A stretch of 64,000 bases of DNA from Frankia sp. AgB1.9 (lineage in GTDB: Bacteria; Actinomycetota; Actinomycetes; Frankiales; Frankiaceae), in the NCBI RefSeq assembly GCF_016786355.1, contig NZ_JADWYX010000038.1, positions 1-64,000 of the forward strand. Reading direction: 5' to 3'. Position numbers and translations under genes: made by a program. The first letter of the stretch is position 1. Each line of letters begins with the position of its first letter. The notes below the pieces were generated by a model. That model searched no databases, was not told the DNA's origin, and saw only the letters and a list, made by a program, of their open reading frames with translations. This document shows positions 1 through 64,000 of this stretch, piece by piece.

Positions 1-216
1 CCCGGCAGGCGGGTTTTTCCCCCTCAACACCTGGCCGAGGCACTCATCGAGACGATCCAAGAGATACGTGACCGGCCGAACGAACCGCGACGACACCGCC
101 GAAACCCCCGAGCCGTGAAACGCATACACGTCCATGCCTACCGTGCCAAGCGACGGACGGACACCTGCACAACATACCCGAACCCGCCAGTTATCAACAT
201 CATCCGAGCCGCTTAA
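1..216 (+). CDS. IS4-type transposase, C-terminal end (partial)
   Basis: The reading frame is open from base 1 and stops with TAA at 214-216, giving about 71 C-terminal residues. The segment is strongly basic and carries RNPRAVKR followed by a YRAKR stretch. That arrangement is typical of the C-terminus of DDE transposases of the IS4 group in actinobacteria, where the tail reads like NPR-VKR...YR-KR. The catalytic residues would lie upstream, outside the window. The frame stops just before a reverse-transcriptase gene resumes, so this is the 3' end of an insertion sequence sitting inside that gene. Family assignment rests on the tail only and is moderate. Confidence 0.6.
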   Translation, partial: PGRRVFPPQHLAEALIETIQEIRDRPNEPRRHRRNPRAVKRIHVHAYRAKRRTDTCTTYPNPPVINIIRAA

Positions 217-230
217 ATTAGCGGTATTGC
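1..230 (+). mobile_element. Right end of an IS4-like insertion sequence
   Basis: About 14 bases after the transposase stop, the sequence switches to reverse-transcriptase coding sequence (PQGSAVSPVLAN). The junction near TTAGCGGTATTG (218-229) is therefore the probable right terminus of the element. The left end and target duplication lie outside the window, so the exact boundary is inferred. Confidence 0.5.
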
Positions 231-231
231 C

Positions 232-912
232 CCACAGGGCTCCGCGGTGTCACCGGTGCTCGCCAACGTTTTCCTGCACTACGCGCTCGATTTATGGCTG
301 GCCCGGGAGTTCCCCGGTGTGCCCTACGAGCGCTATGTGGACGACGCGGTGGCGCACTGCGTGACTCGGCGCCAGGCCGAGCAGGTGTGCGTGGCGATCG
401 GCCGAAGGCTGGAGGAGGTCGGACTGCGTCTGCATCCGGCCAAGACTAGAGTGGTGTACTGCAAGGACAGCAACAGGCGCGGAACGCATGAGTACACCGC
501 GTTCACGTTCCTCGGGTACACCTTCCGTCCCCGCAGACAGCGGAACACCAGGACGGGGCGGATCTTCACCTCGTTCGACCCCGCGATTAGCGAAGACGCG
601 CTGAAGGCCAAGAGCGCCGAGATCCGCTCCTGGCGGATCCACCAGCGCACCGGTTCGACCCTGGACGACCTCGCGCACATGATGAACCCGATCGTGCGGG
701 GTTGGATGAACTACTGGGGCCGGTTCAACCGGCGCGAGATGAACCGCCTGCTCAGGCGCATCAACGCCTACCTGATGAAATGGGCCCAGAAGAAATACAA
801 GCGGCTGCGGGGATACAAACGCGCCAGGGTGTGGTGGAAGATGGTCGTAGAACGTGACCGTGGACTGTTCGCGCACTGGGCGTGGGAACGAAACGCCTGG
901 ATGGCCGGATGA
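232..912 (+). pseudogene. Group II intron reverse transcriptase/maturase, 5'-truncated by IS insertion
   Basis: The surviving frame begins PQGSAVSPVLAN, the reverse-transcriptase motif just before the catalytic strand, and continues to YVDD (two catalytic aspartates). The thumb follows, then a maturase-like tail with RGWMNYWGRFNR and a basic end. A complete enzyme has about 400-450 residues; only about 226 remain. The fingers and first catalytic aspartate are missing because sequence upstream of 230 belongs to the insertion sequence. A GTG at 247 could start a shorter product, but it would lack the fingers. The gene is followed directly by intron domain V, as expected for an intron-encoded protein in domain IV. 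Very probably non-functional. Confidence 0.85.
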
Positions 913-915
913 GAA

Positions 916-949
916 GAGCCCCGTGACGGGAGACTGTCATGCGGGGATC
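916..949 (+). ncRNA. Group II intron domain V
   Basis: The 34-nt hairpin starts GAGCC, has a GAGA tetraloop and ends GGATC. The arms pair CCCCGUGAC with GUCAUGCGGGG, with the usual internal bulge. Length, AGC near the 5' base and position after the maturase stop all match domain V, the catalytic core of the ribozyme. Domain VI follows at about 955-982, a stem of GCCGGGGGC paired with GCCCCCGGC. Confidence 0.8.
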
Positions 950-988
950 TGTGGGAGCCGGGGGCTGAGATGCCCCCGGCTACCCGAC

Positions 989-1376
989 AGGCCCGGGATT
1001 GGTGTTCCACCACCGTCCCGGGCCGCCTATTCAATTATCGATCTGCCACCATTCTAAACCAGGCCGACGGGAAAGTCAGTCCATTCGCGGAACCCCGGCA
1101 TGGGTCAATGCCCGAGAAGATCCACGGAAATCGCCGTAAAGTCCCCTGGAATCGCCGTGGACAACATCAAACTTAGGGCCATATCCCGATATCAATCTTA
1201 ACGATCATCGAATGGGAATACGGCCCGCTCACGAAAAAGCCCGGCGACTATCCGACAGTCTCAGACCGCCGCTCCATCTCGATACGCGCACTACCCGAGC
1301 ACCGAACCCCCGAGCGCAACGCCCACCAGGCCCACGAGATCCCGATGCGCGAGCCGAGCGACCGGCGAGACGATCG
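989..1376. other. Intergenic stretch without a supported gene
   Basis: Apart from the hairpin at 990-1024 I see nothing convincing here. Base composition between about 1025 and 1230 is lower in GC than the surroundings. Short frames lack ribosome sites and family features. Confidence 0.5.
990..1024 (+). terminator. Hairpin directly after the intron 3' end
   Basis: Perfect 9-bp inverted repeat GGCCCGGGA (990-998) and TCCCGGGCC (1016-1024) around a 17-nt loop that itself holds GGTG/CACC. There is no T-run. It may be a terminator in the exon flank, since some bacterial introns insert next to terminators, or only the exon's own structure. Confidence 0.35.
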
Positions 1377-2129
1377 CTACTGCTGCGAGTCGAGGTCTTG
1401 TGCGGCTGGTAGTTCGCTGGTGTTGCGCGCACCTCTGCCGCGTAGCCACGTCGCCAGGTCGTGCGCTCCCTCGCGTTCCGCCGCGCCCAGTGGCGTCAGG
1501 TCGTCGTAACCGATCCAGTTGATATCGCCGCCACGGTCCAACAGATACGCGGCTGTCTCCTGCTGACCGCCATGACACGCACTCCACAGCGCGTGCGTGA
1601 CATCGTCGGCACTCGGCGGGACCGGTCCGTCGAAGAACGCGGCCAGCCGGTCGACCGCGCCCAGCGCGGCATCGTGCCAGATTCTGGCCTTTGCGCCGCG
1701 TTCGACCAGCCGCCGGGCCACGTTCCACTGACCGAACGCCACCGCGTCATCCAACGGCGTACCCCCGCCGATTGCGGCGCCGTCGGATTCGATGTCCGCG
1801 CCCGCGTCGAGCAGCGCGTCCAGTACGGCGACGTCATCGCTACTGGCCGCCCAGTGCAGCGGGGTCTCTGTGTGCGGCCCCGTGAACCTGGCGTTGACGT
1901 CCGCGCCCGCCGCCACGAGAGCCCGCACCGTATCGGCCCCGTTGGGATAGTGCCCCGGCCAGTCCGTCGCCACATGCACCAGCGACCGCGACATCCCCGG
2001 CTCACCCAGCGCCACCTCAACCAGCGTCGGATGCTCCCGCAGGAGCGCGGCCAGCCCGGCGACGTCCCCGGCGTGGATCGCGGCCACCGCGGCGACCGCC
2101 GTCGGGTCTTCGGTACTCAGGAACTCCAC
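1377..2129 (-). CDS. Ankyrin-repeat protein
   Basis: A 250-residue protein starts at GTG (2129), with AGGGAG a few bases upstream. Four to five ankyrin repeats are visible: about residues 45-85 (HVATDW..AGADVNAR), 86-115 (TPLHWAASSDD..LLDAGADIES), 120-148 (GTPLDDAVAFG..RGAKAR), 172-205 and 208-235 (TPLGAAEREGAHDLA). There is no signal peptide or membrane segment, so it is probably cytoplasmic. Ankyrin repeats form a binding surface and say little about partner or pathway. Standalone proteins of this size are common in Streptomyces and Frankia. No operon partner is evident. Confidence 0.85.
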   Translation of the reverse strand: MEFLSTEDPTAVAAVAAIHAGDVAGLAALLREHPTLVEVALGEPGMSRSLVHVATDWPGHYPNGADTVRALVAAGADVNARFTGPHTETPLHWAASSDDVAVLDALLDAGADIESDGAAIGGGTPLDDAVAFGQWNVARRLVERGAKARIWHDAALGAVDRLAAFFDGPVPPSADDVTHALWSACHGGQQETAAYLLDRGGDINWIGYDDLTPLGAAEREGAHDLATWLRGRGARNTSELPAAQDLDSQQ

Positions 2130-2189
2130 GACACTCCCTGTCTCGGCCGCCGGCCCCGTTGGCTGACTATCAGCATGGCGTCGTGGACG

Positions 2190-2795
2190 TCAGCCAGCTA
2201 GCCTGACCTGCCCGTCGAGGGCGACGCGAAGCGCCGCGACCGGCACCTCCAACCCGTCGAGTGCCGCCGCCAGGCCGCCACTGGACACGTCCAGCGCGGA
2301 CAGTATTAGCCGTTCGTGGAAGTGCGACGGGGTGCTGTCCCAGCACGGGCCTACGACCTGGGCGAGGGTCTGTTTGAACTGCGGACTTAGCCCAGGCCCA
2401 CACAGCGGTCCTGTCCGCCGAAGGTTCCATCCCGCTTTGGTGGCGTAAAGCCGCTCGACCGCGTCAGCGCCGAACCGATCCGCGACCGTGCGGCGGACGT
2501 CGTCCAGGTCGATACCGAGTGACGCGAGCAGCGTCGCGTCATCCCAGCGCGGCCCATCGCCCCGCCCATCCTCGACCACCCGCCGCACCGCGTCCCGCGC
2601 CCGCACCTCGGTCACGCCGAACCGGGCGAGCAGCTCCGACACCGGCCCGGCCCAGTCTCCCGTCAACGCGATCAGCAGATGTTCCACGCCGACGTAGCTA
2701 TGCCGATCCGCCATCGCCTGCGCGCGAGCAGCGTCGACCACGACACCCGCCGGCCGCCCGACCGGCCCACCCCTGCCATCCCGGCGCCGCCTCAT
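2190..2795 (-). CDS. Clp N-terminal-domain protein
   Basis: A 201-residue protein from ATG at 2795. That start overlaps the stop of the upstream HTH gene (ATGA), so the two are translationally coupled. An upstream in-frame start exists but would lie within that gene. Two Clp-N-type repeats can be seen: about residues 24-74 (RHSYVGVEHLLIAL) and 135-195 (HFHERLILSALDVSSGGLAAAL). ClpA/ClpC use this domain for substrate or adaptor recognition, but no AAA+ ATPase module follows. Standalone Clp-N proteins occur widely in actinobacteria with unclear roles. Pairing with an HTH protein suggests the two act together. Confidence 0.75.
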   Translation of the reverse strand: MRRRRDGRGGPVGRPAGVVVDAARAQAMADRHSYVGVEHLLIALTGDWAGPVSELLARFGVTEVRARDAVRRVVEDGRGDGPRWDDATLLASLGIDLDDVRRTVADRFGADAVERLYATKAGWNLRRTGPLCGPGLSPQFKQTLAQVVGPCWDSTPSHFHERLILSALDVSSGGLAAALDGLEVPVAALRVALDGQVRLAG

Positions 2796-3028
2796 GACCG
2801 CTTCCCACCCGGCAGCGCCCGTGTCACGTACTTGCGGTGCACCGCCTGACGGGTCACCCCCAGCGCCCGCGCGATCTGTTCCCAACTCCAGTCCAGCTCC
2901 CGGGCAGCGGCCACGTGCATCGCCTCCAACTGGTCCATCAGGCCCCGCAGCGCCGCGACCGCCGCCAGACCCGTCCCAGGATCATCAGCCGCCGCAGCGA
3001 CAGCGGCCAGCCGCGTCACATCCGTCAT
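2792..3028 (-). CDS. Short helix-turn-helix protein coupled to Clp-N gene
   Basis: A 78-residue protein. The start ATG at 3028 is chosen because the protein then begins directly with the conserved helical part; a longer frame runs to 3190 but its extra residues look non-coding. Residues 47-68 (WSWEQIARALGVTRQAVHRKY) form a helix-turn-helix of the type that reads a DNA major groove. The protein is small and lacks a ligand domain, so it may need the overlapping Clp-N protein as partner or sensor. HTH/Clp-N gene pairs like this are known in actinobacteria. The DNA target is unknown. Confidence 0.75.
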   Translation of the reverse strand: MTDVTRLAAVAAAADDPGTGLAAVAALRGLMDQLEAMHVAAARELDWSWEQIARALGVTRQAVHRKYVTRALPGGKRS

Positions 3029-3081
3029 GCCAGAAGGGTCAGCCCACCACCCACATCTGTCAACCCATGTTGACAGATGAT

Positions 3082-3402
3082 CTATCGGTCGGAGTGGCCC
3101 GTCGCAGCGGCCCGGCCAAGCACCTCGCGAAGCTGCGCCACCGACGGCGAGCCCGCCAGGTGGCCGGACGCGTCGCGATACAGCCGACACGACAGACCCA
3201 CCGAACAGCCAGGCCCGGCAAACGGATCTACACCATCAACCAGCAGCGTCGGCGAACCGGCCATGCCCACCTCGCGCGCCACGTCCTCACGATCGACCAC
3301 CCGCACCGTCAGCACATCACCGGCGCCGATCAGACCCCCAAGCCGATCGCGCAACGTCCGTGCACCGGGACAACCCGACACGTGCAAGATCGTCAATCGC
3401 AC
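3082..3402 (-). CDS. Thioredoxin-fold protein
   Basis: A 106-residue product from GTG at 3402, chosen because LTILHVSGCPGA, a typical first strand and active-site loop, follows at once. A longer frame starts at 3444. The loop holds one cysteine (SGCPGARTL) instead of a CXXC pair. SPTLLVDGVDPF is the cis-proline strand of the fold. Two further cysteines in a GCSVGLSC stretch follow. The layout resembles small thioredoxin-like proteins found near alkylmercury-lyase-like genes, but no mercury gene is present. A thiol role is plausible; the substrate is unknown. Confidence 0.6.
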   Translation of the reverse strand: MRLTILHVSGCPGARTLRDRLGGLIGAGDVLTVRVVDREDVAREVGMAGSPTLLVDGVDPFAGPGCSVGLSCRLYRDASGHLAGSPSVAQLREVLGRAAATGHSDR

Positions 3403-3596
3403 GAGACCCGTCCCCTCAGACCCCGACCGGCGACCAGCCACCACCTACGTCCCGCCACACCCAGCGTAGGAGCGCACCCCACAGGTTGCTTCGGCGTTCC
3501 GCTTGCGCAGGTAGCAGCGCTAAGGGTCCCGGACGAGGAGCAAGCCGTGTGACGCACGCCATATATGTCCCAACGCCAATGAGTAGGACCCGGCAG

Positions 3597-3626
3597 CGAC
3601 CACCGGAGGGCCGAAACGGCGATCAT
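3597..3626. repeat. Single arm of the ~75-bp palindromic repeat
   Basis: The sequence CGACCACCGGAGGGCC followed by GAAACGGCGATCAT matches the right arm of the full elements at 5448, 41917, 46979 and 56498. No left arm lies upstream, so this is a degenerate or half copy. Confidence 0.65.
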
Positions 3627-3704
3627 GGAATGCCGAAACGGGCGAACCTTGCCGGAAGTGGCACTAAAAGCGGGTGACTGTCCCTGATGGCGCGCCACCA
3701 GCGC

Positions 3705-3720
3705 GGTAGCGCGCGCTAGT
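3705..3720. promoter_or_regulatory. ACTAG-type palindromic operator
   Basis: GGTAGCGCGCGCTAGT differs at two outer bases from the 16-bp palindrome ACTAGCGCGCGCTAGT seen repeatedly in this window. It ends 28 bases before the GTG of the GH43 gene, where a bound repressor would block transcription. The central CG resembles LacI-family operators. The regulator is not identified. Confidence 0.65.
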
Positions 3721-3748
3721 ATGGCGACATGCGCCCTGGGGGGAAGTC

Positions 3749-5203
3749 GTGAACGTCAACCCGATCCTGCCCGGCTTCTACCCCGATCCCTCGATCTGCC
3801 GGGTCGACGGCGACTACTTCCTCGTGACGTCGAGCTTCGAGTACTTCCCCGGAGTGCCGATCTTCCACAGCACCGACCTCGTCAGCTGGGAGCAGATCGG
3901 CAACGTGCTCGACCGCCCCAGCCAGCTGCACGTGGCCCCGGGCCTCGCGTCGGCGAGCACAGGGATCTTCGCGCCGACCCTGCGCCACCACGACGGGCGG
4001 TTCTGGCTGACGACGACGAACTTCGCCGACGTCCGCCGGGGCCACCTGATCGTCCAGGCGGACGACCCGGCCGGCGACTGGACCGACCCGGTCTACACCG
4101 GCGGCGCGGTCGGGATCGACCCCGATCTGGCCTGGGACGAGGACGGCACCTGCTATCTGACGTGGTGTTTCCCCGGGCAGATCACGCAGGCGGCCGTCGA
4201 CCCCGACAGCGGGAAGCTGCTCTCCGAGCCGCGCGCAGTCTGGAGCGGAACGGGCCTCGCCCACCCCGAGGGACCGCACCTGTTCCGGCGGGACGGCTGG
4301 TGGTACCTCGTTATCGCCGAGGGCGGCACCGACCGGGGGCACGCCGTGTCGATCGCGCGCTCGCGTGCCATCACCGGTCCGTTCACCGGTAACCCCGCCA
4401 ATCCGATCCTCACCCGCGGCGGCACCGAGCACCCGGTCCAGAGCACCGGCCACGCCGACCTGGTCGAGCTTTCCAGCGGCGAGTGGGCGATGGTGCACCT
4501 CGGCGTACGCCCGCGGGGCACCTTCCCCCTGTGGCACGTCAACGGCCGGGAGTCCTTCCTGACCGGCCTCGACTGGGCCGACGGCTGGCCGGTCGTCGTG
4601 GAGGACCGGTTCGCGGTGCCGGTCCGGGACAACGCGTTCACCGACGAGTTCCGCGCGCCGACGCTGCACCCTCGCTGGATCTCGCCTGGGACCGATCCCC
4701 GGACGTTCACCCGCCACCGCCCCGGCGGCGGGCTCGTCATGGCCGCGGGCAGGACGTCCGACGCGGCCGATCGCCTGCTGGCCGTGCGTGCCCGCGACCC
4801 CCATTGGTTGGCCACCGCCGACCTCTCCGACGGCGATGCCTGCCTGACCGTCCGGATCGACGACGCGCACTGGGTCGCCGTGGAGAGGCGCGCGGATGGC
4901 CTCGCTGCCCGGATGGTCGTCGGTCCGCTCAACCAGATCCTCGCAACCGTCACCGGGATCGGGACCGGCGACGCACTCGCCATCCGAGCGGTAGCGCACG
5001 CCGACGCCGCCACGTTCCGCGCCGGCCCCGACCAGCTCGAGCTGGGATACCTGCGCGACGGCGAGTTCTGCCTGCTCGCCACGGTCGACGGCCGCTACCT
5101 CTCCACCGAGGTCGCCGGCGGCTTCACCGGCCGTGTCATCGGCGTCGAAGCCCTGGCCGCCGACGCCACCCTCACCCGCTTCGCCTACCAAGCCCTGGTC
5201 TGA
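3749..5203 (+). CDS. GH43 family beta-xylosidase / arabinofuranosidase-like enzyme
   Basis: A 484-residue intracellular-type enzyme starting at GTG with a GGGGGGAAG ribosome site. The N-terminal five-bladed propeller begins NPILPGFYPDPS with the base Asp13. It carries Asp124 in GIDPDLAW and the general acid Glu174 in HPEGPH, the GH43 catalytic set. The C-terminal part (about 315-484) is a beta-sandwich like the GH43_C2 domain of two-domain xylosidases. There is no signal peptide, so it should act on imported short oligosaccharides or glycosides. Xylosidase and arabinofuranosidase activities cannot be told apart by eye; the araBDA genes later in the window make arabinose release plausible. The operator at 3705 suggests substrate-induced expression. 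Confidence 0.88.
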   Translation: MNVNPILPGFYPDPSICRVDGDYFLVTSSFEYFPGVPIFHSTDLVSWEQIGNVLDRPSQLHVAPGLASASTGIFAPTLRHHDGRFWLTTTNFADVRRGHLIVQADDPAGDWTDPVYTGGAVGIDPDLAWDEDGTCYLTWCFPGQITQAAVDPDSGKLLSEPRAVWSGTGLAHPEGPHLFRRDGWWYLVIAEGGTDRGHAVSIARSRAITGPFTGNPANPILTRGGTEHPVQSTGHADLVELSSGEWAMVHLGVRPRGTFPLWHVNGRESFLTGLDWADGWPVVVEDRFAVPVRDNAFTDEFRAPTLHPRWISPGTDPRTFTRHRPGGGLVMAAGRTSDAADRLLAVRARDPHWLATADLSDGDACLTVRIDDAHWVAVERRADGLAARMVVGPLNQILATVTGIGTGDALAIRAVAHADAATFRAGPDQLELGYLRDGEFCLLATVDGRYLSTEVAGGFTGRVIGVEALAADATLTRFAYQALV

Positions 5204-5643
5204 GGCCCGCGGCTTGACCGGTGCCGATCGCGAAGGTCGGCATCGGGGGAGTGATCGCCGTTTTCGCCCTCTGGTGAACCCTGCTGGCTAATTTGGGCCC
5301 GGAGTCTAGGTGAGGCCTACGTGATGGTGGCGAGTCTCGTCCGTGGTCGACCAGGAGGTATGACGGAAGTCTGATCCAGGCCTCCCGGTGATCGTGAAGG
5401 CGACGCGCGGTGTCGGGACCCTGGATCGTGGGCCCCCGCACCGGTCATGATCGCCGTTTGGGCCCTGGGGTGGTCGTAAGAATGCGCCTGTCACGACCAT
5501 CCGAGGGCCAAAACGGCGATCAAGGCGACGCGCAGCCAGGCTCCGGATGGCCAGCAGGGTCCTACTGGTCGTGAATCGGGCCTTCGTGCGACCACGTCAG
5601 GGCCAAAACTGTGATCAGGTTCGGGACTTGGAGCGGCAGGAGC
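5204..5643. other. Convergent intergenic region filled with repeat copies
   Basis: No gene is supported between the ends of the GH43 gene and the esterase gene. It holds a left arm (5251-5276), a complete 75-bp palindrome (5448-5522) and a right arm (5588-5617). Together these look like one repeat interrupted by another, or an older, larger element. Confidence 0.6.
5448..5522. repeat. 75-bp dispersed palindromic repeat, full copy
   Basis: The left arm begins TGATCGCCGTTTGGGCCC and the right arm ends GGGCCAAAACGGCGATCA. Inner arms read TGGTCGTAAG and TCACGACCA around a loop of about ten bases. The same architecture and length recur at 41917, 46979 and 56498. It has no coding capacity. Flanking single arms lie at 5251-5276 and 5588-5617. 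Confidence 0.85.
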
Positions 5644-6600
5644 TTAGATCGCCAGGGGAGAGGTGAGCCAGGCGGTGAGCCGGTCCAGGCTGCGTTCGCC
5701 GGCCGGCGTGAACGGCTCGTTCAGATGGCCGTGGCGGGAGCCGGGCTCGAACTCGACCCGCACCGGGACGCTCGCCGTGGCCAGCTGCGCCGCGTAGGCC
5801 TCTCCCGAGGCGCGCAGGAAGTCCGCGTCCGAGTTCAGCACGTACACCGGCGGCTGGCCGGCGACGTCGCCGTTGGCGGGGAAGGCGTAGGGATCCGTCA
5901 GTCGCTCGGCGGCGCCGACGTAGTTCAGATCGATCTCCTCGCTCATGTCCGGGGTGAGGAAGAGATCTGCCAGCGCGGCTGTCTTGGCGCTGAGATCCGC
6001 GCTCGCCGCGGGCAGGTGCGCGTGCAGCACGCTGTACGCGAGCAGCAGTGAGGCGGACAGGGGCCCGGCGCCGTCCCGAAGCCGCTTGGTCACCCCGGCG
6101 GCCAGGTTCCCGCCCGCGCTGGCCCCACCCAGATGCAGTCCCGCTGGTTCGGCGCCCAGATCCCCGGCGTTCTCGACCGCCCACAGCCACGCGGCGAGGA
6201 GGTCGTCGGACGGAGCCGGGAAGTGAACGCCGCGCAGGCATTTGCGGTACTCGACCGAAAGCACCGGGACGCCCCGCGACGCGAGGGTCAGGCCGACCCA
6301 GTTCGCCTCCGGCATGTCCAGGTCGCCGGTGACGAAGGCGCCGCCATGTACCCAGACCAGCGCCGAGCCCGTCGTGGGACCCGGTTCCCGGTACAGCCGG
6401 GCCGGCATCCCTCCGGGGCCGTCGATGACCACCTCGGTGACCTCGACCCGGCCCAGCTCCGGATAGTGCGCCGTGAGGGCCGCGGTATCCGGCACCGGCG
6501 GCAGGCGCTCGGCGATCAGCTCGGGGCTCGTCGTCTCCAGGAACCGGACCCAACCGGCGAAGGGCGTCAGGCTCCGCTCGCCGTCAGTCTCTGAGGTCAC
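5644..6600 (-). CDS. HSL-family alpha/beta-hydrolase (esterase)
   Basis: A 318-residue enzyme. The GTG at 6600 is preferred because GGGAGG lies just before it; another GTG at 6612 lacks this. HGGAF (85-89) is the oxyanion-hole motif and GASAGG (159-164) carries nucleophile Ser161. Asp258/260 in NSDADFL and His290 in SRHGHLN complete the triad expected of the hormone-sensitive-lipase group. There is no signal peptide. Such enzymes hydrolyse short acyl esters; next to glycosidases it may remove acetyl or other acyl groups from plant sugars. A palindromic operator lies 40 bases upstream, suggesting it belongs to the same regulon as the glycosidase genes. Confidence 0.85.
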   Translation of the reverse strand: MTSETDGERSLTPFAGWVRFLETTSPELIAERLPPVPDTAALTAHYPELGRVEVTEVVIDGPGGMPARLYREPGPTTGSALVWVHGGAFVTGDLDMPEANWVGLTLASRGVPVLSVEYRKCLRGVHFPAPSDDLLAAWLWAVENAGDLGAEPAGLHLGGASAGGNLAAGVTKRLRDGAGPLSASLLLAYSVLHAHLPAASADLSAKTAALADLFLTPDMSEEIDLNYVGAAERLTDPYAFPANGDVAGQPPVYVLNSDADFLRASGEAYAAQLATASVPVRVEFEPGSRHGHLNEPFTPAGERSLDRLTAWLTSPLAI

Positions 6601-6639
6601 GCTGCCTCCCACGATGAGCCGCTCACGCTAACAGCGAGA

Positions 6640-6655
6640 ACTAGCGCGCGCAAGT
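6640..6655. promoter_or_regulatory. ACTAG-type palindromic operator
   Basis: ACTAGCGCGCGCAAGT matches the window consensus at 15 of 16 positions. It lies 40 bases upstream of the esterase start on the minus strand and downstream of the tetR stop, so the esterase is the target. Confidence 0.7.
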
Positions 6656-6732
6656 GACGGCCGTAGAGGCCGGCAGGCGACGCGCAGGGCGACCTCCCGC
6701 CCACCTGGCCACGCACGTTCGGCCGGTGGGGG

Positions 6733-7320
6733 TCAGATCCTGGCTGGCTGTTCGGCGTGGGCCGGGAGGGCGAGCGCGTGCAGGCCGGCGCGGATCCGGT
6801 CCAGCGGCATACCGCGGGCGGTGTGCAGGTAGTCGACGGCGTCGGCGCGTACGGCGGTGTAGAGGATGTGGCCGAAGTAGTCGGCGTCCACGCCCGGGCG
6901 CGCGGCGGCGACGCGTCGGGTGAGCTCGGCGGTCCAGTGCCGGCTCGCGGGGCTGGTGTAGTAGCCGTTCGGGCCGCTGTGGTCGAGCGCCCGGATGAGC
7001 GAGCGGTTCGCCCAGACAAAGTCGAGCAGGTCGTCGAGATAGGCCAGCAGCGCCGGACCGGGTTCGGTGGGGTCGTTCGCCGGTGTCGGGTCCTTCTCGC
7101 TGCGGAGCAGTGCGGTGGCCCGGCGGGCGAGCACTGCCTCGATCAGCGCGCCGCGGTCGCTGAACCTGCGGAAGAGGGTGCCCTTGCCGACGCCGGCGGC
7201 CTCGGCGATGTCGTTCATCGACACCGTGCCGGCGTCCGTGCGGTCGAACAGGTCGGCCGCCGCGGTCAGGATGGCCTCCCGGTTGCGCGCGGCGTCGGCT
7301 CGTTCCCGGCCGGCAGTCAT
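6733..7320 (-). CDS. TetR-family transcriptional regulator
   Basis: A 195-residue protein from ATG at 7320. The longer frame to 7554 would run across the promoter. The N-terminal DNA-binding domain is clear, with AEAAGVGKGTLFRRFSDRGAL as the helix-turn-helix at about residues 38-58. The remainder is a helical ligand/dimer domain. It is transcribed divergently from a Gfo/Idh dehydrogenase, and two copies of the palindrome CGGACCGSCGGTCCG lie between the genes. This suggests autoregulation and control of the neighbour. The same palindrome lies before two other operons here (14584 and 42168), so this protein is the best candidate regulator for all three. The ligand is unknown, probably a catabolic intermediate. 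Confidence 0.88.
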   Translation of the reverse strand: MTAGRERADAARNREAILTAAADLFDRTDAGTVSMNDIAEAAGVGKGTLFRRFSDRGALIEAVLARRATALLRSEKDPTPANDPTEPGPALLAYLDDLLDFVWANRSLIRALDHSGPNGYYTSPASRHWTAELTRRVAAARPGVDADYFGHILYTAVRADAVDYLHTARGMPLDRIRAGLHALALPAHAEQPARI

Positions 7321-7356
7321 CAGCGCAGCTCCTCTTCGGTGGCGACGGTTGCCAGT

Positions 7357-7402
7357 CGGACCGCCGGTCCGTATCGTATCCACTAAGCGGACCGGCGGTC
7401 CG
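7357..7402. promoter_or_regulatory. Double TetR operator in the divergent promoter
   Basis: Two 15-bp palindromes, CGGACCGCCGGTCCG (7357-7371) and CGGACCGGCGGTCCG (7388-7402), have centres 31 bases apart and flank GTATCGTA, a possible -10 element. They sit between tetR and the plus-strand dehydrogenase gene. The same layout recurs before the luciferase-like gene at 42322. Confidence 0.75.
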
Positions 7403-7534
7403 AGATTGCGGGTTCGGACTCTGATTGTCGCTGGCGCCGGCGCCAGGTCGGCGGCCGCAGCCGTGACCCGTGCCGCCAGCCGCCGTCGACGACGGTTTCC
7501 GACAGTGCACCTGCGTCCACCGGGAGGATCTGCG

Positions 7535-8596
7535 ATGTCGCTCCGGTGGGCCATCGCCGGCGCCGGCGAGGTCGCTCATGGGTTCGCCGTGGCCCTCGGC
7601 CGGGTGCCCGACGCTGAGCTGGTGGCCGTCGGGTCCCGCGATCCGGTGGCGGTGGAGGACCTCGGCGCCCGGTTCGGCGTGCCGCGGCGACGGAGGTACG
7701 GCTCCTACGAGGAGCTCGCGGCGGACGACGGCGTCGACCTCGTCTACGTGGCCACGCCCTCGTCCCACCACCACCGTCACACAGTGCTGTTCCTGAACGC
7801 CGGGCGCGGGGTGCTGTGCGAGAAGCCGTTCGCCGTGGACGCCGCCCAGGCCGGCGAGATGGTGGCGACGGCTCGCGAGCAGGGCCGGTTCCTGATGGAG
7901 GCGATGTGGAGCCGTTTCCTGCCGGCCTACGTGCGGCTGCGGGAGCTGGTAGCCGCCGGCTCGATCGGCACCGTTCTCGGGGTCGACGGTGATTTCGGCC
8001 TGCGGTTTCCCTCGTTGGCGGGCCACCGCCTGTTCGATCCGGCCGAGGGCGACGGCGCCCTTCTCGACCTGGGCGTCTACCCGGTCTCGCTGGCCAGCAT
8101 GCTGCTCGGCGAACCCGACCGGGTAAGCGCGCTCGGCGAGCGGGGCTCCGCCGGAGTCGACGAGCATGTCGCCGTCCTCATGAACTACCGGCAGGGCGCG
8201 GTGGCGATCGCTCGCGCGTCGCTGCGGGTCAGCCTCGGCTGCACCGCCAGGATCTTCGGTTCCGACGGAAGCATCGAGCTGCCCGCGTTCATGCACTGCC
8301 CGGACGAGCTGGTGCTGCGGGGCCGGTCCGGCACCCAACGGCTGCACCTGCCGGCGGCCAGCGACAACGCGGACTCCGGGCATCTGGGCGGCAGCGGGCC
8401 CGGCGGCGGCCTGCACCACCAGATCCGCCATGTGCACGACCGGCTGCGGGCCGGGCAGCTGGACAGCGACGTCATGCCGCTCGCGGAGTCCGTCTCGGTG
8501 ATGCGCACCCTCGACGCCGCCCGCGCCCACCTCGCGCTGCGCTACCTCGACGCCGACCTCGGGGTCCCCCACCCACGGGCGGCCGCTGGCAGGTGA
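7535..8596 (+). CDS. Gfo/Idh/MocA oxidoreductase, dihydrodiol/xylose dehydrogenase-like
   Basis: A 353-residue enzyme starting at ATG 7535 after GGGAGG. The N-terminal Rossmann domain has GAGEVA (residues 9-14), and EKPF (96-99) supplies the conserved lysine. MEAMWSRFLP resembles the motif of dimeric dihydrodiol dehydrogenase and NADP-dependent xylose dehydrogenase; LLDLGVYP is the substrate-domain motif. Members oxidise sugars or trans-dihydrodiols with NAD(P). It is closely similar to the enzyme at 31595-32620. It leads a run of co-directional genes (VOC protein, hydrolase fusion, SDR, EthD fusion) and is divergent from tetR with shared operators. Substrate class is not decided by sequence. 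Confidence 0.85.
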   Translation: MSLRWAIAGAGEVAHGFAVALGRVPDAELVAVGSRDPVAVEDLGARFGVPRRRRYGSYEELAADDGVDLVYVATPSSHHHRHTVLFLNAGRGVLCEKPFAVDAAQAGEMVATAREQGRFLMEAMWSRFLPAYVRLRELVAAGSIGTVLGVDGDFGLRFPSLAGHRLFDPAEGDGALLDLGVYPVSLASMLLGEPDRVSALGERGSAGVDEHVAVLMNYRQGAVAIARASLRVSLGCTARIFGSDGSIELPAFMHCPDELVLRGRSGTQRLHLPAASDNADSGHLGGSGPGGGLHHQIRHVHDRLRAGQLDSDVMPLAESVSVMRTLDAARAHLALRYLDADLGVPHPRAAAGR

Positions 8597-8654
8597 GCGG
8601 CGACATGGCGACGCGGCCGCGATGGCGGTCGGCGAATGGACTGGGAGGTCGTGG

Positions 8655-9221
8655 GTGACGACGACTAGGCCTTCGGGCGATCTGGAGAACACTCGAACGC
8701 GCCTGCGGCGCATGCACCACATCGCTTACGTCGTCAAGGACCAGGACGCGACCCGTCGTTTCTATGAGGACGTCGTCGGGCTGCCGCTGATGGCCGTCTG
8801 GGCGGAGGCCGGCGAGTTCTCGGAGTTCCCCGGCCGGACGATCGAGTTCTGTCACACGTTCTTCGGCCTGGGTGACGGCTGCGCGCTCGCGTTCTTCGCC
8901 TTCGCGGACGAGGACGTCTACGAGGCCTACAAGGCGCGGACGCAGACCGGTTTCTTCCATCCCGCCGTCGCGGTGAGCGGGGACGAGCAGGAGCGGATGC
9001 GAGAGCGGCTGACGGCCGCGGGGTTCGCTCCGTTCGAGATCGACCACGGGTACTGCCAATCCCTCTACGTGCACGATCCGGATGGCCTGGTGCTGGAGTT
9101 CACCAGGGATCCCGACGACGCGGCCGCCCTCGGCGCGTGGCAGGCCGAGACGGCCCGCGTGACCCTGTCGCGGTGGCTGAGCGGCGACCGCACGCCGAAC
9201 AACGACTTACGTCGCCGGTAA
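8655..9221 (+). CDS. VOC-family (glyoxalase/dioxygenase-like) protein
   Basis: A 188-residue product from GTG at 8655, six bases after GGGAGG; an earlier in-frame ATG at 8622 lacks such a site. MHHIAYVVKDQDATRRFYED opens the first beta-alpha-beta unit and gives a metal-binding histidine. SLYVHDPDGLVLEFTRD closes the second with a glutamate, as in vicinal-oxygen-chelate enzymes. The family includes glyoxalases, extradiol dioxygenases and epimerases, so the reaction is not fixed. It sits between a dehydrogenase and a hydrolase in a probable catabolic operon. Confidence 0.78.
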   Translation: MTTTRPSGDLENTRTRLRRMHHIAYVVKDQDATRRFYEDVVGLPLMAVWAEAGEFSEFPGRTIEFCHTFFGLGDGCALAFFAFADEDVYEAYKARTQTGFFHPAVAVSGDEQERMRERLTAAGFAPFEIDHGYCQSLYVHDPDGLVLEFTRDPDDAAALGAWQAETARVTLSRWLSGDRTPNNDLRRR

Positions 9222-9240
9222 GGCCACGAAGGAGCCCGCA

Positions 9241-11010
9241 TTGAGTCAGACCCCACCGACGTTCGCGGGCAGGAGCACGTTCCTGCACGGGTTCGCCCGC
9301 CGTGACGACGAGACCGCGCCCGGCATTCAGCCGTCGACCTGGTGGGGTTCGACGGATCTCGTCCTACCTGAAGGCACGAACGAGACGATCGTGCGGTTAC
9401 AGGCCGCCGACGGCGCCCACTCGCGCGGAATTCTCTACCGCCGGGGACCCGAGACCACGGTCGTCGTTTTCAATCACCCTCGCGCCGACTTCAGCTGCCA
9501 CTACCTGATCCCGTCGCTGGTGGCGGCGGGGTACGCGGCCTTCGGCGGCCAGGGGCGCAATCTCGGCAACGACATCGACTGCGTCCACGAGTACCTTCTC
9601 GCCGACCTGGCAGCCCAGATCGGCTACCTGCGCCGGCAGGGGTTCGAGAAGGTACTGCTCTGTGGGAACAGCGGTGGTGGCAGCCTCTCGACCTTCTACC
9701 AGGCCCAGGCCACCACCAAACCTCCAGGCCGCCTCACCGCGACACCGGCCGGTGATCCCTATGACCTCAACACGATCGACCTCCCGCCGGCCGACGGCCT
9801 GATTCTGCTGGCCGCCCACATCGGTGAAGGAGCCTTCGCGCTCGACAACCTCGACCCTTCCGTCATCGACGAGAACGACCCGTTGTCGTGCGATCCGACG
9901 CTGGACATGTACAACCCGGCCAACGGCTACCGCAGGCCACCCGAGGTCAGCAGCTACTCGCCGGAGTTCGTCGAGCGGTACCGGGCCGCGCAGCGGGCCC
10001 GCGTTACGCGACTGGACGCCGTAGCCCGGCAGGACATCGCCCGCCGCCGCCGCTACCGCGAGCTGATGGCCAGGTGGGACTTCCGTGACCGGCCGCTCGA
10101 CGAGCAGCTGCACATCACCCGCCTGGCCACCACATCGCGCTATCTCACGATCGCGCGCGTGGCGGCGAACCCGAGCTACACGGACCTGTCGATCGATCGG
10201 TCCCACCGGACGATCAGCACACTGCTGGGTCCCGACCCGCACACCGCGAACTACAAGCTCGGCGGCTTCGCGTCGGTCATGACGCCCGAAGGCTGGCTGT
10301 CGACGTGGTCCGGCCAGGCGACCCGGGCCTCGGTCCTCGCGAACATCACGAACGTCACCGAGCCCACGCTCGTCATCAGCTTCGACGCGGACGCCGGAAT
10401 CCTGCCGCACGAGGCGCGGAGCATCTTCGACCGGGCGGGCGCCGAGGACAGGGAACTCGGCCACGTCGACGCCAATCACTATGGACTCGCGCGGACCGAG
10501 CCACGGGAAGCTCCCATCGTCGAGGCCGGAAACCTGATCGTCCGCTGGCTGAAAGCCCGTTTCCCAGCGGCAGGCGCACCGGAGACGGCTGATTCTCCGA
10601 ACGTGGCGGTCGTGAAGGAGTACTTCCGCCGCGGCGACGCCCGAAGTGCAGACGTGCTCGACCTGTTCACCGAGGACGTCGAGTTCTTCTTCCCCAAGCA
10701 CGGTGTCGGCCATGGCAAGGCGGAGTTCATCGCGTTCGCCGCCGGCCTGCGGGACTCGGTCTACGTCCTGCACGACCAGGAGACGATGACGTTCCTTGAG
10801 AACGGATCGCGGGTCGTCGTGGAAGGCACAACGTACGGGCACGACTCGGAAGGCTCGAAATGGCAGGGTGCCGTGACGCCCGGCGGCCGGTTCTGCAGCG
10901 TCTTCGAGATTCGCGACGGCCTGATCGCGCGGAACTACATCTACGCCGATCCTGACTACACGAGCCGCCACGCCGAAGGATTTCGCTGGGGCCTGGACCG
11001 GCAGTGGTGA
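9241..11010 (+). CDS. Alpha/beta-hydrolase fused to a SnoaL-like domain
   Basis: A 589-residue protein; the frame starts at TTG 9241 behind GAAGGAG. Residues about 50-440 form an alpha/beta-hydrolase with the elbow CGNSGGGS (Ser144), an Asp in SFDADAG and a His in VDANHYG. Residues about 448-589 (VAVVKEYFRRGDARSADVL to the end) form a SnoaL/NTF2-like cone. The SnoaL fold serves isomerases, cyclases and hydrolases of polyketide- and steroid-like compounds. The fusion suggests two consecutive steps on one substrate, such as ester or C-C hydrolysis followed by isomerisation. The position inside the TetR-linked operon supports a catabolic role. Confidence 0.75.
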   Translation: MSQTPPTFAGRSTFLHGFARRDDETAPGIQPSTWWGSTDLVLPEGTNETIVRLQAADGAHSRGILYRRGPETTVVVFNHPRADFSCHYLIPSLVAAGYAAFGGQGRNLGNDIDCVHEYLLADLAAQIGYLRRQGFEKVLLCGNSGGGSLSTFYQAQATTKPPGRLTATPAGDPYDLNTIDLPPADGLILLAAHIGEGAFALDNLDPSVIDENDPLSCDPTLDMYNPANGYRRPPEVSSYSPEFVERYRAAQRARVTRLDAVARQDIARRRRYRELMARWDFRDRPLDEQLHITRLATTSRYLTIARVAANPSYTDLSIDRSHRTISTLLGPDPHTANYKLGGFASVMTPEGWLSTWSGQATRASVLANITNVTEPTLVISFDADAGILPHEARSIFDRAGAEDRELGHVDANHYGLARTEPREAPIVEAGNLIVRWLKARFPAAGAPETADSPNVAVVKEYFRRGDARSADVLDLFTEDVEFFFPKHGVGHGKAEFIAFAAGLRDSVYVLHDQETMTFLENGSRVVVEGTTYGHDSEGSKWQGAVTPGGRFCSVFEIRDGLIARNYIYADPDYTSRHAEGFRWGLDRQW

Positions 11011-11090
11011 CCGCTCGGTCCCCGGAGGCGCCCGGGTCGTCGACCCCGGCCTCTGCCCAGCCCGCCCACAGGCCCTCACGAGGGAGACAC

Positions 11091-12059
11091 ATGGAAGCGA
11101 TGCGGTTCGACGGACGGGTGGCCATCGTGACCGGCGGCGGGCGGGGGATGGGGCGGGCGCACTGTCTGGAGCTCGCCGGCCGCGGCGCCAGGGTCGTCGT
11201 CAACGACCTCGGCGCCGCGCTCGACGGGTCGGGATCGTCGTCGGCCGTCGCCGAGGAGGTCGTGGCGGAGATCCGGGCAGCCGGCGGGGAGGCGGTCGCG
11301 AGCAGCGACAGTGTCACCACCGAGGAGGGGGCGGCGGCGATCGCGCGGACCGCGCTCGACGCCTTCGGCCGGATCGACGTGCTCGTCCACAATGCCGGGA
11401 CGGTCACCTACGCGCCGTTCGCCGAGCTGACGTATGAGCAGTACCGCCGGCTCCTCTCGGTCCACCTCGACGGCGGCTTCCTCATGGCCAAGGCGGTATG
11501 GCCGCACATGCAGGCGGCCGGCTACGGCCGGCTGGTCTTCATCACCTCGCAGGCGGCACTGGGCGGAACACCCAACCTTGCCCACTACGGCGCGGCGAAG
11601 ACCGGTCTGGTGGGGCTGTCGCGGGTGCTCTCGATCGAAGGAGCCGAGCACGGCATCCGGTCGAACGCACTCGGCGTCGCGGCCTACACCCGGATGATGG
11701 AGGGCTTCTTCGCCCCGACCGACGAGAACCGGCCGGACGTCGTTCGCAGTGAAGGCGAGAACTGGTGGCGCCGCTATCTTCGCCCGGACATCGTCGCGCC
11801 CGTCGTCGCGTTTCTCGCGCACGAACAGTGCCCGCTGTCCGGCGAGATCCTCGACACCTGTGGGGGGCACACGTCCTTCCAGTTCCTCGCGACCACCCAG
11901 GGATTCTGCGACCTCGACCTGACGGCCGAATCGCTGCGCGACCACCTGGACACCGTCCTCGACCCGGCGGCCTACGAGATCTTCCATCCCGCCACCGGGC
12001 TCCTCGAATGGCGCAACAGCAAGCTGCGCGAGGTAGGAGCCGGCCTCACCACGACCTGA
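11091..12059 (+). CDS. Short-chain dehydrogenase/reductase
   Basis: A 322-residue enzyme from ATG 11091, after AGGGAG. It has the classical SDR signatures: TGGGRGMG (14-21) for the dinucleotide, HNAG (100-103), and the catalytic set Ser153, Tyr166 and Lys170 in SQAAL...YGAAK. The C-terminal part (about 250-322) is longer than usual for a 250-residue SDR, as in steroid/hydroxyacyl-CoA types such as those resembling MFE-2. It should oxidise or reduce an alcohol/ketone in the pathway encoded by the neighbouring genes. Its start follows the hydrolase-SnoaL stop by 80 bases. Confidence 0.85.
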   Translation: MEAMRFDGRVAIVTGGGRGMGRAHCLELAGRGARVVVNDLGAALDGSGSSSAVAEEVVAEIRAAGGEAVASSDSVTTEEGAAAIARTALDAFGRIDVLVHNAGTVTYAPFAELTYEQYRRLLSVHLDGGFLMAKAVWPHMQAAGYGRLVFITSQAALGGTPNLAHYGAAKTGLVGLSRVLSIEGAEHGIRSNALGVAAYTRMMEGFFAPTDENRPDVVRSEGENWWRRYLRPDIVAPVVAFLAHEQCPLSGEILDTCGGHTSFQFLATTQGFCDLDLTAESLRDHLDTVLDPAAYEIFHPATGLLEWRNSKLREVGAGLTTT

Positions 12060-12124
12060 CCCGCGCCGCGTGCACCGTTGCGGGGGTCACGCCCGGCCGA
12101 AAATTCGAGGGGAAGAACAGGGCG

Positions 12125-12976
12125 ATGTTGAAAGTGATGCTGCTGCTGAAGCGCAGACCGGGGCTTTCGCTGGCGGAGTTCATCGACCGCTACGAGAGTG
12201 GCCACGTCCCGGCCGCGGAGCGGAACGCCACCACGCTACGGCGCTATGAGCGGCACTACCTGCACCCCGGCGGACACCTCCTGTTCGGAGACGAGGTGGC
12301 CGAGCCCGAGTACGACGTCATCACCGAGCTCTGGTACGACGACCTGGCCGCGTTCACCGCCGTCGAGGACGGCCTTCGCCGCCAGCCCGAACGCGTCGCG
12401 GCCATCGTCGCGGACGAGGAGTCGCTGTTCGACCGTTACAGGAGCCGGCTGGTGTTCGTCGAGGACCGCGTCTCGAACCTCCCCGCCGGCGGAGCCACGC
12501 TCGCGGGCGACTCCGAGCGGGCGCTACGCCGCCTCCTGGACAAGGACGAGATCGTCGACCTGGTTCATCGCTACTCCTACCTCGTCGACCACCGGCTCCA
12601 CGACCAGCTCGCGGACCTGTTCACCGAGGACTGCGTCGTCGACTACGGACCGGCCGTCGGCCCGGCGCGGCACGGCCGACCGGCGCTGCGGGCGATGTTC
12701 GGCGACAGCACCGACCCGCGGGGCTTTCTCGCCACCAGCCATCACAACGCGAACGTCCTCGTGACCTTCGACGGCAACGACCGCGCCGTCGTTCTCACCT
12801 CGGTCTACGCCTGGCACCAGGCGCCACAGGGCGCCACGCCTCGGGTCTGGGGCTACTACCACGACGTCGCGGTGCGGACCGTGGACGGCTGGCGGCTGGC
12901 CGAACGTCAACTACGCGTGGCAGGCACCGAGCACTGGCCCGGCGAATGGCACCCACTGGCCCCCACCAAGGGATAG
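12125..12976 (+). CDS. EthD-like domain fused to SnoaL-like domain
   Basis: A 283-residue protein from ATG 12125 after GAGGGGAAG. The N-terminal ~115 residues (KVMLLLKRRPGLSLAEFIDR...GHVP) match the EthD dimeric alpha/beta-barrel type. Residues about 135-270 (DKDEIVDLVHRYSYLVDHR...LFTEDCVVDYG) match a SnoaL-like cone. EthD-like barrels act in degradation clusters as small lyase/isomerase or helper proteins. Together with the preceding hydrolase-SnoaL fusion, it gives this operon two unusual SnoaL fusions. No specific reaction can be assigned. Confidence 0.72.
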   Translation: MLKVMLLLKRRPGLSLAEFIDRYESGHVPAAERNATTLRRYERHYLHPGGHLLFGDEVAEPEYDVITELWYDDLAAFTAVEDGLRRQPERVAAIVADEESLFDRYRSRLVFVEDRVSNLPAGGATLAGDSERALRRLLDKDEIVDLVHRYSYLVDHRLHDQLADLFTEDCVVDYGPAVGPARHGRPALRAMFGDSTDPRGFLATSHHNANVLVTFDGNDRAVVLTSVYAWHQAPQGATPRVWGYYHDVAVRTVDGWRLAERQLRVAGTEHWPGEWHPLAPTKG

Positions 12977-13078
12977 GCCGAGTGAGCGCGAGTTACCTCG
13001 GTACCGACGAGCGGGCGATCACCTGTGGTATGAAGCCGCTGAACGCTCCGGATTTTCTGTGGCTTTTGGCGGCATCGG

Positions 13079-13094
13079 GTTTGCGCGCTCTAGT
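13079..13094. promoter_or_regulatory. Weak ACTAG-type operator
   Basis: GTTTGCGCGCTCTAGT agrees with the consensus at 12 of 16 positions, with one good half-site. It lies about 175 bases upstream of the solute-binding lipoprotein gene. Weaker than the other sites and possibly chance. Confidence 0.35.
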
Positions 13095-13269
13095 TTCCCT
13101 TGGTAGCGTGCGCGACCAGCACGTACCCGGCACCCGTAGCGGGCCGGAGTGCGTATGAGCCGCCATGCCGTCGCGGCTTTCCAACGAGGCCGTCCTCCGG
13201 GTGGGTCGGCCACGCCTGATCGGGGCTGGGCGTACTGCTGGGGCCCCTTTCCATAGTTGAGGGAAAGAC

Positions 13270-14484
13270 ATGCTCCTGCGTACACCACGCATTTTATTAG
13301 GTTCAGCGGCCGCGCTCCTCCTCGCCGTCGCGACGAGCTGCGCCTCGCCAGGCGGCGTCAGCGCGGCGAATGGGGCGTGCGACGCGCCCGGCGTCACGCC
13401 CAGCCAGGTGAAGCTGGGTTTTGTCTATCCAGACTCGGGCTCCTCCGGCTCTACGCTGTCCGCGGCCCGGGCCGGTCTCGACGCGAGAATCGGCCTCGCG
13501 AACGAGCAGGGCGGTGTGCACGGACGAAAGATCACCTATGAATGGCGCGACGACGAGGGGCAGGCCACGGTAACGGCGCTCGCGGCCGAGGATCTGGTCC
13601 AGCAGCAGAAGGTCTTCGGCCTGGTGACGGCCAGCGCCTCGCTCGGGGACGCCATGGACGGCCTGACCAGGCAGAACGTGCCCGTCGCCGGAATCGCCAT
13701 CGAGCCCGCCTGGGCTGGGCGCCAGAACATGTTCTCGTCCATCTACGGGACTTCGCAGGTGGTCGTCGGCCAGTACCTCCGGACGTCCCATGCCACCAGG
13801 GTCGCCATCGTCACCGGGGACGCCTCCGAGGTGACCTCCGAGAACACTCTGGCGTATGAGCGGGGCTTGCAGGCCGCGGGAATCAGTGCGGTCGAGGCGG
13901 TTTCCTTCACGCCCGCGCTCGGTACCCCCGCTCACGCGGTCAGCAAGATCATGAGTTTCGGTGCCGACGCGCTGCTCGGCATCACCGCGCCGGATGACTT
14001 CGCCCAGGTCGTGCAGGCCACCCGCGCCGCGGGCGCACACCTCGCGGTCAGTGTCGTGCTGACGGGCTATGACCGCAGCCTGCTGGCCTCGGAGGGCCGC
14101 ACGCTCGCCGGGGTGTCCATGCCCTCGTACTTCCGCCCGTTCGAGGCGGGCGGCCCCGCGATGGAGCGCTACCAGGCCGCGATGGCGCGCTACGCGCCAG
14201 AGGCCGGCGCCACCGATCAGCAGTTCGCGATGTTCACCTACATCGACACCGACCTGTTCCTGCGCGGGCTCGACCTGGCCGGGCCCTGCCCGACCCGCGA
14301 AGGGTTCATCAAGGCCCTGCGCGGCGTCTCCTCCTACGACGCGGACGGGCTCATCACTCCCATCGACCTCCGCGACTACTCGGGCAAGCCGCTGAACTGC
14401 AACGCCTTCGTCCAAGTAGCACCGGACGGCTCCGCGTTTCAGGTCGTCCGCGAGCGGGTCTGCGCCGACGGCAGCACCGGCTGA
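13270..14484 (+). CDS. Solute-binding lipoprotein, branched-chain amino-acid/amide type
   Basis: A 404-residue exported protein. Residues 1-24 are a signal peptide ending in a lipobox (VATSC, lipidated Cys24). The mature part is a type I periplasmic-binding fold (VKLGFVYPDSGS, then TYEWRDDEG, then a second lobe), as in LivJ/LivK and related aromatic-acid or amide binders. It should capture a ligand outside the membrane for an ABC importer. No permease or ATPase genes of the Liv type are nearby, so it is an orphan here or works with components encoded elsewhere. Its position within the catabolic run suggests an aromatic or aglycone ligand. Confidence 0.82.
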   Translation: MLLRTPRILLGSAAALLLAVATSCASPGGVSAANGACDAPGVTPSQVKLGFVYPDSGSSGSTLSAARAGLDARIGLANEQGGVHGRKITYEWRDDEGQATVTALAAEDLVQQQKVFGLVTASASLGDAMDGLTRQNVPVAGIAIEPAWAGRQNMFSSIYGTSQVVVGQYLRTSHATRVAIVTGDASEVTSENTLAYERGLQAAGISAVEAVSFTPALGTPAHAVSKIMSFGADALLGITAPDDFAQVVQATRAAGAHLAVSVVLTGYDRSLLASEGRTLAGVSMPSYFRPFEAGGPAMERYQAAMARYAPEAGATDQQFAMFTYIDTDLFLRGLDLAGPCPTREGFIKALRGVSSYDADGLITPIDLRDYSGKPLNCNAFVQVAPDGSAFQVVRERVCADGSTG

Positions 14485-14549
14485 GCAGCCGGAACCCGGG
14501 AGGACCCGTGCGGGCGACAGCCGGGTGAGAACTGCCCGCCGACCGGTAG

Positions 14550-14598
14550 CGGACCGCTGGTACGGTTAGCGCCGGACTCGATCCGGACCGGCGGTCCG
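14550..14598. promoter_or_regulatory. TetR operator pair before luciferase-like gene
   Basis: CGGACCGGCGGTCCG (14584-14598) is identical to a site at the tetR promoter. CGGACCGCTGGTACG (14550-14564) is a 13/15 match, with centres 34 bases apart. The block ends 35 bases before the start at 14634. Confidence 0.7.
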
Positions 14599-14633
14599 AA
14601 CCGTCGACGGGTCTCGTGCGGGAGGGAGGCGTG

Positions 14634-15494
14634 ATGGATCTGCCCGGTGTGGGCGTCTGGAGCGTGCATCTGCGCTACGGCGACCAGGCTGAGGCCGCTG
14701 AGGCCGCCGCCGAGCTCGAAGACCTGGGTTTCGCCGCGGTGTGGGTTCCCGACGGTGGAGGGCCCGTCTTCGACTCGGTCGGACACCTGTTGGCCGCGAC
14801 CCGCCGAATCGTCGTCGGCACCGGGGTGATGAACCTGTGGCTGCACACTCCCGCGGAGACGGCGGCCGCCCACGCGGCGCTGTCCGCCGCCCACGGTGAT
14901 CGGTTCCTGGTGGGTATCGGAGTCGGTCACGGCCCGGCGGCCGACCTCGCCGAGCCCAACCGCCAGACGCCGCTGACAGCGATGAAAGGCTTTCTCGACG
15001 CGCTGGACACGGCCGAGCGGCCAGTCCCGCCGACCGGCCGGGTTCTTGCCGCGTTGGGGCCGAAGATGCTCCAACTCGCGGGCGAGCGCGCTCGCGGCAC
15101 CCATCCCTACCTGGTCACGCCGGAGCACACCCGGCGTGCTCGCGAGCTTCTCGGCGCGGGTCCACTCGTCCTGCCCGAGCAGACGGTGATCCTCTGCGGC
15201 GGCGCTGATGAGGCGCGGGCAATCGGAACGGACTGGCTCCGCGGCTATCTCGCGCGTCCCAACTACGCCGGGAACCTGGTCCGGTTGGGGTTCGCCCCCG
15301 AGGAGGTGGCGTCGGTGAGCGACCGCATCTTTGACGCCCTGATCGCCTGGGGCGACGAGGACGCGATCCGGCGTCGGGTCGAAGAGCATCACGCGGCCGG
15401 CGCCGATCACGTCGCGGTGCAGGTCCTTACGGCCGACCCCCGGGCGTTTCCGCGGGAGCAGTGGCGCCGGCTCGCTGCCGCGCTCAATCCGTAG
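14634..15494 (+). CDS. Luciferase-like (LLM) F420- or flavin-dependent oxidoreductase
   Basis: A 286-residue TIM-barrel enzyme from ATG 14634, preceded by GGGAGG; a GTG at 14616 is also possible. LEDLGFAAVWVPDGGG, RIVVGTGVMNLW and FLVGIGVGHG are conserved strands of the bacterial luciferase superfamily, and the size fits actinobacterial F420-dependent members. It could transfer hydride from reduced F420 or run a flavin monooxygenation. The TetR-type operator directly upstream, with CoA and dehydrogenase genes behind, puts it in the same regulon as the operons at 7535 and 42322. Confidence 0.82.
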   Translation: MDLPGVGVWSVHLRYGDQAEAAEAAAELEDLGFAAVWVPDGGGPVFDSVGHLLAATRRIVVGTGVMNLWLHTPAETAAAHAALSAAHGDRFLVGIGVGHGPAADLAEPNRQTPLTAMKGFLDALDTAERPVPPTGRVLAALGPKMLQLAGERARGTHPYLVTPEHTRRARELLGAGPLVLPEQTVILCGGADEARAIGTDWLRGYLARPNYAGNLVRLGFAPEEVASVSDRIFDALIAWGDEDAIRRRVEEHHAAGADHVAVQVLTADPRAFPREQWRRLAAALNP

Positions 15495-15625
15495 CACCGG
15501 CACTATTCCGCCCCGGGTGCTGTCAACCATCCGAAGCCGGTAACACGCGTCCGCGAGCGCGACACCCGCTTTGACGTCCTGTGCGGACCTTCGGAGTCTC
15601 GTTCTCATGGTGAAGGGACAGCCTC

Positions 15626-16744
15626 ATGGCCGATTCGACCAGCGGCCCGTTGCACGGCATCCGCGTTCTCGAACTGGCGGGCATTGGTCCCGGCCCCTAC
15701 GCGGCGATGGTGCTGGCGGACCTCGGTGCGGAGGTCCTCCGCGTCGAGCGCCCCGGTCAGGCCCGTGACGTCGCCGAGCCCGTGATTCTCCGTGGCCGCA
15801 GGCGAACCGTCCTCGACCTCAAGAAGGCGGCCGACCGCGAGGCGTTCCTCGCGCTGTGCGAGCGCGCCGACGTCCTCATCGAGCCCTACCGGCCAGGAGT
15901 AGCCGAGCGCCTCGGCGTCGGCCCGGACGTCTGCAGGCGGCGAAACCCGCGGCTCGTCTACGCGCGGATGACCGGCTGGGGCCAGGACGGCCCGTGGGCG
16001 CAGGCGGCGGGACACGACATCACCTACATCGCCGTCACCGGCGCGCTCCACGGGATCGGCCGTGCGGGCGGCCCGCCGCAGCCGCCGATCAACCTGCTCG
16101 GTGACTTCGCCGGCGGGTCACTCTTCCTTGTCATCGGCGTGCTGGCCGCGCTTCTCGAACGCCAGACCTCCGGGCAAGGAGACGTCATCGACGCGGCGAT
16201 CGTCGACGGGACGGCCCATCTGACGACCTACGTTCTCGGTCAGCTCGCGCGTGGTCTCTGGAACGAGAAGCGCGGCGGCAATCGCCTCGACACAGGTCAG
16301 CCGAACTACGACGTCTACGCCACGGCGGACGACCGCTGGATGGCGGTCGGCGCGCTGGAACCGCAGTTCTACGCGGAGTTGTTGCGGGTCCTCGGGATCG
16401 ACGCCGCCGCCCTGCCCGCACCGAACGACCCCGACGGCCTGGCCGAGGTACGTGCGGCCCTGAGCGCGCGGTTTGCCGAACGCACCCGAGACGAATGGAC
16501 GGCGGCGTTCGCCGGCACCGACGCCTGCGTGGCACCTGTTCTCACCTGGGCCGAGGCGCCCGCGAATCCTCAGCTCGCCGCCCGCGGGACGCTCGTCGAG
16601 CGCGCCGGCGTCTGGCAGCCCGCGCCCGCACCCCGGTTCACCCGCAGCCCACTCGAACTCCCGGACGCGCCGGCCGCCGATGCGGAGGACCCACGCACCG
16701 TGCTCTCGCACTGGGGCATGAGTAAAGCCGCGATCCCCGAGTAG
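15626..16744 (+). CDS. CaiB/BaiF CoA enzyme, alpha-methylacyl-CoA racemase-like
   Basis: A 372-residue member of the class III CoA-transferase fold. In TYAARMTGWGQ-type context it shows AGHDITYIAVTGALHGIG and NLLGDFAGGS. His130 and Asp160 fall where M. tuberculosis methylacyl-CoA racemase has its acid/base pair, and the fold start GIRVLELAGIGPGPY is typical. It should therefore epimerise a 2-methylacyl-CoA rather than transfer CoA, though true transferases also carry an Asp near this site. Such an activity fits breakdown of branched side chains of terpenoid or steroid-like aglycones. It lies 131 bases behind the luciferase-like gene on the same strand. Confidence 0.8.
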   Translation: MADSTSGPLHGIRVLELAGIGPGPYAAMVLADLGAEVLRVERPGQARDVAEPVILRGRRRTVLDLKKAADREAFLALCERADVLIEPYRPGVAERLGVGPDVCRRRNPRLVYARMTGWGQDGPWAQAAGHDITYIAVTGALHGIGRAGGPPQPPINLLGDFAGGSLFLVIGVLAALLERQTSGQGDVIDAAIVDGTAHLTTYVLGQLARGLWNEKRGGNRLDTGQPNYDVYATADDRWMAVGALEPQFYAELLRVLGIDAAALPAPNDPDGLAEVRAALSARFAERTRDEWTAAFAGTDACVAPVLTWAEAPANPQLAARGTLVERAGVWQPAPAPRFTRSPLELPDAPAADAEDPRTVLSHWGMSKAAIPE

Positions 16745-16820
16745 ACCGCGATCCCCACGTAGCGCGAGCCCCACCCTCGCTACTTTCATCGACCCGATGA
16801 CCAAAGGAACGGACGTCTCG

Positions 16821-17828
16821 ATGACGACACAGACATGGGCGATCGTCGGAACCGGGCAGATCTCGCACACGGTGGTGCCGGACCTGCAGCGGTGCGAAGG
16901 CGCGGAGATCACCCTTGTCTACAGCCGGGACGGGCTCAAAGCACAAGAGTTCGCGGCTGAACACGGCATCGCGGCCTCGACGTCGGACTTCGAAGCTGTC
17001 ATCAATGACCCGCTCATCGACGTCATCTATCTCGCCGCACCCATCAGCACCCACGTCGAGCTGACCCGACGGGCTTTGACCGCCGGCAAGCACGTGCTGG
17101 TCGAAAAGCCGATGGCAACGAACGCGCGCGACGCCGCGGCCCTGTTCGACACCGCGCGCGAGCACCACGTGTTTCTCATGGAGGGCATGTGGATGAAATT
17201 CAACCCGGCCTTCCAACACCTGCTCCAGGAGATACGCGGGGGCCGCATCGGAGAGGTGACTGCCGCTCGGGCGAGCTATGGGATGCCGTTCCCGAAGGAG
17301 TTCGCCAGCAAGTGGGACCCCCAGCGCAGCGGCGGAGCTCTCCTCGACCAGGGGATCTACCCGTTGACGTTCGCCTACTGCGCCCTGGGCGCACACAGCA
17401 GTGTCGCGGCGGCGGGGACCCTGCTCGACAACGGCCTGGACACGACCGAGCACATGACAGTCGCTTTCACGAACGGCACCTACGCCCAATGTTCCAGTTC
17501 CATGGTGGAGTTCATGGAGCTGACCGCGACCGTGAGCGGGACCCGCGGCTGGATCACGATCAACAGTCCCTTCTGGAACAGCGCTGACCTGGAAATCCAC
17601 GCGGACGGCTGGGAAAAGATCATATCCGACCCGGCCAGGGAACATTTCGAACTCGAGGGCAACGGGTATGTCCCCATGCTCCGAGCTGTGATCGGGGCCA
17701 TCGACGACGGCCTCCTCGAGCACCCACTGCACTCCGCTGACGACACCATCGGCGTCTTCCGAATGATCGACGACGTGTTCGCGTCCCTACAGGCGGCGAC
17801 GGGCCGAGGCGCCGCGGCAGCGCACTGA
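16821..17828 (+). CDS. Gfo/Idh/MocA oxidoreductase
   Basis: A 335-residue enzyme. The ATG at 16821 starts right before the Rossmann strand (TQTWAIVGTGQIS); an ATG at 16797 is an alternative, and neither has a strong ribosome site. EKPM holds the conserved lysine. MEGMWMKFNPAF and LLDQGIYPLTF match the dihydrodiol/xylose dehydrogenase branch, more distantly than the two other Gfo/Idh enzymes here. NAD(P)-linked oxidation of a sugar or glycoside is expected. The TolB-like propeller gene follows after 16 bases, so the two are probably co-transcribed. Confidence 0.83.
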   Translation: MTTQTWAIVGTGQISHTVVPDLQRCEGAEITLVYSRDGLKAQEFAAEHGIAASTSDFEAVINDPLIDVIYLAAPISTHVELTRRALTAGKHVLVEKPMATNARDAAALFDTAREHHVFLMEGMWMKFNPAFQHLLQEIRGGRIGEVTAARASYGMPFPKEFASKWDPQRSGGALLDQGIYPLTFAYCALGAHSSVAAAGTLLDNGLDTTEHMTVAFTNGTYAQCSSSMVEFMELTATVSGTRGWITINSPFWNSADLEIHADGWEKIISDPAREHFELEGNGYVPMLRAVIGAIDDGLLEHPLHSADDTIGVFRMIDDVFASLQAATGRGAAAAH

Positions 17829-17844
17829 CGACGAGGAGGCAACG

Positions 17845-18747
17845 GTGGAACCTCGCAGGTTACGCCCCGGCCAGCGAAGCCAGCTCTGGGTGGCGGACAC
17901 CGAGACAGGCAAGCAGACCCTGCTCTATGAACGCCACGACCTCCTGTTCGAGGCCCCGAACTGGGTCGAACCCGAGCTCATGCTCGTCAACGCCGACGGG
18001 AAGCTCTGGGAATACCGGTTCGACGGCGACCTCACTCCGATCGCGTTCGAGGGCGTACCCGACCTCAACAACGACCACATTCCGGACGCGGACGGAACAC
18101 ACATCTACCTTTCCTGCAACGACTGGAACATCTACCGGGCACCGATCCGCGGTGGGCTGGCGGTTCCGTTGACCTTCTCGCGAAACGACCCGCGAACGCT
18201 CTATTTCGCACACGGAGCAAGTCCGGACGGCACACAGCTCTCCTACATCGAGGCGGAGGTCCGCGCCAACTACGAGGTCACCAAGACGGGGATCTTCATG
18301 ATGTCCGCCGACGGTACCAACCGCAGGAGGCTCACCCCCTTGGAGAACGCGAACGGCCCCGAGTTCACCCCTGACGGCGAATGGGTCTACTACACGACCG
18401 AACGGTTCGACGGTCACATGCAGATCGCGCGCATGCGCCCTGACGCGACCGAGGACGAGCGCGTGACCTTCGACGAGGCGGCGGACCACTGGTTTCCGCA
18501 CTTCTCACCCGACGGCCGGCGCGCCGCCTATCTCGCCTACCAGCGGGACTCCGGCGATCACCCCGCCGACCGCTGGGTCGAGCTGCGGTCTGTCGCGCTC
18601 CCTGACTGGTCCTCACCGCGGACGATGGCGCAGATCCGCGGCGGCCAGGGCACCCTGAACGTGAACAGTTGGAGCCCCGACTCGACCCGCTTCTCCTATG
18701 TCGCCTACCCGCTGCCGGGCGACGACGCGGACAAGGTGGAACCGTAA
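17845..18747 (+). CDS. TolB/PD40-type beta-propeller protein, oligogalacturonate-lyase-like
   Basis: A 300-residue protein from GTG 17845 behind GAGGAGG. Repeated blades are visible: QLWVADTETGKQTLLYE, GIFMMSADGTNRRRLTP, PEFTPDGEWVYYTTE and HFSPDGRRAAYLAY. This is the PD40/TolB propeller. In proteins without a signal peptide it also resembles oligogalacturonate lyase (PL22). The metal-binding histidines of PL22 cannot be confirmed by eye, so lyase function is only a possibility. Proximity to a Gfo/Idh gene and plant-carbohydrate genes favours a sugar-related role. Confidence 0.7.
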   Translation: MEPRRLRPGQRSQLWVADTETGKQTLLYERHDLLFEAPNWVEPELMLVNADGKLWEYRFDGDLTPIAFEGVPDLNNDHIPDADGTHIYLSCNDWNIYRAPIRGGLAVPLTFSRNDPRTLYFAHGASPDGTQLSYIEAEVRANYEVTKTGIFMMSADGTNRRRLTPLENANGPEFTPDGEWVYYTTERFDGHMQIARMRPDATEDERVTFDEAADHWFPHFSPDGRRAAYLAYQRDSGDHPADRWVELRSVALPDWSSPRTMAQIRGGQGTLNVNSWSPDSTRFSYVAYPLPGDDADKVEP

Positions 18748-18779
18748 GCGGGGCGTCCCAGGTTCCAGCGCACCTGTGA

Positions 18780-18827
18780 GGCTGGCCGGCAACCAGCCTG
18801 GACGGCTGCGCTGGTTGCCGGCCAGCC
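18780..18827. terminator. Strong hairpin between convergent genes
   Basis: A perfect 17-bp inverted repeat, GGCTGGCCGGCAACCAG and its complement, encloses a 14-nt loop. It stands between the ends of the propeller gene and the DUF5605-type gene, so it can stop transcription from both sides. There is no T-run, as often in high-GC actinobacteria. Confidence 0.7.
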
Positions 18828-18888
18828 CGACGGCCTCGCCTGTTGCCGCACGACGACGCGGGTTCGGCCGAGGTGCGTCGGTGGCCGT

Positions 18889-20664
18889 CTAGGCCGCGTG
18901 GGTGCCCGGCTCGGCGGGTCTGTCGACGGCGACGACACGGACCGCGAGGTACTCGCGGCTCGGCAGGTCGACCCGGACTCGGTCTCGGTAGGTCGCGGGC
19001 AGCGGGTCGATCGTCATGTTCCAGGTGTCTATGACGTCGACGCGGTACTCCTTCCCGGCCGGAAGCGTCGCATCGTAGAAGTAGGGGCGGTTGAACCCGA
19101 AGTAGGTGAGATAGAATTCCCCTGCGATTCCCGCCTGTGGTGCGTCGCCGCGAGCGAGTGGCTCGAGTACGCCTCCGGGTGCTTCCTCGATGATTCTCCG
19201 GAGGAACTGAATACGGGCCGGGGACTCGCCGGTGAGCAGGCCGCCCTTGGCCCACCAGATCTGCTCGTCGTCACGGTAGTAGGTTTCGCCGTGGCCGACG
19301 TACCCGCCGCGGACCGCGCCCTCCCAGAAGCGGCGCGTCAGCTCCTGGCCGGAGATGTTTCCCCAGGAGTACTCGAGGTTCCCCTCGTATCCGCACTCGT
19401 CGACGACGACGGGCTTTCCCCAGGTGCGCCGCCACTCGTCGACGTTCTCGGCGGTGCGGTAGGTGTCGGTCCGTTGGACGCTCGCGTGGGTGATCCACTC
19501 GCGCGACTGGTCGTAGAAGGTGAGTCCGTTGTGGATCGACTGGAGGTGTCGAACGGGGTCGTTGGCGCGGACGACCGCGGCCAGCCGTTCCCAGTCCGAC
19601 TCGGTCTTCGCGGCGATGAGGTCGTATTCGTTGGCCATCGACCACCAGACGTTCGGGATCGCTGACAGGCGCCGGACGACGTACTGGACGTAGCGGTCGT
19701 CCGCGGCGCGCCCGAGGTCGGCGAATCCCCACCGGTCGTACGGGTGGAACAGGATGACGTCGGCCTCGATGCCCAGCTGCCCGAGCTCGACGATGGTGGC
19801 CTCGAGGTGCCGGAAGAACGCGGGGTTGAACCGGGTGTGGTCGAACCCGCCGGTGCTGTCGCCCGCGAAGGGGAAGAGCTCCGGCTCGTTCGAGTTGTAG
19901 AGGTAGCCCTTGGGGAACACGGTCATGCGCAGCTTGGTGAACGGCGCGCTCGCCAGGGTGCGCAGGGTCGCTGCCCGGACGTCGGCCGGCTGGTGGATCC
20001 AGGCGTAGGCGGTGGTGCCGAGCGGGGTGTGTCGCGTGCCGTCGGCGTGGGCGAAGTGGAAGCCGTCGGCGCGGACGGGGCCGTGGTCTCCCGCGAGGGC
20101 CTCGCTGACCTCGAACTCACCGGTGAGAGCGTGGAGGCTACGGGCGGTGGACGTGGTCCGGAAGCTCCAGCGTCCGGTGGCCTCCGGGAGGAACCGGAGG
20201 ACCCACTGGCCGTCGCCGTCGTAGAAGCCATCGACCTCTGTCGTGTGACCGTCGGTGTCGAACAGTGCGGTGAGCTCGACATCGGTGAAGGGGTTGCCGT
20301 GCGACGGGCCCGCGATCCGGATCTCGAAGGTCGACCATTTCGAGGCTGAACGAGGGAAGGTCGTGGCCGCGGACCCCTCGACGACCAGATCGCTCTCGTA
20401 GTCGGACCGTGGCAGGATCGCGGGCGCCTCGACGTCCGGCGTGGCGGGCGTCTCGATCGCGGCGAGTTCCTCCCACAGCCGCGCGGCTTTGGCCTCGTCG
20501 TCCGCGGTCGCCGCGAGGCGGTCGATGAGGACGCGGATGGGTAATCCTCGGATCATGTCGAGGGACGGATGGTCAGCCAGCCCTGGCAGCGCTCGTTCGA
20601 GCACGGCGCGGGCCTCGGGGTGGTCCAAGGCCTCCTGGACCCGGGATGTGCGGCCGAACGTCAT
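18889..20664 (-). CDS. DUF5060/DUF5605-type glycoside hydrolase
   Basis: A 591-residue protein from ATG 20664, with GGAGGT upstream. Residues 1-70 are a small helical domain (PEARAVLERALPGLADHP). About 105-190 form a DUF5060 beta-sandwich (KWSTFEIRIAGPSHGNPFTDVE), then comes a TIM barrel. Glu346 in SMANEYD and Glu423 in VVDECGYEG sit where clan-A acid and nucleophile stand. A C-terminal beta-domain like DUF5605 follows from about 520. No signal peptide is seen. Relatives are grouped with apiosidase-like and other plant-glycan enzymes, so a branched-sugar glycosidase is likely; the exact bond is unknown. Confidence 0.78.
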   Translation of the reverse strand: MTFGRTSRVQEALDHPEARAVLERALPGLADHPSLDMIRGLPIRVLIDRLAATADDEAKAARLWEELAAIETPATPDVEAPAILPRSDYESDLVVEGSAATTFPRSASKWSTFEIRIAGPSHGNPFTDVELTALFDTDGHTTEVDGFYDGDGQWVLRFLPEATGRWSFRTTSTARSLHALTGEFEVSEALAGDHGPVRADGFHFAHADGTRHTPLGTTAYAWIHQPADVRAATLRTLASAPFTKLRMTVFPKGYLYNSNEPELFPFAGDSTGGFDHTRFNPAFFRHLEATIVELGQLGIEADVILFHPYDRWGFADLGRAADDRYVQYVVRRLSAIPNVWWSMANEYDLIAAKTESDWERLAAVVRANDPVRHLQSIHNGLTFYDQSREWITHASVQRTDTYRTAENVDEWRRTWGKPVVVDECGYEGNLEYSWGNISGQELTRRFWEGAVRGGYVGHGETYYRDDEQIWWAKGGLLTGESPARIQFLRRIIEEAPGGVLEPLARGDAPQAGIAGEFYLTYFGFNRPYFYDATLPAGKEYRVDVIDTWNMTIDPLPATYRDRVRVDLPSREYLAVRVVAVDRPAEPGTHAA

Positions 20665-20990
20665 GGCTGTACCTCCAGGTGGGGGCGGGGCGGCCGGTGC
20701 CCTCGTCGGGCCTGGTCGCCGCGGCGGCCCGTGGTCGCGGGCACGGAGTTCAGGGCGTTGCCACCTCGTCCAGGTCGGGGGATGAGGCGGCCTTCTCCTG
20801 GCTGGTCCGCCCGGCTGGTAGGTAGCCGCGGCCCGCCGCCTCCTGCCAGACTTAAGCCCCGGCGCCAACCGCCCGGGCCCACTGGGCCCGGCCGTTTCAC
20901 ACTGCCGCGTTCTCACGTCATGGAGCGTCTCGAACGCGTCGGCTACCTGAGCGCGGTCTCACCTCGGCCGTCAGCCCGTTCTGGACTGGC
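20665..20990. other. Intergenic region with one hairpin
   Basis: No gene is supported. CCGGGCCC/GGGCCCGG (20873-20891, 3-nt loop) may end transcripts of the beta-helix gene that stops at 20991. No operator match was found before the DUF5605-type gene. Confidence 0.45.
20873..20891. terminator. GC hairpin after beta-helix gene
   Basis: An 8-bp perfect stem with loop ACT lies 100 bases past the stop of the minus-strand beta-helix gene. There is no T-run. Confidence 0.4.
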
Positions 20991-22640
20991 CTACTTCTGC
21001 GGTTGGCCTCCCCCTGACGGCCGGCACTGGCTCTCGGCGAATCCGACGCTCGGCGGGTTCTGAACGCGATGTCCGAAGAAGTCGGTCCTTGCTGCCGACG
21101 CTGGAACCGTCACGGGAGCTAGGGCCGCGCCGGCGCAGGCGGCGGGCGACTTCGGTCGAAGCGAGAACGCTCTCGGTACTGCCATCCCTGTACCACGGAC
21201 GTTCGGTGCGACGAACTGGGGGTCTGCCTGCAGGGCGGCGGCACCGTACGTCGGCATGCCGTAGAACAGGTTGTTCGAACAGTTCGTCCCGCAGGCGAAG
21301 TAGTTGTCGGCGGGGACAGGGGCGGTGGCGTAGAGAATGTTGTTCCTGAAGTCGAGCGTTCCAAGGAAAGGTATCACCTGCTTCGCCACCTCCTGGTCGT
21401 CCTCGACCGCGAACCTCGGGGCCGGTGACACGAAGGTATTGTTGTAGATGCTGATGCCATCCGCATTGTACTTGGCCGGGTCGAGGGCGTTCTCGCAAGG
21501 TGCCACCGCGTATACGGACCCATCGTTGACGCTCAGGTTGTACCGGATCGCGCCGCGGTGCGGGGAGGTGGTCGCGCAGATGAGGACGAAGCTTCCTTCG
21601 TTGTCGTGGCTGTAGTTGTACTGGAAGACGGTGCCGTCTTGGTTCCAGTCGATGTCGAAGGCCTCGCCGTCGCAGCCGTTGGTCACGGCGTTGGCGCCCT
21701 TGAAGACGGTGTGCGACACCTCGTTGTGCTCGGCCAGCCCATTGTTGGAATCGAAGAACCAGAGGCCGACGTTGCACACCCGGTTGGTGAAGTCCAGGTA
21801 GTCCCGGTTGGCCATCGCGGCGTAGCTCACCTTGTTCCAGGATGACACCGGCGCCTCGGAGCCGAACACGACGATCCCGTTGCCTTGGACTCGCGTGACG
21901 ACGTTCCGGGTGACTAGCACCTTCGTCGACGCGTCTGGCCAGGGCTGGTCGGCGGCCGGACGTGCGGTGCCACCTCCCAGGACCGAGATGCCGGCGTTCG
22001 CGGAGTCGGTGACGGTGTTGTCCTGGATCGTGACACCCTCGAAATGAGAACCGCGGGCCGTGAAGATGATGCCGCCGCTGCCGTTTGCCTGGTTCCGGGT
22101 AGTCGCCACGACGTTGTGCACCCAGAGGCGCTGGACCAGGACGTCTCGGACGACCCCCGTCGAAGCGGTGACCAGGATGCCTTGGCGCTGTGCGGTCGTC
22201 GGACCGACCGGGTTGCTGAGCGAAAGATCCTGGACTACGACGTCGGACATATCCGCCAGCTGAATCGCCGCCGTCCCGCTCGCGTCGGCGGTGATGGCCG
22301 GCCGCGCGCCGCGAGCGTCGCCATAGGCGCTGAACACGACTGGCCGCCCTGGCGCTCCGCTCCCGTGGGGGGCCAGTACGCCGACGCAGGTTGACCCTCG
22401 CTTGAACAGCACGTTCGCACCGGGCGTGAGCGTGACAGCGTTGACGGATGCCACAGTGTTAAATGGCTGCTTGTGGGAGCCGGACCCATTGGCCGCCCGC
22501 GAGCAGTCGACGTACAGGTCCTGTGCCCCCGACGGGGACTTGCCACCGGAAGCCCAGGTGGGTGAGGCCAGAATGACGGCGACTACTACGGCGGTGATCG
22601 TCGCCAACAAGAGCCATAACCTCTTACCGATCTTGTGCAT
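20991..22640 (-). CDS. Secreted right-handed beta-helix protein
   Basis: A 549-residue protein from ATG 22640 after GGAGGAG. Residues 1-31 are a Sec signal peptide (basic KRLWLLL, hydrophobic core, cleavage near TWASG). The rest shows short repeated strands with stacked Asn/Val, such as GVTIQDNTVTDSANAGISV, VLVTRNVVTRVQGNGIVVF and GISIYNNTFVSP. This is the parallel beta-helix of pectate-lyase-like and PbH1-repeat proteins. Cysteine pairs suit an extracellular protein. Polysaccharide lyase or hydrolase activity is likely but catalytic residues are not clear. The gene sits 42 bases downstream of the lipoprotein esterase, probably in one operon. Confidence 0.8.
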   Translation of the reverse strand: MHKIGKRLWLLLATITAVVVAVILASPTWASGGKSPSGAQDLYVDCSRAANGSGSHKQPFNTVASVNAVTLTPGANVLFKRGSTCVGVLAPHGSGAPGRPVVFSAYGDARGARPAITADASGTAAIQLADMSDVVVQDLSLSNPVGPTTAQRQGILVTASTGVVRDVLVQRLWVHNVVATTRNQANGSGGIIFTARGSHFEGVTIQDNTVTDSANAGISVLGGGTARPAADQPWPDASTKVLVTRNVVTRVQGNGIVVFGSEAPVSSWNKVSYAAMANRDYLDFTNRVCNVGLWFFDSNNGLAEHNEVSHTVFKGANAVTNGCDGEAFDIDWNQDGTVFQYNYSHDNEGSFVLICATTSPHRGAIRYNLSVNDGSVYAVAPCENALDPAKYNADGISIYNNTFVSPAPRFAVEDDQEVAKQVIPFLGTLDFRNNILYATAPVPADNYFACGTNCSNNLFYGMPTYGAAALQADPQFVAPNVRGTGMAVPRAFSLRPKSPAACAGAALAPVTVPASAARTDFFGHRVQNPPSVGFAESQCRPSGGGQPQK

Positions 22641-22682
22641 CTTGCTCCTCCAGCTGCCGGCACCATCGCCGGCCTAGGGCTG

Positions 22683-24881
22683 TCACTTCACGACGATGCG
22701 GACCCGCGCGAGGTTCTGGATCAGGGTGAAGGGCGTTTTCTGGTCGCCGTCGCGTTGGGCCGTGACCCGCACGACCGCGAAGTACGTTCCCGGCGTCGTG
22801 AAGGTGTGCGAGGTGCTCACGGTCAGGTCAGCCGTGGGCTTGTCGACCTTGGTGCCGTCCGCGAACTTCCCGGTGCTGTCGAAGTCCCACTCGACCTTGG
22901 AGATCTCTCCTGCGCGTGACGGCACCTGTGCGTGCGCGGTGAGGCTGACCTTCTGGCCCGGCGCGGCGACCGCCGTGACAGCAGGCGTGAGGGTCTTGTC
23001 GCCGACCTTGGTGATGTTCAGGCTGACGAGCGGCTGGACGCCCTGGCGCTGCGCCGCGGCGGGAGCGAGCTGGACCTGCGTGTCGGCGTCGACGTGGTAG
23101 CCGGTGCTGGCCGGCGGCGGGGTGCCGTCGGCGACCCAGGCGTCCAGGTCGAGGAGTGCCTGCTCGACCTCGCCCCCGTAACTGACGAGGTGGTCCAGGG
23201 AGCTCGTGGTCGGTGGGCCGGTGTGGCCGGCGTTGTCCAGGTACCAGATGCGGTAGTCGTCGTTCATCCGAGCGCCCTGCCTGGCCTGCACCCGCTGGCG
23301 GTACCAGTCCGCCGACCAGGCGTAGGCCTCGGCGTCCATCACGTCACCCAGCATGATCATCTTGCCGTGGAAGGCGCCGGTCGAGAGTGAGCCGGAGGTC
23401 GCCGTGGTGAAGACGGCACCCGTGAGAGCCGTGCGTTGGGGGTAGAGCGGTTTGCCGGCGGCGTCGCGGTACTGGTTCCAGCCGTACATGTCGGGCGACG
23501 GAACCTGATAGCGCGGGTAGTACTCGAGCGCGATCGTCCACGAGTTGTCCAGCCGCACGTGGTCACCCGGGCGGATGGCAGCGGTCACCGAGGCGTCCGC
23601 ACCGGTCACGAGGGTGACGTCGCTGCCCTTCGCGGCCTGGACGGAGAGCGTCTTGCCGGCCGCGGCGCCGCTGGTAATGACGAGATCCGCGTAGCTGAGG
23701 TCCCCGGCCGGCATCTGGGTGAGAGTCAGGCCGGTGACCGGTGAACCGACAACCGCCGAGACGGTCGTGTCCGCCTGGACGCGGGCGGCCCGCACCGACG
23801 GTTCGGAGCCCGCGTAGCCGAGCTTGCTCCAGAAGTCGTCCGCGTAGGTCGGGTCGACGATGCGGATGCCGCCGGCCACCTCGAAGTAGGCGCCTCCGTT
23901 GAGGTTCGCGTAGTCCCACCAGCCGCGCAGCGGGAAGCCGAGCCGGGAGACCTCGCGAAGCGCCGACTGCTGATCGGCGTCCAGGCCGGCATAGGGGTTG
24001 CCGCTCCCGCCGGGCTCCATGGCGTCGGCGATCCGCGGAAGCTTGTCCCGCAGGACGCGCAGCGCGAGCAGCTCGCTGGTCATGTTCGACGGGATCGAGT
24101 TCGGGGTCCCGGGCACGGTGGGCACGCCGCCGTCCCAGACGCCGTCCGTGTTCTCCAACGCGCCGATCGTCTGGTAGCCGCCCCCGCTGGGGCCGTAGAT
24201 GTAGCCGCGGGGGTGGCTGGAGTCGGCGTACACCTGCGCGGCCACGACCCGGGAGAACTTCGCCGACGCCGCGTCGGTCCGGTATGCGCCGAGCTCGCCG
24301 GCCTTCGGCAGGCCGCCGTCATTGTTCGTCGATACCACATAGGCGTTGTTGAGGGCGGCGAAGACGACGTTCGCGGGCTGCGCGTCCTCGAACGAGATGG
24401 TCGGGTAGGTGAACTCGAAGAACCGGCCCTGGTACTTCGCCGGGAAGTAGAACGAGAACTTCGAGTTCGTGCCTGTGAAGCCGCCGTGCACGTAGCGGAT
24501 ATCGACCGAGACCTTGGACTGTGGGTCGGTGACGGTCCGGTGCTCGTCCTTGTCGACGTAAGGCTGATTGAGTTTCGGATCGACGCAGGCCGCCGTTACC
24601 AGCAGGGCGCCGGCGGCGGTCGTCGTGCAGGCTGGGCCTGTGGTCGGTGCGCTGCTGATCTGCAGCGCCCGTCCGGTGTCAGCCCGGACCGGCTGGGGTG
24701 GCGGCGTGGACGAGGAGGCGCTGGAACCGCCGCTCGACCCGCAGGCGGTCAGGGCGGCCGCCAGCAGCGCTGAGATCGCTGCCAGCGACGGAAGTAATCG
24801 GGCGGTCTGGCGAAGCCCCGCTAAGGGGTCTGGGCGCGGCGTGGACGCGCCGCGGCCGCCTGGATACCTGGCCAAGGCCAT
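22683..24881 (-). CDS. Lipoprotein alpha/beta-hydrolase (tannase-like) with C-terminal PKD domain
   Basis: A 732-residue exported lipoprotein: hydrophobic segment (LAAISALLAAALTAC) with lipidated Cys47, then a Ser/Pro-rich linker. The catalytic part holds YGPSGGGYQT (Ser232) as nucleophile elbow. It ends in a region with HLVSYGGEVEQALLDLDAWV and ADGTPPPAS, the latter like the C-terminal strand/helix of tannase and feruloyl-esterase relatives. Residues about 640-732 form a PKD-type beta-sandwich (KVEWDFDSTGKF, HTFTTPGTYFAVV) often used to hold polysaccharide. An ester-cleaving role on plant material at the cell surface is likely; the exact family is uncertain. The beta-helix gene follows 42 bases downstream. 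Confidence 0.68.
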   Translation of the reverse strand: MALARYPGGRGASTPRPDPLAGLRQTARLLPSLAAISALLAAALTACGSSGGSSASSSTPPPQPVRADTGRALQISSAPTTGPACTTTAAGALLVTAACVDPKLNQPYVDKDEHRTVTDPQSKVSVDIRYVHGGFTGTNSKFSFYFPAKYQGRFFEFTYPTISFEDAQPANVVFAALNNAYVVSTNNDGGLPKAGELGAYRTDAASAKFSRVVAAQVYADSSHPRGYIYGPSGGGYQTIGALENTDGVWDGGVPTVPGTPNSIPSNMTSELLALRVLRDKLPRIADAMEPGGSGNPYAGLDADQQSALREVSRLGFPLRGWWDYANLNGGAYFEVAGGIRIVDPTYADDFWSKLGYAGSEPSVRAARVQADTTVSAVVGSPVTGLTLTQMPAGDLSYADLVITSGAAAGKTLSVQAAKGSDVTLVTGADASVTAAIRPGDHVRLDNSWTIALEYYPRYQVPSPDMYGWNQYRDAAGKPLYPQRTALTGAVFTTATSGSLSTGAFHGKMIMLGDVMDAEAYAWSADWYRQRVQARQGARMNDDYRIWYLDNAGHTGPPTTSSLDHLVSYGGEVEQALLDLDAWVADGTPPPASTGYHVDADTQVQLAPAAAQRQGVQPLVSLNITKVGDKTLTPAVTAVAAPGQKVSLTAHAQVPSRAGEISKVEWDFDSTGKFADGTKVDKPTADLTVSTSHTFTTPGTYFAVVRVTAQRDGDQKTPFTLIQNLARVRIVVK

Positions 24882-25095
24882 GTTTCCTCCGCTAGGTGCT
24901 GTGGCGACGAGAATGACGGTCTATTTGGCACGGGCTACGCCACGAGTGCCACCGTCGGGAACGGTGCCTGCCGGCCCGCCGCTCGGCTCCGGCCGGGACC
25001 TGACGGGGTGTGACCTACGGTCAGCGAGCTCATCGGAACCATCCCCGGGGGCCACGGATACTAGACGTATAGGTCGAGTTAGGGTAGGCGGCGAC

Positions 25096-25111
25096 CGTAG
25101 CGCGTGCTAGT
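25096..25111. promoter_or_regulatory. ACTAG-type palindromic operator
   Basis: CGTAGCGCGTGCTAGT matches 13 of 16 consensus bases. It lies in the divergent region, 215 bases before the lipoprotein esterase start and 395 bases before the GH116 start. Confidence 0.6.
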
Positions 25112-25225
25112 GCTTCTTGGGAAGGGCTGGAGGCGCCCTGCCGCTGGTCGCCGTAGGCCGGCAAAGTCGAGGGCCCGGCCGGCTTGCGCGCGTCGAAATC
25201 GCGATGCTAGGTTCTGCGCCAGCTC

Positions 25226-25241
25226 GCTAATGCGTGCTAGC
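25226..25241. promoter_or_regulatory. Weaker ACTAG-type operator
   Basis: GCTAATGCGTGCTAGC matches 11 of 16 consensus bases and keeps both CTA/TAG arms. A second site 130 bases from the first could allow looping. Confidence 0.4.
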
Positions 25242-25505
25242 TGGGCGGAGGCGCGGTGGCTTCGCCGCCGTTCCAGCCGCCGACCGGAGCACTCTCCTGG
25301 CGCGATGCCGGGCCCCAATTTTTGCGACCTCGTGGACGGCCGCGAGCGCGTCGGCGAACAACATGCGTGTCCTGGCCGGGGCCGGCGCGGGCCGGTTGAC
25401 GCTCCAGCGTTCCTCAGCCCTGCACAGCTCACGGTCGTGGCGCCGATCGACCCGGGCCAGCGCCGACATCCGACGCAACCGAAGCATTTCGAGGAGCGAT
25501 AGCTC

Positions 25506-28254
25506 ATGCCTACCCCGCGGCCGATGACGAGAAGATCCTTCGTAGGCCGAGGCGTCTACGGAGCCGCGGCACTCGCAGCCGCCGGTGGGGGCCTCTCGCT
25601 GCTTTCCTGCGACCGGGAACGTAAGGTCCCCCCGGCGCCGAGCAGCTGGGAGATCCCTGAGGCCGCCTTCGTGCGGACGTTCGGCGAGGCACCGGGGGGC
25701 ATCTGTTCGGCGATTGATGACCAGCAGTGCGCTGGGGGCCCGGAAAGCGACCTGACGCGGGGCTTCGCGGCCGGGAACGGCCTCAGCGTGCCGGGGCTGG
25801 GTATTCCGCTGGGCGGGGTCGGTGCCGGCTCCTTCATGTACAACCTGTTCGGGACGTTCGGGCCGTGGGACTTCGGCGGCGCCCAGGACATGTGGTGGGA
25901 GCAGCGAATTCTGCCGCAGGCGGCGTTCCACGTCCGCGAGCAGGTCGCCGGGCAGGCTCCGACGGTGCGAACGCTGACGACGCCACACGACAACGTCGCG
26001 GTGCAGCGCAAGTTCGGCTCGGTCCTCCCGGCCTGGAACCAGCTGCGGCCCGGCGACGGAACGTATGGGGCGCTGTTCCCCTTTGGCTGGCTGAACTTCA
26101 GGAACGCCGTCACCTCTGACGTGTCGCTCCGGTTCTGGTCGCCGATCGTGGCGCACGAGGACGAGCGGACCTCCATGCCGGTCGCCTTCTTCGATGTGCT
26201 CCTGAAGAACCCGTCGTCGCAGCCGGCTCAGCTTTCGGTCATGTTCACGTTCCCCAACGCGGCGCCGCAGGTGAACACCACACCGGCGACCGTCCGCCAA
26301 GGCCTGTACACCCGGTTCACCCGGGACCAGCGCTCCGGCGTCGCAGGCCTGACGCTAGGAGCCGACGACCCAGCCAACACGGTCGACGCCGCCTCCTCGG
26401 AGTGGACCATCGCGGCACTCCCAGCGCCGGGACAGACCGTCAGCTACGTCTCGTCGGGGACGCCAACGGGGACGGCAGCGACATCTACAAGCTGTTCTCG
26501 GCCGCCGGCACCCGCGGGGACCTGCCGAACCGGGCGATCGAGACGTCGAACTCGGCTGGGGCGGTGGCTGTGTCCGTGACCCTCGCGCCGGGCGCGTCGA
26601 CGCCATCCCGTTCGCCCTGTCCTGGGACTTCCCACAGGTGCAGTACACGGACAACAGGGGCGGCCAGACCACCTGGATGCGCCGGTACACGGCGTTCCTC
26701 GGCGGGAAGGAGACGCCGACCAACGACTACGTCGCCGGCTCGTACCCCTTCAAGCAGAGCTTCACGATCGCCAACCGGGAGCTGGCTCGGCGCGACGGCT
26801 CCTTCACCGCGGTCGAGAACTGGTGGACACCGATCGCGAGCAGCTCCAGGTATCCCGTCTGGCTGCGGAAGGCGGCCCTGAACGAGCTCTACCAGATGGT
26901 CTTCATGACGTCCTTCTGGGAGTCCGGCCTCGTGAAGACCACCCAGCAGCTCGCCGCGGGCGGCCCTCGCCTCGGGTCCGAGATACCGGGCCTCCACCTC
27001 TTCGGCACGATCAACTGCTCCAGCGGCGGCGACACGGCGGCCGAGGAGATGGACGTCGACAGCTACGGCTACCTCTCCTACACGAAGCTCTTCCCCAACC
27101 TGGAGCGCGGCCGCGTCCTGGCCTGGCTCCAGTCGATCGAGCAGAGTCCGTACGGAGCGATCCCCGAGAACATTCCGTTCACCTCCGGCCCGTATCTGTC
27201 ACGTCAGGCTGTGACGGGCATGCAGCCACCACAGCAGGGAAACCTTCCGACGGCCCCAACCGGTCTCGGCACGGGTGGAGACTTCTACCGGGACTGTCCA
27301 CACAAGGTGATCTACCGGGCCTACGCCCTGTACAAGCAGACCCAGGACGCCACCCTGGTGACCTATGGTTTCGCGCCCATGCTCAAGACCCTGAAATACA
27401 CACAGGCCTTCCGCCTGGTCGGCTCGCATCTGCCGCTCGACCCGCCCTCGGAAAGTGCCGCCAACACCTACGACCAGGTTCCGGTCGACGGTCACGGGAT
27501 CTACAACAGCCAGCTCTACCTGCTTTCGCTCCAGATCCTGGTCACGCTCGCGCCGATCGCCCGCAAGCTCGGCGTCGCGGAGGCCTCGGTCGACACCCAG
27601 CACGCGCTCGAACAGGAGCTGTCGCTGGCCAAGGCGGAGTTCGAGAAGACGTTCTGGAACCCGGCCACCCGGCGCTACCGATTCTGCGACGGAACTGGCG
27701 GCATCGCCGGGCGCGAGGGGACCAGGTTCAACACCTTCAAGCCGGTCCAGCCCCCGGACGTCGTCTTCCTCGACTCGTTCTTCGCCCAGGGAATCGCCGC
27801 CCAGCTCGGCCTGCCCGACCTGATCAACCTCGAACACGCCCAGATACACATGAAGAGCACGCTGGACGCCTTCCTGAGCTCGAAGGACGCCACCGGCCAC
27901 TCCATGGGCGCCGTCAACTTCCTGGACGAGGATCTCAAGCCCTTCAAGCTCGACATGACCCACATCGTGTCGGAGATACCCGAGGTCTGGATCGGAACCA
28001 ACTACATGGCGGCCGCGGCCTACGTCTACACGGCGAAGAAACGCGGCGACACGGACCTGGCGAAAAGCGCCCTGCGGATGGGCGAGGCGGTCGCCTACCA
28101 GATCTACGACGTCGCCGACAACGGCTACGCGTTCGACCCCCCGGACGGCTGGTTCTCCAACGATCTGACCGCTTACCGCAACGCGGGCTACTCCCGTCCA
28201 CGAGCCGTCTGGCAGCTGATCGACGCTCTCGACTACCGCCCACGCGGCGGCTGA
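25506..28254 (+). pseudogene. GH116 family glucosylceramidase/beta-glycosidase, two frameshifts
   Basis: The combined product is about 915 residues. The N-terminus has a twin-arginine signal (MTRRSFVGRG) and a lipobox-like LSLLSC. The first frame is homologous through TVSYVSS near 26456. Homology continues one base back (DANGDGSDIYKLFSAAG) to about 26592, then shifts back once more (VDAIPFALSWDFP) to the stop at 28254. The long C-terminal frame has the (alpha/alpha)6 barrel features of GH116, including SWDFP, LLWSL-type DVDSYGY and SSKDATGHSMG segments. Both shifts equal one missing base, 135 bases apart. It is either a decayed gene or two sequencing errors. The wild type would act on exported or surface beta-glucosides or beta-xylosides. 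Confidence 0.75.
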
Positions 28255-29423
28255 CCCCACAGCGAGCCGGGGTCGTCCAGCAGCGGGCCGAGGGCGAGCT
28301 CGGCCGCGCCGATCAGGGCGGAGTCCGTGCCGAGCCGGCTCGGCACGATCGTGACGCCCATGGCGAGCCGTGGGGGACAGGTCTCGTGGATCGCGCGGTC
28401 GACAGCGGAAGGGGCGAGCGCCGCGATCCTCGCCAGATGGCCGCCGAGTACCACAGCGCCGGGCTGCAGGACCGGGATGAGGAGGCCGAGCCCGTACCCG
28501 AGCCAGGTCGCGACGTCCTCGACCACGTCGACCGCCCAGTGGTCGCCTGACTGGGCCCGCGCCAGCAGCACGTCGCTCGACGTTGCCGGCGCCTTCCGGC
28601 TGAGGGCCGCGGTGCCGATCTCGGTCTCCCAGCAGCCACGCTGCCCGCATCCGCAGGGGCTGGTGGCGCCCGCGACCTTGAGGTGCCCGACCTCGCCGGC
28701 GAGGCCGTTGCTCCCGAGAACCACCGCGCCGCCGGCGACGAGACCGCCGCCGATGCCGCGCTCGGCCGACAGGTAGAGGAAGTCGGCGTAGTCGCGTCCG
28801 GCGCCTCGTCGCTGCTCGCCGAGCGCGCCCAGGTCGGCGTCGTTGCCGACGACGACCGGCCGGATGGCCTGGCGTGGGAGGGCGTCGCGCAGCAGCGCGT
28901 CGATCGGGGCGAGGTCCGCGCCCTCCCAGCCGAGGTTCGGCGCGAACACGATCCGCCGCTGGCTGTCGACGGCCCCGTGCACGGCGACGGCGACGCCGGC
29001 GACCCGCAGCGCCGGGCGCGCCGCGAGCAGGTCGCTGACCGCGGACACGACGCGTCGCAGCGTCTTTTCGGGGCCGAGGGCGGACGGGGCGATCGGGAGG
29101 CTCTCCGCGACCTGGATCGAGCCGCCGAGCGTCACCAGGTCCACGCGCGCGGTGTCGGCGGCGATCTCGGCGGCGACCGCGACGACGTCCTCGGACGCGA
29201 CTATGAGCGGAGAGGGCCGTCCCCGGGTACCCCGCGCCGTGGGGGTGGCGTCGACCAGCAGCCCGAGATCGAGCAGCTCCTCGATCAGGGAGATGCCGGT
29301 GCCGCGGCTGACGGCGACCGTGTCGCTGATCTCGACCTGGCGCAGCGGTCCTCGCTCGTGGAGCAGGCGAAGGACGGCGGCGAGGTTGCGCCGCCGGGAC
29401 TCGGCATGCGCGGGCAGGGCCAT
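28233..29423 (-). CDS. ROK-family transcriptional regulator
   Basis: A 396-residue protein from ATG 29423. Residues 1-70 are a winged helix (LLHERGPLRQVEISDTVAVSRGTG). The remainder is the ROK sugar-kinase-like fold with a DxGGT-like strand and the zinc motif CGCGQRGCWE. NagC/XylR-type ROK repressors sense free or phosphorylated sugars. The gene is divergent from the PhyH gene at 29494, and its 3' end overlaps the convergent GH116 gene by 22 bases. The likely target is the intergenic AT-richer stretch at 29431-29455. Regulation of sugar genes nearby is inferred from context. Confidence 0.87.
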   Translation of the reverse strand: MALPAHAESRRRNLAAVLRLLHERGPLRQVEISDTVAVSRGTGISLIEELLDLGLLVDATPTARGTRGRPSPLIVASEDVVAVAAEIAADTARVDLVTLGGSIQVAESLPIAPSALGPEKTLRRVVSAVSDLLAARPALRVAGVAVAVHGAVDSQRRIVFAPNLGWEGADLAPIDALLRDALPRQAIRPVVVGNDADLGALGEQRRGAGRDYADFLYLSAERGIGGGLVAGGAVVLGSNGLAGEVGHLKVAGATSPCGCGQRGCWETEIGTAALSRKAPATSSDVLLARAQSGDHWAVDVVEDVATWLGYGLGLLIPVLQPGAVVLGGHLARIAALAPSAVDRAIHETCPPRLAMGVTIVPSRLGTDSALIGAAELALGPLLDDPGSLWGQPPRGR

Positions 29424-29430
29424 CCGCCGA

Positions 29431-29455
29431 CTTTATTGCATAGTCGAACAAAACC
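29431..29455. promoter_or_regulatory. Putative ROK operator / divergent promoter
   Basis: An AT-rich patch in GC-rich DNA (CTTTATTGCATAGTCGAACA then AAAC) lies between the ROK gene and the PhyH gene. Its TTTATT and GAACAAAA arms resemble the A/T-flanked sites bound by ROK repressors. Only a suggestion. Confidence 0.35.
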
Positions 29456-29493
29456 TCCTACGCTGCGGCAGCGGACCTTCCTGAGGAGGACAC

Positions 29494-30312
29494 ATGGGCC
29501 GACTGGCCGACGACGGCAGGTACGTGGTCGACGCCGAGGACCGGCGGCGGTTCGCCGAGGACGGCTTCGTCCACCTGTCCGGGGTCCTCACCGCGGCCGA
29601 GCTCGACGAACTTGAGGTCGTCTACGACCGGTTCCTGCGCCGCGAGATCGAGGTGCCCGGCAAGGACTACTGCGACATGGCCGGCGACTACGGCCGCGAC
29701 CCGTCCGACTACTCGATCGTCAACGTCATGCTGCCCCGCCGGTACTTCCCGGCCTGGCGCGACAACGTCTACGAACGCCGGACCGCGGACATCGCCCGGC
29801 AGCTGTGCGGCGACGGCATGACCATCGACTACGACCAGCTGCTCGCGAAGCAGCCCCACAAGACCGACGCGGTGTTCGCCTGGCACCAGGACATGGCCTA
29901 CTGGCCGCCCACCGAGGACCGGCGCACCGCGACCTTCTGGCTGGCCGTAGACGAGTCCACCCTCGCTAACGGCTGCATGCGCTTCGTACCGGCGACGACG
30001 CATGAAGGACAGCTGCGCGCGCACGCGCCGGTGTTCGGCGGCCGCGGCGAGTCGCACGCCCTCGGGACCGAGCTTCGCCCCGGCGACGACGTCGTGCCCA
30101 CCCCGATCGGCCGTGGCGACTGCACCGTGCACAACGAACGCGTGATGCACGGTTCGGGCGGCAACACCACCGACGGCTTCCGGCGGGCCTACATCCTCGC
30201 CTATCGATCGGAGGCCACGGTGCGGATCGAACGCGACCTAGGCTTCACCCACAGCCACAACGACGAGGCGGACGTCCTCGACGCGGTCGGCGTGGCGGGG
30301 GAGACCGCGTAG
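29494..30312 (+). CDS. Phytanoyl-CoA dioxygenase (PhyH) family protein
   Basis: A 272-residue Fe(II)/2-oxoglutarate oxygenase from ATG 29494 after GAGGAGG. His131 and Asp133 in AWHQDMAYWPP, with distal His219 in VMHGSGGN, form the iron triad. FRRAYILAYR supplies the 2-oxoglutarate arginine near residue 230. These enzymes hydroxylate unactivated C-H bonds in CoA esters, natural products or sugars. The gene stands alone between the ROK regulator and the broken GMC gene. Family typing is firm; the substrate is open. Confidence 0.87.
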   Translation: MGRLADDGRYVVDAEDRRRFAEDGFVHLSGVLTAAELDELEVVYDRFLRREIEVPGKDYCDMAGDYGRDPSDYSIVNVMLPRRYFPAWRDNVYERRTADIARQLCGDGMTIDYDQLLAKQPHKTDAVFAWHQDMAYWPPTEDRRTATFWLAVDESTLANGCMRFVPATTHEGQLRAHAPVFGGRGESHALGTELRPGDDVVPTPIGRGDCTVHNERVMHGSGGNTTDGFRRAYILAYRSEATVRIERDLGFTHSHNDEADVLDAVGVAGETA

Positions 30313-30397
30313 GCGCACCTCGTCCCGGGAACGACCCTGCCCCCGGCCGCCCCTCGCGGCGGCTCCGGAGACGCGGCCGCCGGCCTGGCCTGGCAGG

Positions 30398-31598
30398 TCA
30401 TCCGCCGGCGGCGATGTGCGCGGCCGTGCGCCACGCGAGCGCCATGATCGTGAGTTCGGGGTTGGCGCCGCCGTTGGTGACGTGGAGGCTCGCGTCGGCG
30501 ACGTAGACGCGGTCCGTTCCCCAGACTCTGCCGAACGGGTCGGTCGCGCCGTAGCGGGGCGAGTCGGCCATCCGCGCGGTGCCGGCCTGGTGCTGGCCTC
30601 CGGAGAGTGTCCTTTCCTTCATCGGTCCTATCTGCCAGGTCTTGCCCGCGCCGGATGCGCGCAGCCATTCCTCGGCTCGGTCGGTGAGGAACGCGACCGT
30701 TCGGAGGTCCTCGGCGTGGTGGAGGCCCTCGAATCGGGCCACGGGCAGGCCGAGGTGGTCGGTGGGTGCCGTTGCGGGCGTCGACGGGGCAGGTGAAGCC
30801 GACACACATCCCGCAGCGGATACACGCGGCCCGGCCGGCACGGGGCTGGGTGTTCAGCAGTAGCGGCGCCGGTCCCGTCGGCCACCCGAGCTTGGCGGCG
30901 CCTGCCGCGAGAAGCGCGGCCTGGGCGGTCGGCGGAAACGGCGGCATCGGATAGTCGCGTTGCCGGTGCCCGTCGTCGGTGTGCGGATGGCCGGCCACTC
31001 CGAGTTTCCATTCGACCTGGTCGTAGAACGGTTCGAGGTCGTCGTAGCCAATCGGCCAGTCCGCGAGCGCGGAACCGTCTGGGACGCCATACAGAGACGC
31101 CATACGGAAGTCCTCAGGGCGGAACCGCCAGGCCTGGGCGCCGAAGAACCGCGTACCACCCCCTACGGTGATCGCGTTGTGGTGGTAGCGGCCGTCGGTG
31201 GAATCGACGGCGATCTCACCGTCGTCACCCAGTACCGCCCGCGGGTGCCCAGGGGGCGTGTCGAGATCGCCCCCGAGGAAGAACCGGTGGTTGCGGATGT
31301 GGTCGGGCTCGAGGTCGCGCGCGCCGTACCACTGACCGCGTTCGACGATGAGGACGGACGCTCCGGCGGCCGTCAGCACGAAAGCGGCGACGCCGCCGCC
31401 GGCCCCGCTTCCCACGACGATCGCGTCGTAGTGTGCGCGCAGTTCGGCGAGCGCTTTCGTCCGCGGGCGAGGAACAGTCGGTGCGTCGGGTGCCGGCGGG
31501 CCGAGCGGATAAGGGACGTAGCCGACCTCCTCCCAGCTACCGGAGTCGGGGTCCGCGTAGAACTCGAGCAGCGACCGGTGCGACGGCGGAGGGTTCAT
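30398..31598 (-). pseudogene. GMC oxidoreductase with large internal deletion
   Basis: The N-terminal frame (31598 down to about 30761) codes for about 279 residues: a leader, the FAD-binding GSGAGGG (63-69), GGGTRFFG and a cysteine-rich RCGMCVGFTC segment. There homology ends inside PVDARNGTH. The C-terminal GMC part (DHLGLPVARFEGLHHAEDL to TNGGANPELTIMALAWRTAAH) continues in another frame from about 30770 to 30398. About 150-200 middle residues seen in intact relatives (total length 550-600) are missing. So the locus carries a deletion plus frameshift and is not functional as a whole enzyme. The start overlaps the upstream Gfo/Idh stop (ATGA), so it was once the second gene of that operon. 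Confidence 0.8.
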
Positions 31599-32620
31599 CG
31601 GGTCTTCCGCTCATCGGACGCTTCTGTGCGAACGGGAGTCGGTGAGAGCGCACGCGCCGGGCTCGCCGGTATCTGGGCGCTGATGGCGTCAAGAGTGGTG
31701 GCGATGCTGATCGTTTCGTCCAGTGGTATCACCGGGCTCTCGGTCAGTCCGGCGCCGAGGCAGCGGTGCACTTCGGCGATCTCGAACTGCAGCCCGTTGC
31801 CCTCGTGCGAGCCGTCGATTTTCTCGGCCCCGCCGGGACGAGTATTGACGGTGAGGGAAGTCGGACAGTGCATGAACGCCGGGATGTCAATCGACCCGTC
31901 GGTACCGGCGATCCGCGCCGTGCAGTTCAGCGTTACCCGAATCGCCGCCTTGACGACGCCGAGCGTGCCGCCGGGATAACAGAGGACCGCCGCGACCTGC
32001 TCGTCTACCCCGGTCTCGCCGATGACACCGACCGCGCTGACCTGCTCCGGTTTGCCGAGCACGAGTGAGCACAACTGGACCGGGTAGATGCCGAGGTCGA
32101 GCAGCGCGCCGCCGCCACGTTCCGGGTCGAAGAGGCGCTCCTCTCGCCGCAACGGCCACCGCATTCCGAAGTCCGCCTCCACCAGCAGCGGCTGGCCGAT
32201 GCGTCCGCTGGCGAGAACGTCCGCGAGCGAGCGGTAGGCCGGCAGGAAACGACTCCAGATCGCCTCCATCAGGAACAGCCCGCGCGCCCGGGCCAGTGCG
32301 GCCATCCGCTGGGCCTGCGCGGCATTCAGCGCGAACGGCTTCTCGCAGAGGACGTGCTTGCCAGCCTCCAGGAAAGCGATGGTGTCCTGCTCGTGCCGCG
32401 ACGCCGGGGTCGCGACGTAGACGACATCGACGTCGGGGTCGGCGGCCAGCGCGTCGTAGCTGCCATATCTGGCCGGAATCTCGTACTTGTCACCAAAGGC
32501 CGTCGCGCGCTCGACGGACCGCGACGCGACCGCCCTGATCTCCCCGTCGTCGACCAGTCGCATCGCTTCCGCGAATCCGGCCGCGATCTCGCCCGGCCCG
32601 ACCACACCCCAACGAATCAT
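31595..32620 (-). CDS. Gfo/Idh/MocA oxidoreductase, dihydrodiol/xylose dehydrogenase-like
   Basis: A 341-residue enzyme. GPGEIA opens the Rossmann fold, EKPF carries the conserved lysine, MEAIWSRFLPAY and LLDLGIYP follow, and IPAFMHCPTSL sits in the C-terminal domain. Much of this is shared almost word for word with the enzyme at 7535-8596, so the two are paralogs. Its stop overlaps the start of the GMC gene, forming a two-gene unit now broken. Three ACTAG-type palindromes lie upstream between this gene and the divergent rhamnosidase. NAD(P)-dependent oxidation of a sugar, glycoside or dihydrodiol is expected. Confidence 0.87.
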   Translation of the reverse strand: MIRWGVVGPGEIAAGFAEAMRLVDDGEIRAVASRSVERATAFGDKYEIPARYGSYDALAADPDVDVVYVATPASRHEQDTIAFLEAGKHVLCEKPFALNAAQAQRMAALARARGLFLMEAIWSRFLPAYRSLADVLASGRIGQPLLVEADFGMRWPLRREERLFDPERGGGALLDLGIYPVQLCSLVLGKPEQVSAVGVIGETGVDEQVAAVLCYPGGTLGVVKAAIRVTLNCTARIAGTDGSIDIPAFMHCPTSLTVNTRPGGAEKIDGSHEGNGLQFEIAEVHRCLGAGLTESPVIPLDETISIATTLDAISAQIPASPARALSPTPVRTEASDERKTR

Positions 32621-32785
32621 GGTGATCGCCCTTCTCGTTGGCTCGTTCTCAAGGCCCCTTGCGGGCGGGCGAGCCCGCGTGGGCAGGTAAGCAGCAAGAA
32701 TCGCCCTTGACGCGCCTCTTTAGCGGTCCGGAAGCTCGGTTCGAAAACCCGGCGACTGGCGGTGGAGTGCCGGGCGCGGCACGGA

Positions 32786-32801
32786 ACTAACGCGTATTAG
32801 A
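32786..32801. promoter_or_regulatory. Weak ACTAG-type operator
   Basis: ACTAACGCGTATTAGA matches 11 of 16 consensus bases and keeps the dyad CTAA/TTAG around CGCG. It is the nearest of three sites to the Gfo/Idh gene. Confidence 0.4.
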
Positions 32802-32828
32802 GGCTCTGGTGAAGGCTAGCAGTCTGAT

Positions 32829-32844
32829 ACTAGCGCGGGCAAGT
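32829..32844. promoter_or_regulatory. ACTAG-type palindromic operator
   Basis: ACTAGCGCGGGCAAGT matches 14 of 16 consensus bases, in the divergent region between the Gfo/Idh and rhamnosidase genes. Confidence 0.68.
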
Positions 32845-32922
32845 GGAGCCGATCGTCACCTAGAGTGATTGAGTGGGGTCACGTCGGAGGTGGCCGACCG
32901 GTTCGGCGGCCGGACGCCTGGT

Positions 32923-32938
32923 ACTTGCGCGCACTAGT
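32923..32938. promoter_or_regulatory. ACTAG-type palindromic operator
   Basis: ACTTGCGCGCACTAGT matches 14 of 16 consensus bases. It ends 41 bases before the chosen rhamnosidase start, a position fit for repression. Confidence 0.68.
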
Positions 32939-32979
32939 TCCCGCCGTTAGCGTCGCTCCTCGCTAGTGGAGTGGTGTCG

Positions 32980-35511
32980 ATGGGATCCGTTGAAGATCGA
33001 GGTCACGTGACCGAACCTTGGCAGGCTGCCTTCATAACGTCTCCCACCGACGGCTCCCGCCCGCCGGCGGCGTCGAGGCCGGCGCCTTACCTGCGCCGTG
33101 AGTTCGCCGTGGGTCGCGGTTTACGGAGAGCGACGCTGCGCGTGACCGCGCTGGGCCTGGTCGAGGCGCACGTGAACGGCACCCGGGTGGGCGACGAGGT
33201 CCTCGCCCCGGGCTGGACGTCCTATCGTCACCGACTGGTCGTCAGCAGCCACGACGTCACGGACCTGCTGGCAGCGGGTGCCAACGCGCTGGGCCTGATC
33301 CTCGGCGAGGGCTGGGCCGTGGGCAGGCTGACCTGGGAGGAGGGCAAGCGGTCCGTCTGGGCGGATCGGCCCGCCGGTTTCGCGCAGCTCGAGCTCGACT
33401 ACGGCGACTGTGTGGACGTCGTCGGCAGCGGCGCCGACTGGCGGGCGGGCACCGGGGCGATCCTCGCGGACAGCCTCTACGACGGCGAGACGTTCGACGC
33501 CCGCCGCGAGCCGGCCGGCTGGTCCGAGCCGGGCTTCGACGACTCGGGCTGGTCGCCGGTCGACGTGGTCGACCGTGACCTGACCACGTTGGTCGCCCCG
33601 AGCGCGCCGCCGATCCGACGGGTGCAGGAACTGCCCGCGGTCGAGGTCCTCACGACCCCGGCCGGGCGGACGGTCGTCGACTTCGGCCAGAACCTGTCCG
33701 GCTGGGTCCGGCTGACCGTGCGTGGCGAGGCCGGCACCGTCCTCACCCTGCGGCACGCCGAGACGCTGATCGACTGCGAGGCCGACTTCCGGACCAACCG
33801 CACGGCGCTCGCGACCGATCGGTACGTCCTGCGCGGCGGCGGCCCGGAGACCTGGGAACCGCGTTTCACCTTCCACGGCTTCCGCTATGTCGACGTCGAG
33901 GGCTGGCCCGGCGGGCTGGACGCGGGCGCGCTGACGGCCGTGGTCATCCATACGGACCTGCGCCGCACCGGCTGGTTCGAGACCTCGAACGAGCTGGTGA
34001 ACCAGCTGCACCGCAACGTCGTCTGGTCCATGCGCGGCAACTTCGTCGGCGTGCCGACCGACTGCCCGCAGCGCGACGAACGGCTCGGGTGGACCGGCGA
34101 CCTCAACGCCTTCGCCCCGACGGCGGCCTTCCTCTACGACGTGAGCGCCATGCTGGGCTCGTGGCTCACCGACCTCGCCGCCGACCAACGCGCGCAGGGC
34201 CATGTGCCGCTGGTGGTCCCGGACGTCGGCGGGATGCCGATCTCGACACCGACCGCGCTGTGGGGCGACGTCGCGGTCAGCCTCCCGTGGGCGCTGTACC
34301 AGCAGTATGGAGACGCGGGGATCCTCACCCGCCAGTACGGGTCCATGCGCGCCTTCGTCGACAGCGTGGCGACCAGGCTGGACGAGCGGGGCCTGTGGAG
34401 CACCGGGTTCCAGTTCGGCGACTGGCTCGACCCGGACGCACCCCCGAACAACCCGGCCGGCGGCAAGACGGACCCCTACCTAGTCGCGAACGCCTACCTC
34501 AGCCAGGTGAGTTGGCAGCTGGCGCGGACGGCCGAGGTACTGGGCCACGCCGGCGACGCCGAGCGCTATTCGGCGCTGCACGAGCGTGTTCGCGGGGCGT
34601 TCCGCGACGAGTGGGTCACCCCCGCCGGCCTGGTCGCGAACGACACCGTCACCGCCTACGCGCTGGCGATCTGCTTCGACCTCCTGGACCCGGCCCAACA
34701 GGCCCACGCCGGGCGCCGCCTCGCCGACCTGGTCACCAAGGCCGAGTACCGGATCAGCACCGGATTCGCCGGAACGCCCCTGGTTGGGCACGCCCTCAGC
34801 CGCACCGACCAGCTCGACACCGCCTACCGGCTGCTGCTGCGGACCGAATGCCCGTCCTTCCTCTATCCCGTGACGCAGGGCGCGACCACCGTCTGGGAGC
34901 GCTGGGACGCGATCCAGCCGGACGGCACGCTCAACGACACCGGCATGACCTCGCTCAACCACTACGCCCTCGGCGCGATCGCCGACTGGCTGCACCGCGT
35001 CGTCGGCGGCCTTTCCTCCACCGAACCCGGCTACCGGCGCATGCGGATCGCCCCGAGGCCCGGCGGCGGTCTCACCCACGCCACGCTCGTGCACGACACG
35101 CCTCACGGGCAGGTACGCGTCGCGTGGCGGCTGGAACCCACCGGGTCCGTGTCGCTCGACGCCACCGTCCCGCCGGACACGGCCGCCGACGTCGTGCTGC
35201 CTGATCACCCCGACCAGCTGACGGACTCGGTCGGGCCGGGAACCCATCAGTGGCGCTACGAGATTCCGGTCCCAGCGCCGCGCGCCTACTCCCTGGACAC
35301 GCCGCTCAAGGAGCTGTTCGCCGACGACGTGCTCTGGCCCCGGCTCCATGAGGTGATCGGCAGACATCTCCCGCAGTTCGCCGGCGCCAACAGCGGGTCC
35401 GAACCATCCCTGCCCAACCTGCGCGCCCTGCTGGAGTACTTCTCCGCCAGCGCTCCCGGCCTGGAGGCCGATCTGATCGCCACACTCCAGGCGGAACCCG
35501 CCCAAAGCTGA
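32980..35511 (+). CDS. GH78 alpha-L-rhamnosidase
   Basis: An 843-residue intracellular enzyme. The ATG at 32980 has GGAG nine bases upstream; GTG codons at 32971 and 33007 are alternatives. Its order is: N-terminal beta-sandwich (LRRATLRVTALGLVEAHVNG, with TRVGDEVLAPGWT), a second jelly roll, then the (alpha/alpha)6 barrel with VPTDCPQRDERLGWTGD at about 362-378, the hallmark of GH78. The final domain ends near 765. About 80 further residues follow, forming a helical tail (FADDVLWPRLHEVIGRHLP). It releases L-rhamnose from plant glycosides such as flavonoid rutinosides or saponins. An operator lies just before the start, and a CMD-family gene follows after 27 bases. Confidence 0.9.
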   Translation: MGSVEDRGHVTEPWQAAFITSPTDGSRPPAASRPAPYLRREFAVGRGLRRATLRVTALGLVEAHVNGTRVGDEVLAPGWTSYRHRLVVSSHDVTDLLAAGANALGLILGEGWAVGRLTWEEGKRSVWADRPAGFAQLELDYGDCVDVVGSGADWRAGTGAILADSLYDGETFDARREPAGWSEPGFDDSGWSPVDVVDRDLTTLVAPSAPPIRRVQELPAVEVLTTPAGRTVVDFGQNLSGWVRLTVRGEAGTVLTLRHAETLIDCEADFRTNRTALATDRYVLRGGGPETWEPRFTFHGFRYVDVEGWPGGLDAGALTAVVIHTDLRRTGWFETSNELVNQLHRNVVWSMRGNFVGVPTDCPQRDERLGWTGDLNAFAPTAAFLYDVSAMLGSWLTDLAADQRAQGHVPLVVPDVGGMPISTPTALWGDVAVSLPWALYQQYGDAGILTRQYGSMRAFVDSVATRLDERGLWSTGFQFGDWLDPDAPPNNPAGGKTDPYLVANAYLSQVSWQLARTAEVLGHAGDAERYSALHERVRGAFRDEWVTPAGLVANDTVTAYALAICFDLLDPAQQAHAGRRLADLVTKAEYRISTGFAGTPLVGHALSRTDQLDTAYRLLLRTECPSFLYPVTQGATTVWERWDAIQPDGTLNDTGMTSLNHYALGAIADWLHRVVGGLSSTEPGYRRMRIAPRPGGGLTHATLVHDTPHGQVRVAWRLEPTGSVSLDATVPPDTAADVVLPDHPDQLTDSVGPGTHQWRYEIPVPAPRAYSLDTPLKELFADDVLWPRLHEVIGRHLPQFAGANSGSEPSLPNLRALLEYFSASAPGLEADLIATLQAEPAQS

Positions 35512-35538
35512 CGTCGATCATCGACAAGGGGACATCGC

Positions 35539-36126
35539 ATGGCACGCATCGAGCCGCTTCCGCTCAAGCAGTGGCCGAAGGAGATGCGGCAGGTGCTGGC
35601 TGCGCTGGAGCCGCCGGGCACGCCCGCCCGGCTGTCGCCGGAGGGCCGTTCGAAGGCTCTGAACACGCTCGGGGTCTATGCGCATCACACGACGTTGGCG
35701 CAGGCGTTCTTCACGTTCAACGGGCACATCCTGTCGACGAGCACGCTGTCCGACCGTCAGCGCGAGCTGATCGTGCTGCGGGTCTCGGCGCTGCGCAAGG
35801 CGGGCTACGAGTGGCTGCAGCACACGTTCATCGCGCGGGACGCGGGCCTGTCGGATGAGGAGATCCAGCGGATCGCGCTCGGGCCGGACGCGCCGCTGTG
35901 GGACCCGCTGGACGCGGCGATCCTGCGGGCGGTGGATGAGCTGATCGTCGACGGCAGGATCGGCGACGGGACCTGGACGGTTCTGGTCGAGAAGCTTGAG
36001 GTCAAGCAGATCCTGGATGTGATCTTCACGGTGGGTGCGTACGAGACGCTGGCCTACATGATCAGTTCGTTCGACATCGAGATCGACGACGATCTGCGTG
36101 AGGTCATCGGCCGCCGGCAGTCATAG
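35539..36126 (+). CDS. Carboxymuconolactone decarboxylase (CMD) family protein
   Basis: A 195-residue helical protein from ATG 35539 behind AAGGGGA. LSDRQRELIVLRVSALRKAGYEWLQH and AYETLAYMISSF are the AhpD/CMD signature helices. The CXXC of AhpD peroxidases is absent. So it is likely a decarboxylase/isomerase-type or small-molecule-binding member rather than a peroxidase. It sits 27 bases after the rhamnosidase and is almost surely co-transcribed with it. CMD proteins often accompany aromatic ring cleavage, so an aglycone role is possible. Confidence 0.82.
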   Translation: MARIEPLPLKQWPKEMRQVLAALEPPGTPARLSPEGRSKALNTLGVYAHHTTLAQAFFTFNGHILSTSTLSDRQRELIVLRVSALRKAGYEWLQHTFIARDAGLSDEEIQRIALGPDAPLWDPLDAAILRAVDELIVDGRIGDGTWTVLVEKLEVKQILDVIFTVGAYETLAYMISSFDIEIDDDLREVIGRRQS

Positions 36127-36186
36127 ACCGGCCTCGCGGCGGCCGGATCACCAACTCCACGGTGTTCCGGCCGCCGCTGCCGGTCG

Positions 36187-39100
36187 TCAGTTCCGCGGGT
36201 CGGCGAACTCGAGGCACCAGGTCCAGTGGTACTCGCCGGCGGAGATCCGGTGCTGGGGGAGCGTGTCGGGGCCGAGGGCCGCGGTGCCGAGACCCCGGTG
36301 GGCGAGGTCGAGGTGGACGAAGGTCTCGCCGCGTGGGGTGAGCTCCCAGACGTGTCGGGCAGCCTCAAGGTCGCTGGCCCGGAAATGCGAGACGTTCAGC
36401 TGCATGGGTCGGTCGGGGCTGACGGTGATCCGGTGGCCGTCGGGTCCGGTGAGGGTGAGTTCGCGGACGTCAGCCCTGCCGCCGTTCTCCTGCGGGAGCA
36501 GGTAGGGCACGAACAGGTCGCCGACCTGGGCGGTCCACCGGCCGAGCAGCCCTGATCGCTTGCGGTCCGGGTAGGTCTCGTGGGGTCCGAGGCCGAGCCA
36601 GCTCAGGTGCTCGTACCCGGGGACGGTGGCGAAGACGATGCCCAGCCGCGGAACGTCGTCCAGCTCCGGGGGCAGGACCACGTGCTCGTCGAACCGGAAG
36701 GTGGTGTCCGACAGGGCGGTGATCTGCTGCTGGTGTTCGATCACCGCGCCGTAGGCGGCCGTGTAGCGGCTGACGATCGCCGCGGTCGACCCGGTGACCT
36801 TGTGGTCGATCAAGGTGCGGGTGACGCGGAACAGGCCGGTCCGCACGAACCTGGAGTCCAGGGGGAAGGACGCGTCGTTGTCGGTCGGCGCCCGCCAGAA
36901 CGACAACACGGGCGGGGCGCTGAGGGCGGGGTGGAGCAGCAGGCCGTCGCCGTCCAGAGTCACCACGCCGGTGGCGGGACGCGTTTCGGTCCGTGCAGGC
37001 AGGGCCCGGTCGAGCGGGACCTGAAGACGGGCGAGTTCGGTGCCCTCCTCGGCCCACGGGGTGGTTTCGGCGAGCAGGACGATGAGGGTGAGCGCGACGG
37101 CGTCCGGCCGGGCGAGCTGCTCGACGACGGCCGCGGGAAGATCGAGACGGCCCTCCCCGCCGGCGGGGATTTCCGGTGGCGCGACCAGGAACTGCTCGCC
37201 GGGCCCGTCGACCCGGTCGACCTGCAGCGCAAGGCGGAATCGGGACAGGTCCTCGAAGGTCTGCCGGTTCTTCAGCCGTACGCGTCCGAGCCGGGCTTCG
37301 TCCGGGCCGGACAGGGCGCGGACGGGAGCGAACAGGTGGCGCGCCTCGTGGAAGGCGGGCTTCGGACTGCCGTCGGAGAACAGGACGCCGTTGATGCAGA
37401 TGATGCCGTCGTTGGGCTGGTCGCCGAAGTCCCCGCCGTAGCGGAACCGGCCGTCGCCGTCGGGGTCGAGGCCGTGGTCGTAGAGCTCCCAGATGAATCC
37501 GCCCTGCAGGCCGGGGGTGGATTCGAACAGGTCCCAGTAGGCGCCGAGCCCGCCGGTGGAGTTGCCCTGCGAGTAGGCGTACTCGCAGAGAATGACCGGC
37601 CGGTCCGCGTCGGGGTGCGCCGCGTAGGCGCGCAGCGCGTCGGGGACGGGGTACATGGGGCAGACGACGTCGCTGGCGTGGTGGCCGCCGAACCAGTCGT
37701 CGTTGATCGCCCCTTCGTAGTGCAGCGGCCGGGTCGGGTCGTACCGACGGGTCCAGCCGGCGGCGGCGTCGTGGTTGGGGCCGTAGCCACTCTCGTTGCC
37801 GAGTGACCAGAGCAGCACCGAGGGATGGTTCTTGTCGCGGAGCACCATGCGGGACACCCGGTCGACGAACGCCCCGAGGTAGCGCGGGTCGGCGCTGACC
37901 GTCCCGGGAAAGGCGTGGGCCTCGATGTTCGCCTCGGCCACGACGTACAGGCCGTACTCGTCGCACAGGTCGAGGAAACGCGGGTCGTTCGGGTAGTGGG
38001 AAGTGCGGACCGCGTTGACGTTGAACGTCTTGAGCAGGCGCAGCTCGGCGCGGAGCTGCTCCTCGGTGATGACTCGGCCGGTCCGCGCGTTGAAGTCGTG
38101 CCGGTTCACGCCCTGAATCCAGACCCGACCGCCGTTGACCAGCAGGTCCCGGCCGCGGATCTCGACCCGCCGGAAACCGACCCGGACTGTCACCTGCTCG
38201 ACGACCGCGCCGTCCGGGGCGACGAGCTCGACCTCCAGCGGATACAGGGACGGGTTCTCGGCCGACCACGGCGTGACCGCGAGGCCCTCGCTCTCGAAAC
38301 GCACGAGGCCGGTCCGGGGCGGCAGCGCGCGGTCCTGCATCCGGCGCGCTCTCGTCCGCTGCTCGGCGGACAGCGGCGCTCCCGACGCGGACAGCGACAG
38401 CAGATCCAGCAGGCCGGCGGGGATCACCGAAGGCGGCGGCTGCTCCGGGTACCCGGAGCCGGAGCTGCCCTGCGGAACGCCCGCTCCGGCGCTTCCGCCC
38501 GGGACGCCCAGCGGCGCCGGTTCGAACAGACTGACGAGGCGGGTGCGTACCGTCCAGCCGGGGGCGGGCTCCCCGGAGCCGCCGACGGTCACGTCAAGCC
38601 GCAGGCCGCCCGTCGCCGTCGTCGCGTCGAAGTCGGCCACCGCCTGGAGGTCGGCCAGGTAGGTGGGGGCGGTGGTGTAGAGGTACACCGAGCGGGCGAT
38701 GCCGCCGTGCCACCACTGGTCCTGGTCCTCGACGTAGGTGGCGTCCGACCATTTCACGACCGTCAGCTCCAGGTCGTTCGCGCCCGGCCGGACGAATCCG
38801 GTGACGTCGAACTCGGCCGCGAGGTGCGAGTCCTTGCTGAACCCGACGTCGTCGCCGTTCAGCCGCACCAGCAGCACGCTCTCCGCCGCGCCGACGTGCA
38901 GGACGACCCGCCGACCCACCCAGTCGCCCGCGGTGAACTGCCGCCGGTAGACCCCGGTCGGATTCGCCTCCGGCGGGTGCGGATAGGGGGCGTCGAACGG
39001 CAGGACGACGTTCGTGTACTGCGGACGATCCCCGCTGTCCCGCATCGTCCACAGACCCGGCACCTCGACCGGCCGCCACTGCTCGGAACGTTCGGCGCGT

Positions 39101-39249
39101 GGGTCGGGCAGCAGCTGAAAATCCCAGACGCCGTCCAGAACGAGCCGCTCGGGATGCGGCATCGCGTGCATCGGCACGCGATTCCAGGAGACGAGCTCGG
39201 GCGCGTCCCACGGCTGGACGGCGGCCAGGCCGGCCACGTTCACGGTCAT
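36187..39249 (-). CDS. lacZ: GH2 beta-galactosidase (LacZ type)
   Basis: A 1020-residue enzyme; its ATG at 39249 overlaps the galK stop (ATGA), so it is coupled to galK. Order: N-terminal jelly roll (GVWDFQLLPDPRAER, SWNRVPMHAMPHPE), immunoglobulin-like domains, TIM barrel, then C-terminal beta-domains. The general acid sits in WSLGNESGYG (about Glu486) and the nucleophile in ILCEYAYSQGNS (about Glu555). RTSHYPNDPRFLDLCDEYG is typical GH2. Residues about 240-300 hold a Gly/Pro/Ser-rich insertion (GSSGSGYPEQPPPS) in the second domain, absent from E. coli LacZ. It has no signal peptide. It releases galactose for the coupled GalK and GalT. Confidence 0.92.
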   Translation of the reverse strand: MTVNVAGLAAVQPWDAPELVSWNRVPMHAMPHPERLVLDGVWDFQLLPDPRAERSEQWRPVEVPGLWTMRDSGDRPQYTNVVLPFDAPYPHPPEANPTGVYRRQFTAGDWVGRRVVLHVGAAESVLLVRLNGDDVGFSKDSHLAAEFDVTGFVRPGANDLELTVVKWSDATYVEDQDQWWHGGIARSVYLYTTAPTYLADLQAVADFDATTATGGLRLDVTVGGSGEPAPGWTVRTRLVSLFEPAPLGVPGGSAGAGVPQGSSGSGYPEQPPPSVIPAGLLDLLSLSASGAPLSAEQRTRARRMQDRALPPRTGLVRFESEGLAVTPWSAENPSLYPLEVELVAPDGAVVEQVTVRVGFRRVEIRGRDLLVNGGRVWIQGVNRHDFNARTGRVITEEQLRAELRLLKTFNVNAVRTSHYPNDPRFLDLCDEYGLYVVAEANIEAHAFPGTVSADPRYLGAFVDRVSRMVLRDKNHPSVLLWSLGNESGYGPNHDAAAGWTRRYDPTRPLHYEGAINDDWFGGHHASDVVCPMYPVPDALRAYAAHPDADRPVILCEYAYSQGNSTGGLGAYWDLFESTPGLQGGFIWELYDHGLDPDGDGRFRYGGDFGDQPNDGIICINGVLFSDGSPKPAFHEARHLFAPVRALSGPDEARLGRVRLKNRQTFEDLSRFRLALQVDRVDGPGEQFLVAPPEIPAGGEGRLDLPAAVVEQLARPDAVALTLIVLLAETTPWAEEGTELARLQVPLDRALPARTETRPATGVVTLDGDGLLLHPALSAPPVLSFWRAPTDNDASFPLDSRFVRTGLFRVTRTLIDHKVTGSTAAIVSRYTAAYGAVIEHQQQITALSDTTFRFDEHVVLPPELDDVPRLGIVFATVPGYEHLSWLGLGPHETYPDRKRSGLLGRWTAQVGDLFVPYLLPQENGGRADVRELTLTGPDGHRITVSPDRPMQLNVSHFRASDLEAARHVWELTPRGETFVHLDLAHRGLGTAALGPDTLPQHRISAGEYHWTWCLEFADPRN

Positions 39250-40532
39250 TCTTGGCCGCTCTCCTTCGTCGAATCGTTGGTGGTGCGCGGCAGGTGCTCC
39301 TGGACGGGAATCAGCGAGGTCCCGCCGACCGGCCGGCAGAGGTGAACGACGCCGTCCCGTCCGGTCGCGGCGCGATAGCCACGGAGGACCGCCTCGGTGA
39401 ACGTGTCGGCCGAACGGGCGTCGATCAGCGCGATGACGCAGCCGGCGAAGCCGCCGCCGGTCATCCGGGCGCCGTGGCAGCCTGGAGCGGTGCGGCAGGC
39501 GGCGACGGCCGCGTCGAGCTCGGGGCCGCAGACCTCGAAGTCGTCGCGCAGGGACCGGTGACCGTCGAGCAGCACCGCCCCGGCGTGCGCGAGGTCCGAT
39601 CGCAGCAGCGCGGCGACGACCTCCTGGACCCGGGTGTTCTCGGTGACGATGTGCCGAGCCCGGCGCAGCTCCACCGGATCGAGGCGGTCCGCCGCGTCGG
39701 CGGGCAGGCGGTCCGCGAGGTCGCGCAGGCTGTCGACGCCGAGCCGGGCGGCGGCGCGCTCGCATTCGGCGCGGCGTTGGCCGTAGGCGCTGGTCACCAG
39801 GTCACGGCGGGTACCGGTGTCCACGATCGCCACGACCACCGAGTCCGGCACCGCGACCGGGAGCGTCGTGAGGTCGCGGAAGTCGATCCGCAGTGCGTGG
39901 CCGGCCGTCGAGGTGGCGCAGGCCAGCTGGTCGAGCAGCCCGGTCGCGGCGCCCACCCAGTGGTTCTCCGCCCGGTGGGCAAGCCTGGCCGCCTCGACCG
40001 GGTCCCAGTCCTGCCGCCAGGTGACCGCGCAGGCGCGGGCGACGGCGAGCTCCAGGGCGGCGGACGACGACAGCCCCGCCCCGGCCGGCAGGTCGCTGGC
40101 CAGCGTCCCGAACCACCCTCGGGACGCGTCCGCGCCTGCTTGGGACGCGCCTGCGCCCGCGGCGGACCCCATGGCCGCGACCACGCCCTCGACGTACCCG
40201 GTCCAGCCGGCCTGCGCCCGCGCCGCCCGGCCTGGCGGACCGGACGCGGACAGCACGGGTGGCGGCAGGTGAACGCGTGCCGGCGCATCGCGATCCTCGG
40301 AGAACACCTCGATGAGGGCGGCAGCCTCATCCGTCGGCTCCGCCGGGCTGAACGCGAGGCACAGCTCCAGGCCGACGGCCACCGGCAGGCAGAGCCCGTC
40401 GTTGTAGTCGGTGTGCTCGCCGATCAGGTTCACCCGGCCCGGCGAGCGCACCAGATAGCGGGGCGCGGCGCCGAAGGTTTCGACGAACGCCGCCACGGCC
40501 CGCCGCGCGGCGTCCGGAGCCTCGGCCGTCAC
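39246..40532 (-). CDS. galK: Galactokinase
   Basis: A 428-residue GHMP kinase that phosphorylates galactose at C1. GRVNLIGEHTDYNDG is the galactokinase signature, and LPAGAGLSSSAALE is the phosphate-binding loop. The third motif, MTGGGFAGCVIALI, lies near the end. The start overlaps the stop of galT (ATGA) and its stop overlaps the beta-galactosidase start, giving a tightly coupled unit. An alanine-rich stretch (AGAGASQAGADA) between strands is a lineage insertion. GalE is not present in the window. Confidence 0.95.
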   Translation of the reverse strand: MTAEAPDAARRAVAAFVETFGAAPRYLVRSPGRVNLIGEHTDYNDGLCLPVAVGLELCLAFSPAEPTDEAAALIEVFSEDRDAPARVHLPPPVLSASGPPGRAARAQAGWTGYVEGVVAAMGSAAGAGASQAGADASRGWFGTLASDLPAGAGLSSSAALELAVARACAVTWRQDWDPVEAARLAHRAENHWVGAATGLLDQLACATSTAGHALRIDFRDLTTLPVAVPDSVVVAIVDTGTRRDLVTSAYGQRRAECERAAARLGVDSLRDLADRLPADAADRLDPVELRRARHIVTENTRVQEVVAALLRSDLAHAGAVLLDGHRSLRDDFEVCGPELDAAVAACRTAPGCHGARMTGGGFAGCVIALIDARSADTFTEAVLRGYRAATGRDGVVHLCRPVGGTSLIPVQEHLPRTTNDSTKESGQE

Positions 40533-41686
40533 GACGACCTCGCGACGGCGCGCAGCATCGCCGCCGCCCGCTCCGGGGTGATGTCGCGCTGGGCGCCGGC
40601 GAGCATCTCGTAGCCGACGAGGAACTTCCGGACGGAGGCCGACCGGAGCAGCGGCGGATAGAAGTGCGCGTGCAGCTGCCAGTGGTCCCGCGCGCCCGAC
40701 CGGGTTTGGGTCGAGTCCGCGCCTGTGGGCCCAGGCGCGCCGTGCCAGCCCATCGAGTACGGGAACGGCACCCCGAACAGACCGTCGTAGGCCGCCAGCA
40801 AGGCCCGGATGATCGCGACTAGGCTGCCTCGCAGTTCGTGGTCCAGCTCCGGGAGGCTCGCGACGGGGCGGACGGGGACGAGCATGGTCTCGAACGGCCA
40901 GACGGCCCAGTACGGCACGACCGCGAGCCAGTCACTGTTCGCGGCCACGACCCGTTCGTCTTTGGCGCGTTCGACCTCGGCGTAGTCGACCAGCAGGCGT
41001 CGGCCGTGTCGGCGCAGGTAGTCGAGCTGGCGGGCGTCCTCGGCGGCGGGCTCGTCGGGCAGCGAGGCGCTGGCCCAGACCTGGCCGTGCGGATGCGGGC
41101 TGGAGGCCCCCATCGCGGCACCCCGGTTCTCGAAGATCTGGACCCACCGCCACTGCCGGCCGAGTTCGGTGGCCTGGTCGATCCACGTGTCGACGACCGC
41201 GCCCAGCTCGCCGTCGGACATCGCGGCGAGGTGCCGGTCATGGCGCGGGCCGAAGCACAGCACCCGGCAGACACCAGCCTCCGGCTCGGACCGCAGCAGC
41301 TCGCCGACATCGAGGCCGCCGGCTGTGGGCGTGGACGCCGCGCGCCGGTCCTGCTCAGTGGGAGGACGGTCGGCGTCGGGCCGCAGGGCCGGGAAGTCGT
41401 TGGCGAACACGTGCGGGCCGACGTAGGCGGGATTCCGGATCTCGGATCCGGCACGGTCGCCCGGATTGCCGAGGTTGCGGAGGTTGCCGGGGCACAGCGG
41501 GCACGTCGCGTCGTGGCTCGCGACCTCTGGCGGGCTGACAGCCTGACTGTCACCGGACCACGGCCGTCGATCCCGGCCGGCGGACACCAGAATCCACCTG
41601 CCCCGCAGCGGGTCGAACCGCCGGTGCGACGGCGGGGGAGTGTCAGACGGCTCTCCACCCGGCGGGTAAGGGGCCGGCGGGTGCAC
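40529..41686 (-). CDS. galT: Galactose-1-phosphate uridylyltransferase
   Basis: A 385-residue enzyme from GTG 41686, first gene of the galT-galK-lacZ operon. SSPHPHGQVW carries the HPH triad with the uridylylated histidine, and CPLCPGN in the N-terminus resembles the metal-binding cysteines. GWHGAPG and HWQLHAHFYPPLLRSA are the C-terminal signatures. It exchanges UMP between UDP-glucose and galactose-1-phosphate in the Leloir pathway. A palindromic operator lies at 41789, 103 bases upstream, suggesting control together with the rhamnosidase and GH43 genes. Confidence 0.94.
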   Translation of the reverse strand: MHPPAPYPPGGEPSDTPPPSHRRFDPLRGRWILVSAGRDRRPWSGDSQAVSPPEVASHDATCPLCPGNLRNLGNPGDRAGSEIRNPAYVGPHVFANDFPALRPDADRPPTEQDRRAASTPTAGGLDVGELLRSEPEAGVCRVLCFGPRHDRHLAAMSDGELGAVVDTWIDQATELGRQWRWVQIFENRGAAMGASSPHPHGQVWASASLPDEPAAEDARQLDYLRRHGRRLLVDYAEVERAKDERVVAANSDWLAVVPYWAVWPFETMLVPVRPVASLPELDHELRGSLVAIIRALLAAYDGLFGVPFPYSMGWHGAPGPTGADSTQTRSGARDHWQLHAHFYPPLLRSASVRKFLVGYEMLAGAQRDITPERAAAMLRAVARSS

Positions 41687-41788
41687 TAGGCCAGTTCCTG
41701 GGCTGACGTGCGCACCTCGCGCTGCGACACGTGTTCTGAGGCGTCGTTCGGCGGCATCGTCCGGCCTTCCGGTTCACGTGATGAGTGG

Positions 41789-41804
41789 GCTAGTGCGCGC
41801 TAGT
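41789..41804. promoter_or_regulatory. ACTAG-type palindromic operator
   Basis: GCTAGTGCGCGCTAGT matches 14 of 16 consensus bases. It precedes galT on the minus strand, 103 bases from its start. Confidence 0.68.
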
Positions 41805-41916
41805 CACCGCGTACATGTACCAGATGGGGCCTGGTGTGGGCTACTCGCGAACACTGCCGGGCGCCGACGACGGCGAGCGCCACCTCCGACGAGGTTCCCC
41901 CGACCCTGGCCTCCGG

Positions 41917-41991
41917 TGATCGCCGTTTCGGCCCTCTGATGGTCGTGTTCGGCGCTGTTTCGCAGCCACCAGAGGGCGAAAACAGCGATCA
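41917..41991. repeat. 75-bp dispersed palindromic repeat
   Basis: The left end TGATCGCCGTTTCGGCCC and right end GGGCGAAAACAGCGATCA bound a central TGGTCGTG arm and loop. It has the same length as the copies at 5448 and 46979. It lies in a divergent intergenic region, so it cannot be only a terminator. Confidence 0.85.
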
Positions 41992-42167
41992 AGGCGTCGG
42001 GCGGACCTTGCCGGCCGCCGCACCGGCTGCGAGGCCGCGGCACCGGCCGCGCGGTTGCCGCACCGGCCGCGCGGCGGTCGACCGCGGGCCCTCGCCTACC
42101 GGGACCCGATCGGGACGGGTCGCGCTGTTCCGGCCGTGACGGCTCTTTCGTCGCGACGGTTGCCCCG

Positions 42168-42212
42168 TGGACCGCCGGTCCGTATCGTAGCGGTAAGCGG
42201 ACCGCCGGTCCG
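42168..42212. promoter_or_regulatory. Double TetR operator before luciferase-like/Rieske operon
   Basis: TGGACCGCCGGTCCG (42168-42182) and CGGACCGCCGGTCCG (42198-42212) have centres 30 bases apart and flank GTATCGTA. They copy the arrangement at the tetR promoter (7357-7402) closely. The second site ends 109 bases before the start at 42322. Confidence 0.75.
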
Positions 42213-42321
42213 GAGGCGAGACGCCCTCGGACCCCGACTGTCAACCGGCGCCGAGGCCGGGGCCGCGGGCCGCCGCGGTGCACCGTGCCGCCGCCCGCCG
42301 CCGTGTGGAAGGGATCTCGCT

Positions 42322-43320
42322 ATGGGCTTCGAAAAGCCTGGCATCGCACTGTCCTGCGGTTTACCGCCGGGGCCGGACTTCGCGGACCTCGCGGTGCTGG
42401 CCGAACAGCTCGGCTATGCCCGGGTCTGGATCTACGACTCGGCGCCGCTGTGGGAGGACCCCTTCGTCCACCTGGCTCTGGCCGCGCAGCGCACGACCCA
42501 GATCGGGCTGGGGACCGCCGTCCTGATTCCCCAGCAGCGCTCGGTCATGGCGATGGCCAGCGCGGTCGCGACCCTCGCCCGGATCTCCGAGGGCAGGTTC
42601 CTCGCCTGCTTCGGCACCGGCTTCACCGCCCGCCTCACCGTCGGCCAGCGCCCGATGACCCTCGACGCGCTCGGCGCCTACGTGACCGCGCTGCGCGCAC
42701 TGCTGGCCGGCGAGACGGCCGTCGTGGACGGGAAACCGGTCCGGATGCTGCACGCCGACGGCCTCGCGGCACAGCGCCCGATCGAGGTTCCGCTGTGGCT
42801 GAGCGTCTTCGGCCCCCGCGGCACGGCCCTGGCCACCGAGCTGGCCGACGGCGTGATCGGCCCACCCCACGCCACGCTGCCGACCGCGACCATCCTTTCC
42901 GGCACCGCGCTGGACCCGGGAGAGAGCCCCGGATCGGACCGCGTCCGCGAAGCCGTCGGGCCCTGGCGGATCGTCGACTGGCACAACGCCTACGCCCGCG
43001 GCGGCGCGGCAGCGGTCGACGCCATGCCCGGCGGCCAGGCCTGGCGCGAGGCACTCGAAGCGCTCGCTCCCGAGGAGGAACGCCACCTCCTCACGTTCGA
43101 AGGCCACGTAACCCACCTGACCGAACGTGACCGCGGCCTGCTCGACCACATCGACACCAGGATGATGATCGGCGACCCCGCGCGCATCGCGAAGAGCCTG
43201 ACGCGCCTCGGGACGGCCGGCTTCTCCGAGGTCATCTACACCCCGTCCGGGCCGGACATCGTTCGGGAACTGACCGCGTTCATGGTCGCCCAGCCAGCAC
43301 CGCTGCCGGCGACGGTCTGA
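42322..43320 (+). CDS. Luciferase-like (LLM) F420- or flavin-dependent oxidoreductase
   Basis: A 332-residue TIM-barrel enzyme from ATG 42322, with GGAAGGGA upstream. FADLAVLAEQLGYARVWIYDSA, QIGLGTAVLIPQQR and FLACFGTGFTARL are typical strands of F420-dependent LLM enzymes. It leads an operon of five more genes (two Rieske oxygenases, two small partners and a DUF1330-like protein). A double TetR operator lies upstream, shared in form with the operons at 7535 and 14634. It could reduce or oxidise the ring substrate before or after Rieske attack. Confidence 0.85.
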   Translation: MGFEKPGIALSCGLPPGPDFADLAVLAEQLGYARVWIYDSAPLWEDPFVHLALAAQRTTQIGLGTAVLIPQQRSVMAMASAVATLARISEGRFLACFGTGFTARLTVGQRPMTLDALGAYVTALRALLAGETAVVDGKPVRMLHADGLAAQRPIEVPLWLSVFGPRGTALATELADGVIGPPHATLPTATILSGTALDPGESPGSDRVREAVGPWRIVDWHNAYARGGAAAVDAMPGGQAWREALEALAPEEERHLLTFEGHVTHLTERDRGLLDHIDTRMMIGDPARIAKSLTRLGTAGFSEVIYTPSGPDIVRELTAFMVAQPAPLPATV

Positions 43321-43379
43321 CCTTCGACCCGCCGCGCGGCCGTCAAGGCTGTCGCCGACCTCGTAGAGGAGAGAAGCCC

Positions 43380-44645
43380 GTGCCCCATTTCGCCAAGCCC
43401 TCGGCGGGGAGCTGGACCCAGCATTACCCCGAGCTGGGAACGGCACCCGTGGACTACACCGACTCCGTCGACCCGGCCTTCTACGAGAAGGAGCGAGTCG
43501 CCATCTTCCGCCGCTCCTGGCTGAACGTCGGCCGGGTCGAGCAGGTCCCGCGCACGGGCAGCTACTTCACCAAGGAGCTGGCCGTCCTCGACACCTCGCT
43601 GATCGTGGTGAAGGGAGCGGACGGCACGATCCGCGCCTTCCACAACGTCTGCCGGCACCGGGGCAACAAGCTGGTCTGGAACGACTTCCCCGGTGAGGAG
43701 TCGTCCGGTGTGTGCCGGCAGTTCATCTGCAAGTACCACGCCTGGCGCTACGACCTGACCGGGAAGCTGACCTTCATCCAGCAGGAGGGCGAGTTCTTCG
43801 ACGTCGACAAGGAGCAGTACGGCCTCAAGGAGGTCCCCTGCGACGTCTGGGAAGGCTTCATCTTCATCAATCTGGAGCCCCAGGAAAGCCTGACCGAGTA
43901 CCTCGGTGACCTGGCGAAGGGCATCGAGGGGTACCCGTTCCACGAGATGACCTCGGTCTACACCTACAAGGCCGAGGTGGGCAGCAACTGGAAGCTGTTC
44001 ATCGACGCGTTCGCGGAGTTCTACCACGCCCCGGTGCTGCACCATAAGCAGGCGGTGAAGAACGAGGCCGAGAAGCTCGTCGGCTACGGGTTCGAGGCGC
44101 TGCACTACGAGCTGCGCAGCCCGCACTCGATGGTGTCCTCCTGGGGCGGCATGGCCCCGCCCAAGGACCCGTCCATGGTCAAGCCGATCGAGCGGGCACT
44201 GCGCAGCGGCCTGTTCGGCCCATGGGACCGGCCCCCGATCGACGGCCTGGACCCGCTGCCGCCCTCGATCAACCCGTCCCGGTCGCCGTCGTGGGGCACC
44301 GACTCGTTCGAGTTCTTCCCGAACTTCACGCTGCTGTTCTGGGCGCCCGGCTGGTACCTGACCTACAACTACTGGCCGACCGCGGTCGACCGCCACCAGT
44401 TCGAGGCGAACCTCTACTTCGTGCCCGCGAAGAGCGCCCGGGAGCGGCTGGCCCAGGAGCTGGCGACCGTCACGTTCAAGGAGTACGCGCTCCAGGACGG
44501 CAACACCCTGGAAGCGACGCAGTCGATGCTCGCGTCCCGCGTCGTCTCCGAGTTCCCGCTTTGCGACCAGGAAATCCTGCTCCGGCACCTGCACAAGGTC
44601 GTCGGTGACCGCGTCAAGGAGTACACCGATGCCGCTTCCCGCTGA
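43380..44645 (+). CDS. Rieske non-heme iron oxygenase alpha subunit A
   Basis: A 421-residue protein starting at GTG 43380 behind GAGGAGAG. The Rieske cluster ligands are Cys91-X-His93 in NVCRHRGNK and Cys117-X2-His120 in CKYHAWRYD. The catalytic-domain iron histidines lie in NWKLFIDAFAEFYHAPVLH (His216, His221), with a later acidic ligand. It is a ring-hydroxylating oxygenase or an O-demethylase-type relative. No beta subunit, ferredoxin or reductase gene is nearby. Its tail overlaps the next gene by 17 bases, so the small partner is coupled. The tandem copy at 44979 has identical ligand spacing. Confidence 0.9.
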   Translation: MPHFAKPSAGSWTQHYPELGTAPVDYTDSVDPAFYEKERVAIFRRSWLNVGRVEQVPRTGSYFTKELAVLDTSLIVVKGADGTIRAFHNVCRHRGNKLVWNDFPGEESSGVCRQFICKYHAWRYDLTGKLTFIQQEGEFFDVDKEQYGLKEVPCDVWEGFIFINLEPQESLTEYLGDLAKGIEGYPFHEMTSVYTYKAEVGSNWKLFIDAFAEFYHAPVLHHKQAVKNEAEKLVGYGFEALHYELRSPHSMVSSWGGMAPPKDPSMVKPIERALRSGLFGPWDRPPIDGLDPLPPSINPSRSPSWGTDSFEFFPNFTLLFWAPGWYLTYNYWPTAVDRHQFEANLYFVPAKSARERLAQELATVTFKEYALQDGNTLEATQSMLASRVVSEFPLCDQEILLRHLHKVVGDRVKEYTDAASR

Positions 44646-44952
44646 GTTCTCCGACCTGGAGCCGTACCTGGACTGGGCGCTGCCCACCGAGTCCGAGCGC
44701 TACGCCCGCCGGCTGGCCACCTCCCTGGAGGACATGCAGACCTTCTACGACGCGGCGTTCGCCCGTCTGGAGGAGGCGATCGTCTACTGCGACAAGCACC
44801 CGTACGACGACCTGCCCGAGGACGTCCGCACGCTGCTGCAGCTCATGCAGTCGCTGGTCATGGTCTCGTTCCCGGTCGAGGTCTGGAAGCAGGCCCGGGT
44901 GCCCGACAGCGGCGCCGCGTACCTGACCGTCACCGCCGAGCCGGTGGTCTGA
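44629..44952 (+). CDS. Small Rieske-associated protein A, unknown family
   Basis: A 107-residue protein. The ATG at 44629 follows AAGGAG and lies inside the end of the Rieske gene. I do not recognise the family. It is homologous to the 111-residue product at 46243, with shared ERYARR, YCDK and DDLP blocks and a C-terminal VE-W motif. It is predicted helical, with no signal peptide or cysteine ligands of a ferredoxin. The one-to-one pairing with a Rieske alpha subunit suggests a structural subunit, assembly factor or substrate carrier; a beta subunit of the usual cystatin-like fold is not visible. Confidence 0.75.
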   Translation: MPLPAEFSDLEPYLDWALPTESERYARRLATSLEDMQTFYDAAFARLEEAIVYCDKHPYDDLPEDVRTLLQLMQSLVMVSFPVEVWKQARVPDSGAAYLTVTAEPVV

Positions 44953-44978
44953 CCAGCCGAGATCGGAGGAGGTCCGCG

Positions 44979-46238
44979 ATGGCTCTGTATCCCAAGCCCG
45001 CCGAGGGAAGCTGGACCGAGCACTTTCCCGGAGTCGGGACGGGCGTGCTCTCCTACGAGGACTGCATCTCGCCCGAGTTCTACCAGGCCGAGAGTGAGGC
45101 GATCTTCAAGCGGGCCTGGCTGAACGTCGGGCGCGTCGAGGACGTGCCCCGCCCGGGCAGCTACTTCACGAAGGAGATCGAGGTCGCGGCGACCTCGCTC
45201 CTCGTGGTTCGGGACCTGACCGGCGAGGTAAGGGCGTTCCACAACGTCTGCCGCCACCGCGGCAACAAGCTGATGTGGAACGACTACCCCCGCGAGGAGA
45301 CCGCCGGCTCCTGCCGGGCGTTCACCTGCAAGTACCACGGCTGGCGTTACGACCTGACCGGGAAGCTCACCTTCGTCCAGCAGGAGGGTGAGTTCTTCGA
45401 CCTCGACAAGGCCGACTACGGACTGATCCCGGTGGCCTGCGAGGTCTGGGCGGGTTTCATCTTCATCAACCTGGCCAAGTATCCCGAGCCGCTCCAGGAT
45501 TTCCTGGGTTCGATGGTCACCGAGCTGACCGGGTATCCGTTCGACGCGCTGACCGAGCGGTACGACTTCACCGCCGACATCCGGTGCAACTGGAAGATCT
45601 TCCTGGACGCGTTCCAGGAGTACTACCACGTACCGGTCCTGCACTCCCAGGAGGCGACCCCCACGGCGCGGCCGAAGATGCCCGGGTTCGAGGCGCCGTA
45701 CTACAACCTCGACGGGCCGCACCGGATGGTCGCCACCTCGGGGGCGCCGCGCCGGCGCTGGCCCGCCGACTACCAGTACCCGATCGAGATCGCGACCCGC
45801 AGCGGGCTGTTCGGCCCGTGGAACGAGCCCGACCTCGGTGACGACCTGCCCGGCGTGAACCCCGGCGGGATCAAGGCCTGGCAGATGAGCAACTTCCAGA
45901 TCTTCCCGAACATGGAGATCCTGATCTGGCAGACCGGCTGGTACATGCTCTACCGCTACTGGCCGACGTCACACGAAAGCCACCGCTTCGAGGGCTCCCT
46001 GTTCTTCCCGCCCGCGAAGAATGCCAGCGACCGCGCCGCCCAGGAATGCGCCGTCGTCATGTTCAAGGAGTTCGCGCTCCAGGACGCCGGAATGCTCGTC
46101 GGCACCCAGCAGGGCCTCGCCTCGCGGGCCGTCCGCGACGACTTCCCGCTCAACGACCAGGAACTGCTGGTCCGCCACTTCCACAACTCGGTCGCCAGCT
46201 GGGTCGACGGCTACCAGCGTGAGAAGGCGGGAGTGTGA
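44979..46238 (+). CDS. Rieske non-heme iron oxygenase alpha subunit B
   Basis: A 419-residue protein from ATG 44979 after GGAGGAGG. It is a tandem paralog of the previous Rieske protein, with Rieske ligands at Cys91/His93 and Cys117/His120 (CKYHGWRYD). The iron site is NWKIFLDAFQEYYHVPVLH, and TRSGLFGPW is shared by both. Divergence is greatest around the middle of the catalytic domain (TARPKMPGFEAPYYN), where substrate contacts lie. The two may form a mixed complex or act on successive substrates. It is followed after four bases by its small partner. Confidence 0.9.
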   Translation: MALYPKPAEGSWTEHFPGVGTGVLSYEDCISPEFYQAESEAIFKRAWLNVGRVEDVPRPGSYFTKEIEVAATSLLVVRDLTGEVRAFHNVCRHRGNKLMWNDYPREETAGSCRAFTCKYHGWRYDLTGKLTFVQQEGEFFDLDKADYGLIPVACEVWAGFIFINLAKYPEPLQDFLGSMVTELTGYPFDALTERYDFTADIRCNWKIFLDAFQEYYHVPVLHSQEATPTARPKMPGFEAPYYNLDGPHRMVATSGAPRRRWPADYQYPIEIATRSGLFGPWNEPDLGDDLPGVNPGGIKAWQMSNFQIFPNMEILIWQTGWYMLYRYWPTSHESHRFEGSLFFPPAKNASDRAAQECAVVMFKEFALQDAGMLVGTQQGLASRAVRDDFPLNDQELLVRHFHNSVASWVDGYQREKAGV

Positions 46239-46242
46239 CGCG

Positions 46243-46578
46243 ATGACCGAGGCCGTTCTTCCCGCCGACTTCGCCGACCTGGAACCGTTCGCCGCGACCT
46301 GGTGCCTGGCGACCGAGCCGGAACGCTACGCGCGCCGTATGGCCAGCACCATGGCCGAGCTTGAGGCCTTCTACAACGCCGCGTTCCCGCGCGTCGCGGA
46401 CGCGCTCGGGTACTGCGACAAGTTCCCGCTCGACGATCTGCCCGACGACGCCCGGCATCTGCTGCAGCTCGTGCACTCGCTCATCATGGCCGCGATGTGC
46501 GTCGAGATCTGGCACCAGCCGAACGTCATCGACGGCGCCGACGCCGTACTCGACCGCGTCGCCGAACCACTGCCCTAA
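46243..46578 (+). CDS. Small Rieske-associated protein B, unknown family
   Basis: A 111-residue paralog of the product at 44629, starting at ATG 46243, four bases after the Rieske B stop. Shared residues include the N-terminal DLEP, the ERYARR core, AAF-R, YCDKFPLDDLP, LLQL-HSL and the final VE-W/AEPL. Residues 45-80 carry the best-kept motif. No known family is recognised. The repeated gene order (Rieske then small protein, twice) shows the pair was duplicated as a unit, so the small protein is functionally tied to the oxygenase. Confidence 0.75.
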   Translation: MTEAVLPADFADLEPFAATWCLATEPERYARRMASTMAELEAFYNAAFPRVADALGYCDKFPLDDLPDDARHLLQLVHSLIMAAMCVEIWHQPNVIDGADAVLDRVAEPLP

Positions 46579-46631
46579 CCACCTGCTCTAACCGCACAAC
46601 ATTCAGATATCAGGACACCGGAGGAACACGG

Positions 46632-46943
46632 ATGGCCAAGGGCTACGTCCTGCTCACGGAAGCCATCAAGGACCCGGCCGGCATGGAGGCCTACGGCCGG
46701 GCGTCGGCGCCGTCGATGATCGAAAGCGGTGCCAGGGTGCTCGCCGTCGACACGGAGCCCCAGCTGCTCGAAGGCACCTGGCACGGAAACCGGACCGTGC
46801 TCGTCGAGTTCGCGTCGGTCGAAGCCGCCCAGGCCTGGTACGACTCGGCCGGCTACGAGAAGGCGAAGCCCCTGCGGTGGGCCGCCGCCGACTGCAACGC
46901 CGTCATCCTCACCGGCTTCGAGATGCCGGCCCGACGCGGCTGA
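46632..46943 (+). CDS. DUF1330-like dimeric alpha/beta-barrel protein
   Basis: A 103-residue protein from ATG 46632 after GGAGG. KGYVLLTEAIKDPAGMEAYGRAS opens the typical DUF1330 ferredoxin-like fold, and VLVEFASVEAAQAWYDSAGYE closes it. Such small barrels occur in degradation operons, where they may act as isomerases, monooxygenases or helpers. It is the last gene of the luciferase-Rieske operon, 53 bases behind small protein B, with a palindromic repeat after it. Family typing is good; function open. Confidence 0.82.
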   Translation: MAKGYVLLTEAIKDPAGMEAYGRASAPSMIESGARVLAVDTEPQLLEGTWHGNRTVLVEFASVEAAQAWYDSAGYEKAKPLRWAAADCNAVILTGFEMPARRG

Positions 46944-46978
46944 CCCAGGCGGACCGAGAACGTTCCGACCCCCGAACG

Positions 46979-47053
46979 TGATCGCCGTTTTCGCCCTCGA
47001 ATGGTTGTGAAAAGAACCGATTCACGACCACCTGAGGGCGAAAACGGCGCTCA
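46979..47053. repeat. 75-bp dispersed palindromic repeat
   Basis: The left end TGATCGCCGTTTTCGCCC and right end GGGCGAAAACGGCGCTCA enclose TGGTTGTGA and TTCACGACCA arms. It lies in a convergent region between the DUF1330-like gene and the rhamnosidase, where the hairpin could also serve as a bidirectional terminator. Confidence 0.85.
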
Positions 47054-47114
47054 CTTCGCTGTAGGCGACCCGGACGCGCTGGCCGGAGCGCCCTGGGCGC
47101 CGATCGATGCGCCT

Positions 47115-49703
47115 TCAGGCCGTGTATTCGTGAGTTCCGGGGCCAACGACGTGTTCCGTGCCGTTCGGTAGCCGCACGTCGGCGGTGGTGTTCGGTGGAA
47201 GGGTCACCGTCAGCTGGATGTCCGTGCCGGTTCGGGTCCAGGCGCTCGCCACCGTGCCGTAGACGCTGGTGTACGTAGCTCGCGCGGACGTCAGGCTGCC
47301 GCCCGGCACCGGGGCGATGGTGAAGTGGTTCTCCCCGGTGACGCGCAGGCCGGCGACCGTGTCGAACAGCCACTGGCAGACGGCGCCGGGGGAGTAGTGG
47401 TTCCGGCTTTCCTTGCCCTCCCAGTCCTCCCAGACGGTCGTCGCGCCCGCCCTGACCTCGGCGAGCCAGCTCGGCGCGTCCTCGTTCTCCAGCATCCGGT
47501 AGGCGAGATCGGGGTGACCGGCCGCGGTGAGCGTCGGCAGCACGAACGGCGTCGACAGAAAACCGGTGTTGACGTGGAAGTCCCGGTTCTTCACCGCCTG
47601 CACGAGCCGGTCCTGCAGGCGGCGCCTCACGTCGCCGTCGGCGAGGCCCAGCGCGAGGGGGCGCACGAGCTTCGCCTGCCGGTCGGTGTCGAGAGTGCCG
47701 TCGCGCAGGAACTGGTGCGTGTAGGCCGCCTTCGCGCCCTGGGCGTACTCGGCGAACAGGTCCGCGTCCGCGGTCTCGCCGAGCACGGTCGCGATCTCGG
47801 CCAGGTGCGTCATCGTGTAGTGCAGATAGGCCGTCGCCTCTTCGGGCATCGGCGTGCGGCCGGGGGACGGATCGCGGAACTCGGCCGCCTCCAGCCAGTC
47901 GCCGAGGTGCACGCCCTTCTCGTACAGGTATTGCGCGTGCGGGTTGTCGGCGGCGGCCTCGGGGTCGATCGGGCCGGCGTTCGTGATCATGAACATCGCG
48001 TAGCGGCGCATCGCGTCGTAGCAGTCGTGCAGGATGCTCTCGTCGCCGTAGCGCTTCCAGTACCGGTAGGGGATGAGCACGACCGCGTCGGCCCACCCGA
48101 CGGAGCTGCCGGTGGTGTCATAGAGCATCGAGGCGCCGTTGTAGGGGATGACGGCCGACAGCTTCCCGTCGGCGAGCTGCCCGTCGCGGACATCCCGCAG
48201 CCATTTGCGGAAGAACGCGCCGACGTCCATCAGGTAGGCGGCCGTGTCGAAGAAGACCTGGGCGTCGCCGGTCCAGCCGAGACGCTCACGGGTCGGGCAG
48301 TCCGTGGGCACGTCGAGGAAGTTGCCCTTCATGCTCCACCGGGTGTTCTCCAGGAACCGGTTGATTCCCTCGTGCGAGGTGACGAACGTTCCGGTCTGCT
48401 CCATGGCGGAGTACACCGCGATCGCCCCGAAGTCCGCCGGGTCGAGGTCGAGGTCGGTCTCGACGAGGGCGTAGCGGAACCCGAAGACGGCGAAGCGGGT
48501 CACGTAGTGGTCGGTGCCGCCGCTGGCGGTGAAAACGATCTCCTGCTTGGGCGTGGGCTGCAGCTCGCCCTTGATCTCGCTCTCCTGGCCGGTGATGAGG
48601 AGGATCTCGACGTCGCGGCCGAACTCGTTCACGGGCTTGCGTAGCTGGAAGTTCCGCTGGGTGAACTCGCCGGTCTCGTCGAGGATCTCGCCCAGCCGCA
48701 GGGTGAGCCGCTGGCCCGCACGTCCCGAGACCGTGAAGGCGACGAACCCGGCCAGGTTCTGCCCGAAGTCGAGGACGCGCGCCCCGCTCGGGGTCGTCAG
48801 CAGTCGGGCGGGGAATCGCTCGTGCTCGGACGGCATGACGTTGTCGGCCGCGGTGGGGATCATCGCCTCGGTCGTGACCCGGGCCTGGCCTGAGTAGCTC
48901 GGCGAGAGCCTGGCGTCGTAGACCTCGCCGTCCTGCAGGTCGGCGAACCGCACCGGGCCGTCGTCGCTCCACCGGAACCGGTCATCGCTGCTGACGGTCT
49001 CCGTGGAGCCGTCCGGATACGTCAGCTCCAGCTGTACCAGCAGCTTGGTCTCGCGGCCGAACACGTGCGTGACCCCGAACGCGCCGAGCGACCCGCGATA
49101 CCAGCCGTCGGCGAGCCGCACCTCCAGCACGTTGTCCTCGCCGAGCAGGCTCGTCACGTCGAAGGTCTGGTAGTGCAGGCGGTGGCGGTAGTCGGTGGCA
49201 CCGGGAGCGAGACGGACCTCGCTGACCGGCTCGCCGTTCAGCGAGACCTCGTAGACGCCTGCCGCGGTGATGTACAGGCGGGCGGCCAGGACCGGCTCCC
49301 GTACGCGGAAGTCGCGACGGAAGTGGTCGACCGGGTAGCGAACGTCGCGTTCGGGCGTGTAGTCACCGGTGATCCACTCGGCCGTCCAGTCGGCCGGGTC
49401 GAGCAGTCCCAGCTCGAACCACGACTCGGCGGGCGGTCCCGCGACGTCGGCCTCGTCCCAGAGCACGACCGACCAGTCCACGCGATCGCGGCTGCCCAGC
49501 GGGACGCCCTCGTAGCGGACGTGGGTCATGCGTGACGAGGCGACCTTGCCGGTGTCCCACACCGTCTCGCCGCCGCGGCGCGCGACGACCTGGTAGGCCG
49601 TCTGCCGCAGGCCGCCGTCCGCGTTCCAGTAGAGGCGGGGCGCGGTGATCCCCAGGCCGAGCGGCTCGGTCAGGTACTCGGTGCGCAGCCGGATCGCTCT
49701 CAT
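47115..49703 (-). CDS. GH78 alpha-L-rhamnosidase, second copy
   Basis: An 862-residue intracellular enzyme from ATG 49703. Compared with the enzyme at 32980 it has an extra N-terminal fibronectin-like domain (IRLRTEYLTEPLGLGITAP, then LYWNADG), before the two beta-sandwiches (GVYEVSLNGEPVSEVRLAPG). The (alpha/alpha)6 barrel carries VPTDCPTRERLGWTGDAQVF near residue 467, the GH78 hallmark, and the end lacks the helical tail of the other enzyme. It should cleave rhamnosides with different aglycone or linkage preference. Two palindromic operators lie between it and the divergent PhyH-like gene. Confidence 0.9.
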   Translation of the reverse strand: MRAIRLRTEYLTEPLGLGITAPRLYWNADGGLRQTAYQVVARRGGETVWDTGKVASSRMTHVRYEGVPLGSRDRVDWSVVLWDEADVAGPPAESWFELGLLDPADWTAEWITGDYTPERDVRYPVDHFRRDFRVREPVLAARLYITAAGVYEVSLNGEPVSEVRLAPGATDYRHRLHYQTFDVTSLLGEDNVLEVRLADGWYRGSLGAFGVTHVFGRETKLLVQLELTYPDGSTETVSSDDRFRWSDDGPVRFADLQDGEVYDARLSPSYSGQARVTTEAMIPTAADNVMPSEHERFPARLLTTPSGARVLDFGQNLAGFVAFTVSGRAGQRLTLRLGEILDETGEFTQRNFQLRKPVNEFGRDVEILLITGQESEIKGELQPTPKQEIVFTASGGTDHYVTRFAVFGFRYALVETDLDLDPADFGAIAVYSAMEQTGTFVTSHEGINRFLENTRWSMKGNFLDVPTDCPTRERLGWTGDAQVFFDTAAYLMDVGAFFRKWLRDVRDGQLADGKLSAVIPYNGASMLYDTTGSSVGWADAVVLIPYRYWKRYGDESILHDCYDAMRRYAMFMITNAGPIDPEAAADNPHAQYLYEKGVHLGDWLEAAEFRDPSPGRTPMPEEATAYLHYTMTHLAEIATVLGETADADLFAEYAQGAKAAYTHQFLRDGTLDTDRQAKLVRPLALGLADGDVRRRLQDRLVQAVKNRDFHVNTGFLSTPFVLPTLTAAGHPDLAYRMLENEDAPSWLAEVRAGATTVWEDWEGKESRNHYSPGAVCQWLFDTVAGLRVTGENHFTIAPVPGGSLTSARATYTSVYGTVASAWTRTGTDIQLTVTLPPNTTADVRLPNGTEHVVGPGTHEYTA

Positions 49704-49788
49704 CGCCTGCCCTGTTCGTCGCTGGACGTCGGGCCGCTGACGGCCGACGGCGGTTTTCCCGTGGTCCTCGTGCGAAGATCCGGTTACA

Positions 49789-49804
49789 ACTAGCGCCCGC
49801 TAGT
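49789..49804. promoter_or_regulatory. ACTAG-type palindromic operator, best match
   Basis: ACTAGCGCCCGCTAGT matches 15 of 16 consensus bases; only one central base differs. It lies 86 bases before the second rhamnosidase gene and faces the divergent PhyH-like gene. Confidence 0.72.
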
Positions 49805-49829
49805 GTGACGGTGAAGCTACCAGCGGCTA

Positions 49830-49845
49830 GCTAGAGCGGGCAAGT
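49830..49845. promoter_or_regulatory. ACTAG-type operator, second in pair
   Basis: GCTAGAGCGGGCAAGT matches 12 of 16 consensus bases, 41 bases from the stronger site, suggesting cooperative binding over the divergent promoter. Confidence 0.55.
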
Positions 49846-49968
49846 TTCGTCGATCCACTGTTCCAGCAAGAGCGATGCATCTATATTGATGGAATCTGGC
49901 GAGGCGTTCCGGCGGGCCGCACGGCCGCCGCCGCACCGCCCGCCAGGCCCGAACGGAGGAGGTAGACC

Positions 49969-51186
49969 ATGTCGATCGCCCTGGACCGCCGGACCCGTCT
50001 CGACTCGGACCTGCGCAAGGTGGGGCTGGAGGATTTTCTCGCGGGCGAGTTCCCTGATCTTGTCGCACGCCACGGCGCCCTGGTGGCGCGCGGAATCGAG
50101 GCGTTCGGCGCGCCGCCGCTCGCCATCGAGACTGGTGCCGGTTCCTGGTCGTTCGCCGCCGGCGGCGGGACGCTGACCGTCTCGCCCGGGGTCGCGCCCG
50201 GCGCGCTCGTGGTGACGCTCGACGGGGACGCGTTATCCGACTGGTTGCAGAACCAGCGATCGTTCAACGCGATGATCACCGCCCGCGAGTTGCGTTATCG
50301 CGACGGCGGCGAGTGGGACGTGTCCGTCTGGGACTCCCTGTGGCTCACGCTGCTGGAGGGCTGGCCGGTCGTGGACGACGGGATCGAGTTCCTGGACCGC
50401 AACGGGGCGCCGCTGGACCTCGGCCGCGTGCTCACCCCGGACGACGACCCGGCGGACGTCGCGCACTTCCTGCGCGAGACCGGTTTCCTGCATCTGCGCG
50501 GCTGGCTGGACCCGGCCGACATGCGGAAGGTCTCGGACGAGATCGACCGCGCGCTCCCGGACTACCGCGAGGGTGACGGCCGGTCCTGGTGGGCGACCGT
50601 GGCCGACGGAACCCGTCGCTGCGTCCGGCTCCAGGAGTTCGTCGACAGGTCGCCGACGACCGCGGCGATCCTGAGCGGTGACCGCTGGGACCAGCTGCGC
50701 CGCACGTTGGCCGGCGACGACGACCTCGTCCGCAAGACTGGCGGCCGTGGCCTGGAGGCGCTGATCAAGCCTCGCGACGTCGTGGCCGGCGCGTCGGACG
50801 TGAGCTTCCACCGGGACTGCCATTTCGGCCGGCACGCCTACCAGTGTTCCGGCACCGTCGTGGGTATCGCTGTCACCGCCAGCGGCGAGGCGAACGGGCA
50901 GCTACGCGTCGTCGCGGGCTCCCACCGGGTGCTGATGCCCGTGGAGATCGCCAAGTCCAGGCCCTACCTGCCCGTCGTCGCCGTCCCGACCGAACCGGGA
51001 GATGTCACCGTGCACCTGAGCTGCACGCTGCACGAGTCGACCCCGCCGCTCCTTGAGGAACGCCGCGTCATGTACACCGGCTTCTCGCTCGCGCCGCGGG
51101 AGCCGGCCGCCGGCGGCAGCCAGGCGCTCTCCGAACTGCGCGAACGGGTGTCCCGACTTCTTCTCGAACAGGGCTCCCGGCCATGA
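49969..51186 (+). CDS. PhyH-like Fe(II)/2-oxoglutarate oxygenase with N-terminal extension
   Basis: A 405-residue protein from ATG 49969 after GGAGG. Residues about 1-165 are an additional domain (LDRRTRLDSDLRKVGLEDFL, then GGGTLTVSPG), unlike ordinary PhyH proteins, with a sterol-carrier-like look. The C-terminal part has the oxygenase features: HFLRETGFLHLRGWLDPADM, SFHRDCHFGRHAY with a HxD at about 281, and a distal His in LSCTLHESTPP. It lies 21 bases before an ABC exporter gene on the same strand, so they form an operon. Role open; hydroxylation of a lipid- or terpenoid-like molecule fits the extra domain. Confidence 0.8.
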   Translation: MSIALDRRTRLDSDLRKVGLEDFLAGEFPDLVARHGALVARGIEAFGAPPLAIETGAGSWSFAAGGGTLTVSPGVAPGALVVTLDGDALSDWLQNQRSFNAMITARELRYRDGGEWDVSVWDSLWLTLLEGWPVVDDGIEFLDRNGAPLDLGRVLTPDDDPADVAHFLRETGFLHLRGWLDPADMRKVSDEIDRALPDYREGDGRSWWATVADGTRRCVRLQEFVDRSPTTAAILSGDRWDQLRRTLAGDDDLVRKTGGRGLEALIKPRDVVAGASDVSFHRDCHFGRHAYQCSGTVVGIAVTASGEANGQLRVVAGSHRVLMPVEIAKSRPYLPVVAVPTEPGDVTVHLSCTLHESTPPLLEERRVMYTGFSLAPREPAAGGSQALSELRERVSRLLLEQGSRP

Positions 51187-51207
51187 CCGCGTCCCGCGAA
51201 AACGCCG

Positions 51208-52968
51208 ATGGCACGTAACGACGCGGCGCGGCCTGCCGCGCTGCGCACCCTGTTCGCGCACGCTGGCGACGGAGCCTGGCTCCTCGTCGGCGGCTACGTG
51301 CTCATTCTCGTCGACGCCGTCGCGCAGAGCCTCACCCCCGCCGTGTTCCGGGTCGTCCTCAACCGCATCCAGCATGACCCGCACCAGTTCGTCCGCACCG
51401 GCTGGCAGGGACCGGCGCTGGGCGCGGTCGCCATCGCCGGGACCTTTCTCGTCGCGGCGTACCTCGCGCACACCTGGACCCGCCGTGGCGCGGCGCGGTG
51501 GGCCAACAACCTGCGGGGCGCCCTGTACGGGCATGTGCAGCGCCTGTCGATGGACTTCTTCCACCGCTCCCACGTCGGCGACATCGCCGCCCTGATCAAC
51601 CAGGACACCGAGCGGCTGGAACTGGCGGTCTGGCAGGGTCTGACGCTGTGGTGGGCGGTGGCGCTGCTGCTCATCTCGGTGGGGCTCATCGCGTGGGTCG
51701 ACCCGTGGATGGCGCTGCTCGCGGTCGGGCTGCTCGCCGTGGCCGTCGTGTGGACGCTGCTGGTCCTCCCACGGCTGCGCCGCCACACCCGCGACATCAG
51801 GGACGAACTCGGCCGGACCTCCGGGACGCTCGCCGAGATGCTGGGCGTGAACGCGCTCCTCAAGGCGTTCAACGCCGAGGACCACGCCCTGGGCCAGGTC
51901 CGCGACGGTACCGAGCGGATTCGCGCCGGCTCGGAGACCTTCGCGCGGCTCCAACATCGCTACGCCGACCCGCTCGGCTTCCACCTCTCGTTCGTCGCGC
52001 CCTTCCTGCTCCTGTTCGTCGGGGCCTGGCGGTCGGCGACCGGAACGCTGGAGATCGGCGACGTCGTCGCCATCTGGGGCTTCTGGATGCGCGGGTCGAC
52101 CGCGCTGACGGCGGTCATGACGACCCTGCCGGAGGTACTGGCCGGCACGGCCGCCAGCGAGCGCACCGCGGAGCTGCTCGACGAACGGCCCGCCGTGGCC
52201 GACCGACCCCAGGCCCCCGCGCTGACGGTCACCCGAGGTGGCGTCGCCTTCGAGCGGGTCTCGTTCGCCTACCCGGGACGGGAGTCACGCCTGGTCCTCG
52301 ACCAGTTCGACCTGACGATCGAGCCCGGCCAGACGACCGCGCTCGTCGGTCCGTCCGGGGCGGGGAAGTCCACCGTCGCCCAGCTGCTCCTTCGGTTCTT
52401 CGACCCGACCGGCGGCCGCGTGACGATCGACGGCCGCGATCTGCGCGAGGTCACCCAGGCCTCGGTGCGCGCCGCCATCGGTGTCGTGTTCCAGGACTCC
52501 GTGCTGGTCAGCGGCTCGCTGGCGCGCAACCTGCGACTGGCCAAGCCGGCGGCCAGCGACGAGGAGATCATGACGGCCCTGGAAGCGGCGAACGCCTGGG
52601 AGTTCGTCCGGACCTGGGACGACGGCATCGAGACCGAGCTCGGCGAACGCGGCGTGACCCTCTCCGGCGGCCAGCGCCAACGCCTCGCCATCGCCCGGGT
52701 CATGCTGAAGGACCCGGCCATCGTGGTCCTGGACGAGGCGACCAGCGCGCTCGACGCGTCCGGCGAGCGCCTGGTGCTCGGCGCCCTCGACCGGCTGCTC
52801 GCCGGCAGGACGTCCCTCGTCATCGCCCATCGCATCGCGACCGTCCGGAAGGCCGACCAGATCGTCGTCGTCGAACATGGCCGAGTCGACGACATCGGCA
52901 CGCATTCCTCGCTGCTGCGCTCGTCGCCGACCTACCGCTCCTACTGCCGGGAGCAGGCCGTCGCGTAG
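51208..52968 (+). CDS. ABC exporter, fused membrane and ATP-binding domains
   Basis: A 586-residue half-transporter. Residues about 1-310 hold six membrane helices (VGGYVLILVDAVAQ, LWWAVALLLISVGL). The nucleotide-binding domain has Walker A GPSGAGKST, signature LSGGQRQRLAIARVML and Walker B IVVLDEATSALD, all intact. It should work as a homodimer and export a small molecule or lipid with ATP. It follows the PhyH-like gene by 21 bases. Together they may modify and expel a compound released from the plant substrate. Confidence 0.9.
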   Translation: MARNDAARPAALRTLFAHAGDGAWLLVGGYVLILVDAVAQSLTPAVFRVVLNRIQHDPHQFVRTGWQGPALGAVAIAGTFLVAAYLAHTWTRRGAARWANNLRGALYGHVQRLSMDFFHRSHVGDIAALINQDTERLELAVWQGLTLWWAVALLLISVGLIAWVDPWMALLAVGLLAVAVVWTLLVLPRLRRHTRDIRDELGRTSGTLAEMLGVNALLKAFNAEDHALGQVRDGTERIRAGSETFARLQHRYADPLGFHLSFVAPFLLLFVGAWRSATGTLEIGDVVAIWGFWMRGSTALTAVMTTLPEVLAGTAASERTAELLDERPAVADRPQAPALTVTRGGVAFERVSFAYPGRESRLVLDQFDLTIEPGQTTALVGPSGAGKSTVAQLLLRFFDPTGGRVTIDGRDLREVTQASVRAAIGVVFQDSVLVSGSLARNLRLAKPAASDEEIMTALEAANAWEFVRTWDDGIETELGERGVTLSGGQRQRLAIARVMLKDPAIVVLDEATSALDASGERLVLGALDRLLAGRTSLVIAHRIATVRKADQIVVVEHGRVDDIGTHSSLLRSSPTYRSYCREQAVA

Positions 52969-53069
52969 GGCTTGGCGGGGGTGATCCTCGGCGGCGTTGT
53001 GGGTGACACGGCCGTGAGGGGTACCAGCGGTGACTCCCGCGCGGCCGTGCCCGCGCCTACCGTCGAACC

Positions 53070-54005
53070 ATGACAGGCAACTCCAGTGATCACCGCGGTG
53101 AGGTGCGCGAGTTCCTGACCTCGCGTCGAGCGCGGCTGTCCCCGCGGCAGGCGGGGCTGGCCGCGTTCGGCGCCAACCGCCGGGTGCCCGGCCTGCGCCG
53201 GGAGGAGGTCGCGGCCCTCGCCGGTGTCAGCGTCGCCTACTACACCCGCCTGGAGCGCGGGAACCTCGTCGGGGTCTCCGAGTCCGTGCTCAACGCGGTG
53301 GCCGGCGCGCTGCGGCTCGACGACGCCGAGCGGGACCACCTGTTCGACCTGGCCCGTACCGCCAACCTGACCGCGTCCGCCCGGTCCGGGGCGAGCGCCA
53401 CTCGGGCCCGGGTGCCGGCTGGGATCCAGCAGGTGCTCGACGCGATCACCGACGCGCCTGCGGACGTGCGCAACGGACGCCGTGACATTCTCGCGTCCAA
53501 CCGGCTCGCCTACGCGCTGTACAGCGACGTCCACGCCGAGACGGTCCAGCCGCCGAACCTCGCGCGGTTCACGTTCCTCAACCCGAAGGCGCGGGACTTC
53601 TTCGTCGACTGGCCCAAGGCCGCCCATGACATCGTCGCGGGCCTGCGGATCGAGGCCGGCCGCCACCCCTACGACAAGCCGCTGTCGGACCTGGTCGGGG
53701 AGCTGTCCACCCGCAGCGAGGAGTTCCGCGTCCGGTGGGCGTCGCACAACGTGCGGCACCACACCTCGGGCACGAAGAAGCTGCGCCACCCGGTCGTCGG
53801 CGAGATCGAGCTCGCCTTCCAGGCGTTCGCGCTGCCGGGCGACGCCGGCCTGAACCTGTTCGTCTACACGGCCGCGCCGGACTCCCCGGCGCAGGAGGCA
53901 CTGCGGTTCCTGGCCAGCTGGGCCGACGGCCACACCCCGGCGGGCGGAGTCTCGTCGCGCGACGACGACCCGGCTGGTGCGCCCTCGCGTGCCGCCAACG
54001 CCTGA
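53070..54005 (+). CDS. XRE-type regulator with MmyB ligand domain
   Basis: A 311-residue protein from ATG 53070. The N-terminal helix-turn-helix (GLRREEVAALAGVSVAYYTRLERGN, about residues 43-67) is of the Cro/XRE type. The C-terminal part (about 110-285, DARRDILASNRLAYALYSDV and AHDIVAGLRIEAGRHPYDK) matches the MmyB-like fatty-acid/ligand-binding domain. These actinobacterial regulators typically control an adjacent oxidoreductase. An aldo/keto reductase gene follows after 54 bases on the same strand, so it is the probable target. Confidence 0.88.
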   Translation: MTGNSSDHRGEVREFLTSRRARLSPRQAGLAAFGANRRVPGLRREEVAALAGVSVAYYTRLERGNLVGVSESVLNAVAGALRLDDAERDHLFDLARTANLTASARSGASATRARVPAGIQQVLDAITDAPADVRNGRRDILASNRLAYALYSDVHAETVQPPNLARFTFLNPKARDFFVDWPKAAHDIVAGLRIEAGRHPYDKPLSDLVGELSTRSEEFRVRWASHNVRHHTSGTKKLRHPVVGEIELAFQAFALPGDAGLNLFVYTAAPDSPAQEALRFLASWADGHTPAGGVSSRDDDPAGAPSRAANA

Positions 54006-54059
54006 TCCCCGCGGCCGAGGCCGTCCGCGTCGCGCTTTTCTAGTGAAAGAAGGCTCGTC

Positions 54060-54947
54060 ATGACTGTTCCGACGTTCACCCTCAACAACGGTGTCGAGAT
54101 GCCCGCGCTCGGCTTCGGTGTCTTCCAGACCCCGCCAGCCGAGACCATCGCCGCGGTCCGGGCGGCGTTGGAGACCGGGTACCGGCACGTCGATACCGCC
54201 GCCGCCTACTTCAACGAACGGGAGGTCGGACAGGCCATCGCCGGCTCGGGCGTCGACCGGTCGGAGGTGTTCATCGAGACGAAGGTCTGGATCTCCGACT
54301 TCGGCTACGAGCAGACACTGCACGCGTTCGACAAGAGCGCCGCCAAGCTCGGCGTCGACGTCATCGACCTGTTCATCCTGCACCAGGCGCTGCCGTCGGC
54401 GTTCGAACGGACCATCGCCGCCTACCAGGCGTTGGAGAAGCTGTTGGCCGACGGGAAGGTCCGCGCCATCGGCGTCAGCAACTTCATGCCCGACCATCTC
54501 GACCGCCTGCTGGCGGCGACCGAGATCGTGCCGGCGGTCAACCAGGTCGAGATCCACCCGTACTTCACCCAGCCCGACGTCCAGGCCGCCGACGCCAAGC
54601 ACGGCGTCCTCACCCAGGCGTGGTCGCCCCTCGGTGGCATCACCTTCTACCGGACCAAGGGCGGGCTCAGCAGCACGCTGGACGACCCGACCATCACCGC
54701 GATCGCCGCCGAGCACGGCAGGACCCCCGCACAGGTCATGCTGCGCTGGGGCCTGCAGCAGGGCCGGTCGGTGATTCCGAAGTCGGTCAAGCCCGCCCGC
54801 ATCGCCGAGAACTTCGCCGTGTTCGACTTCGATCTCACCCCCGGCCAGCTCGACGCGCTCGACGAGCTGAACACCGGCGTGCGCGGCGGCCCAGCGCCCG
54901 AGGACATCACCCTCGAAGCATTCGGCCGCGCCATTCCCGAAGCCTGA
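54060..54947 (+). CDS. Aldo/keto reductase
   Basis: A 295-residue (alpha/beta)8 enzyme from ATG 54060. The tetrad is intact: Asp45, Tyr50 (DTAAAYFNE), Lys75 (ETKVW) and His108 (ILHQA). IPKSVKPARIAEN near the end is the cofactor phosphate site, so NADPH is the likely cofactor. It reduces aldehydes or ketones, and its sequence resembles 2,5-diketo-gluconate-reductase-type members. It follows an MmyB-type regulator and is probably controlled by it. No link to the glycoside genes is shown by the DNA. Confidence 0.9.
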   Translation: MTVPTFTLNNGVEMPALGFGVFQTPPAETIAAVRAALETGYRHVDTAAAYFNEREVGQAIAGSGVDRSEVFIETKVWISDFGYEQTLHAFDKSAAKLGVDVIDLFILHQALPSAFERTIAAYQALEKLLADGKVRAIGVSNFMPDHLDRLLAATEIVPAVNQVEIHPYFTQPDVQAADAKHGVLTQAWSPLGGITFYRTKGGLSSTLDDPTITAIAAEHGRTPAQVMLRWGLQQGRSVIPKSVKPARIAENFAVFDFDLTPGQLDALDELNTGVRGGPAPEDITLEAFGRAIPEA

Positions 54948-54968
54948 CGGGCAGCGCGCGATCTGGCG

Positions 54969-55688
54969 CTATTCGGGCGTCGGCGACGACTGAGGTGTGG
55001 CCGGGCCGCTGGCGTCGAGGAGCGGTTTCTCCCAGATCAGGAGGTAGCGCCAGAACAGAAGCCGTCGGACTCGCGCGCCGGGCAGGACGGCGGCGGCCTG
55101 GCGCGCGACCTCTCGCGTGGTCAGTGGCGGGTTCATGACGACGGGCATGCCCGTGCGGCTGTGATGTTCGTGCGCGAACAGGCTGGTGCCCCGCAGCAGC
55201 CTGTTCGCGAGAAAGACGACGCCGAGCGAGTGGTGCGCGATGGCCGCGACGAACTCGACGGGCCATTCGTGGCGCAGGTCCAGGCGGGGGAGGGCGACGG
55301 CGGCGAGGACCCCGCCGGGCCGCAGGGCGGCCGCGAGCACCGGAAGCGCTTCCGGCAGCGGCATGTGGTGCAGTGCGCTGATCGAGACGATCGCGTCGTA
55401 GTCCTTGGCTGGCAGCGGGTCGGTCAGCACGTCCGCGACCACGCAGTGGACGTTGTCGGGGGTGCTTAGCCTCGCCTGCTCGATCATCGGTGCGAAGCGG
55501 TCGACGGCGTCGACCTGCTCGCTGCGCTCGGCGAGCCGGGCTGCGAACCCTCCGGCGCCACAGCCGACGTCGAGCACCCGGCTGCAGGGCCGCGGCAGCT
55601 GGCGCAGCAGCAGCCGCTGGTAGTAGGCGTTGTGAGACCAGTTGTGAGACCAGCGCGGCACAGCCACACTATGCCGCCGCTCGGTCAC
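54969..55688 (-). CDS. SAM-dependent methyltransferase
   Basis: A 239-residue protein. GTG 55688 is preferred; the longer frame upstream to 55853 has a low-complexity basic N-terminus. VLDVGCGAGGFA (residues 38-49) is the SAM-binding motif I and VEDA-type VDAVDRF (about 58-64) is motif II. IVSISALHHMPLPEAL and LRPGGVLAAVA are motifs III and IV of class I (UbiE/type 11) methyltransferases. The substrate is unknown. It converges with the aldo/keto reductase gene with a 21-base gap. Confidence 0.85.
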   Translation of the reverse strand: MTERRHSVAVPRWSHNWSHNAYYQRLLLRQLPRPCSRVLDVGCGAGGFAARLAERSEQVDAVDRFAPMIEQARLSTPDNVHCVVADVLTDPLPAKDYDAIVSISALHHMPLPEALPVLAAALRPGGVLAAVALPRLDLRHEWPVEFVAAIAHHSLGVVFLANRLLRGTSLFAHEHHSRTGMPVVMNPPLTTREVARQAAAVLPGARVRRLLFWRYLLIWEKPLLDASGPATPQSSPTPE

Positions 55689-55921
55689 CGCCCCGCGGGC
55701 GGCCCGGCTCTGACAACCCGCCCCCGGCGGCTCGATCGTCTTCTTCTTGGGCTGCTGGCCGCCGCGAGTGGCCCTGCGCCGGGTCCGGCGGTCCGTGCCG
55801 ACCCCGCGACCTGGTCTTCTTGACCTCAACCTCGGTGGAGGTCCTAGCGTCACCGCGCGGGGTCAGGATCCTGCTGTCGGGCGTCGAAAACGCCCTTCGG
55901 CGCGTCGGAGGGAGGACTGCC

Positions 55922-56386
55922 GTGGTCGCGGAGCTCAGGGCCTATCCGCACGAGGCGCTGGCGGCGCAGCCGATCGGGTACTGGAGCGGTGAGACCTACC
56001 GAAGAGTCGTCGGAAGGATCCGCGCGGATCTGGCGACCGAGGGGCTCACCCAACCGCACTGGTGGATTCTCAATCACGTCGCCGGCGAGGCGGCGAGGTG
56101 GGACCGTGCGACCCTCACCCACCGGCTCGCGCCGTTCGACGATCTCGACATCGATTTCGACGGCGTAATCGATGATCTGCTCGACCGGGGCTGGATGACG
56201 CGGACCCAGGCCGAGACCTTCGTCCTCACGGAGGCAGGCGAGGCGGGGCGGACCCGGGCGGCGGACCGCGCTCACCGGGCGCAGGCGCAGCTCCACGACG
56301 GTATCGCCTCGCATGAGTACGTCGCCGCGCTCAACGTCCTGCGACGCATGATCGCCAACCTGGGTGGGGACGCAGACCTTCCTTGA
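55922..56386 (+). CDS. MarR-like winged-helix regulator
   Basis: A 154-residue protein from GTG 55922, seven bases after GGAGG. The central segment (GLTQPHWWILNHVAGEAARWDRATL, then IDDLLDRGWMTR) forms a winged helix with wing residues FVLTEAGEAGR, as in MarR proteins. A C-terminal helix (AALNVLRRMIANLG) would dimerise. Sequence is divergent from well-known MarR repressors, and no palindromic target is obvious. A methyltransferase gene lies divergently upstream and a palindromic repeat downstream. Confidence 0.72.
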   Translation: MVAELRAYPHEALAAQPIGYWSGETYRRVVGRIRADLATEGLTQPHWWILNHVAGEAARWDRATLTHRLAPFDDLDIDFDGVIDDLLDRGWMTRTQAETFVLTEAGEAGRTRAADRAHRAQAQLHDGIASHEYVAALNVLRRMIANLGGDADLP

Positions 56387-56846
56387 CGCGAGAAAGTGTG
56401 GTTTGCGGTGGCCTGCGGGGGAATACGCCTGGCGATTGTTGTTCTCGATCCTGAGCGAGGTCCGATGCAGACGCGTCCCCCGCCCGCCGCGTCACCTTGA
56501 TCACGGTTTTGGCCCTGGGATGGTCGTGCCGATGGCGTTTTACGACCGCCCCAGGGCCAAAACGGCGATCATGACCGGCGCGGTGGCCGCGAGCCGTACC
56601 CGTTGCCCTGTCCCAGCGGCCGAATGGGCGCAGCCGTCGGGGCGGCGTGAGGTACCGCGTTCGTGGTAGTCGGGAATGCCTGCGGGGAGAGGACGACGCG
56701 GGGGGTTGGTCCGGAGAGCCTGGTGAGGCAGATCGGATCGGCCCCTCGGGCGCCGCCTGTCACCGCTGTCTCGCGCTCGGAGGAAGTTCCGTCGCCGGCT
56801 CGGGGACGAGTGGGGGTCCGGCGATGAGAGACGGAGCCCTCACGAC
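56387..56846. other. Intergenic region with one repeat copy
   Basis: No gene is supported. A full copy of the dispersed palindrome (56498-56571) lies in the first half; the rest shows no feature I can name. Confidence 0.55.
56498..56571. repeat. ~75-bp dispersed palindromic repeat
   Basis: The left end TGATCACGGTTTTGGCCC and right end GGGCCAAAACGGCGATCA enclose TGGTCGTG and TTACGACC arms. This copy lies between two plus-strand genes. Confidence 0.85.
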
Positions 56847-57692
56847 GTGAGCTACGCGCAGGAAGAAGAGCTGTCAGGCAAGTCCCGACCGCCGACGTTC
56901 GCGGCGACCTCGCCTGAGAGCTCGGGGACGCCCGGGAGAATCGGCCGCCGACGCCCTTGGCGGCGGATTCTGGTGGCCTTCCTGGTTCTGCAGCTGGTGG
57001 GTCTCGCCGTGGTGGACCGGGTGGCGGCTCACCTCGCCGCGTCGCAGATGGTCAGCCAGGTCCAGAAGAGCCAGCAGCTGCCGACGAAGCCCGAGGCCTC
57101 CGTCGGCGGTTTCCCGTTCCTGACGCAGGTCGTGGCGGGGAACTACAAGGACATCGGGCTTCAGATTCATCGGGTCGCCGCCTCCGGCCTGTGTGTCGAT
57201 GACATCGACCTGCATGTCCGTGGCGCGCACCTGCCGCTGCGCAAGCTGATCAGCAACGACGTGACGACGATGCCGATCGATCGGGTGGTCGGCACCGTAA
57301 AGCTGACCTACGCGGACCTGAACGCCTATCTCGCCGGCCAGCCGGGAGACGTCCGGCTGGCCGCGGCCAAGAACGGCATGCGGGTCTCGGCGCCGGTCGA
57401 CGTGCCGATCGTCGGACAGGTCAAGGTGTTCGGCGACGTGCGGGCCACCGTCCTGGACAACCGGCTCACGATCGCGCCGACCGCGCTGGGAGTCGACGGC
57501 CTGGGTGCCCTGAGCATCCCCGCCGGCGCGGTGCGGACCCTGACGGTCGACGTGCCGCTGTCCGGGCTGCCGATGGACCTGCGGCTGACCGAGGCGAGAA
57601 CGACCTCGGCCGGCGTCGAGGTCACCGCGGAGGCCGACCATCTCAACCTGGACACGACCAGGACCTCGACCACCCAGCTGCGCGGCTGCTGA
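56847..57692 (+). CDS. LmeA-like (DUF2993) membrane-anchored protein
   Basis: A 281-residue protein from GTG 56847. A basic cytoplasmic leader is followed by one hydrophobic helix (41-56, ILVAFLVLQLVGLAVV). The outside domain is the DUF2993 type (ASVGGFPFLTQVVAGNYKDIGLQIH, TMPIDRVVGTVKLTYADLNAYL), related to tubular lipid-binding proteins. In mycobacteria the family includes LmeA, a phospholipid binder needed for lipomannan elongation. A cell-envelope role is plausible, unrelated to the sugar genes. It converges with araD. Confidence 0.85.
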   Translation: MSYAQEEELSGKSRPPTFAATSPESSGTPGRIGRRRPWRRILVAFLVLQLVGLAVVDRVAAHLAASQMVSQVQKSQQLPTKPEASVGGFPFLTQVVAGNYKDIGLQIHRVAASGLCVDDIDLHVRGAHLPLRKLISNDVTTMPIDRVVGTVKLTYADLNAYLAGQPGDVRLAAAKNGMRVSAPVDVPIVGQVKVFGDVRATVLDNRLTIAPTALGVDGLGALSIPAGAVRTLTVDVPLSGLPMDLRLTEARTTSAGVEVTAEADHLNLDTTRTSTTQLRGC

Positions 57693-57695
57693 ACC

Positions 57696-57712
57696 GAGCG
57701 GCCGCGCCGCTC
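57696..57712. terminator. Convergent hairpin between LmeA-like gene and araD
   Basis: GAGCGGC and GCCGCTC pair around a 3-nt loop in the 18-bp gap between both stops; two bases reach into the araD stop codon. A bidirectional terminator is likely; the stem is short. Confidence 0.5.
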
Positions 57713-58415
57713 AGCCGGACGGGGTCGGCTGGTCGTGTTGGCCGTAGGCGTTCTGGTAGCGGTTGTAGAGCCGGTCGACCATGTCCGGGGGAATCGCCTT
57801 GGGGATGCCGAGCTGGTGGGCGTAATGGGCGCTGCGGGCGACGTCCTCGCACATGACGGCGGCCTTGACGGCGGAGCGGGCGTCGGGGCCGATGGTGAAG
57901 ACACCGTGGTTGGCCATCAGCACGGCGGGGGAACGGTGGCCGTCGAGGGTGTCGACGATGCCGCGGCCGATGGAGTCGTCGCCGATGGCGGACAGCGGGC
58001 CGACGGGGATGGGCCCGCCGAACTCGTCGGCCATCGCGGACAGCACGCAGGGGATCGGCTCGTGGCGGGCGGCCCACGCGCAGGCGTAGGGGGAGTGGGT
58101 GTGCACGACGCCGCCGACGTCGGGACGGTGGCGGTAGACGTAGGCGTGCGCGGCGGTGTCGCTGGACGGGCTGAGCCCGCCATCGAGCACGGCGCCGTGC
58201 AGGTCGCAGACGACCATCGTCGCGGCGCTCAGCGCGGCGTAGTCGATGCCCGACGGCTTGATCACCATGACCTCCCGGCCGTCGGCGCCGCGGGCACGGG
58301 CCGAGACGTTGCCGGAGGTCCAGGCGACCAGGCCGTTGTCGACGAGGGACAGGTGCAGCTCGACGAGCCGCTCGCGGGCTTCGGCGACGCCGGGCCAGTG
58401 GGGCTGGGCGCTCAT
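57711..58415 (-). CDS. araD: L-ribulose-5-phosphate 4-epimerase
   Basis: A 234-residue class II aldolase/epimerase. Zinc ligands His105, His107 and His170 fit VVHTHSPYACAW and MANHG. Asp86 in SPSSDTAAH is the catalytic aspartate of E. coli AraD, and VIKPSG (51-56) and TSGNVS are phosphate-site motifs. It converts L-ribulose-5-phosphate to D-xylulose-5-phosphate, the final arabinose step. The start overlaps the araB stop (ATGA), so translation is coupled. Length matches the family. Confidence 0.95.
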   Translation of the reverse strand: MSAQPHWPGVAEARERLVELHLSLVDNGLVAWTSGNVSARARGADGREVMVIKPSGIDYAALSAATMVVCDLHGAVLDGGLSPSSDTAAHAYVYRHRPDVGGVVHTHSPYACAWAARHEPIPCVLSAMADEFGGPIPVGPLSAIGDDSIGRGIVDTLDGHRSPAVLMANHGVFTIGPDARSAVKAAVMCEDVARSAHYAHQLGIPKAIPPDMVDRLYNRYQNAYGQHDQPTPSG

Positions 58416-60172
58416 CGCGGGTCTCCCGTCAGGGTGGTCGGTTCCCGGCGGCCGGCCGTACCGGGAGAAGGCGAGCCCGGCGCGGGCTCACGGCTGGCCG
58501 CGTCGCGCATCCCGCGCAGCCGGCGCATGACCCCGGCGGACGCGGTCCCCGGGCCGCCGAAGTAGTCGTGCAGAGTGCGGTAGTCGGCGTAGAGGCGGGT
58601 GTAGGCGGCGTGCCGGGCGGGGTCAGGCCGGTAGGCGTCGCGGTGCACCCGGCCCATGACGGCCGCGGCGGCCGGGACGTCGGGGTAGGCGCCGGCGGCG
58701 ACAGCCGCGTGGATGGCGGAGCCGAGCGCCGGGGCCTGGCCGGTCGCCGCGATGTGGATGGGGTAGCCGAGCACGTCGGCGTAGAGCTGCATGAGGGTGG
58801 TGTTCTGGGTCAGTCCGCCGGCGGCGTAGAACTCCTCCACGGGGACGCCGGCGTCGTGGAAGGCGTCGAGGATGCGGCGGGTGCCGAAGGCGGTGGCCTC
58901 CAGCAGCGCCCGGTAGACGTGCTCGGGACGGGACGCCAGGGTCAGGCCGACGATCACGCCGGACAGCGTGTGGTCGACGAGGATCGACCGGTTGCCGTTC
59001 ATCCAGTCCAGCGCGAGCAGGCCGTGGGCGCCGACCGGGTAGTCGGCGGTGAGCGCCGTCAGGTGCTGGTGCAGGGAGATCCCCGCGGCCTGGGCCGCTT
59101 CGCGGTAGGAGTCGGGGACGTGGTGCTCGGTCCACCAGGCGAACAGGTCGCCGACGCCGGACTGGCCGGCCTCGTAGCCGTAGCGGCCGGCGATGATGCC
59201 GCCGTCGACGACGCCGCACATCCCGGGCACCTCGGCCAGGGTGTCAGCGGACATGACGTGGCAGGTGGACGTGCCCATCACCGCGAGCAGGTGGCCGGGT
59301 TCGGTGACCCCGACCGCTGGGGCGCTGACGTGGGCGTCCACGTTGCCGGCCGCCACGACGCCGCCGGCGGGCAGGCCCGTCCACCGGGCGGCGCGGTCGG
59401 TCAGGCGTCCGGCGGGCGCGCCGAGCGGGAGCAACTCGGTGGACAGGCGGGTCTCCGCATAGTCGGCGAACGCCGGGTTGAGCGCCGCGAAGAAGCCGGG
59501 GCTCGGGTAGGCGCCGTCCTGGAGGATCCCCTTGTAGCCGGCGGTGCAGGCGTTGCGGGTCTCGACGCCGGTGAGCTGCCAGACGATCCAGTCGGCGGCC
59601 TCGATCCAGCGCTCGGTGGCCGCGTAGACCTCCGGGTCCTCCTCGAGGACCTGCAGGGCCTTGGCGACCTGCCACTCGCTGGAGATCTTCCCGCCGTAGC
59701 GGGTGATCCAGGGCTCGCGGCGGGCGTGGGCGAGGGCGTTGATCCTGTCCGCGTGCGGCTGGGCGGCGTGGTGTTTCCACAGCTTGGGCCAGGCGTGCGG
59801 CCGGTCGCCGTAGCCGGGCAGCTCGCACAGCGGCGTGCCGTCCGCGGTCGTCGGGAGCACCGTGCAGGCGGTGAAGTCGGTACCGATCCCGATGATCTGG
59901 GCGGGGTCGACGCCCGCGTCGCGCACGGCGGCGGGGACGGCGGTGGCGAGGACGGCGATCCAGTCGCGCGGGTTCTGCAACGCCCAGTCGGGCGGCAGCG
60001 TCCGCCCGCCCGGCAGCCGGGTGTCGATCACGCCGTCGGGGTAGGCGTGCACGGCGGTCGCCAGCTCCTGACCGTCGCGGACCCGGATCACGCTGGCGCG
60101 GCCGGACAGGGTGCCGAAGTCGATGCCGACGACGCACGCGTCGGCCGCGGCGGGCCCGGCGGTGGTGGTCAT
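58412..60172 (-). CDS. araB: L-ribulokinase
   Basis: A 586-residue FGGY kinase from ATG 60172. GIDFGTLSGRASVI (15-28) is the N-terminal phosphate loop, GIGTDFTACTVLP follows, and PLGAPAGRLTDRAA, VMGTSTCHV and YAAGGLTQNTTLMQLYAD are characteristic of AraB. It phosphorylates L-ribulose with ATP. The C-terminal ~35 residues (RREPTTL) are an extra Arg/Pro-rich tail beyond the usual end. It lies 52 bases downstream of araA and overlaps araD. Confidence 0.95.
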   Translation of the reverse strand: MTTTAGPAAADACVVGIDFGTLSGRASVIRVRDGQELATAVHAYPDGVIDTRLPGGRTLPPDWALQNPRDWIAVLATAVPAAVRDAGVDPAQIIGIGTDFTACTVLPTTADGTPLCELPGYGDRPHAWPKLWKHHAAQPHADRINALAHARREPWITRYGGKISSEWQVAKALQVLEEDPEVYAATERWIEAADWIVWQLTGVETRNACTAGYKGILQDGAYPSPGFFAALNPAFADYAETRLSTELLPLGAPAGRLTDRAARWTGLPAGGVVAAGNVDAHVSAPAVGVTEPGHLLAVMGTSTCHVMSADTLAEVPGMCGVVDGGIIAGRYGYEAGQSGVGDLFAWWTEHHVPDSYREAAQAAGISLHQHLTALTADYPVGAHGLLALDWMNGNRSILVDHTLSGVIVGLTLASRPEHVYRALLEATAFGTRRILDAFHDAGVPVEEFYAAGGLTQNTTLMQLYADVLGYPIHIAATGQAPALGSAIHAAVAAGAYPDVPAAAAVMGRVHRDAYRPDPARHAAYTRLYADYRTLHDYFGGPGTASAGVMRRLRGMRDAASREPAPGSPSPGTAGRREPTTLTGDPR

Positions 60173-60224
60173 GAGGCTCCTCGTCCAGGGTCGTGCGGTC
60201 GTCCAGGGTCGTGCGGGGGTTGGC

Positions 60225-61757
60225 CTACCGGTGGCGGTCGAGCCGGAAGTGCAGGTCGTTCAGCCGCAGGTCGCCGACGAAGGAACGGACCGTGGTGTCC
60301 GCGTCGATGAGCGCGAGCTCGGTGCCGGTCATGCCGGCGAACATCTCCACCATGTCGACGTCCACGGCGGTGCTCAGGACGGTGTGGTGCGGGCCGCCGG
60401 CCGTCAGCCAGCACTCGGCGGACGTCGCCAGGGTCGGCCGAGGCGTCCAGACCGCGCAGGCCACCGGAAGCCTGGGCAGCTCGTGGTCTGGCTCCACGAC
60501 GTCGATGGCGTTGGCGATCATCCGGAACCGGTCGCCCAGGTCACACAGGCCGACGACGACGCCCGGCCCCGGCGCGGCGGTGAAGCGCAGCCGGACCGGG
60601 TCCTCGCGGCCGCCGATGCTCAGCGGGTGGATCTCAGCCTTGGGACGGGCGGCGGAGATGGTCGGGCAGACCTCCAGCATGTGGGCGCCGAGGATGCGTT
60701 GCGGTCCGGGGCCCAGGTGGTAGGTGTAGTCCTCCATGAACGACGTGCCGCCGGGCAGGCCGGCGCCCATCGTCTTGACGGCCCGCAGCAGCAGGGCGGT
60801 CTTCCAATCGCCCTCGCCGCCGAAGCCGTAGCCGTCCGCCATCAGCCGCTGCACCGCGAGACCCGGGAGCTGGCGCAACCCACCGAGGTCCTCGAAGTTG
60901 GTCGTGAACGCCCGGTAGCCACCGTCGGTGAGGAAGTGGCGCAGCCCGGCCTCGACCCGGGCCGCGTAGCGCAGCGCAGCGTGGCGCGGGCCGCCGGCGC
61001 GTAGCTCGGGGGCGACGTCGTACAGCTCGTCGTAGACCTCGACCAGCGCGTCGATCGCCGCGTCGCCGACCGCGTCCACCACCGCGACCAGGTCGTTGAC
61101 CGAGTACGTGTTCACGGCGACGCCGAACCGGATCTCCGCCGCGACCTTGTCGCCCTCGGTCACGGCCACACCGCGCATGTTGTCGCCGAACCGGACCAGG
61201 CGCATGCCGCGCAGGTCGGCCCTGGCGATCGCGACCCGGGCCCAGGCCCCGACGCGGTGGCGGGTGTGGGCGTCGTCCACATGCCCGACGACGGTCACCC
61301 TGGGCAGGCGCAGCCGGGTCTGGATGTAGCCGAACTCGCGGTCGCCGTGGGCGGCCTGGTTCAGGTTCATGAAGTCCATGTCGAGGCTGTCCCAGGGAAG
61401 CGCCTGGTTCGCCTGGGTGTGCAGGTGCAGCAGCGGCTTGTCCAGCGCCTCCAGCCCGCGGATCCACATTTTCGCCGGGGAGAACGTGTGCATCCAGGCG
61501 ATCACCCCGACGCACGACGGGTCCGCGTTGGCCCGCTGGCAGGCGTCGGCGATGGCGTCAGCGTCGGTCAGGACCGGCTGCCAGACGACCTGCGCCGGGA
61601 TCGTGGTGTCGCCGTCCAGTCCGGCGGCGATGTGGCGCGACTGCGCGGCGACCTGGTCGAGCGTCTCGGGCCCGTACAGGTGCTGGCTTCCGGTGAGGAA
61701 CCAGACGGTGGCGCCGGACAACGTGGGCAGCGCCGGGGAAAGCGCGGGCAACGACAT
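60225..61757 (-). CDS. araA: L-arabinose isomerase
   Basis: A 510-residue enzyme. ATG 61757 is chosen because it lies just before the conserved [19 protein letters not shown]; a longer frame starts at 61811 within the operator region. [18 protein letters not shown] and [27 protein letters not shown] carry the metal-binding Glu and His residues. It converts L-arabinose to L-ribulose. It is the first structural gene of araA-araB-araD, with a perfect LacI-type palindrome 95 bases upstream. Confidence 0.96.
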
Positions 61758-61851
61758 ACAGCCTCGTCCCAGGGGAAATGCCGGCACCGGCACACGGAAT
61801 GAGCAGTTCACGCCGACGGATGGATGGCCGGGCGGGAACCGGACAGTCAGG

Positions 61852-61867
61852 ATGTTAGCGCTAACAT
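61852..61867. promoter_or_regulatory. AraR-like operator before araA
   Basis: ATGTTAGCGCTAACAT is a perfect 16-bp palindrome with central CG, typical for LacI-family repressors. It lies between the regulator gene and araA, 95 bases before the araA start. Confidence 0.82.
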
Positions 61868-61911
61868 TTCGGGCGTCAAGGGGCCGCCGGCGAGCGGATC
61901 GGGACGGCGAT

Positions 61912-63063
61912 CTACTGGTCGCCGGGGCGGCGCGCCGCTGCGGCGCGCGGCCTCGCGCCGGCCACGCGGCGCGGTGGGGCGACGCTCTCGCGCTCCACCA
62001 GGCAGGGCGGGATCGGCGCGAGACGCGGCAGCCCGTCCGCCGGCGGGCTGTCCATCTGGGCCCGTAGCAGGCGCACGGCCTGGGCGGCGACGGCCTCGAA
62101 GTCCGGGCGGACGGTCGTCAGCGCCGGGCTGACGTAGCCCGCCTCCGGGATGTCGTCGAACCCCACGACGCTCACGTCGCGGGGCACCGACCGCCCGGCC
62201 TCGCGCAGCGCCTTCATGATCCCCAGTGCCAGATGATCGTTGGCGGCGAAGACCGCGCGCGCCCGCGGCATCCCCGCGAGCAGCTGCCCCGCCTCGTACC
62301 CGGAGTCCAGTGACCAGTTCGCGGTGATGACCGGCGGTACCTCGGCGCCGGCATCGAGCAGTGCCTGTCGCCAGCCGGCCACCCGCTCGGCGCTGTCGAA
62401 CCAGTCCGCTGGCCCGGACACGTGCCAGACCGTCTCATGCCCGGCTGCCAGCAGGCACTGCGTCGCCAGCCGGGCGCCGAGCCGCTGGTCGACGGTCACC
62501 AACCGCCGCGGGCGAGCCGGGTCACCGTCGATGACCACCAGCGGCAGGTCGTCCGGAACGTCGTCCAGCGCCTCGTTCGCCGACCTGACCGGCGCGATCA
62601 CCACGATCCCGGCCACTCGCTGCTCCAGCAGCCGGGTGACCGCGTCGACGATCGACGACCGGTCGAGCACCGGCACACTGGCCACGCCGACGGCGAAACC
62701 GTCCGCGCTCACCGCCCGCTCGACGGCGGTGAGCACCGCCGTCGGCCCGTACAGCGCCGTGTTCTGCGCGACGATCCCGACGACGTGCGAGCGGCCGGTG
62801 ACCAGCGCCCGGGCGGCCCGGTTCGGCCGGTACCCGAGCTGCTCCATCGCCGCGCGCACCCGCAGCCGCGTCTGCTCCTTGACGTTCGGGTGGTCGTTCA
62901 GCACCCGCGAGACCGTCTGGTGTGACACGCCGGCCAGCCGGGCGACATCGGTCATCCCCGGCGGTCGCCGCGCCGCCGGGCGATCCCGAGCCTCGCCCTC
63001 GGTCTCGACCTCTGTTGAGCCCTCGGGCGGGCCCTCGGCCAGTCCTGACATGTTAGCGATCAC
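61912..63063 (-). CDS. LacI-family transcriptional regulator of arabinose genes
   Basis: A 383-residue repressor. Residues about 37-85 form the LacI DNA-binding domain ([21 protein letters not shown], then [13 protein letters not shown] hinge). The rest is the sugar-binding fold. An acidic/Arg-rich leader of about 36 residues comes before it; ATGs at 63063 and 63051 are both possible, with no clear ribosome site. The gene lies directly upstream of araA on the same strand. A near-copy of the araA operator overlaps its start, so it likely represses itself and araABD, released by arabinose. Confidence 0.9.
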
Positions 63064-63065
63064 TT
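63050..63065. promoter_or_regulatory. Imperfect AraR-like operator at own start
   Basis: ATGTTAGCGATCACTT shares 12 of 16 bases with ATGTTAGCGCTAACAT, with the left half perfect. It overlaps the start codons of the regulator gene, suggesting autoregulation. Confidence 0.6.
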
Positions 63066-63117
63066 TAGCAGCCAGGGATCGGGCCGGCTGGTCTCCGTCA
63101 GTCCACCAGGACCGGCC

Positions 63118-64000
63118 TCACTTCGCGTACTGGCTGGCCGGGTGGGGGAGGCCGAGATGGTGGCGCAGGGTGTTTCCGGTGTATTCGGAACGGAAGAGCC
63201 CGCGACGGCGCAGTTCGGGGGTGACGTGCTCGACGAAGGATTCCAGCCCGGACGGGAAGACGTCGAAGTTGAGGTTGAAGCCGTCGGCGGCCCGGCTGCG
63301 GAACCAGTGCTCGATGCTGTCGACGATCTGTTCCGGAGAGCCGACCACCTGGCGGTGGCCACCGCCGTTGCTGAGCAGGAGCTCGCGAACGGTGTAGCCG
63401 CGGTCGCGGGCGAGGTTCACGGTGGCCTCGAAGAAGCCCCGGGAACCGGCGAACTGGCCCACGTCGGCGAGCAGGTCGTAGGGAAGCTCGCGGTCAAGGT
63501 GGACATCGGCGGAGTCGAGGCCGAGCTGCGCGGCCAGCCGGGGCAGCTCCAGGTCATACGGGAACAGCGCGTCCAGCTCGGCCTTGCGGGCGAACGCCTC
63601 CGCCTCGGTCGAACCGATGATCGGGAACAGCCCGGGAAGAATCACCAGCTGAGCCGGCTCGCGCCCGAAAATCCGGGCGCGGCGCTTCATGTCCGCATAG
63701 AAGTCGACCGCTTCCCGATGGGTGGTCTGCGCGGTGAACACCACGTCGGCGATCCGGGCCGCGAAGCGTTTCCCGGTCTCGGACGAGCCTGCCTGCACCA
63801 GCACCGGGCGGCCCTGCGGCGAGCGGGGCACGTTGAGTGGGCCGCGAACGGAGAAATGCTCTCCCTCGTGGTGGATCGGGCGCAGCCGGGCCGCGTCGGC
63901 GAACACGTCGGATTCCTGGTCGGCGACGATCGCGTCGTCGTCCCAGCTGTCCCAGAGCTTGGTCAGGACGTCGACGAACTCCTCCGCCCGGCCGTACCGG
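63118..64000 (-). CDS. Flavin-dependent monooxygenase, NtaA/SnaA type (partial)
   Basis: The frame runs off the right edge, so only about 294 C-terminal residues are seen. NVPRSPQGRPVLVQAGSSETGKRFAARIADVVFT is the strand/loop typical of NtaA/SnaA/DszA flavin monooxygenases. GSPEQIVDSIEHWFRSRAADGFNL and LRRRGLFRSEYTGNTLRHHLGLP close the TIM barrel, the latter very characteristic. It needs reduced FMN from a separate reductase. It would oxidise a sulfur- or nitrogen-containing or similar small molecule. The gene starts beyond 64000. Confidence 0.88.
   Translation of the reverse strand, partial: RYGRAEEFVDVLTKLWDSWDDDAIVADQESDVFADAARLRPIHHEGEHFSVRGPLNVPRSPQGRPVLVQAGSSETGKRFAARIADVVFTAQTTHREAVDFYADMKRRARIFGREPAQLVILPGLFPIIGSTEAEAFARKAELDALFPYDLELPRLAAQLGLDSADVHLDRELPYDLLADVGQFAGSRGFFEATVNLARDRGYTVRELLLSNGGGHRQVVGSPEQIVDSIEHWFRSRAADGFNLNFDVFPSGLESFVEHVTPELRRRGLFRSEYTGNTLRHHLGLPHPASQYAK

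Follow-up and report, generated by a model that had tools for sequence, protein, structure and literature searches.

The window, by which we mean the whole 64,000-nucleotide stretch of Frankia sp. AgB1.9 DNA analysed here (on contig C210), carries genes for glycosidases, esterase, GalT, Gfo/Idh and PhyH proteins, and between them a recurring 16-base palindrome that is a real element of the sequence. An earlier note had placed eight main copies, all intergenic, close to the starts of such genes. At seven of these (3705, 6640, 25096, 32829, 32923, 41789 and 49789) we find at most three mismatches to ACTAGCGCGCGCTAGT, whereas 100 shuffles at the same threshold yield 0.45 such places on average and at most 2. 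The eighth, 49830, has more than three mismatches to ACTAGCGCGCGCTAGT and is recovered by a matrix from other bacteria. All eight lie between genes in our own gene calls, which are based on third-position G+C. Among the three copies described as weaker, 13079 and 25226 score as weak sites and 32786 fails. The putative operators come in two types, symmetric (CTAG/CTAG) and mixed (CTAG/CAAG), and are given below with scores from a matrix built from LacI promoters of families other than Frankiaceae and with the bases kept in the relative G001.

3705..3720, no strand: operator GGTAGCGCGCGCTAGT, 29 bp upstream of the GH43 gene (3749-5203, plus); 16.5 bits; 15 of 16 bases kept
6629..6634, plus: -10-like TAACAG, 11 nt upstream of the 6640 operator (mixed); position checked, promoter function presumed
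6640..6655, plus: mixed operator ACTAGCGCGCGCAAGT; predicted targets the esterase gene (5644-6612, minus) at 28 bp and a Gfo/Idh gene (7067-8596, plus) at 412 bp; 26.6 bits; 15 of 16 kept
13079: weak site; 6.0 bits
25096..25111, no strand: weaker operator CGTAGCGCGTGCTAGT; predicted targets gene 22683-24881 (minus) at 215 bp and a split GH116 gene (25506, plus) at 395 bp; 12.8 bits
25226: weak site; 5.1 bits
32786..32801, no strand: degenerate copy ACTAACGCGTATTAGA that may pair distally with 32829; -9.2 bits, unsupported alone
32817..32822, plus: -10-like TAGCAG, 12 nt before 32829; position checked, function presumed
32829..32844, plus: mixed operator ACTAGCGCGGGCAAGT, 127 bp before a GH78 rhamnosidase gene (32971-35511, plus); 23.5 bits
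32923..32938, minus: mixed operator, 33 bp before the same GH78 gene and oriented towards a Gfo/Idh gene (31595-32620, minus) 303 bp off; 17.5 bits; 16 of 16 kept
32944..32949, minus: -10-like TAACGG, 11 nt upstream of 32923 on that strand; position checked, function presumed
41789..41804, no strand: symmetric operator GCTAGTGCGCGCTAGT, 103 bp before galT (40529-41686, minus); 16.5 bits; 16 of 16 kept
49789..49804, no strand: distal symmetric operator ACTAGCGCCCGCTAGT, 86 bp before a GH78 gene (47115-49703, minus); 18.8 bits; 15 of 16 kept
49818..49823, plus: -10-like TACCAG, between the paired operators 49789 and 49830; position checked, function presumed
49830..49845, plus: proximal mixed operator GCTAGAGCGGGCAAGT, 124 bp before the PhyH gene (49969-51186, plus); 12.0 bits; 16 of 16 kept

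A palindrome with a central CG is the mark of a LacI-family operator, and the sites here carry it, apart from a few other-centred exceptions: the CG that had been described is present in most matrix sites, the exceptions including CC at 49789 and C228:26089 and TG at C18:9966. The different site attributed to the LacI protein within the window, ATGTTAGCGCTAACAT, exists as an exact copy at 61852.

Across the 9.79-Mb genome, where an even spread had been named as a refuting outcome, ACTAGCNNNNGCTAGT occurs at 10 places with at most one mismatch (three on the window's contig, four on C228 and one each on C18, C33 and C246); these places are thus not evenly distributed. We limited this count to one mismatch because allowing two or three brings in many scattered matches. 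A reversed-pattern control exceeded the pattern itself (107 versus 52 matches in one search, 1013 versus 111 in a whole-genome search); it was set aside because, in our judgement alone, a common GATC-type word is frequent in the reversed string, and control stretches of DNA were used in its place. The matrix finds 21 matches, 20 of them intergenic, in 183 kb of own contigs picked because they had matches. In 300 kb of own DNA taken without selection it finds nothing, and control DNA totalling 387 kb yields three matches, all in five stretches picked for pattern matches, with none in the remaining 15 stretches. As its training sites were chosen by motif core, the matrix owes nothing to the window's DNA but does depend on the motif.

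Conservation in related strains, another of the suggested checks, is seen for six operators (3705, 6640, 32923, 41789, 49789 and 49830), which keep 15-16 of 16 bases in G001; however, since most G001 blocks are 92-96% identical and the flanks are almost as conserved, this comparison alone is weak. The 32829 operator is absent from the window-G001 BLAST alignment, and G001 carries ACTAGCGCGAGCAAGT ahead of its own GH78 gene. Sites 13079, 25096 and 25226 fall in window blocks for which the 80 kb of G001 used in the comparison has no collinear counterpart, and the 25096 operator itself has no match in that stretch. Further afield, a GH43 gene 82% identical to the window's, in Pseudofrankia sp. 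BMG5.36 (G005, locus L088), has ACTAGCGCGCGCTAGC 11 bp upstream, and a PhyH gene 75% identical, in G008, has ACTTGCGCGCACTAGT 31 bp upstream.

The earlier note had also proposed a search for a LacI-family gene behind the same site, and there are two on contig C228: P0001 (C228:22383-23390) and P0002 (C228:25002-26057), each behind the same kind of paired site. Both are LacI-family transcription factors by domain content, with the LacI HTH domain (PF00356) at 48.0 and 50.8 bits (curated cut-off 27) and Peripla_BP_3 at 99.6 and 103.2 bits (cut-off 26.5), respectively. They are 61% identical, with the same recognition-helix residues R17, A18 and F22 (E. coli LacI numbering) in an identical helix, SRATVGFVLN. 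The C228 and C210 blocks adjoin in a single island of G001, which keeps both proteins; outside the window, transporters and GH1, GH2 and GH3 genes also belong to this glycoside island. A third paralogue, P0003 (L227), has no site upstream, and the helices of the three read TVGF or TVGY in place of the usual TVSR. With that exception, the same operator stands before regulator and presumed targets, the arrangement of an autoregulated LacI regulon.

The association extends well beyond Frankia, as the site precedes the same LacI subgroup in many actinobacterial families. In G001, G003, G005 (two copies), G006, G008, G020 and G023, a perfect palindrome precedes the matched start of the P0002 orthologue by 31-80 bp. 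Of the searched genomes, 10 have a full-length LacI orthologue, and 9 of these contain exact ACTAGCNNNNGCTAGT; the 48 others have no exact copy. Of 71 related regulators, counted with near-copies, 62 have one or more sites of at least 5 bits upstream and nine have none; the 71 are 77 regulators minus six with helix ends SH, SR or SY. Another survey of regulator loci left out 14 of 77 (12 at no more than 33% identity and two partial, L153 and L156).

From this pattern we conclude that the palindrome is very probably the operator of two LacI-family repressors, P0001 and P0002, encoded outside the window. The proposal of a single regulator outside the window thus stands as to place, and the number is probably two or three LacI paralogues. 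That an atypical regulator inside the window binds the palindromes instead is very improbable: a ROK protein (28233-29423) and an XRE/MLTR protein (53070-54005) are regulators by Pfam and sit among the targets, but in many actinobacterial families the site precedes genes of the LacI subgroup, and the ROK block, too, lacks a collinear counterpart in those 80 kb of G001, where sites outside that block persist; this speaks against ROK as the regulator.

Promoters of this kind often have two operators about 42 bp apart, one symmetric and one mixed, with a -10 hexamer between them. Among 44 neighbouring operator pairs before regulators, 40 are spaced 36-45 bp, and TANNNT lies 11-12 nt before the proximal operator in 30 of 40 promoters; TANNNT also occurs at -16 in 11 of those 40. 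In the own contigs, TA lies 11 or 12 nt ahead of every one of the 12 mixed operators, against a background of 2.5%. This fixed position relative to -10-like hexamers, and the presence of the palindromes before one regulator subgroup in distant genera, leave scant credibility to a mobile repeat or terminator-like element, which their multi-copy, palindromic nature might otherwise bring to mind. The paired operators likely act as a promoter clamp. Because only 49789 and 49830, 41 bp apart, form a good pair among the window sites, the clamp is not general in the window. The spacing from 32786 to 32829 is 43 bp, as found at other operator pairs. A rule that mixed operators always face their targets is weakened by C228:23526, a mixed site before GH1 that faces away from it.

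Taking the sites, their position, pairing, conservation and co-occurrence with the LacI subgroup as computed, we infer binding, repression, start sites and inducer as follows. A dimer of P0001 or P0002 would sit on each palindrome and block the promoter; at two-site promoters, one operator would cover the -35 region, the other would start at about +1, and the -10 hexamer would lie in between. Induction would come from a glycoside, or a sugar freed from one, and would turn on the glycosidases, esterases, transporters and oxidoreductases as a group; both proteins would also repress their own genes. The co-occurrence of glycosidase, Rieske, P450 and CoA-transferase genes led us to consider saponin-type substrates, though nothing here singles the substrate out.

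As an addition to this explanation rather than its opposite, P0001 and P0002 might share all operators and answer to different inducers, the promoter opening when both are released, or might form mixed dimers. The identical helix, the same kind of paired site before each paralogue and the retention of both in G001 agree with this, but similar pockets could mean plain redundancy, and we regard it as rather unlikely. Nor do mixed sites call for two proteins: in family f36, all 20 genomes with a match have a single one (E value of 1e-70 or better), and 15 of 20 loci have mixed sites. The idea that mixed half-sites require F22-Y22 dimers was dropped.

Across the subgroup, residue 22 goes with the half-site, Phe with CTAG and Tyr with CTTG (58:2 versus 0:11, with 6 of 90 regulators left out for helix ends SH, SR or SY). 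Searching a further 393, 398 and 298 genomes gave more regulators and still three independent F22/Y22 contrasts, so that the correlation is unproven after phylogeny. We tentatively propose, as a possible reading, that this widespread actinobacterial subgroup combines a non-TVSR code, in which Phe/Tyr22 picks CTAG/CTTG, with a clamp (symmetric at -35, mixed at +1) and with Frankiaceae paralogues that have one recognition helix in common and share operators as a multi-inducer gate on a plant-glycoside island.

A related precedent, in the sections of Camas et al. 2010 (PMC2978694) considered here, ties helix residues 15, 16 and 20 (17, 18 and 22 in LacI) of TVSR regulators to half-site bases, with R20 tied to G at NT-6, derives the code from autoregulatory sites, as here, and discusses mixed half-sites. 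It is limited to TVSR regulators, whereas the present ones have TVGF or TVGY and T at NT-6, F or Y going with A or T at NT-5. By sequence, the closest solved relatives of the DNA-binding part are CcpA structures (PDB 3oqo and 1zvv), which have SMATVSRVVN in place of SRATVGFVLN; two extra residues follow the recognition helix here. LacI-family local regulons, in the main text of Ravcheev et al. 2014 (PMC4052901), similarly join a LacI-family regulator, a palindromic site and sugar-gene targets, whereas here a large multi-sugar island has several paralogues; neither CTAG nor Frankia occurs as a string in that main text. RhaR of Actinomycetales, in the portions of Rodionova et al. 2013 (PMC3870299) considered, is likewise an actinobacterial LacI-family protein with rhamnose-containing oligosaccharides among its targets, and is said to co-regulate L-rhamnose uptake and catabolism; its motif is 20 bp long. 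In contrast, the targets annotated here serve several sugars and comprise glycosidases and transporters, with two GH78 genes near sites and no rhamnose catabolic gene among the partly annotated genes behind sites. Exact-letter literature searches returned two papers for CTAGCGCGCTAG, both on unrelated topics, and no paper for ACTAGCGCGCGC, and LacI does not occur in the main text of a glycoalkaloid paper (PMC9597252). A LacI regulon is thus a known kind, and our literature search found no paper on this subgroup's operator.

This work puts forward candidate regulators together with an operator for the large glycoside island in a Pseudofrankia-like organism, and provides a genome-scannable site for a regulator subgroup present in many actinobacterial families. 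The Phe/Tyr alternation at one residue, set against one half-site base, offers a natural test bed for the LacI code beyond TVSR. Whether glycosidases for rhamnose, galactose and pentose are controlled in common becomes directly testable with two proteins and a handful of DNA fragments, and these two LacI-type proteins could act as a joint on-off switch for a whole set of plant-sugar-cleaving genes.

Searching the window for ACTAGCGCGCGCTAGT with up to three mismatches returned 7 matches, compared to a mean of 0.45 and a maximum of 2 in shuffled sequence, and all 7 are among the places at which the earlier note had reported a repeated palindrome ahead of glycosidase genes. We also built a matrix (24.5 bits) from perfect-core sites (n = 50, 27 different) that precede LacI-family regulators with Phe at recognition-helix residue 22 (E. 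coli LacI numbering) outside Frankiaceae, the regulators coming from 77 loci in named genomes. Site 49830 has more than three mismatches to ACTAGCGCGCGCTAGT yet reaches 12.0 bits by this matrix. Of the places previously listed as weaker, 13079 (6.0 bits) and 25226 (5.1 bits) hold as weak sites, and 32786 (−9.2 bits) does not.

Genome-wide (9.79 Mb, 278 contigs), ACTAGCNNNNGCTAGT occurs at 10 places with at most one mismatch: three on the window's contig (C210), four on contig C228 and one each on C18, C33 and C246. In 183 kb of the genome selected for having pattern hits (C210, C228, C54 and the first 20 kb of C18), the matrix finds 21 places of at least 8 bits, 20 of which are called intergenic; the exception, C228:37606, lies within a called gene whose start is perhaps overlong. 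In 387 kb of other DNA from the same genome there were 3 such places, all in five stretches selected for pattern hits, and the 15 remaining stretches (300 kb) had none at 8 or even 5 bits.

The genome holds seven LacI-family matches above the family cut-off and one under it, and the three related to the palindrome lie outside the window:

C228:22383-23390, plus strand: P0001, LacI-family, sites 22292 and 22336 directly upstream
C228:25002-26057, minus strand: P0002, LacI-family, sites 26089 and 26046 directly upstream
C18:10182-11171, minus strand: P0003, third LacI paralogue, adjoining site 9966, which precedes a Peripla_BP_6-like gene

The two C228 genes support the suspicion of a LacI-type regulator encoded elsewhere; P0003 is without a site in its own upstream DNA. 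Identity to P0002 is 61% for P0001 and 59% for P0003, and all three share the helix GVSR[AT]TVG[FY]VLN. The window's own LacI gene adjoins a different site, ATGTTAGCGCTAACAT, an exact palindrome at 61852-61867 between araA and that gene that is probably an arabinose operator. Another paired palindrome, of the GCTTGCAAC..GC[AT]AGC type with no central CG (G000, C187:68789/68846 and C36:10477/10665), is perhaps the site of yet another regulator.

Site and regulator subgroup co-occur. A full-length P0002 relative (at least 63% identity) is found in 10 of the 58 genomes searched, own included (G000, G001, G003, G005, G006, G008, G014, G017, G020 and G023); exact ACTAGCNNNNGCTAGT is present in 9 of these 10 compared to 0 of the 48 others, and the tenth, G017, carries the variant ACTAGCACGTACTAGC ahead of its LacI gene (L038).

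The helix SMATVSRVVN of CcpA aligns with SRATVGFVLN here, where two extra residues follow the helix. The recognition code of Camas et al. 2010 (PMC2978694) was derived for TVSR proteins and ties residue 20 (22 in LacI) to NT-6; the present regulators have Phe or Tyr at this residue. In a set of 84 regulators (68 Phe, 16 Tyr, near-copies partly included), 58 with Phe have CTAG-bearing candidate sites and 2 have CTTG-only ones (8 without site), compared to 0 and 11 regulators with Tyr (5 without site). Of the two CTTG-only Phe cases, L108 matches poorly and from afar, and L094 is a genuine exception. The raw Fisher p value of 3e-11 ignores kinship: the tree requires 6 changes at residue 22 and yields 3 contrasts that are independent. 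Of these an average of 2.8 go the expected way, 0 go the opposite way and 0.2 show no difference (p 0.25 by sign test). Because relatives are non-independent and contrasts so few, the association of Phe/Tyr with CTAG/CTTG half-sites is no more than suggestive.

Of the 71 regulators with Phe or Tyr at this residue, 62 have one or more upstream sites that reach 5 bits, and 40 of 44 neighbouring site pairs are spaced 36-45 bp start to start. Most regulator promoters combine a symmetric distal site (CTAG/CTAG) with a mixed proximal site (CTAG/CAAG), whose gene-nearest half is CAAG in almost all, those of Phe regulators included. In 30 of 40 pairs TANNNT starts 11 or 12 nt ahead of the proximal site, and in 11 of 40 it stands, additionally or instead, at −16. 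All 12 mixed operators in the scanned contigs of this genome have TA 11 or 12 nt upstream (background 2.5%); those in the window are 6640, 32829 and 49830, and 32923 on the minus strand. With this spacing the −35 region would be covered by the distal operator, and the proximal operator would lie at about +1, an arrangement suggesting steric repression by two dimers some four helical turns apart. Within the window, only 49789/49830 forms a good pair. The predicted promoters of GH78 (plus) and Gfo/Idh (minus) face each other over roughly 110 bp (32817-32949), and their leaders would therefore be antisense.

In G001, a relative, the block matching C228 ends at 4239350 and the C210 block starts at 4239369, so the compared 80 kb contains most of the window's targets together with both LacI genes. 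Sites there precede GH2/TetR, both LacI genes, GH1, two periplasmic-binding-protein genes, GH43, the esterase, Gfo/Idh with GH78, galT and a second GH78. Every site that BLAST aligned keeps 15 or 16 of 16 bases (25096, 25226, 32786, 32829 and 13079 fall outside the alignment), but the flanks are almost as conserved, so this conservation is weak by itself. More distant comparisons are better evidence: the upstream site persists where protein identity has fallen to 82% for GH43 and to 75% and 82% for PhyH. The relatives compared include members of Pseudofrankia, Parafrankia and Frankia. Window 1-3690 and C228:1-5950, at contig parts adjoining in G001, are extra DNA relative to it. This DNA carries an ankyrin gene, a Clp_N gene and, at window 247-912, part of a group II intron maturase gene, and an insertion may have divided the island here. 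Window 8597-15609 (glyoxalase, SnoaL, SDR) and 16717-29457 (apiosidase-like, GH116, ROK) have only paralogous, no collinear, matches in the G001 island stretch.

Window genes behind sites are GH43, the esterase, Gfo/Idh genes, two GH78, galT and PhyH, with the GH116 region a candidate through weak site 25096. GH116 itself occupies two adjacent frames (25506-28254; N part 25506-26579, catalytic part 26638-28254), reflecting either a frameshift in the gene or an error of the assembly. C228 candidates are GH1, two GH3, GH2, ABC and Peripla_BP_6 genes and TetR, some likely belonging only as members of predicted operons. Several island binding proteins (C228; window 13270-14484) are Peripla_BP_6, the branched-chain amino acid type, which is unusual for glycosides. 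In other genera, sites precede MFS transporter, GH3, GH78, GH2 and GH1 genes and, in single cases, FAD_binding_2, epimerase and AP_endonuc_2 genes.

We found no publication of the operator in the open-access literature searched, and a prior prediction may exist in RegPrecise or supplements. A LacI regulon as such is a known kind of system; it varies here in that operator and helix both fall outside the TVSR code, the operators come in pairs around a −10 element of fixed position, and several paralogues share one helix. The theme its targets appear to share is the uptake and cleavage of plant-type glycosides.
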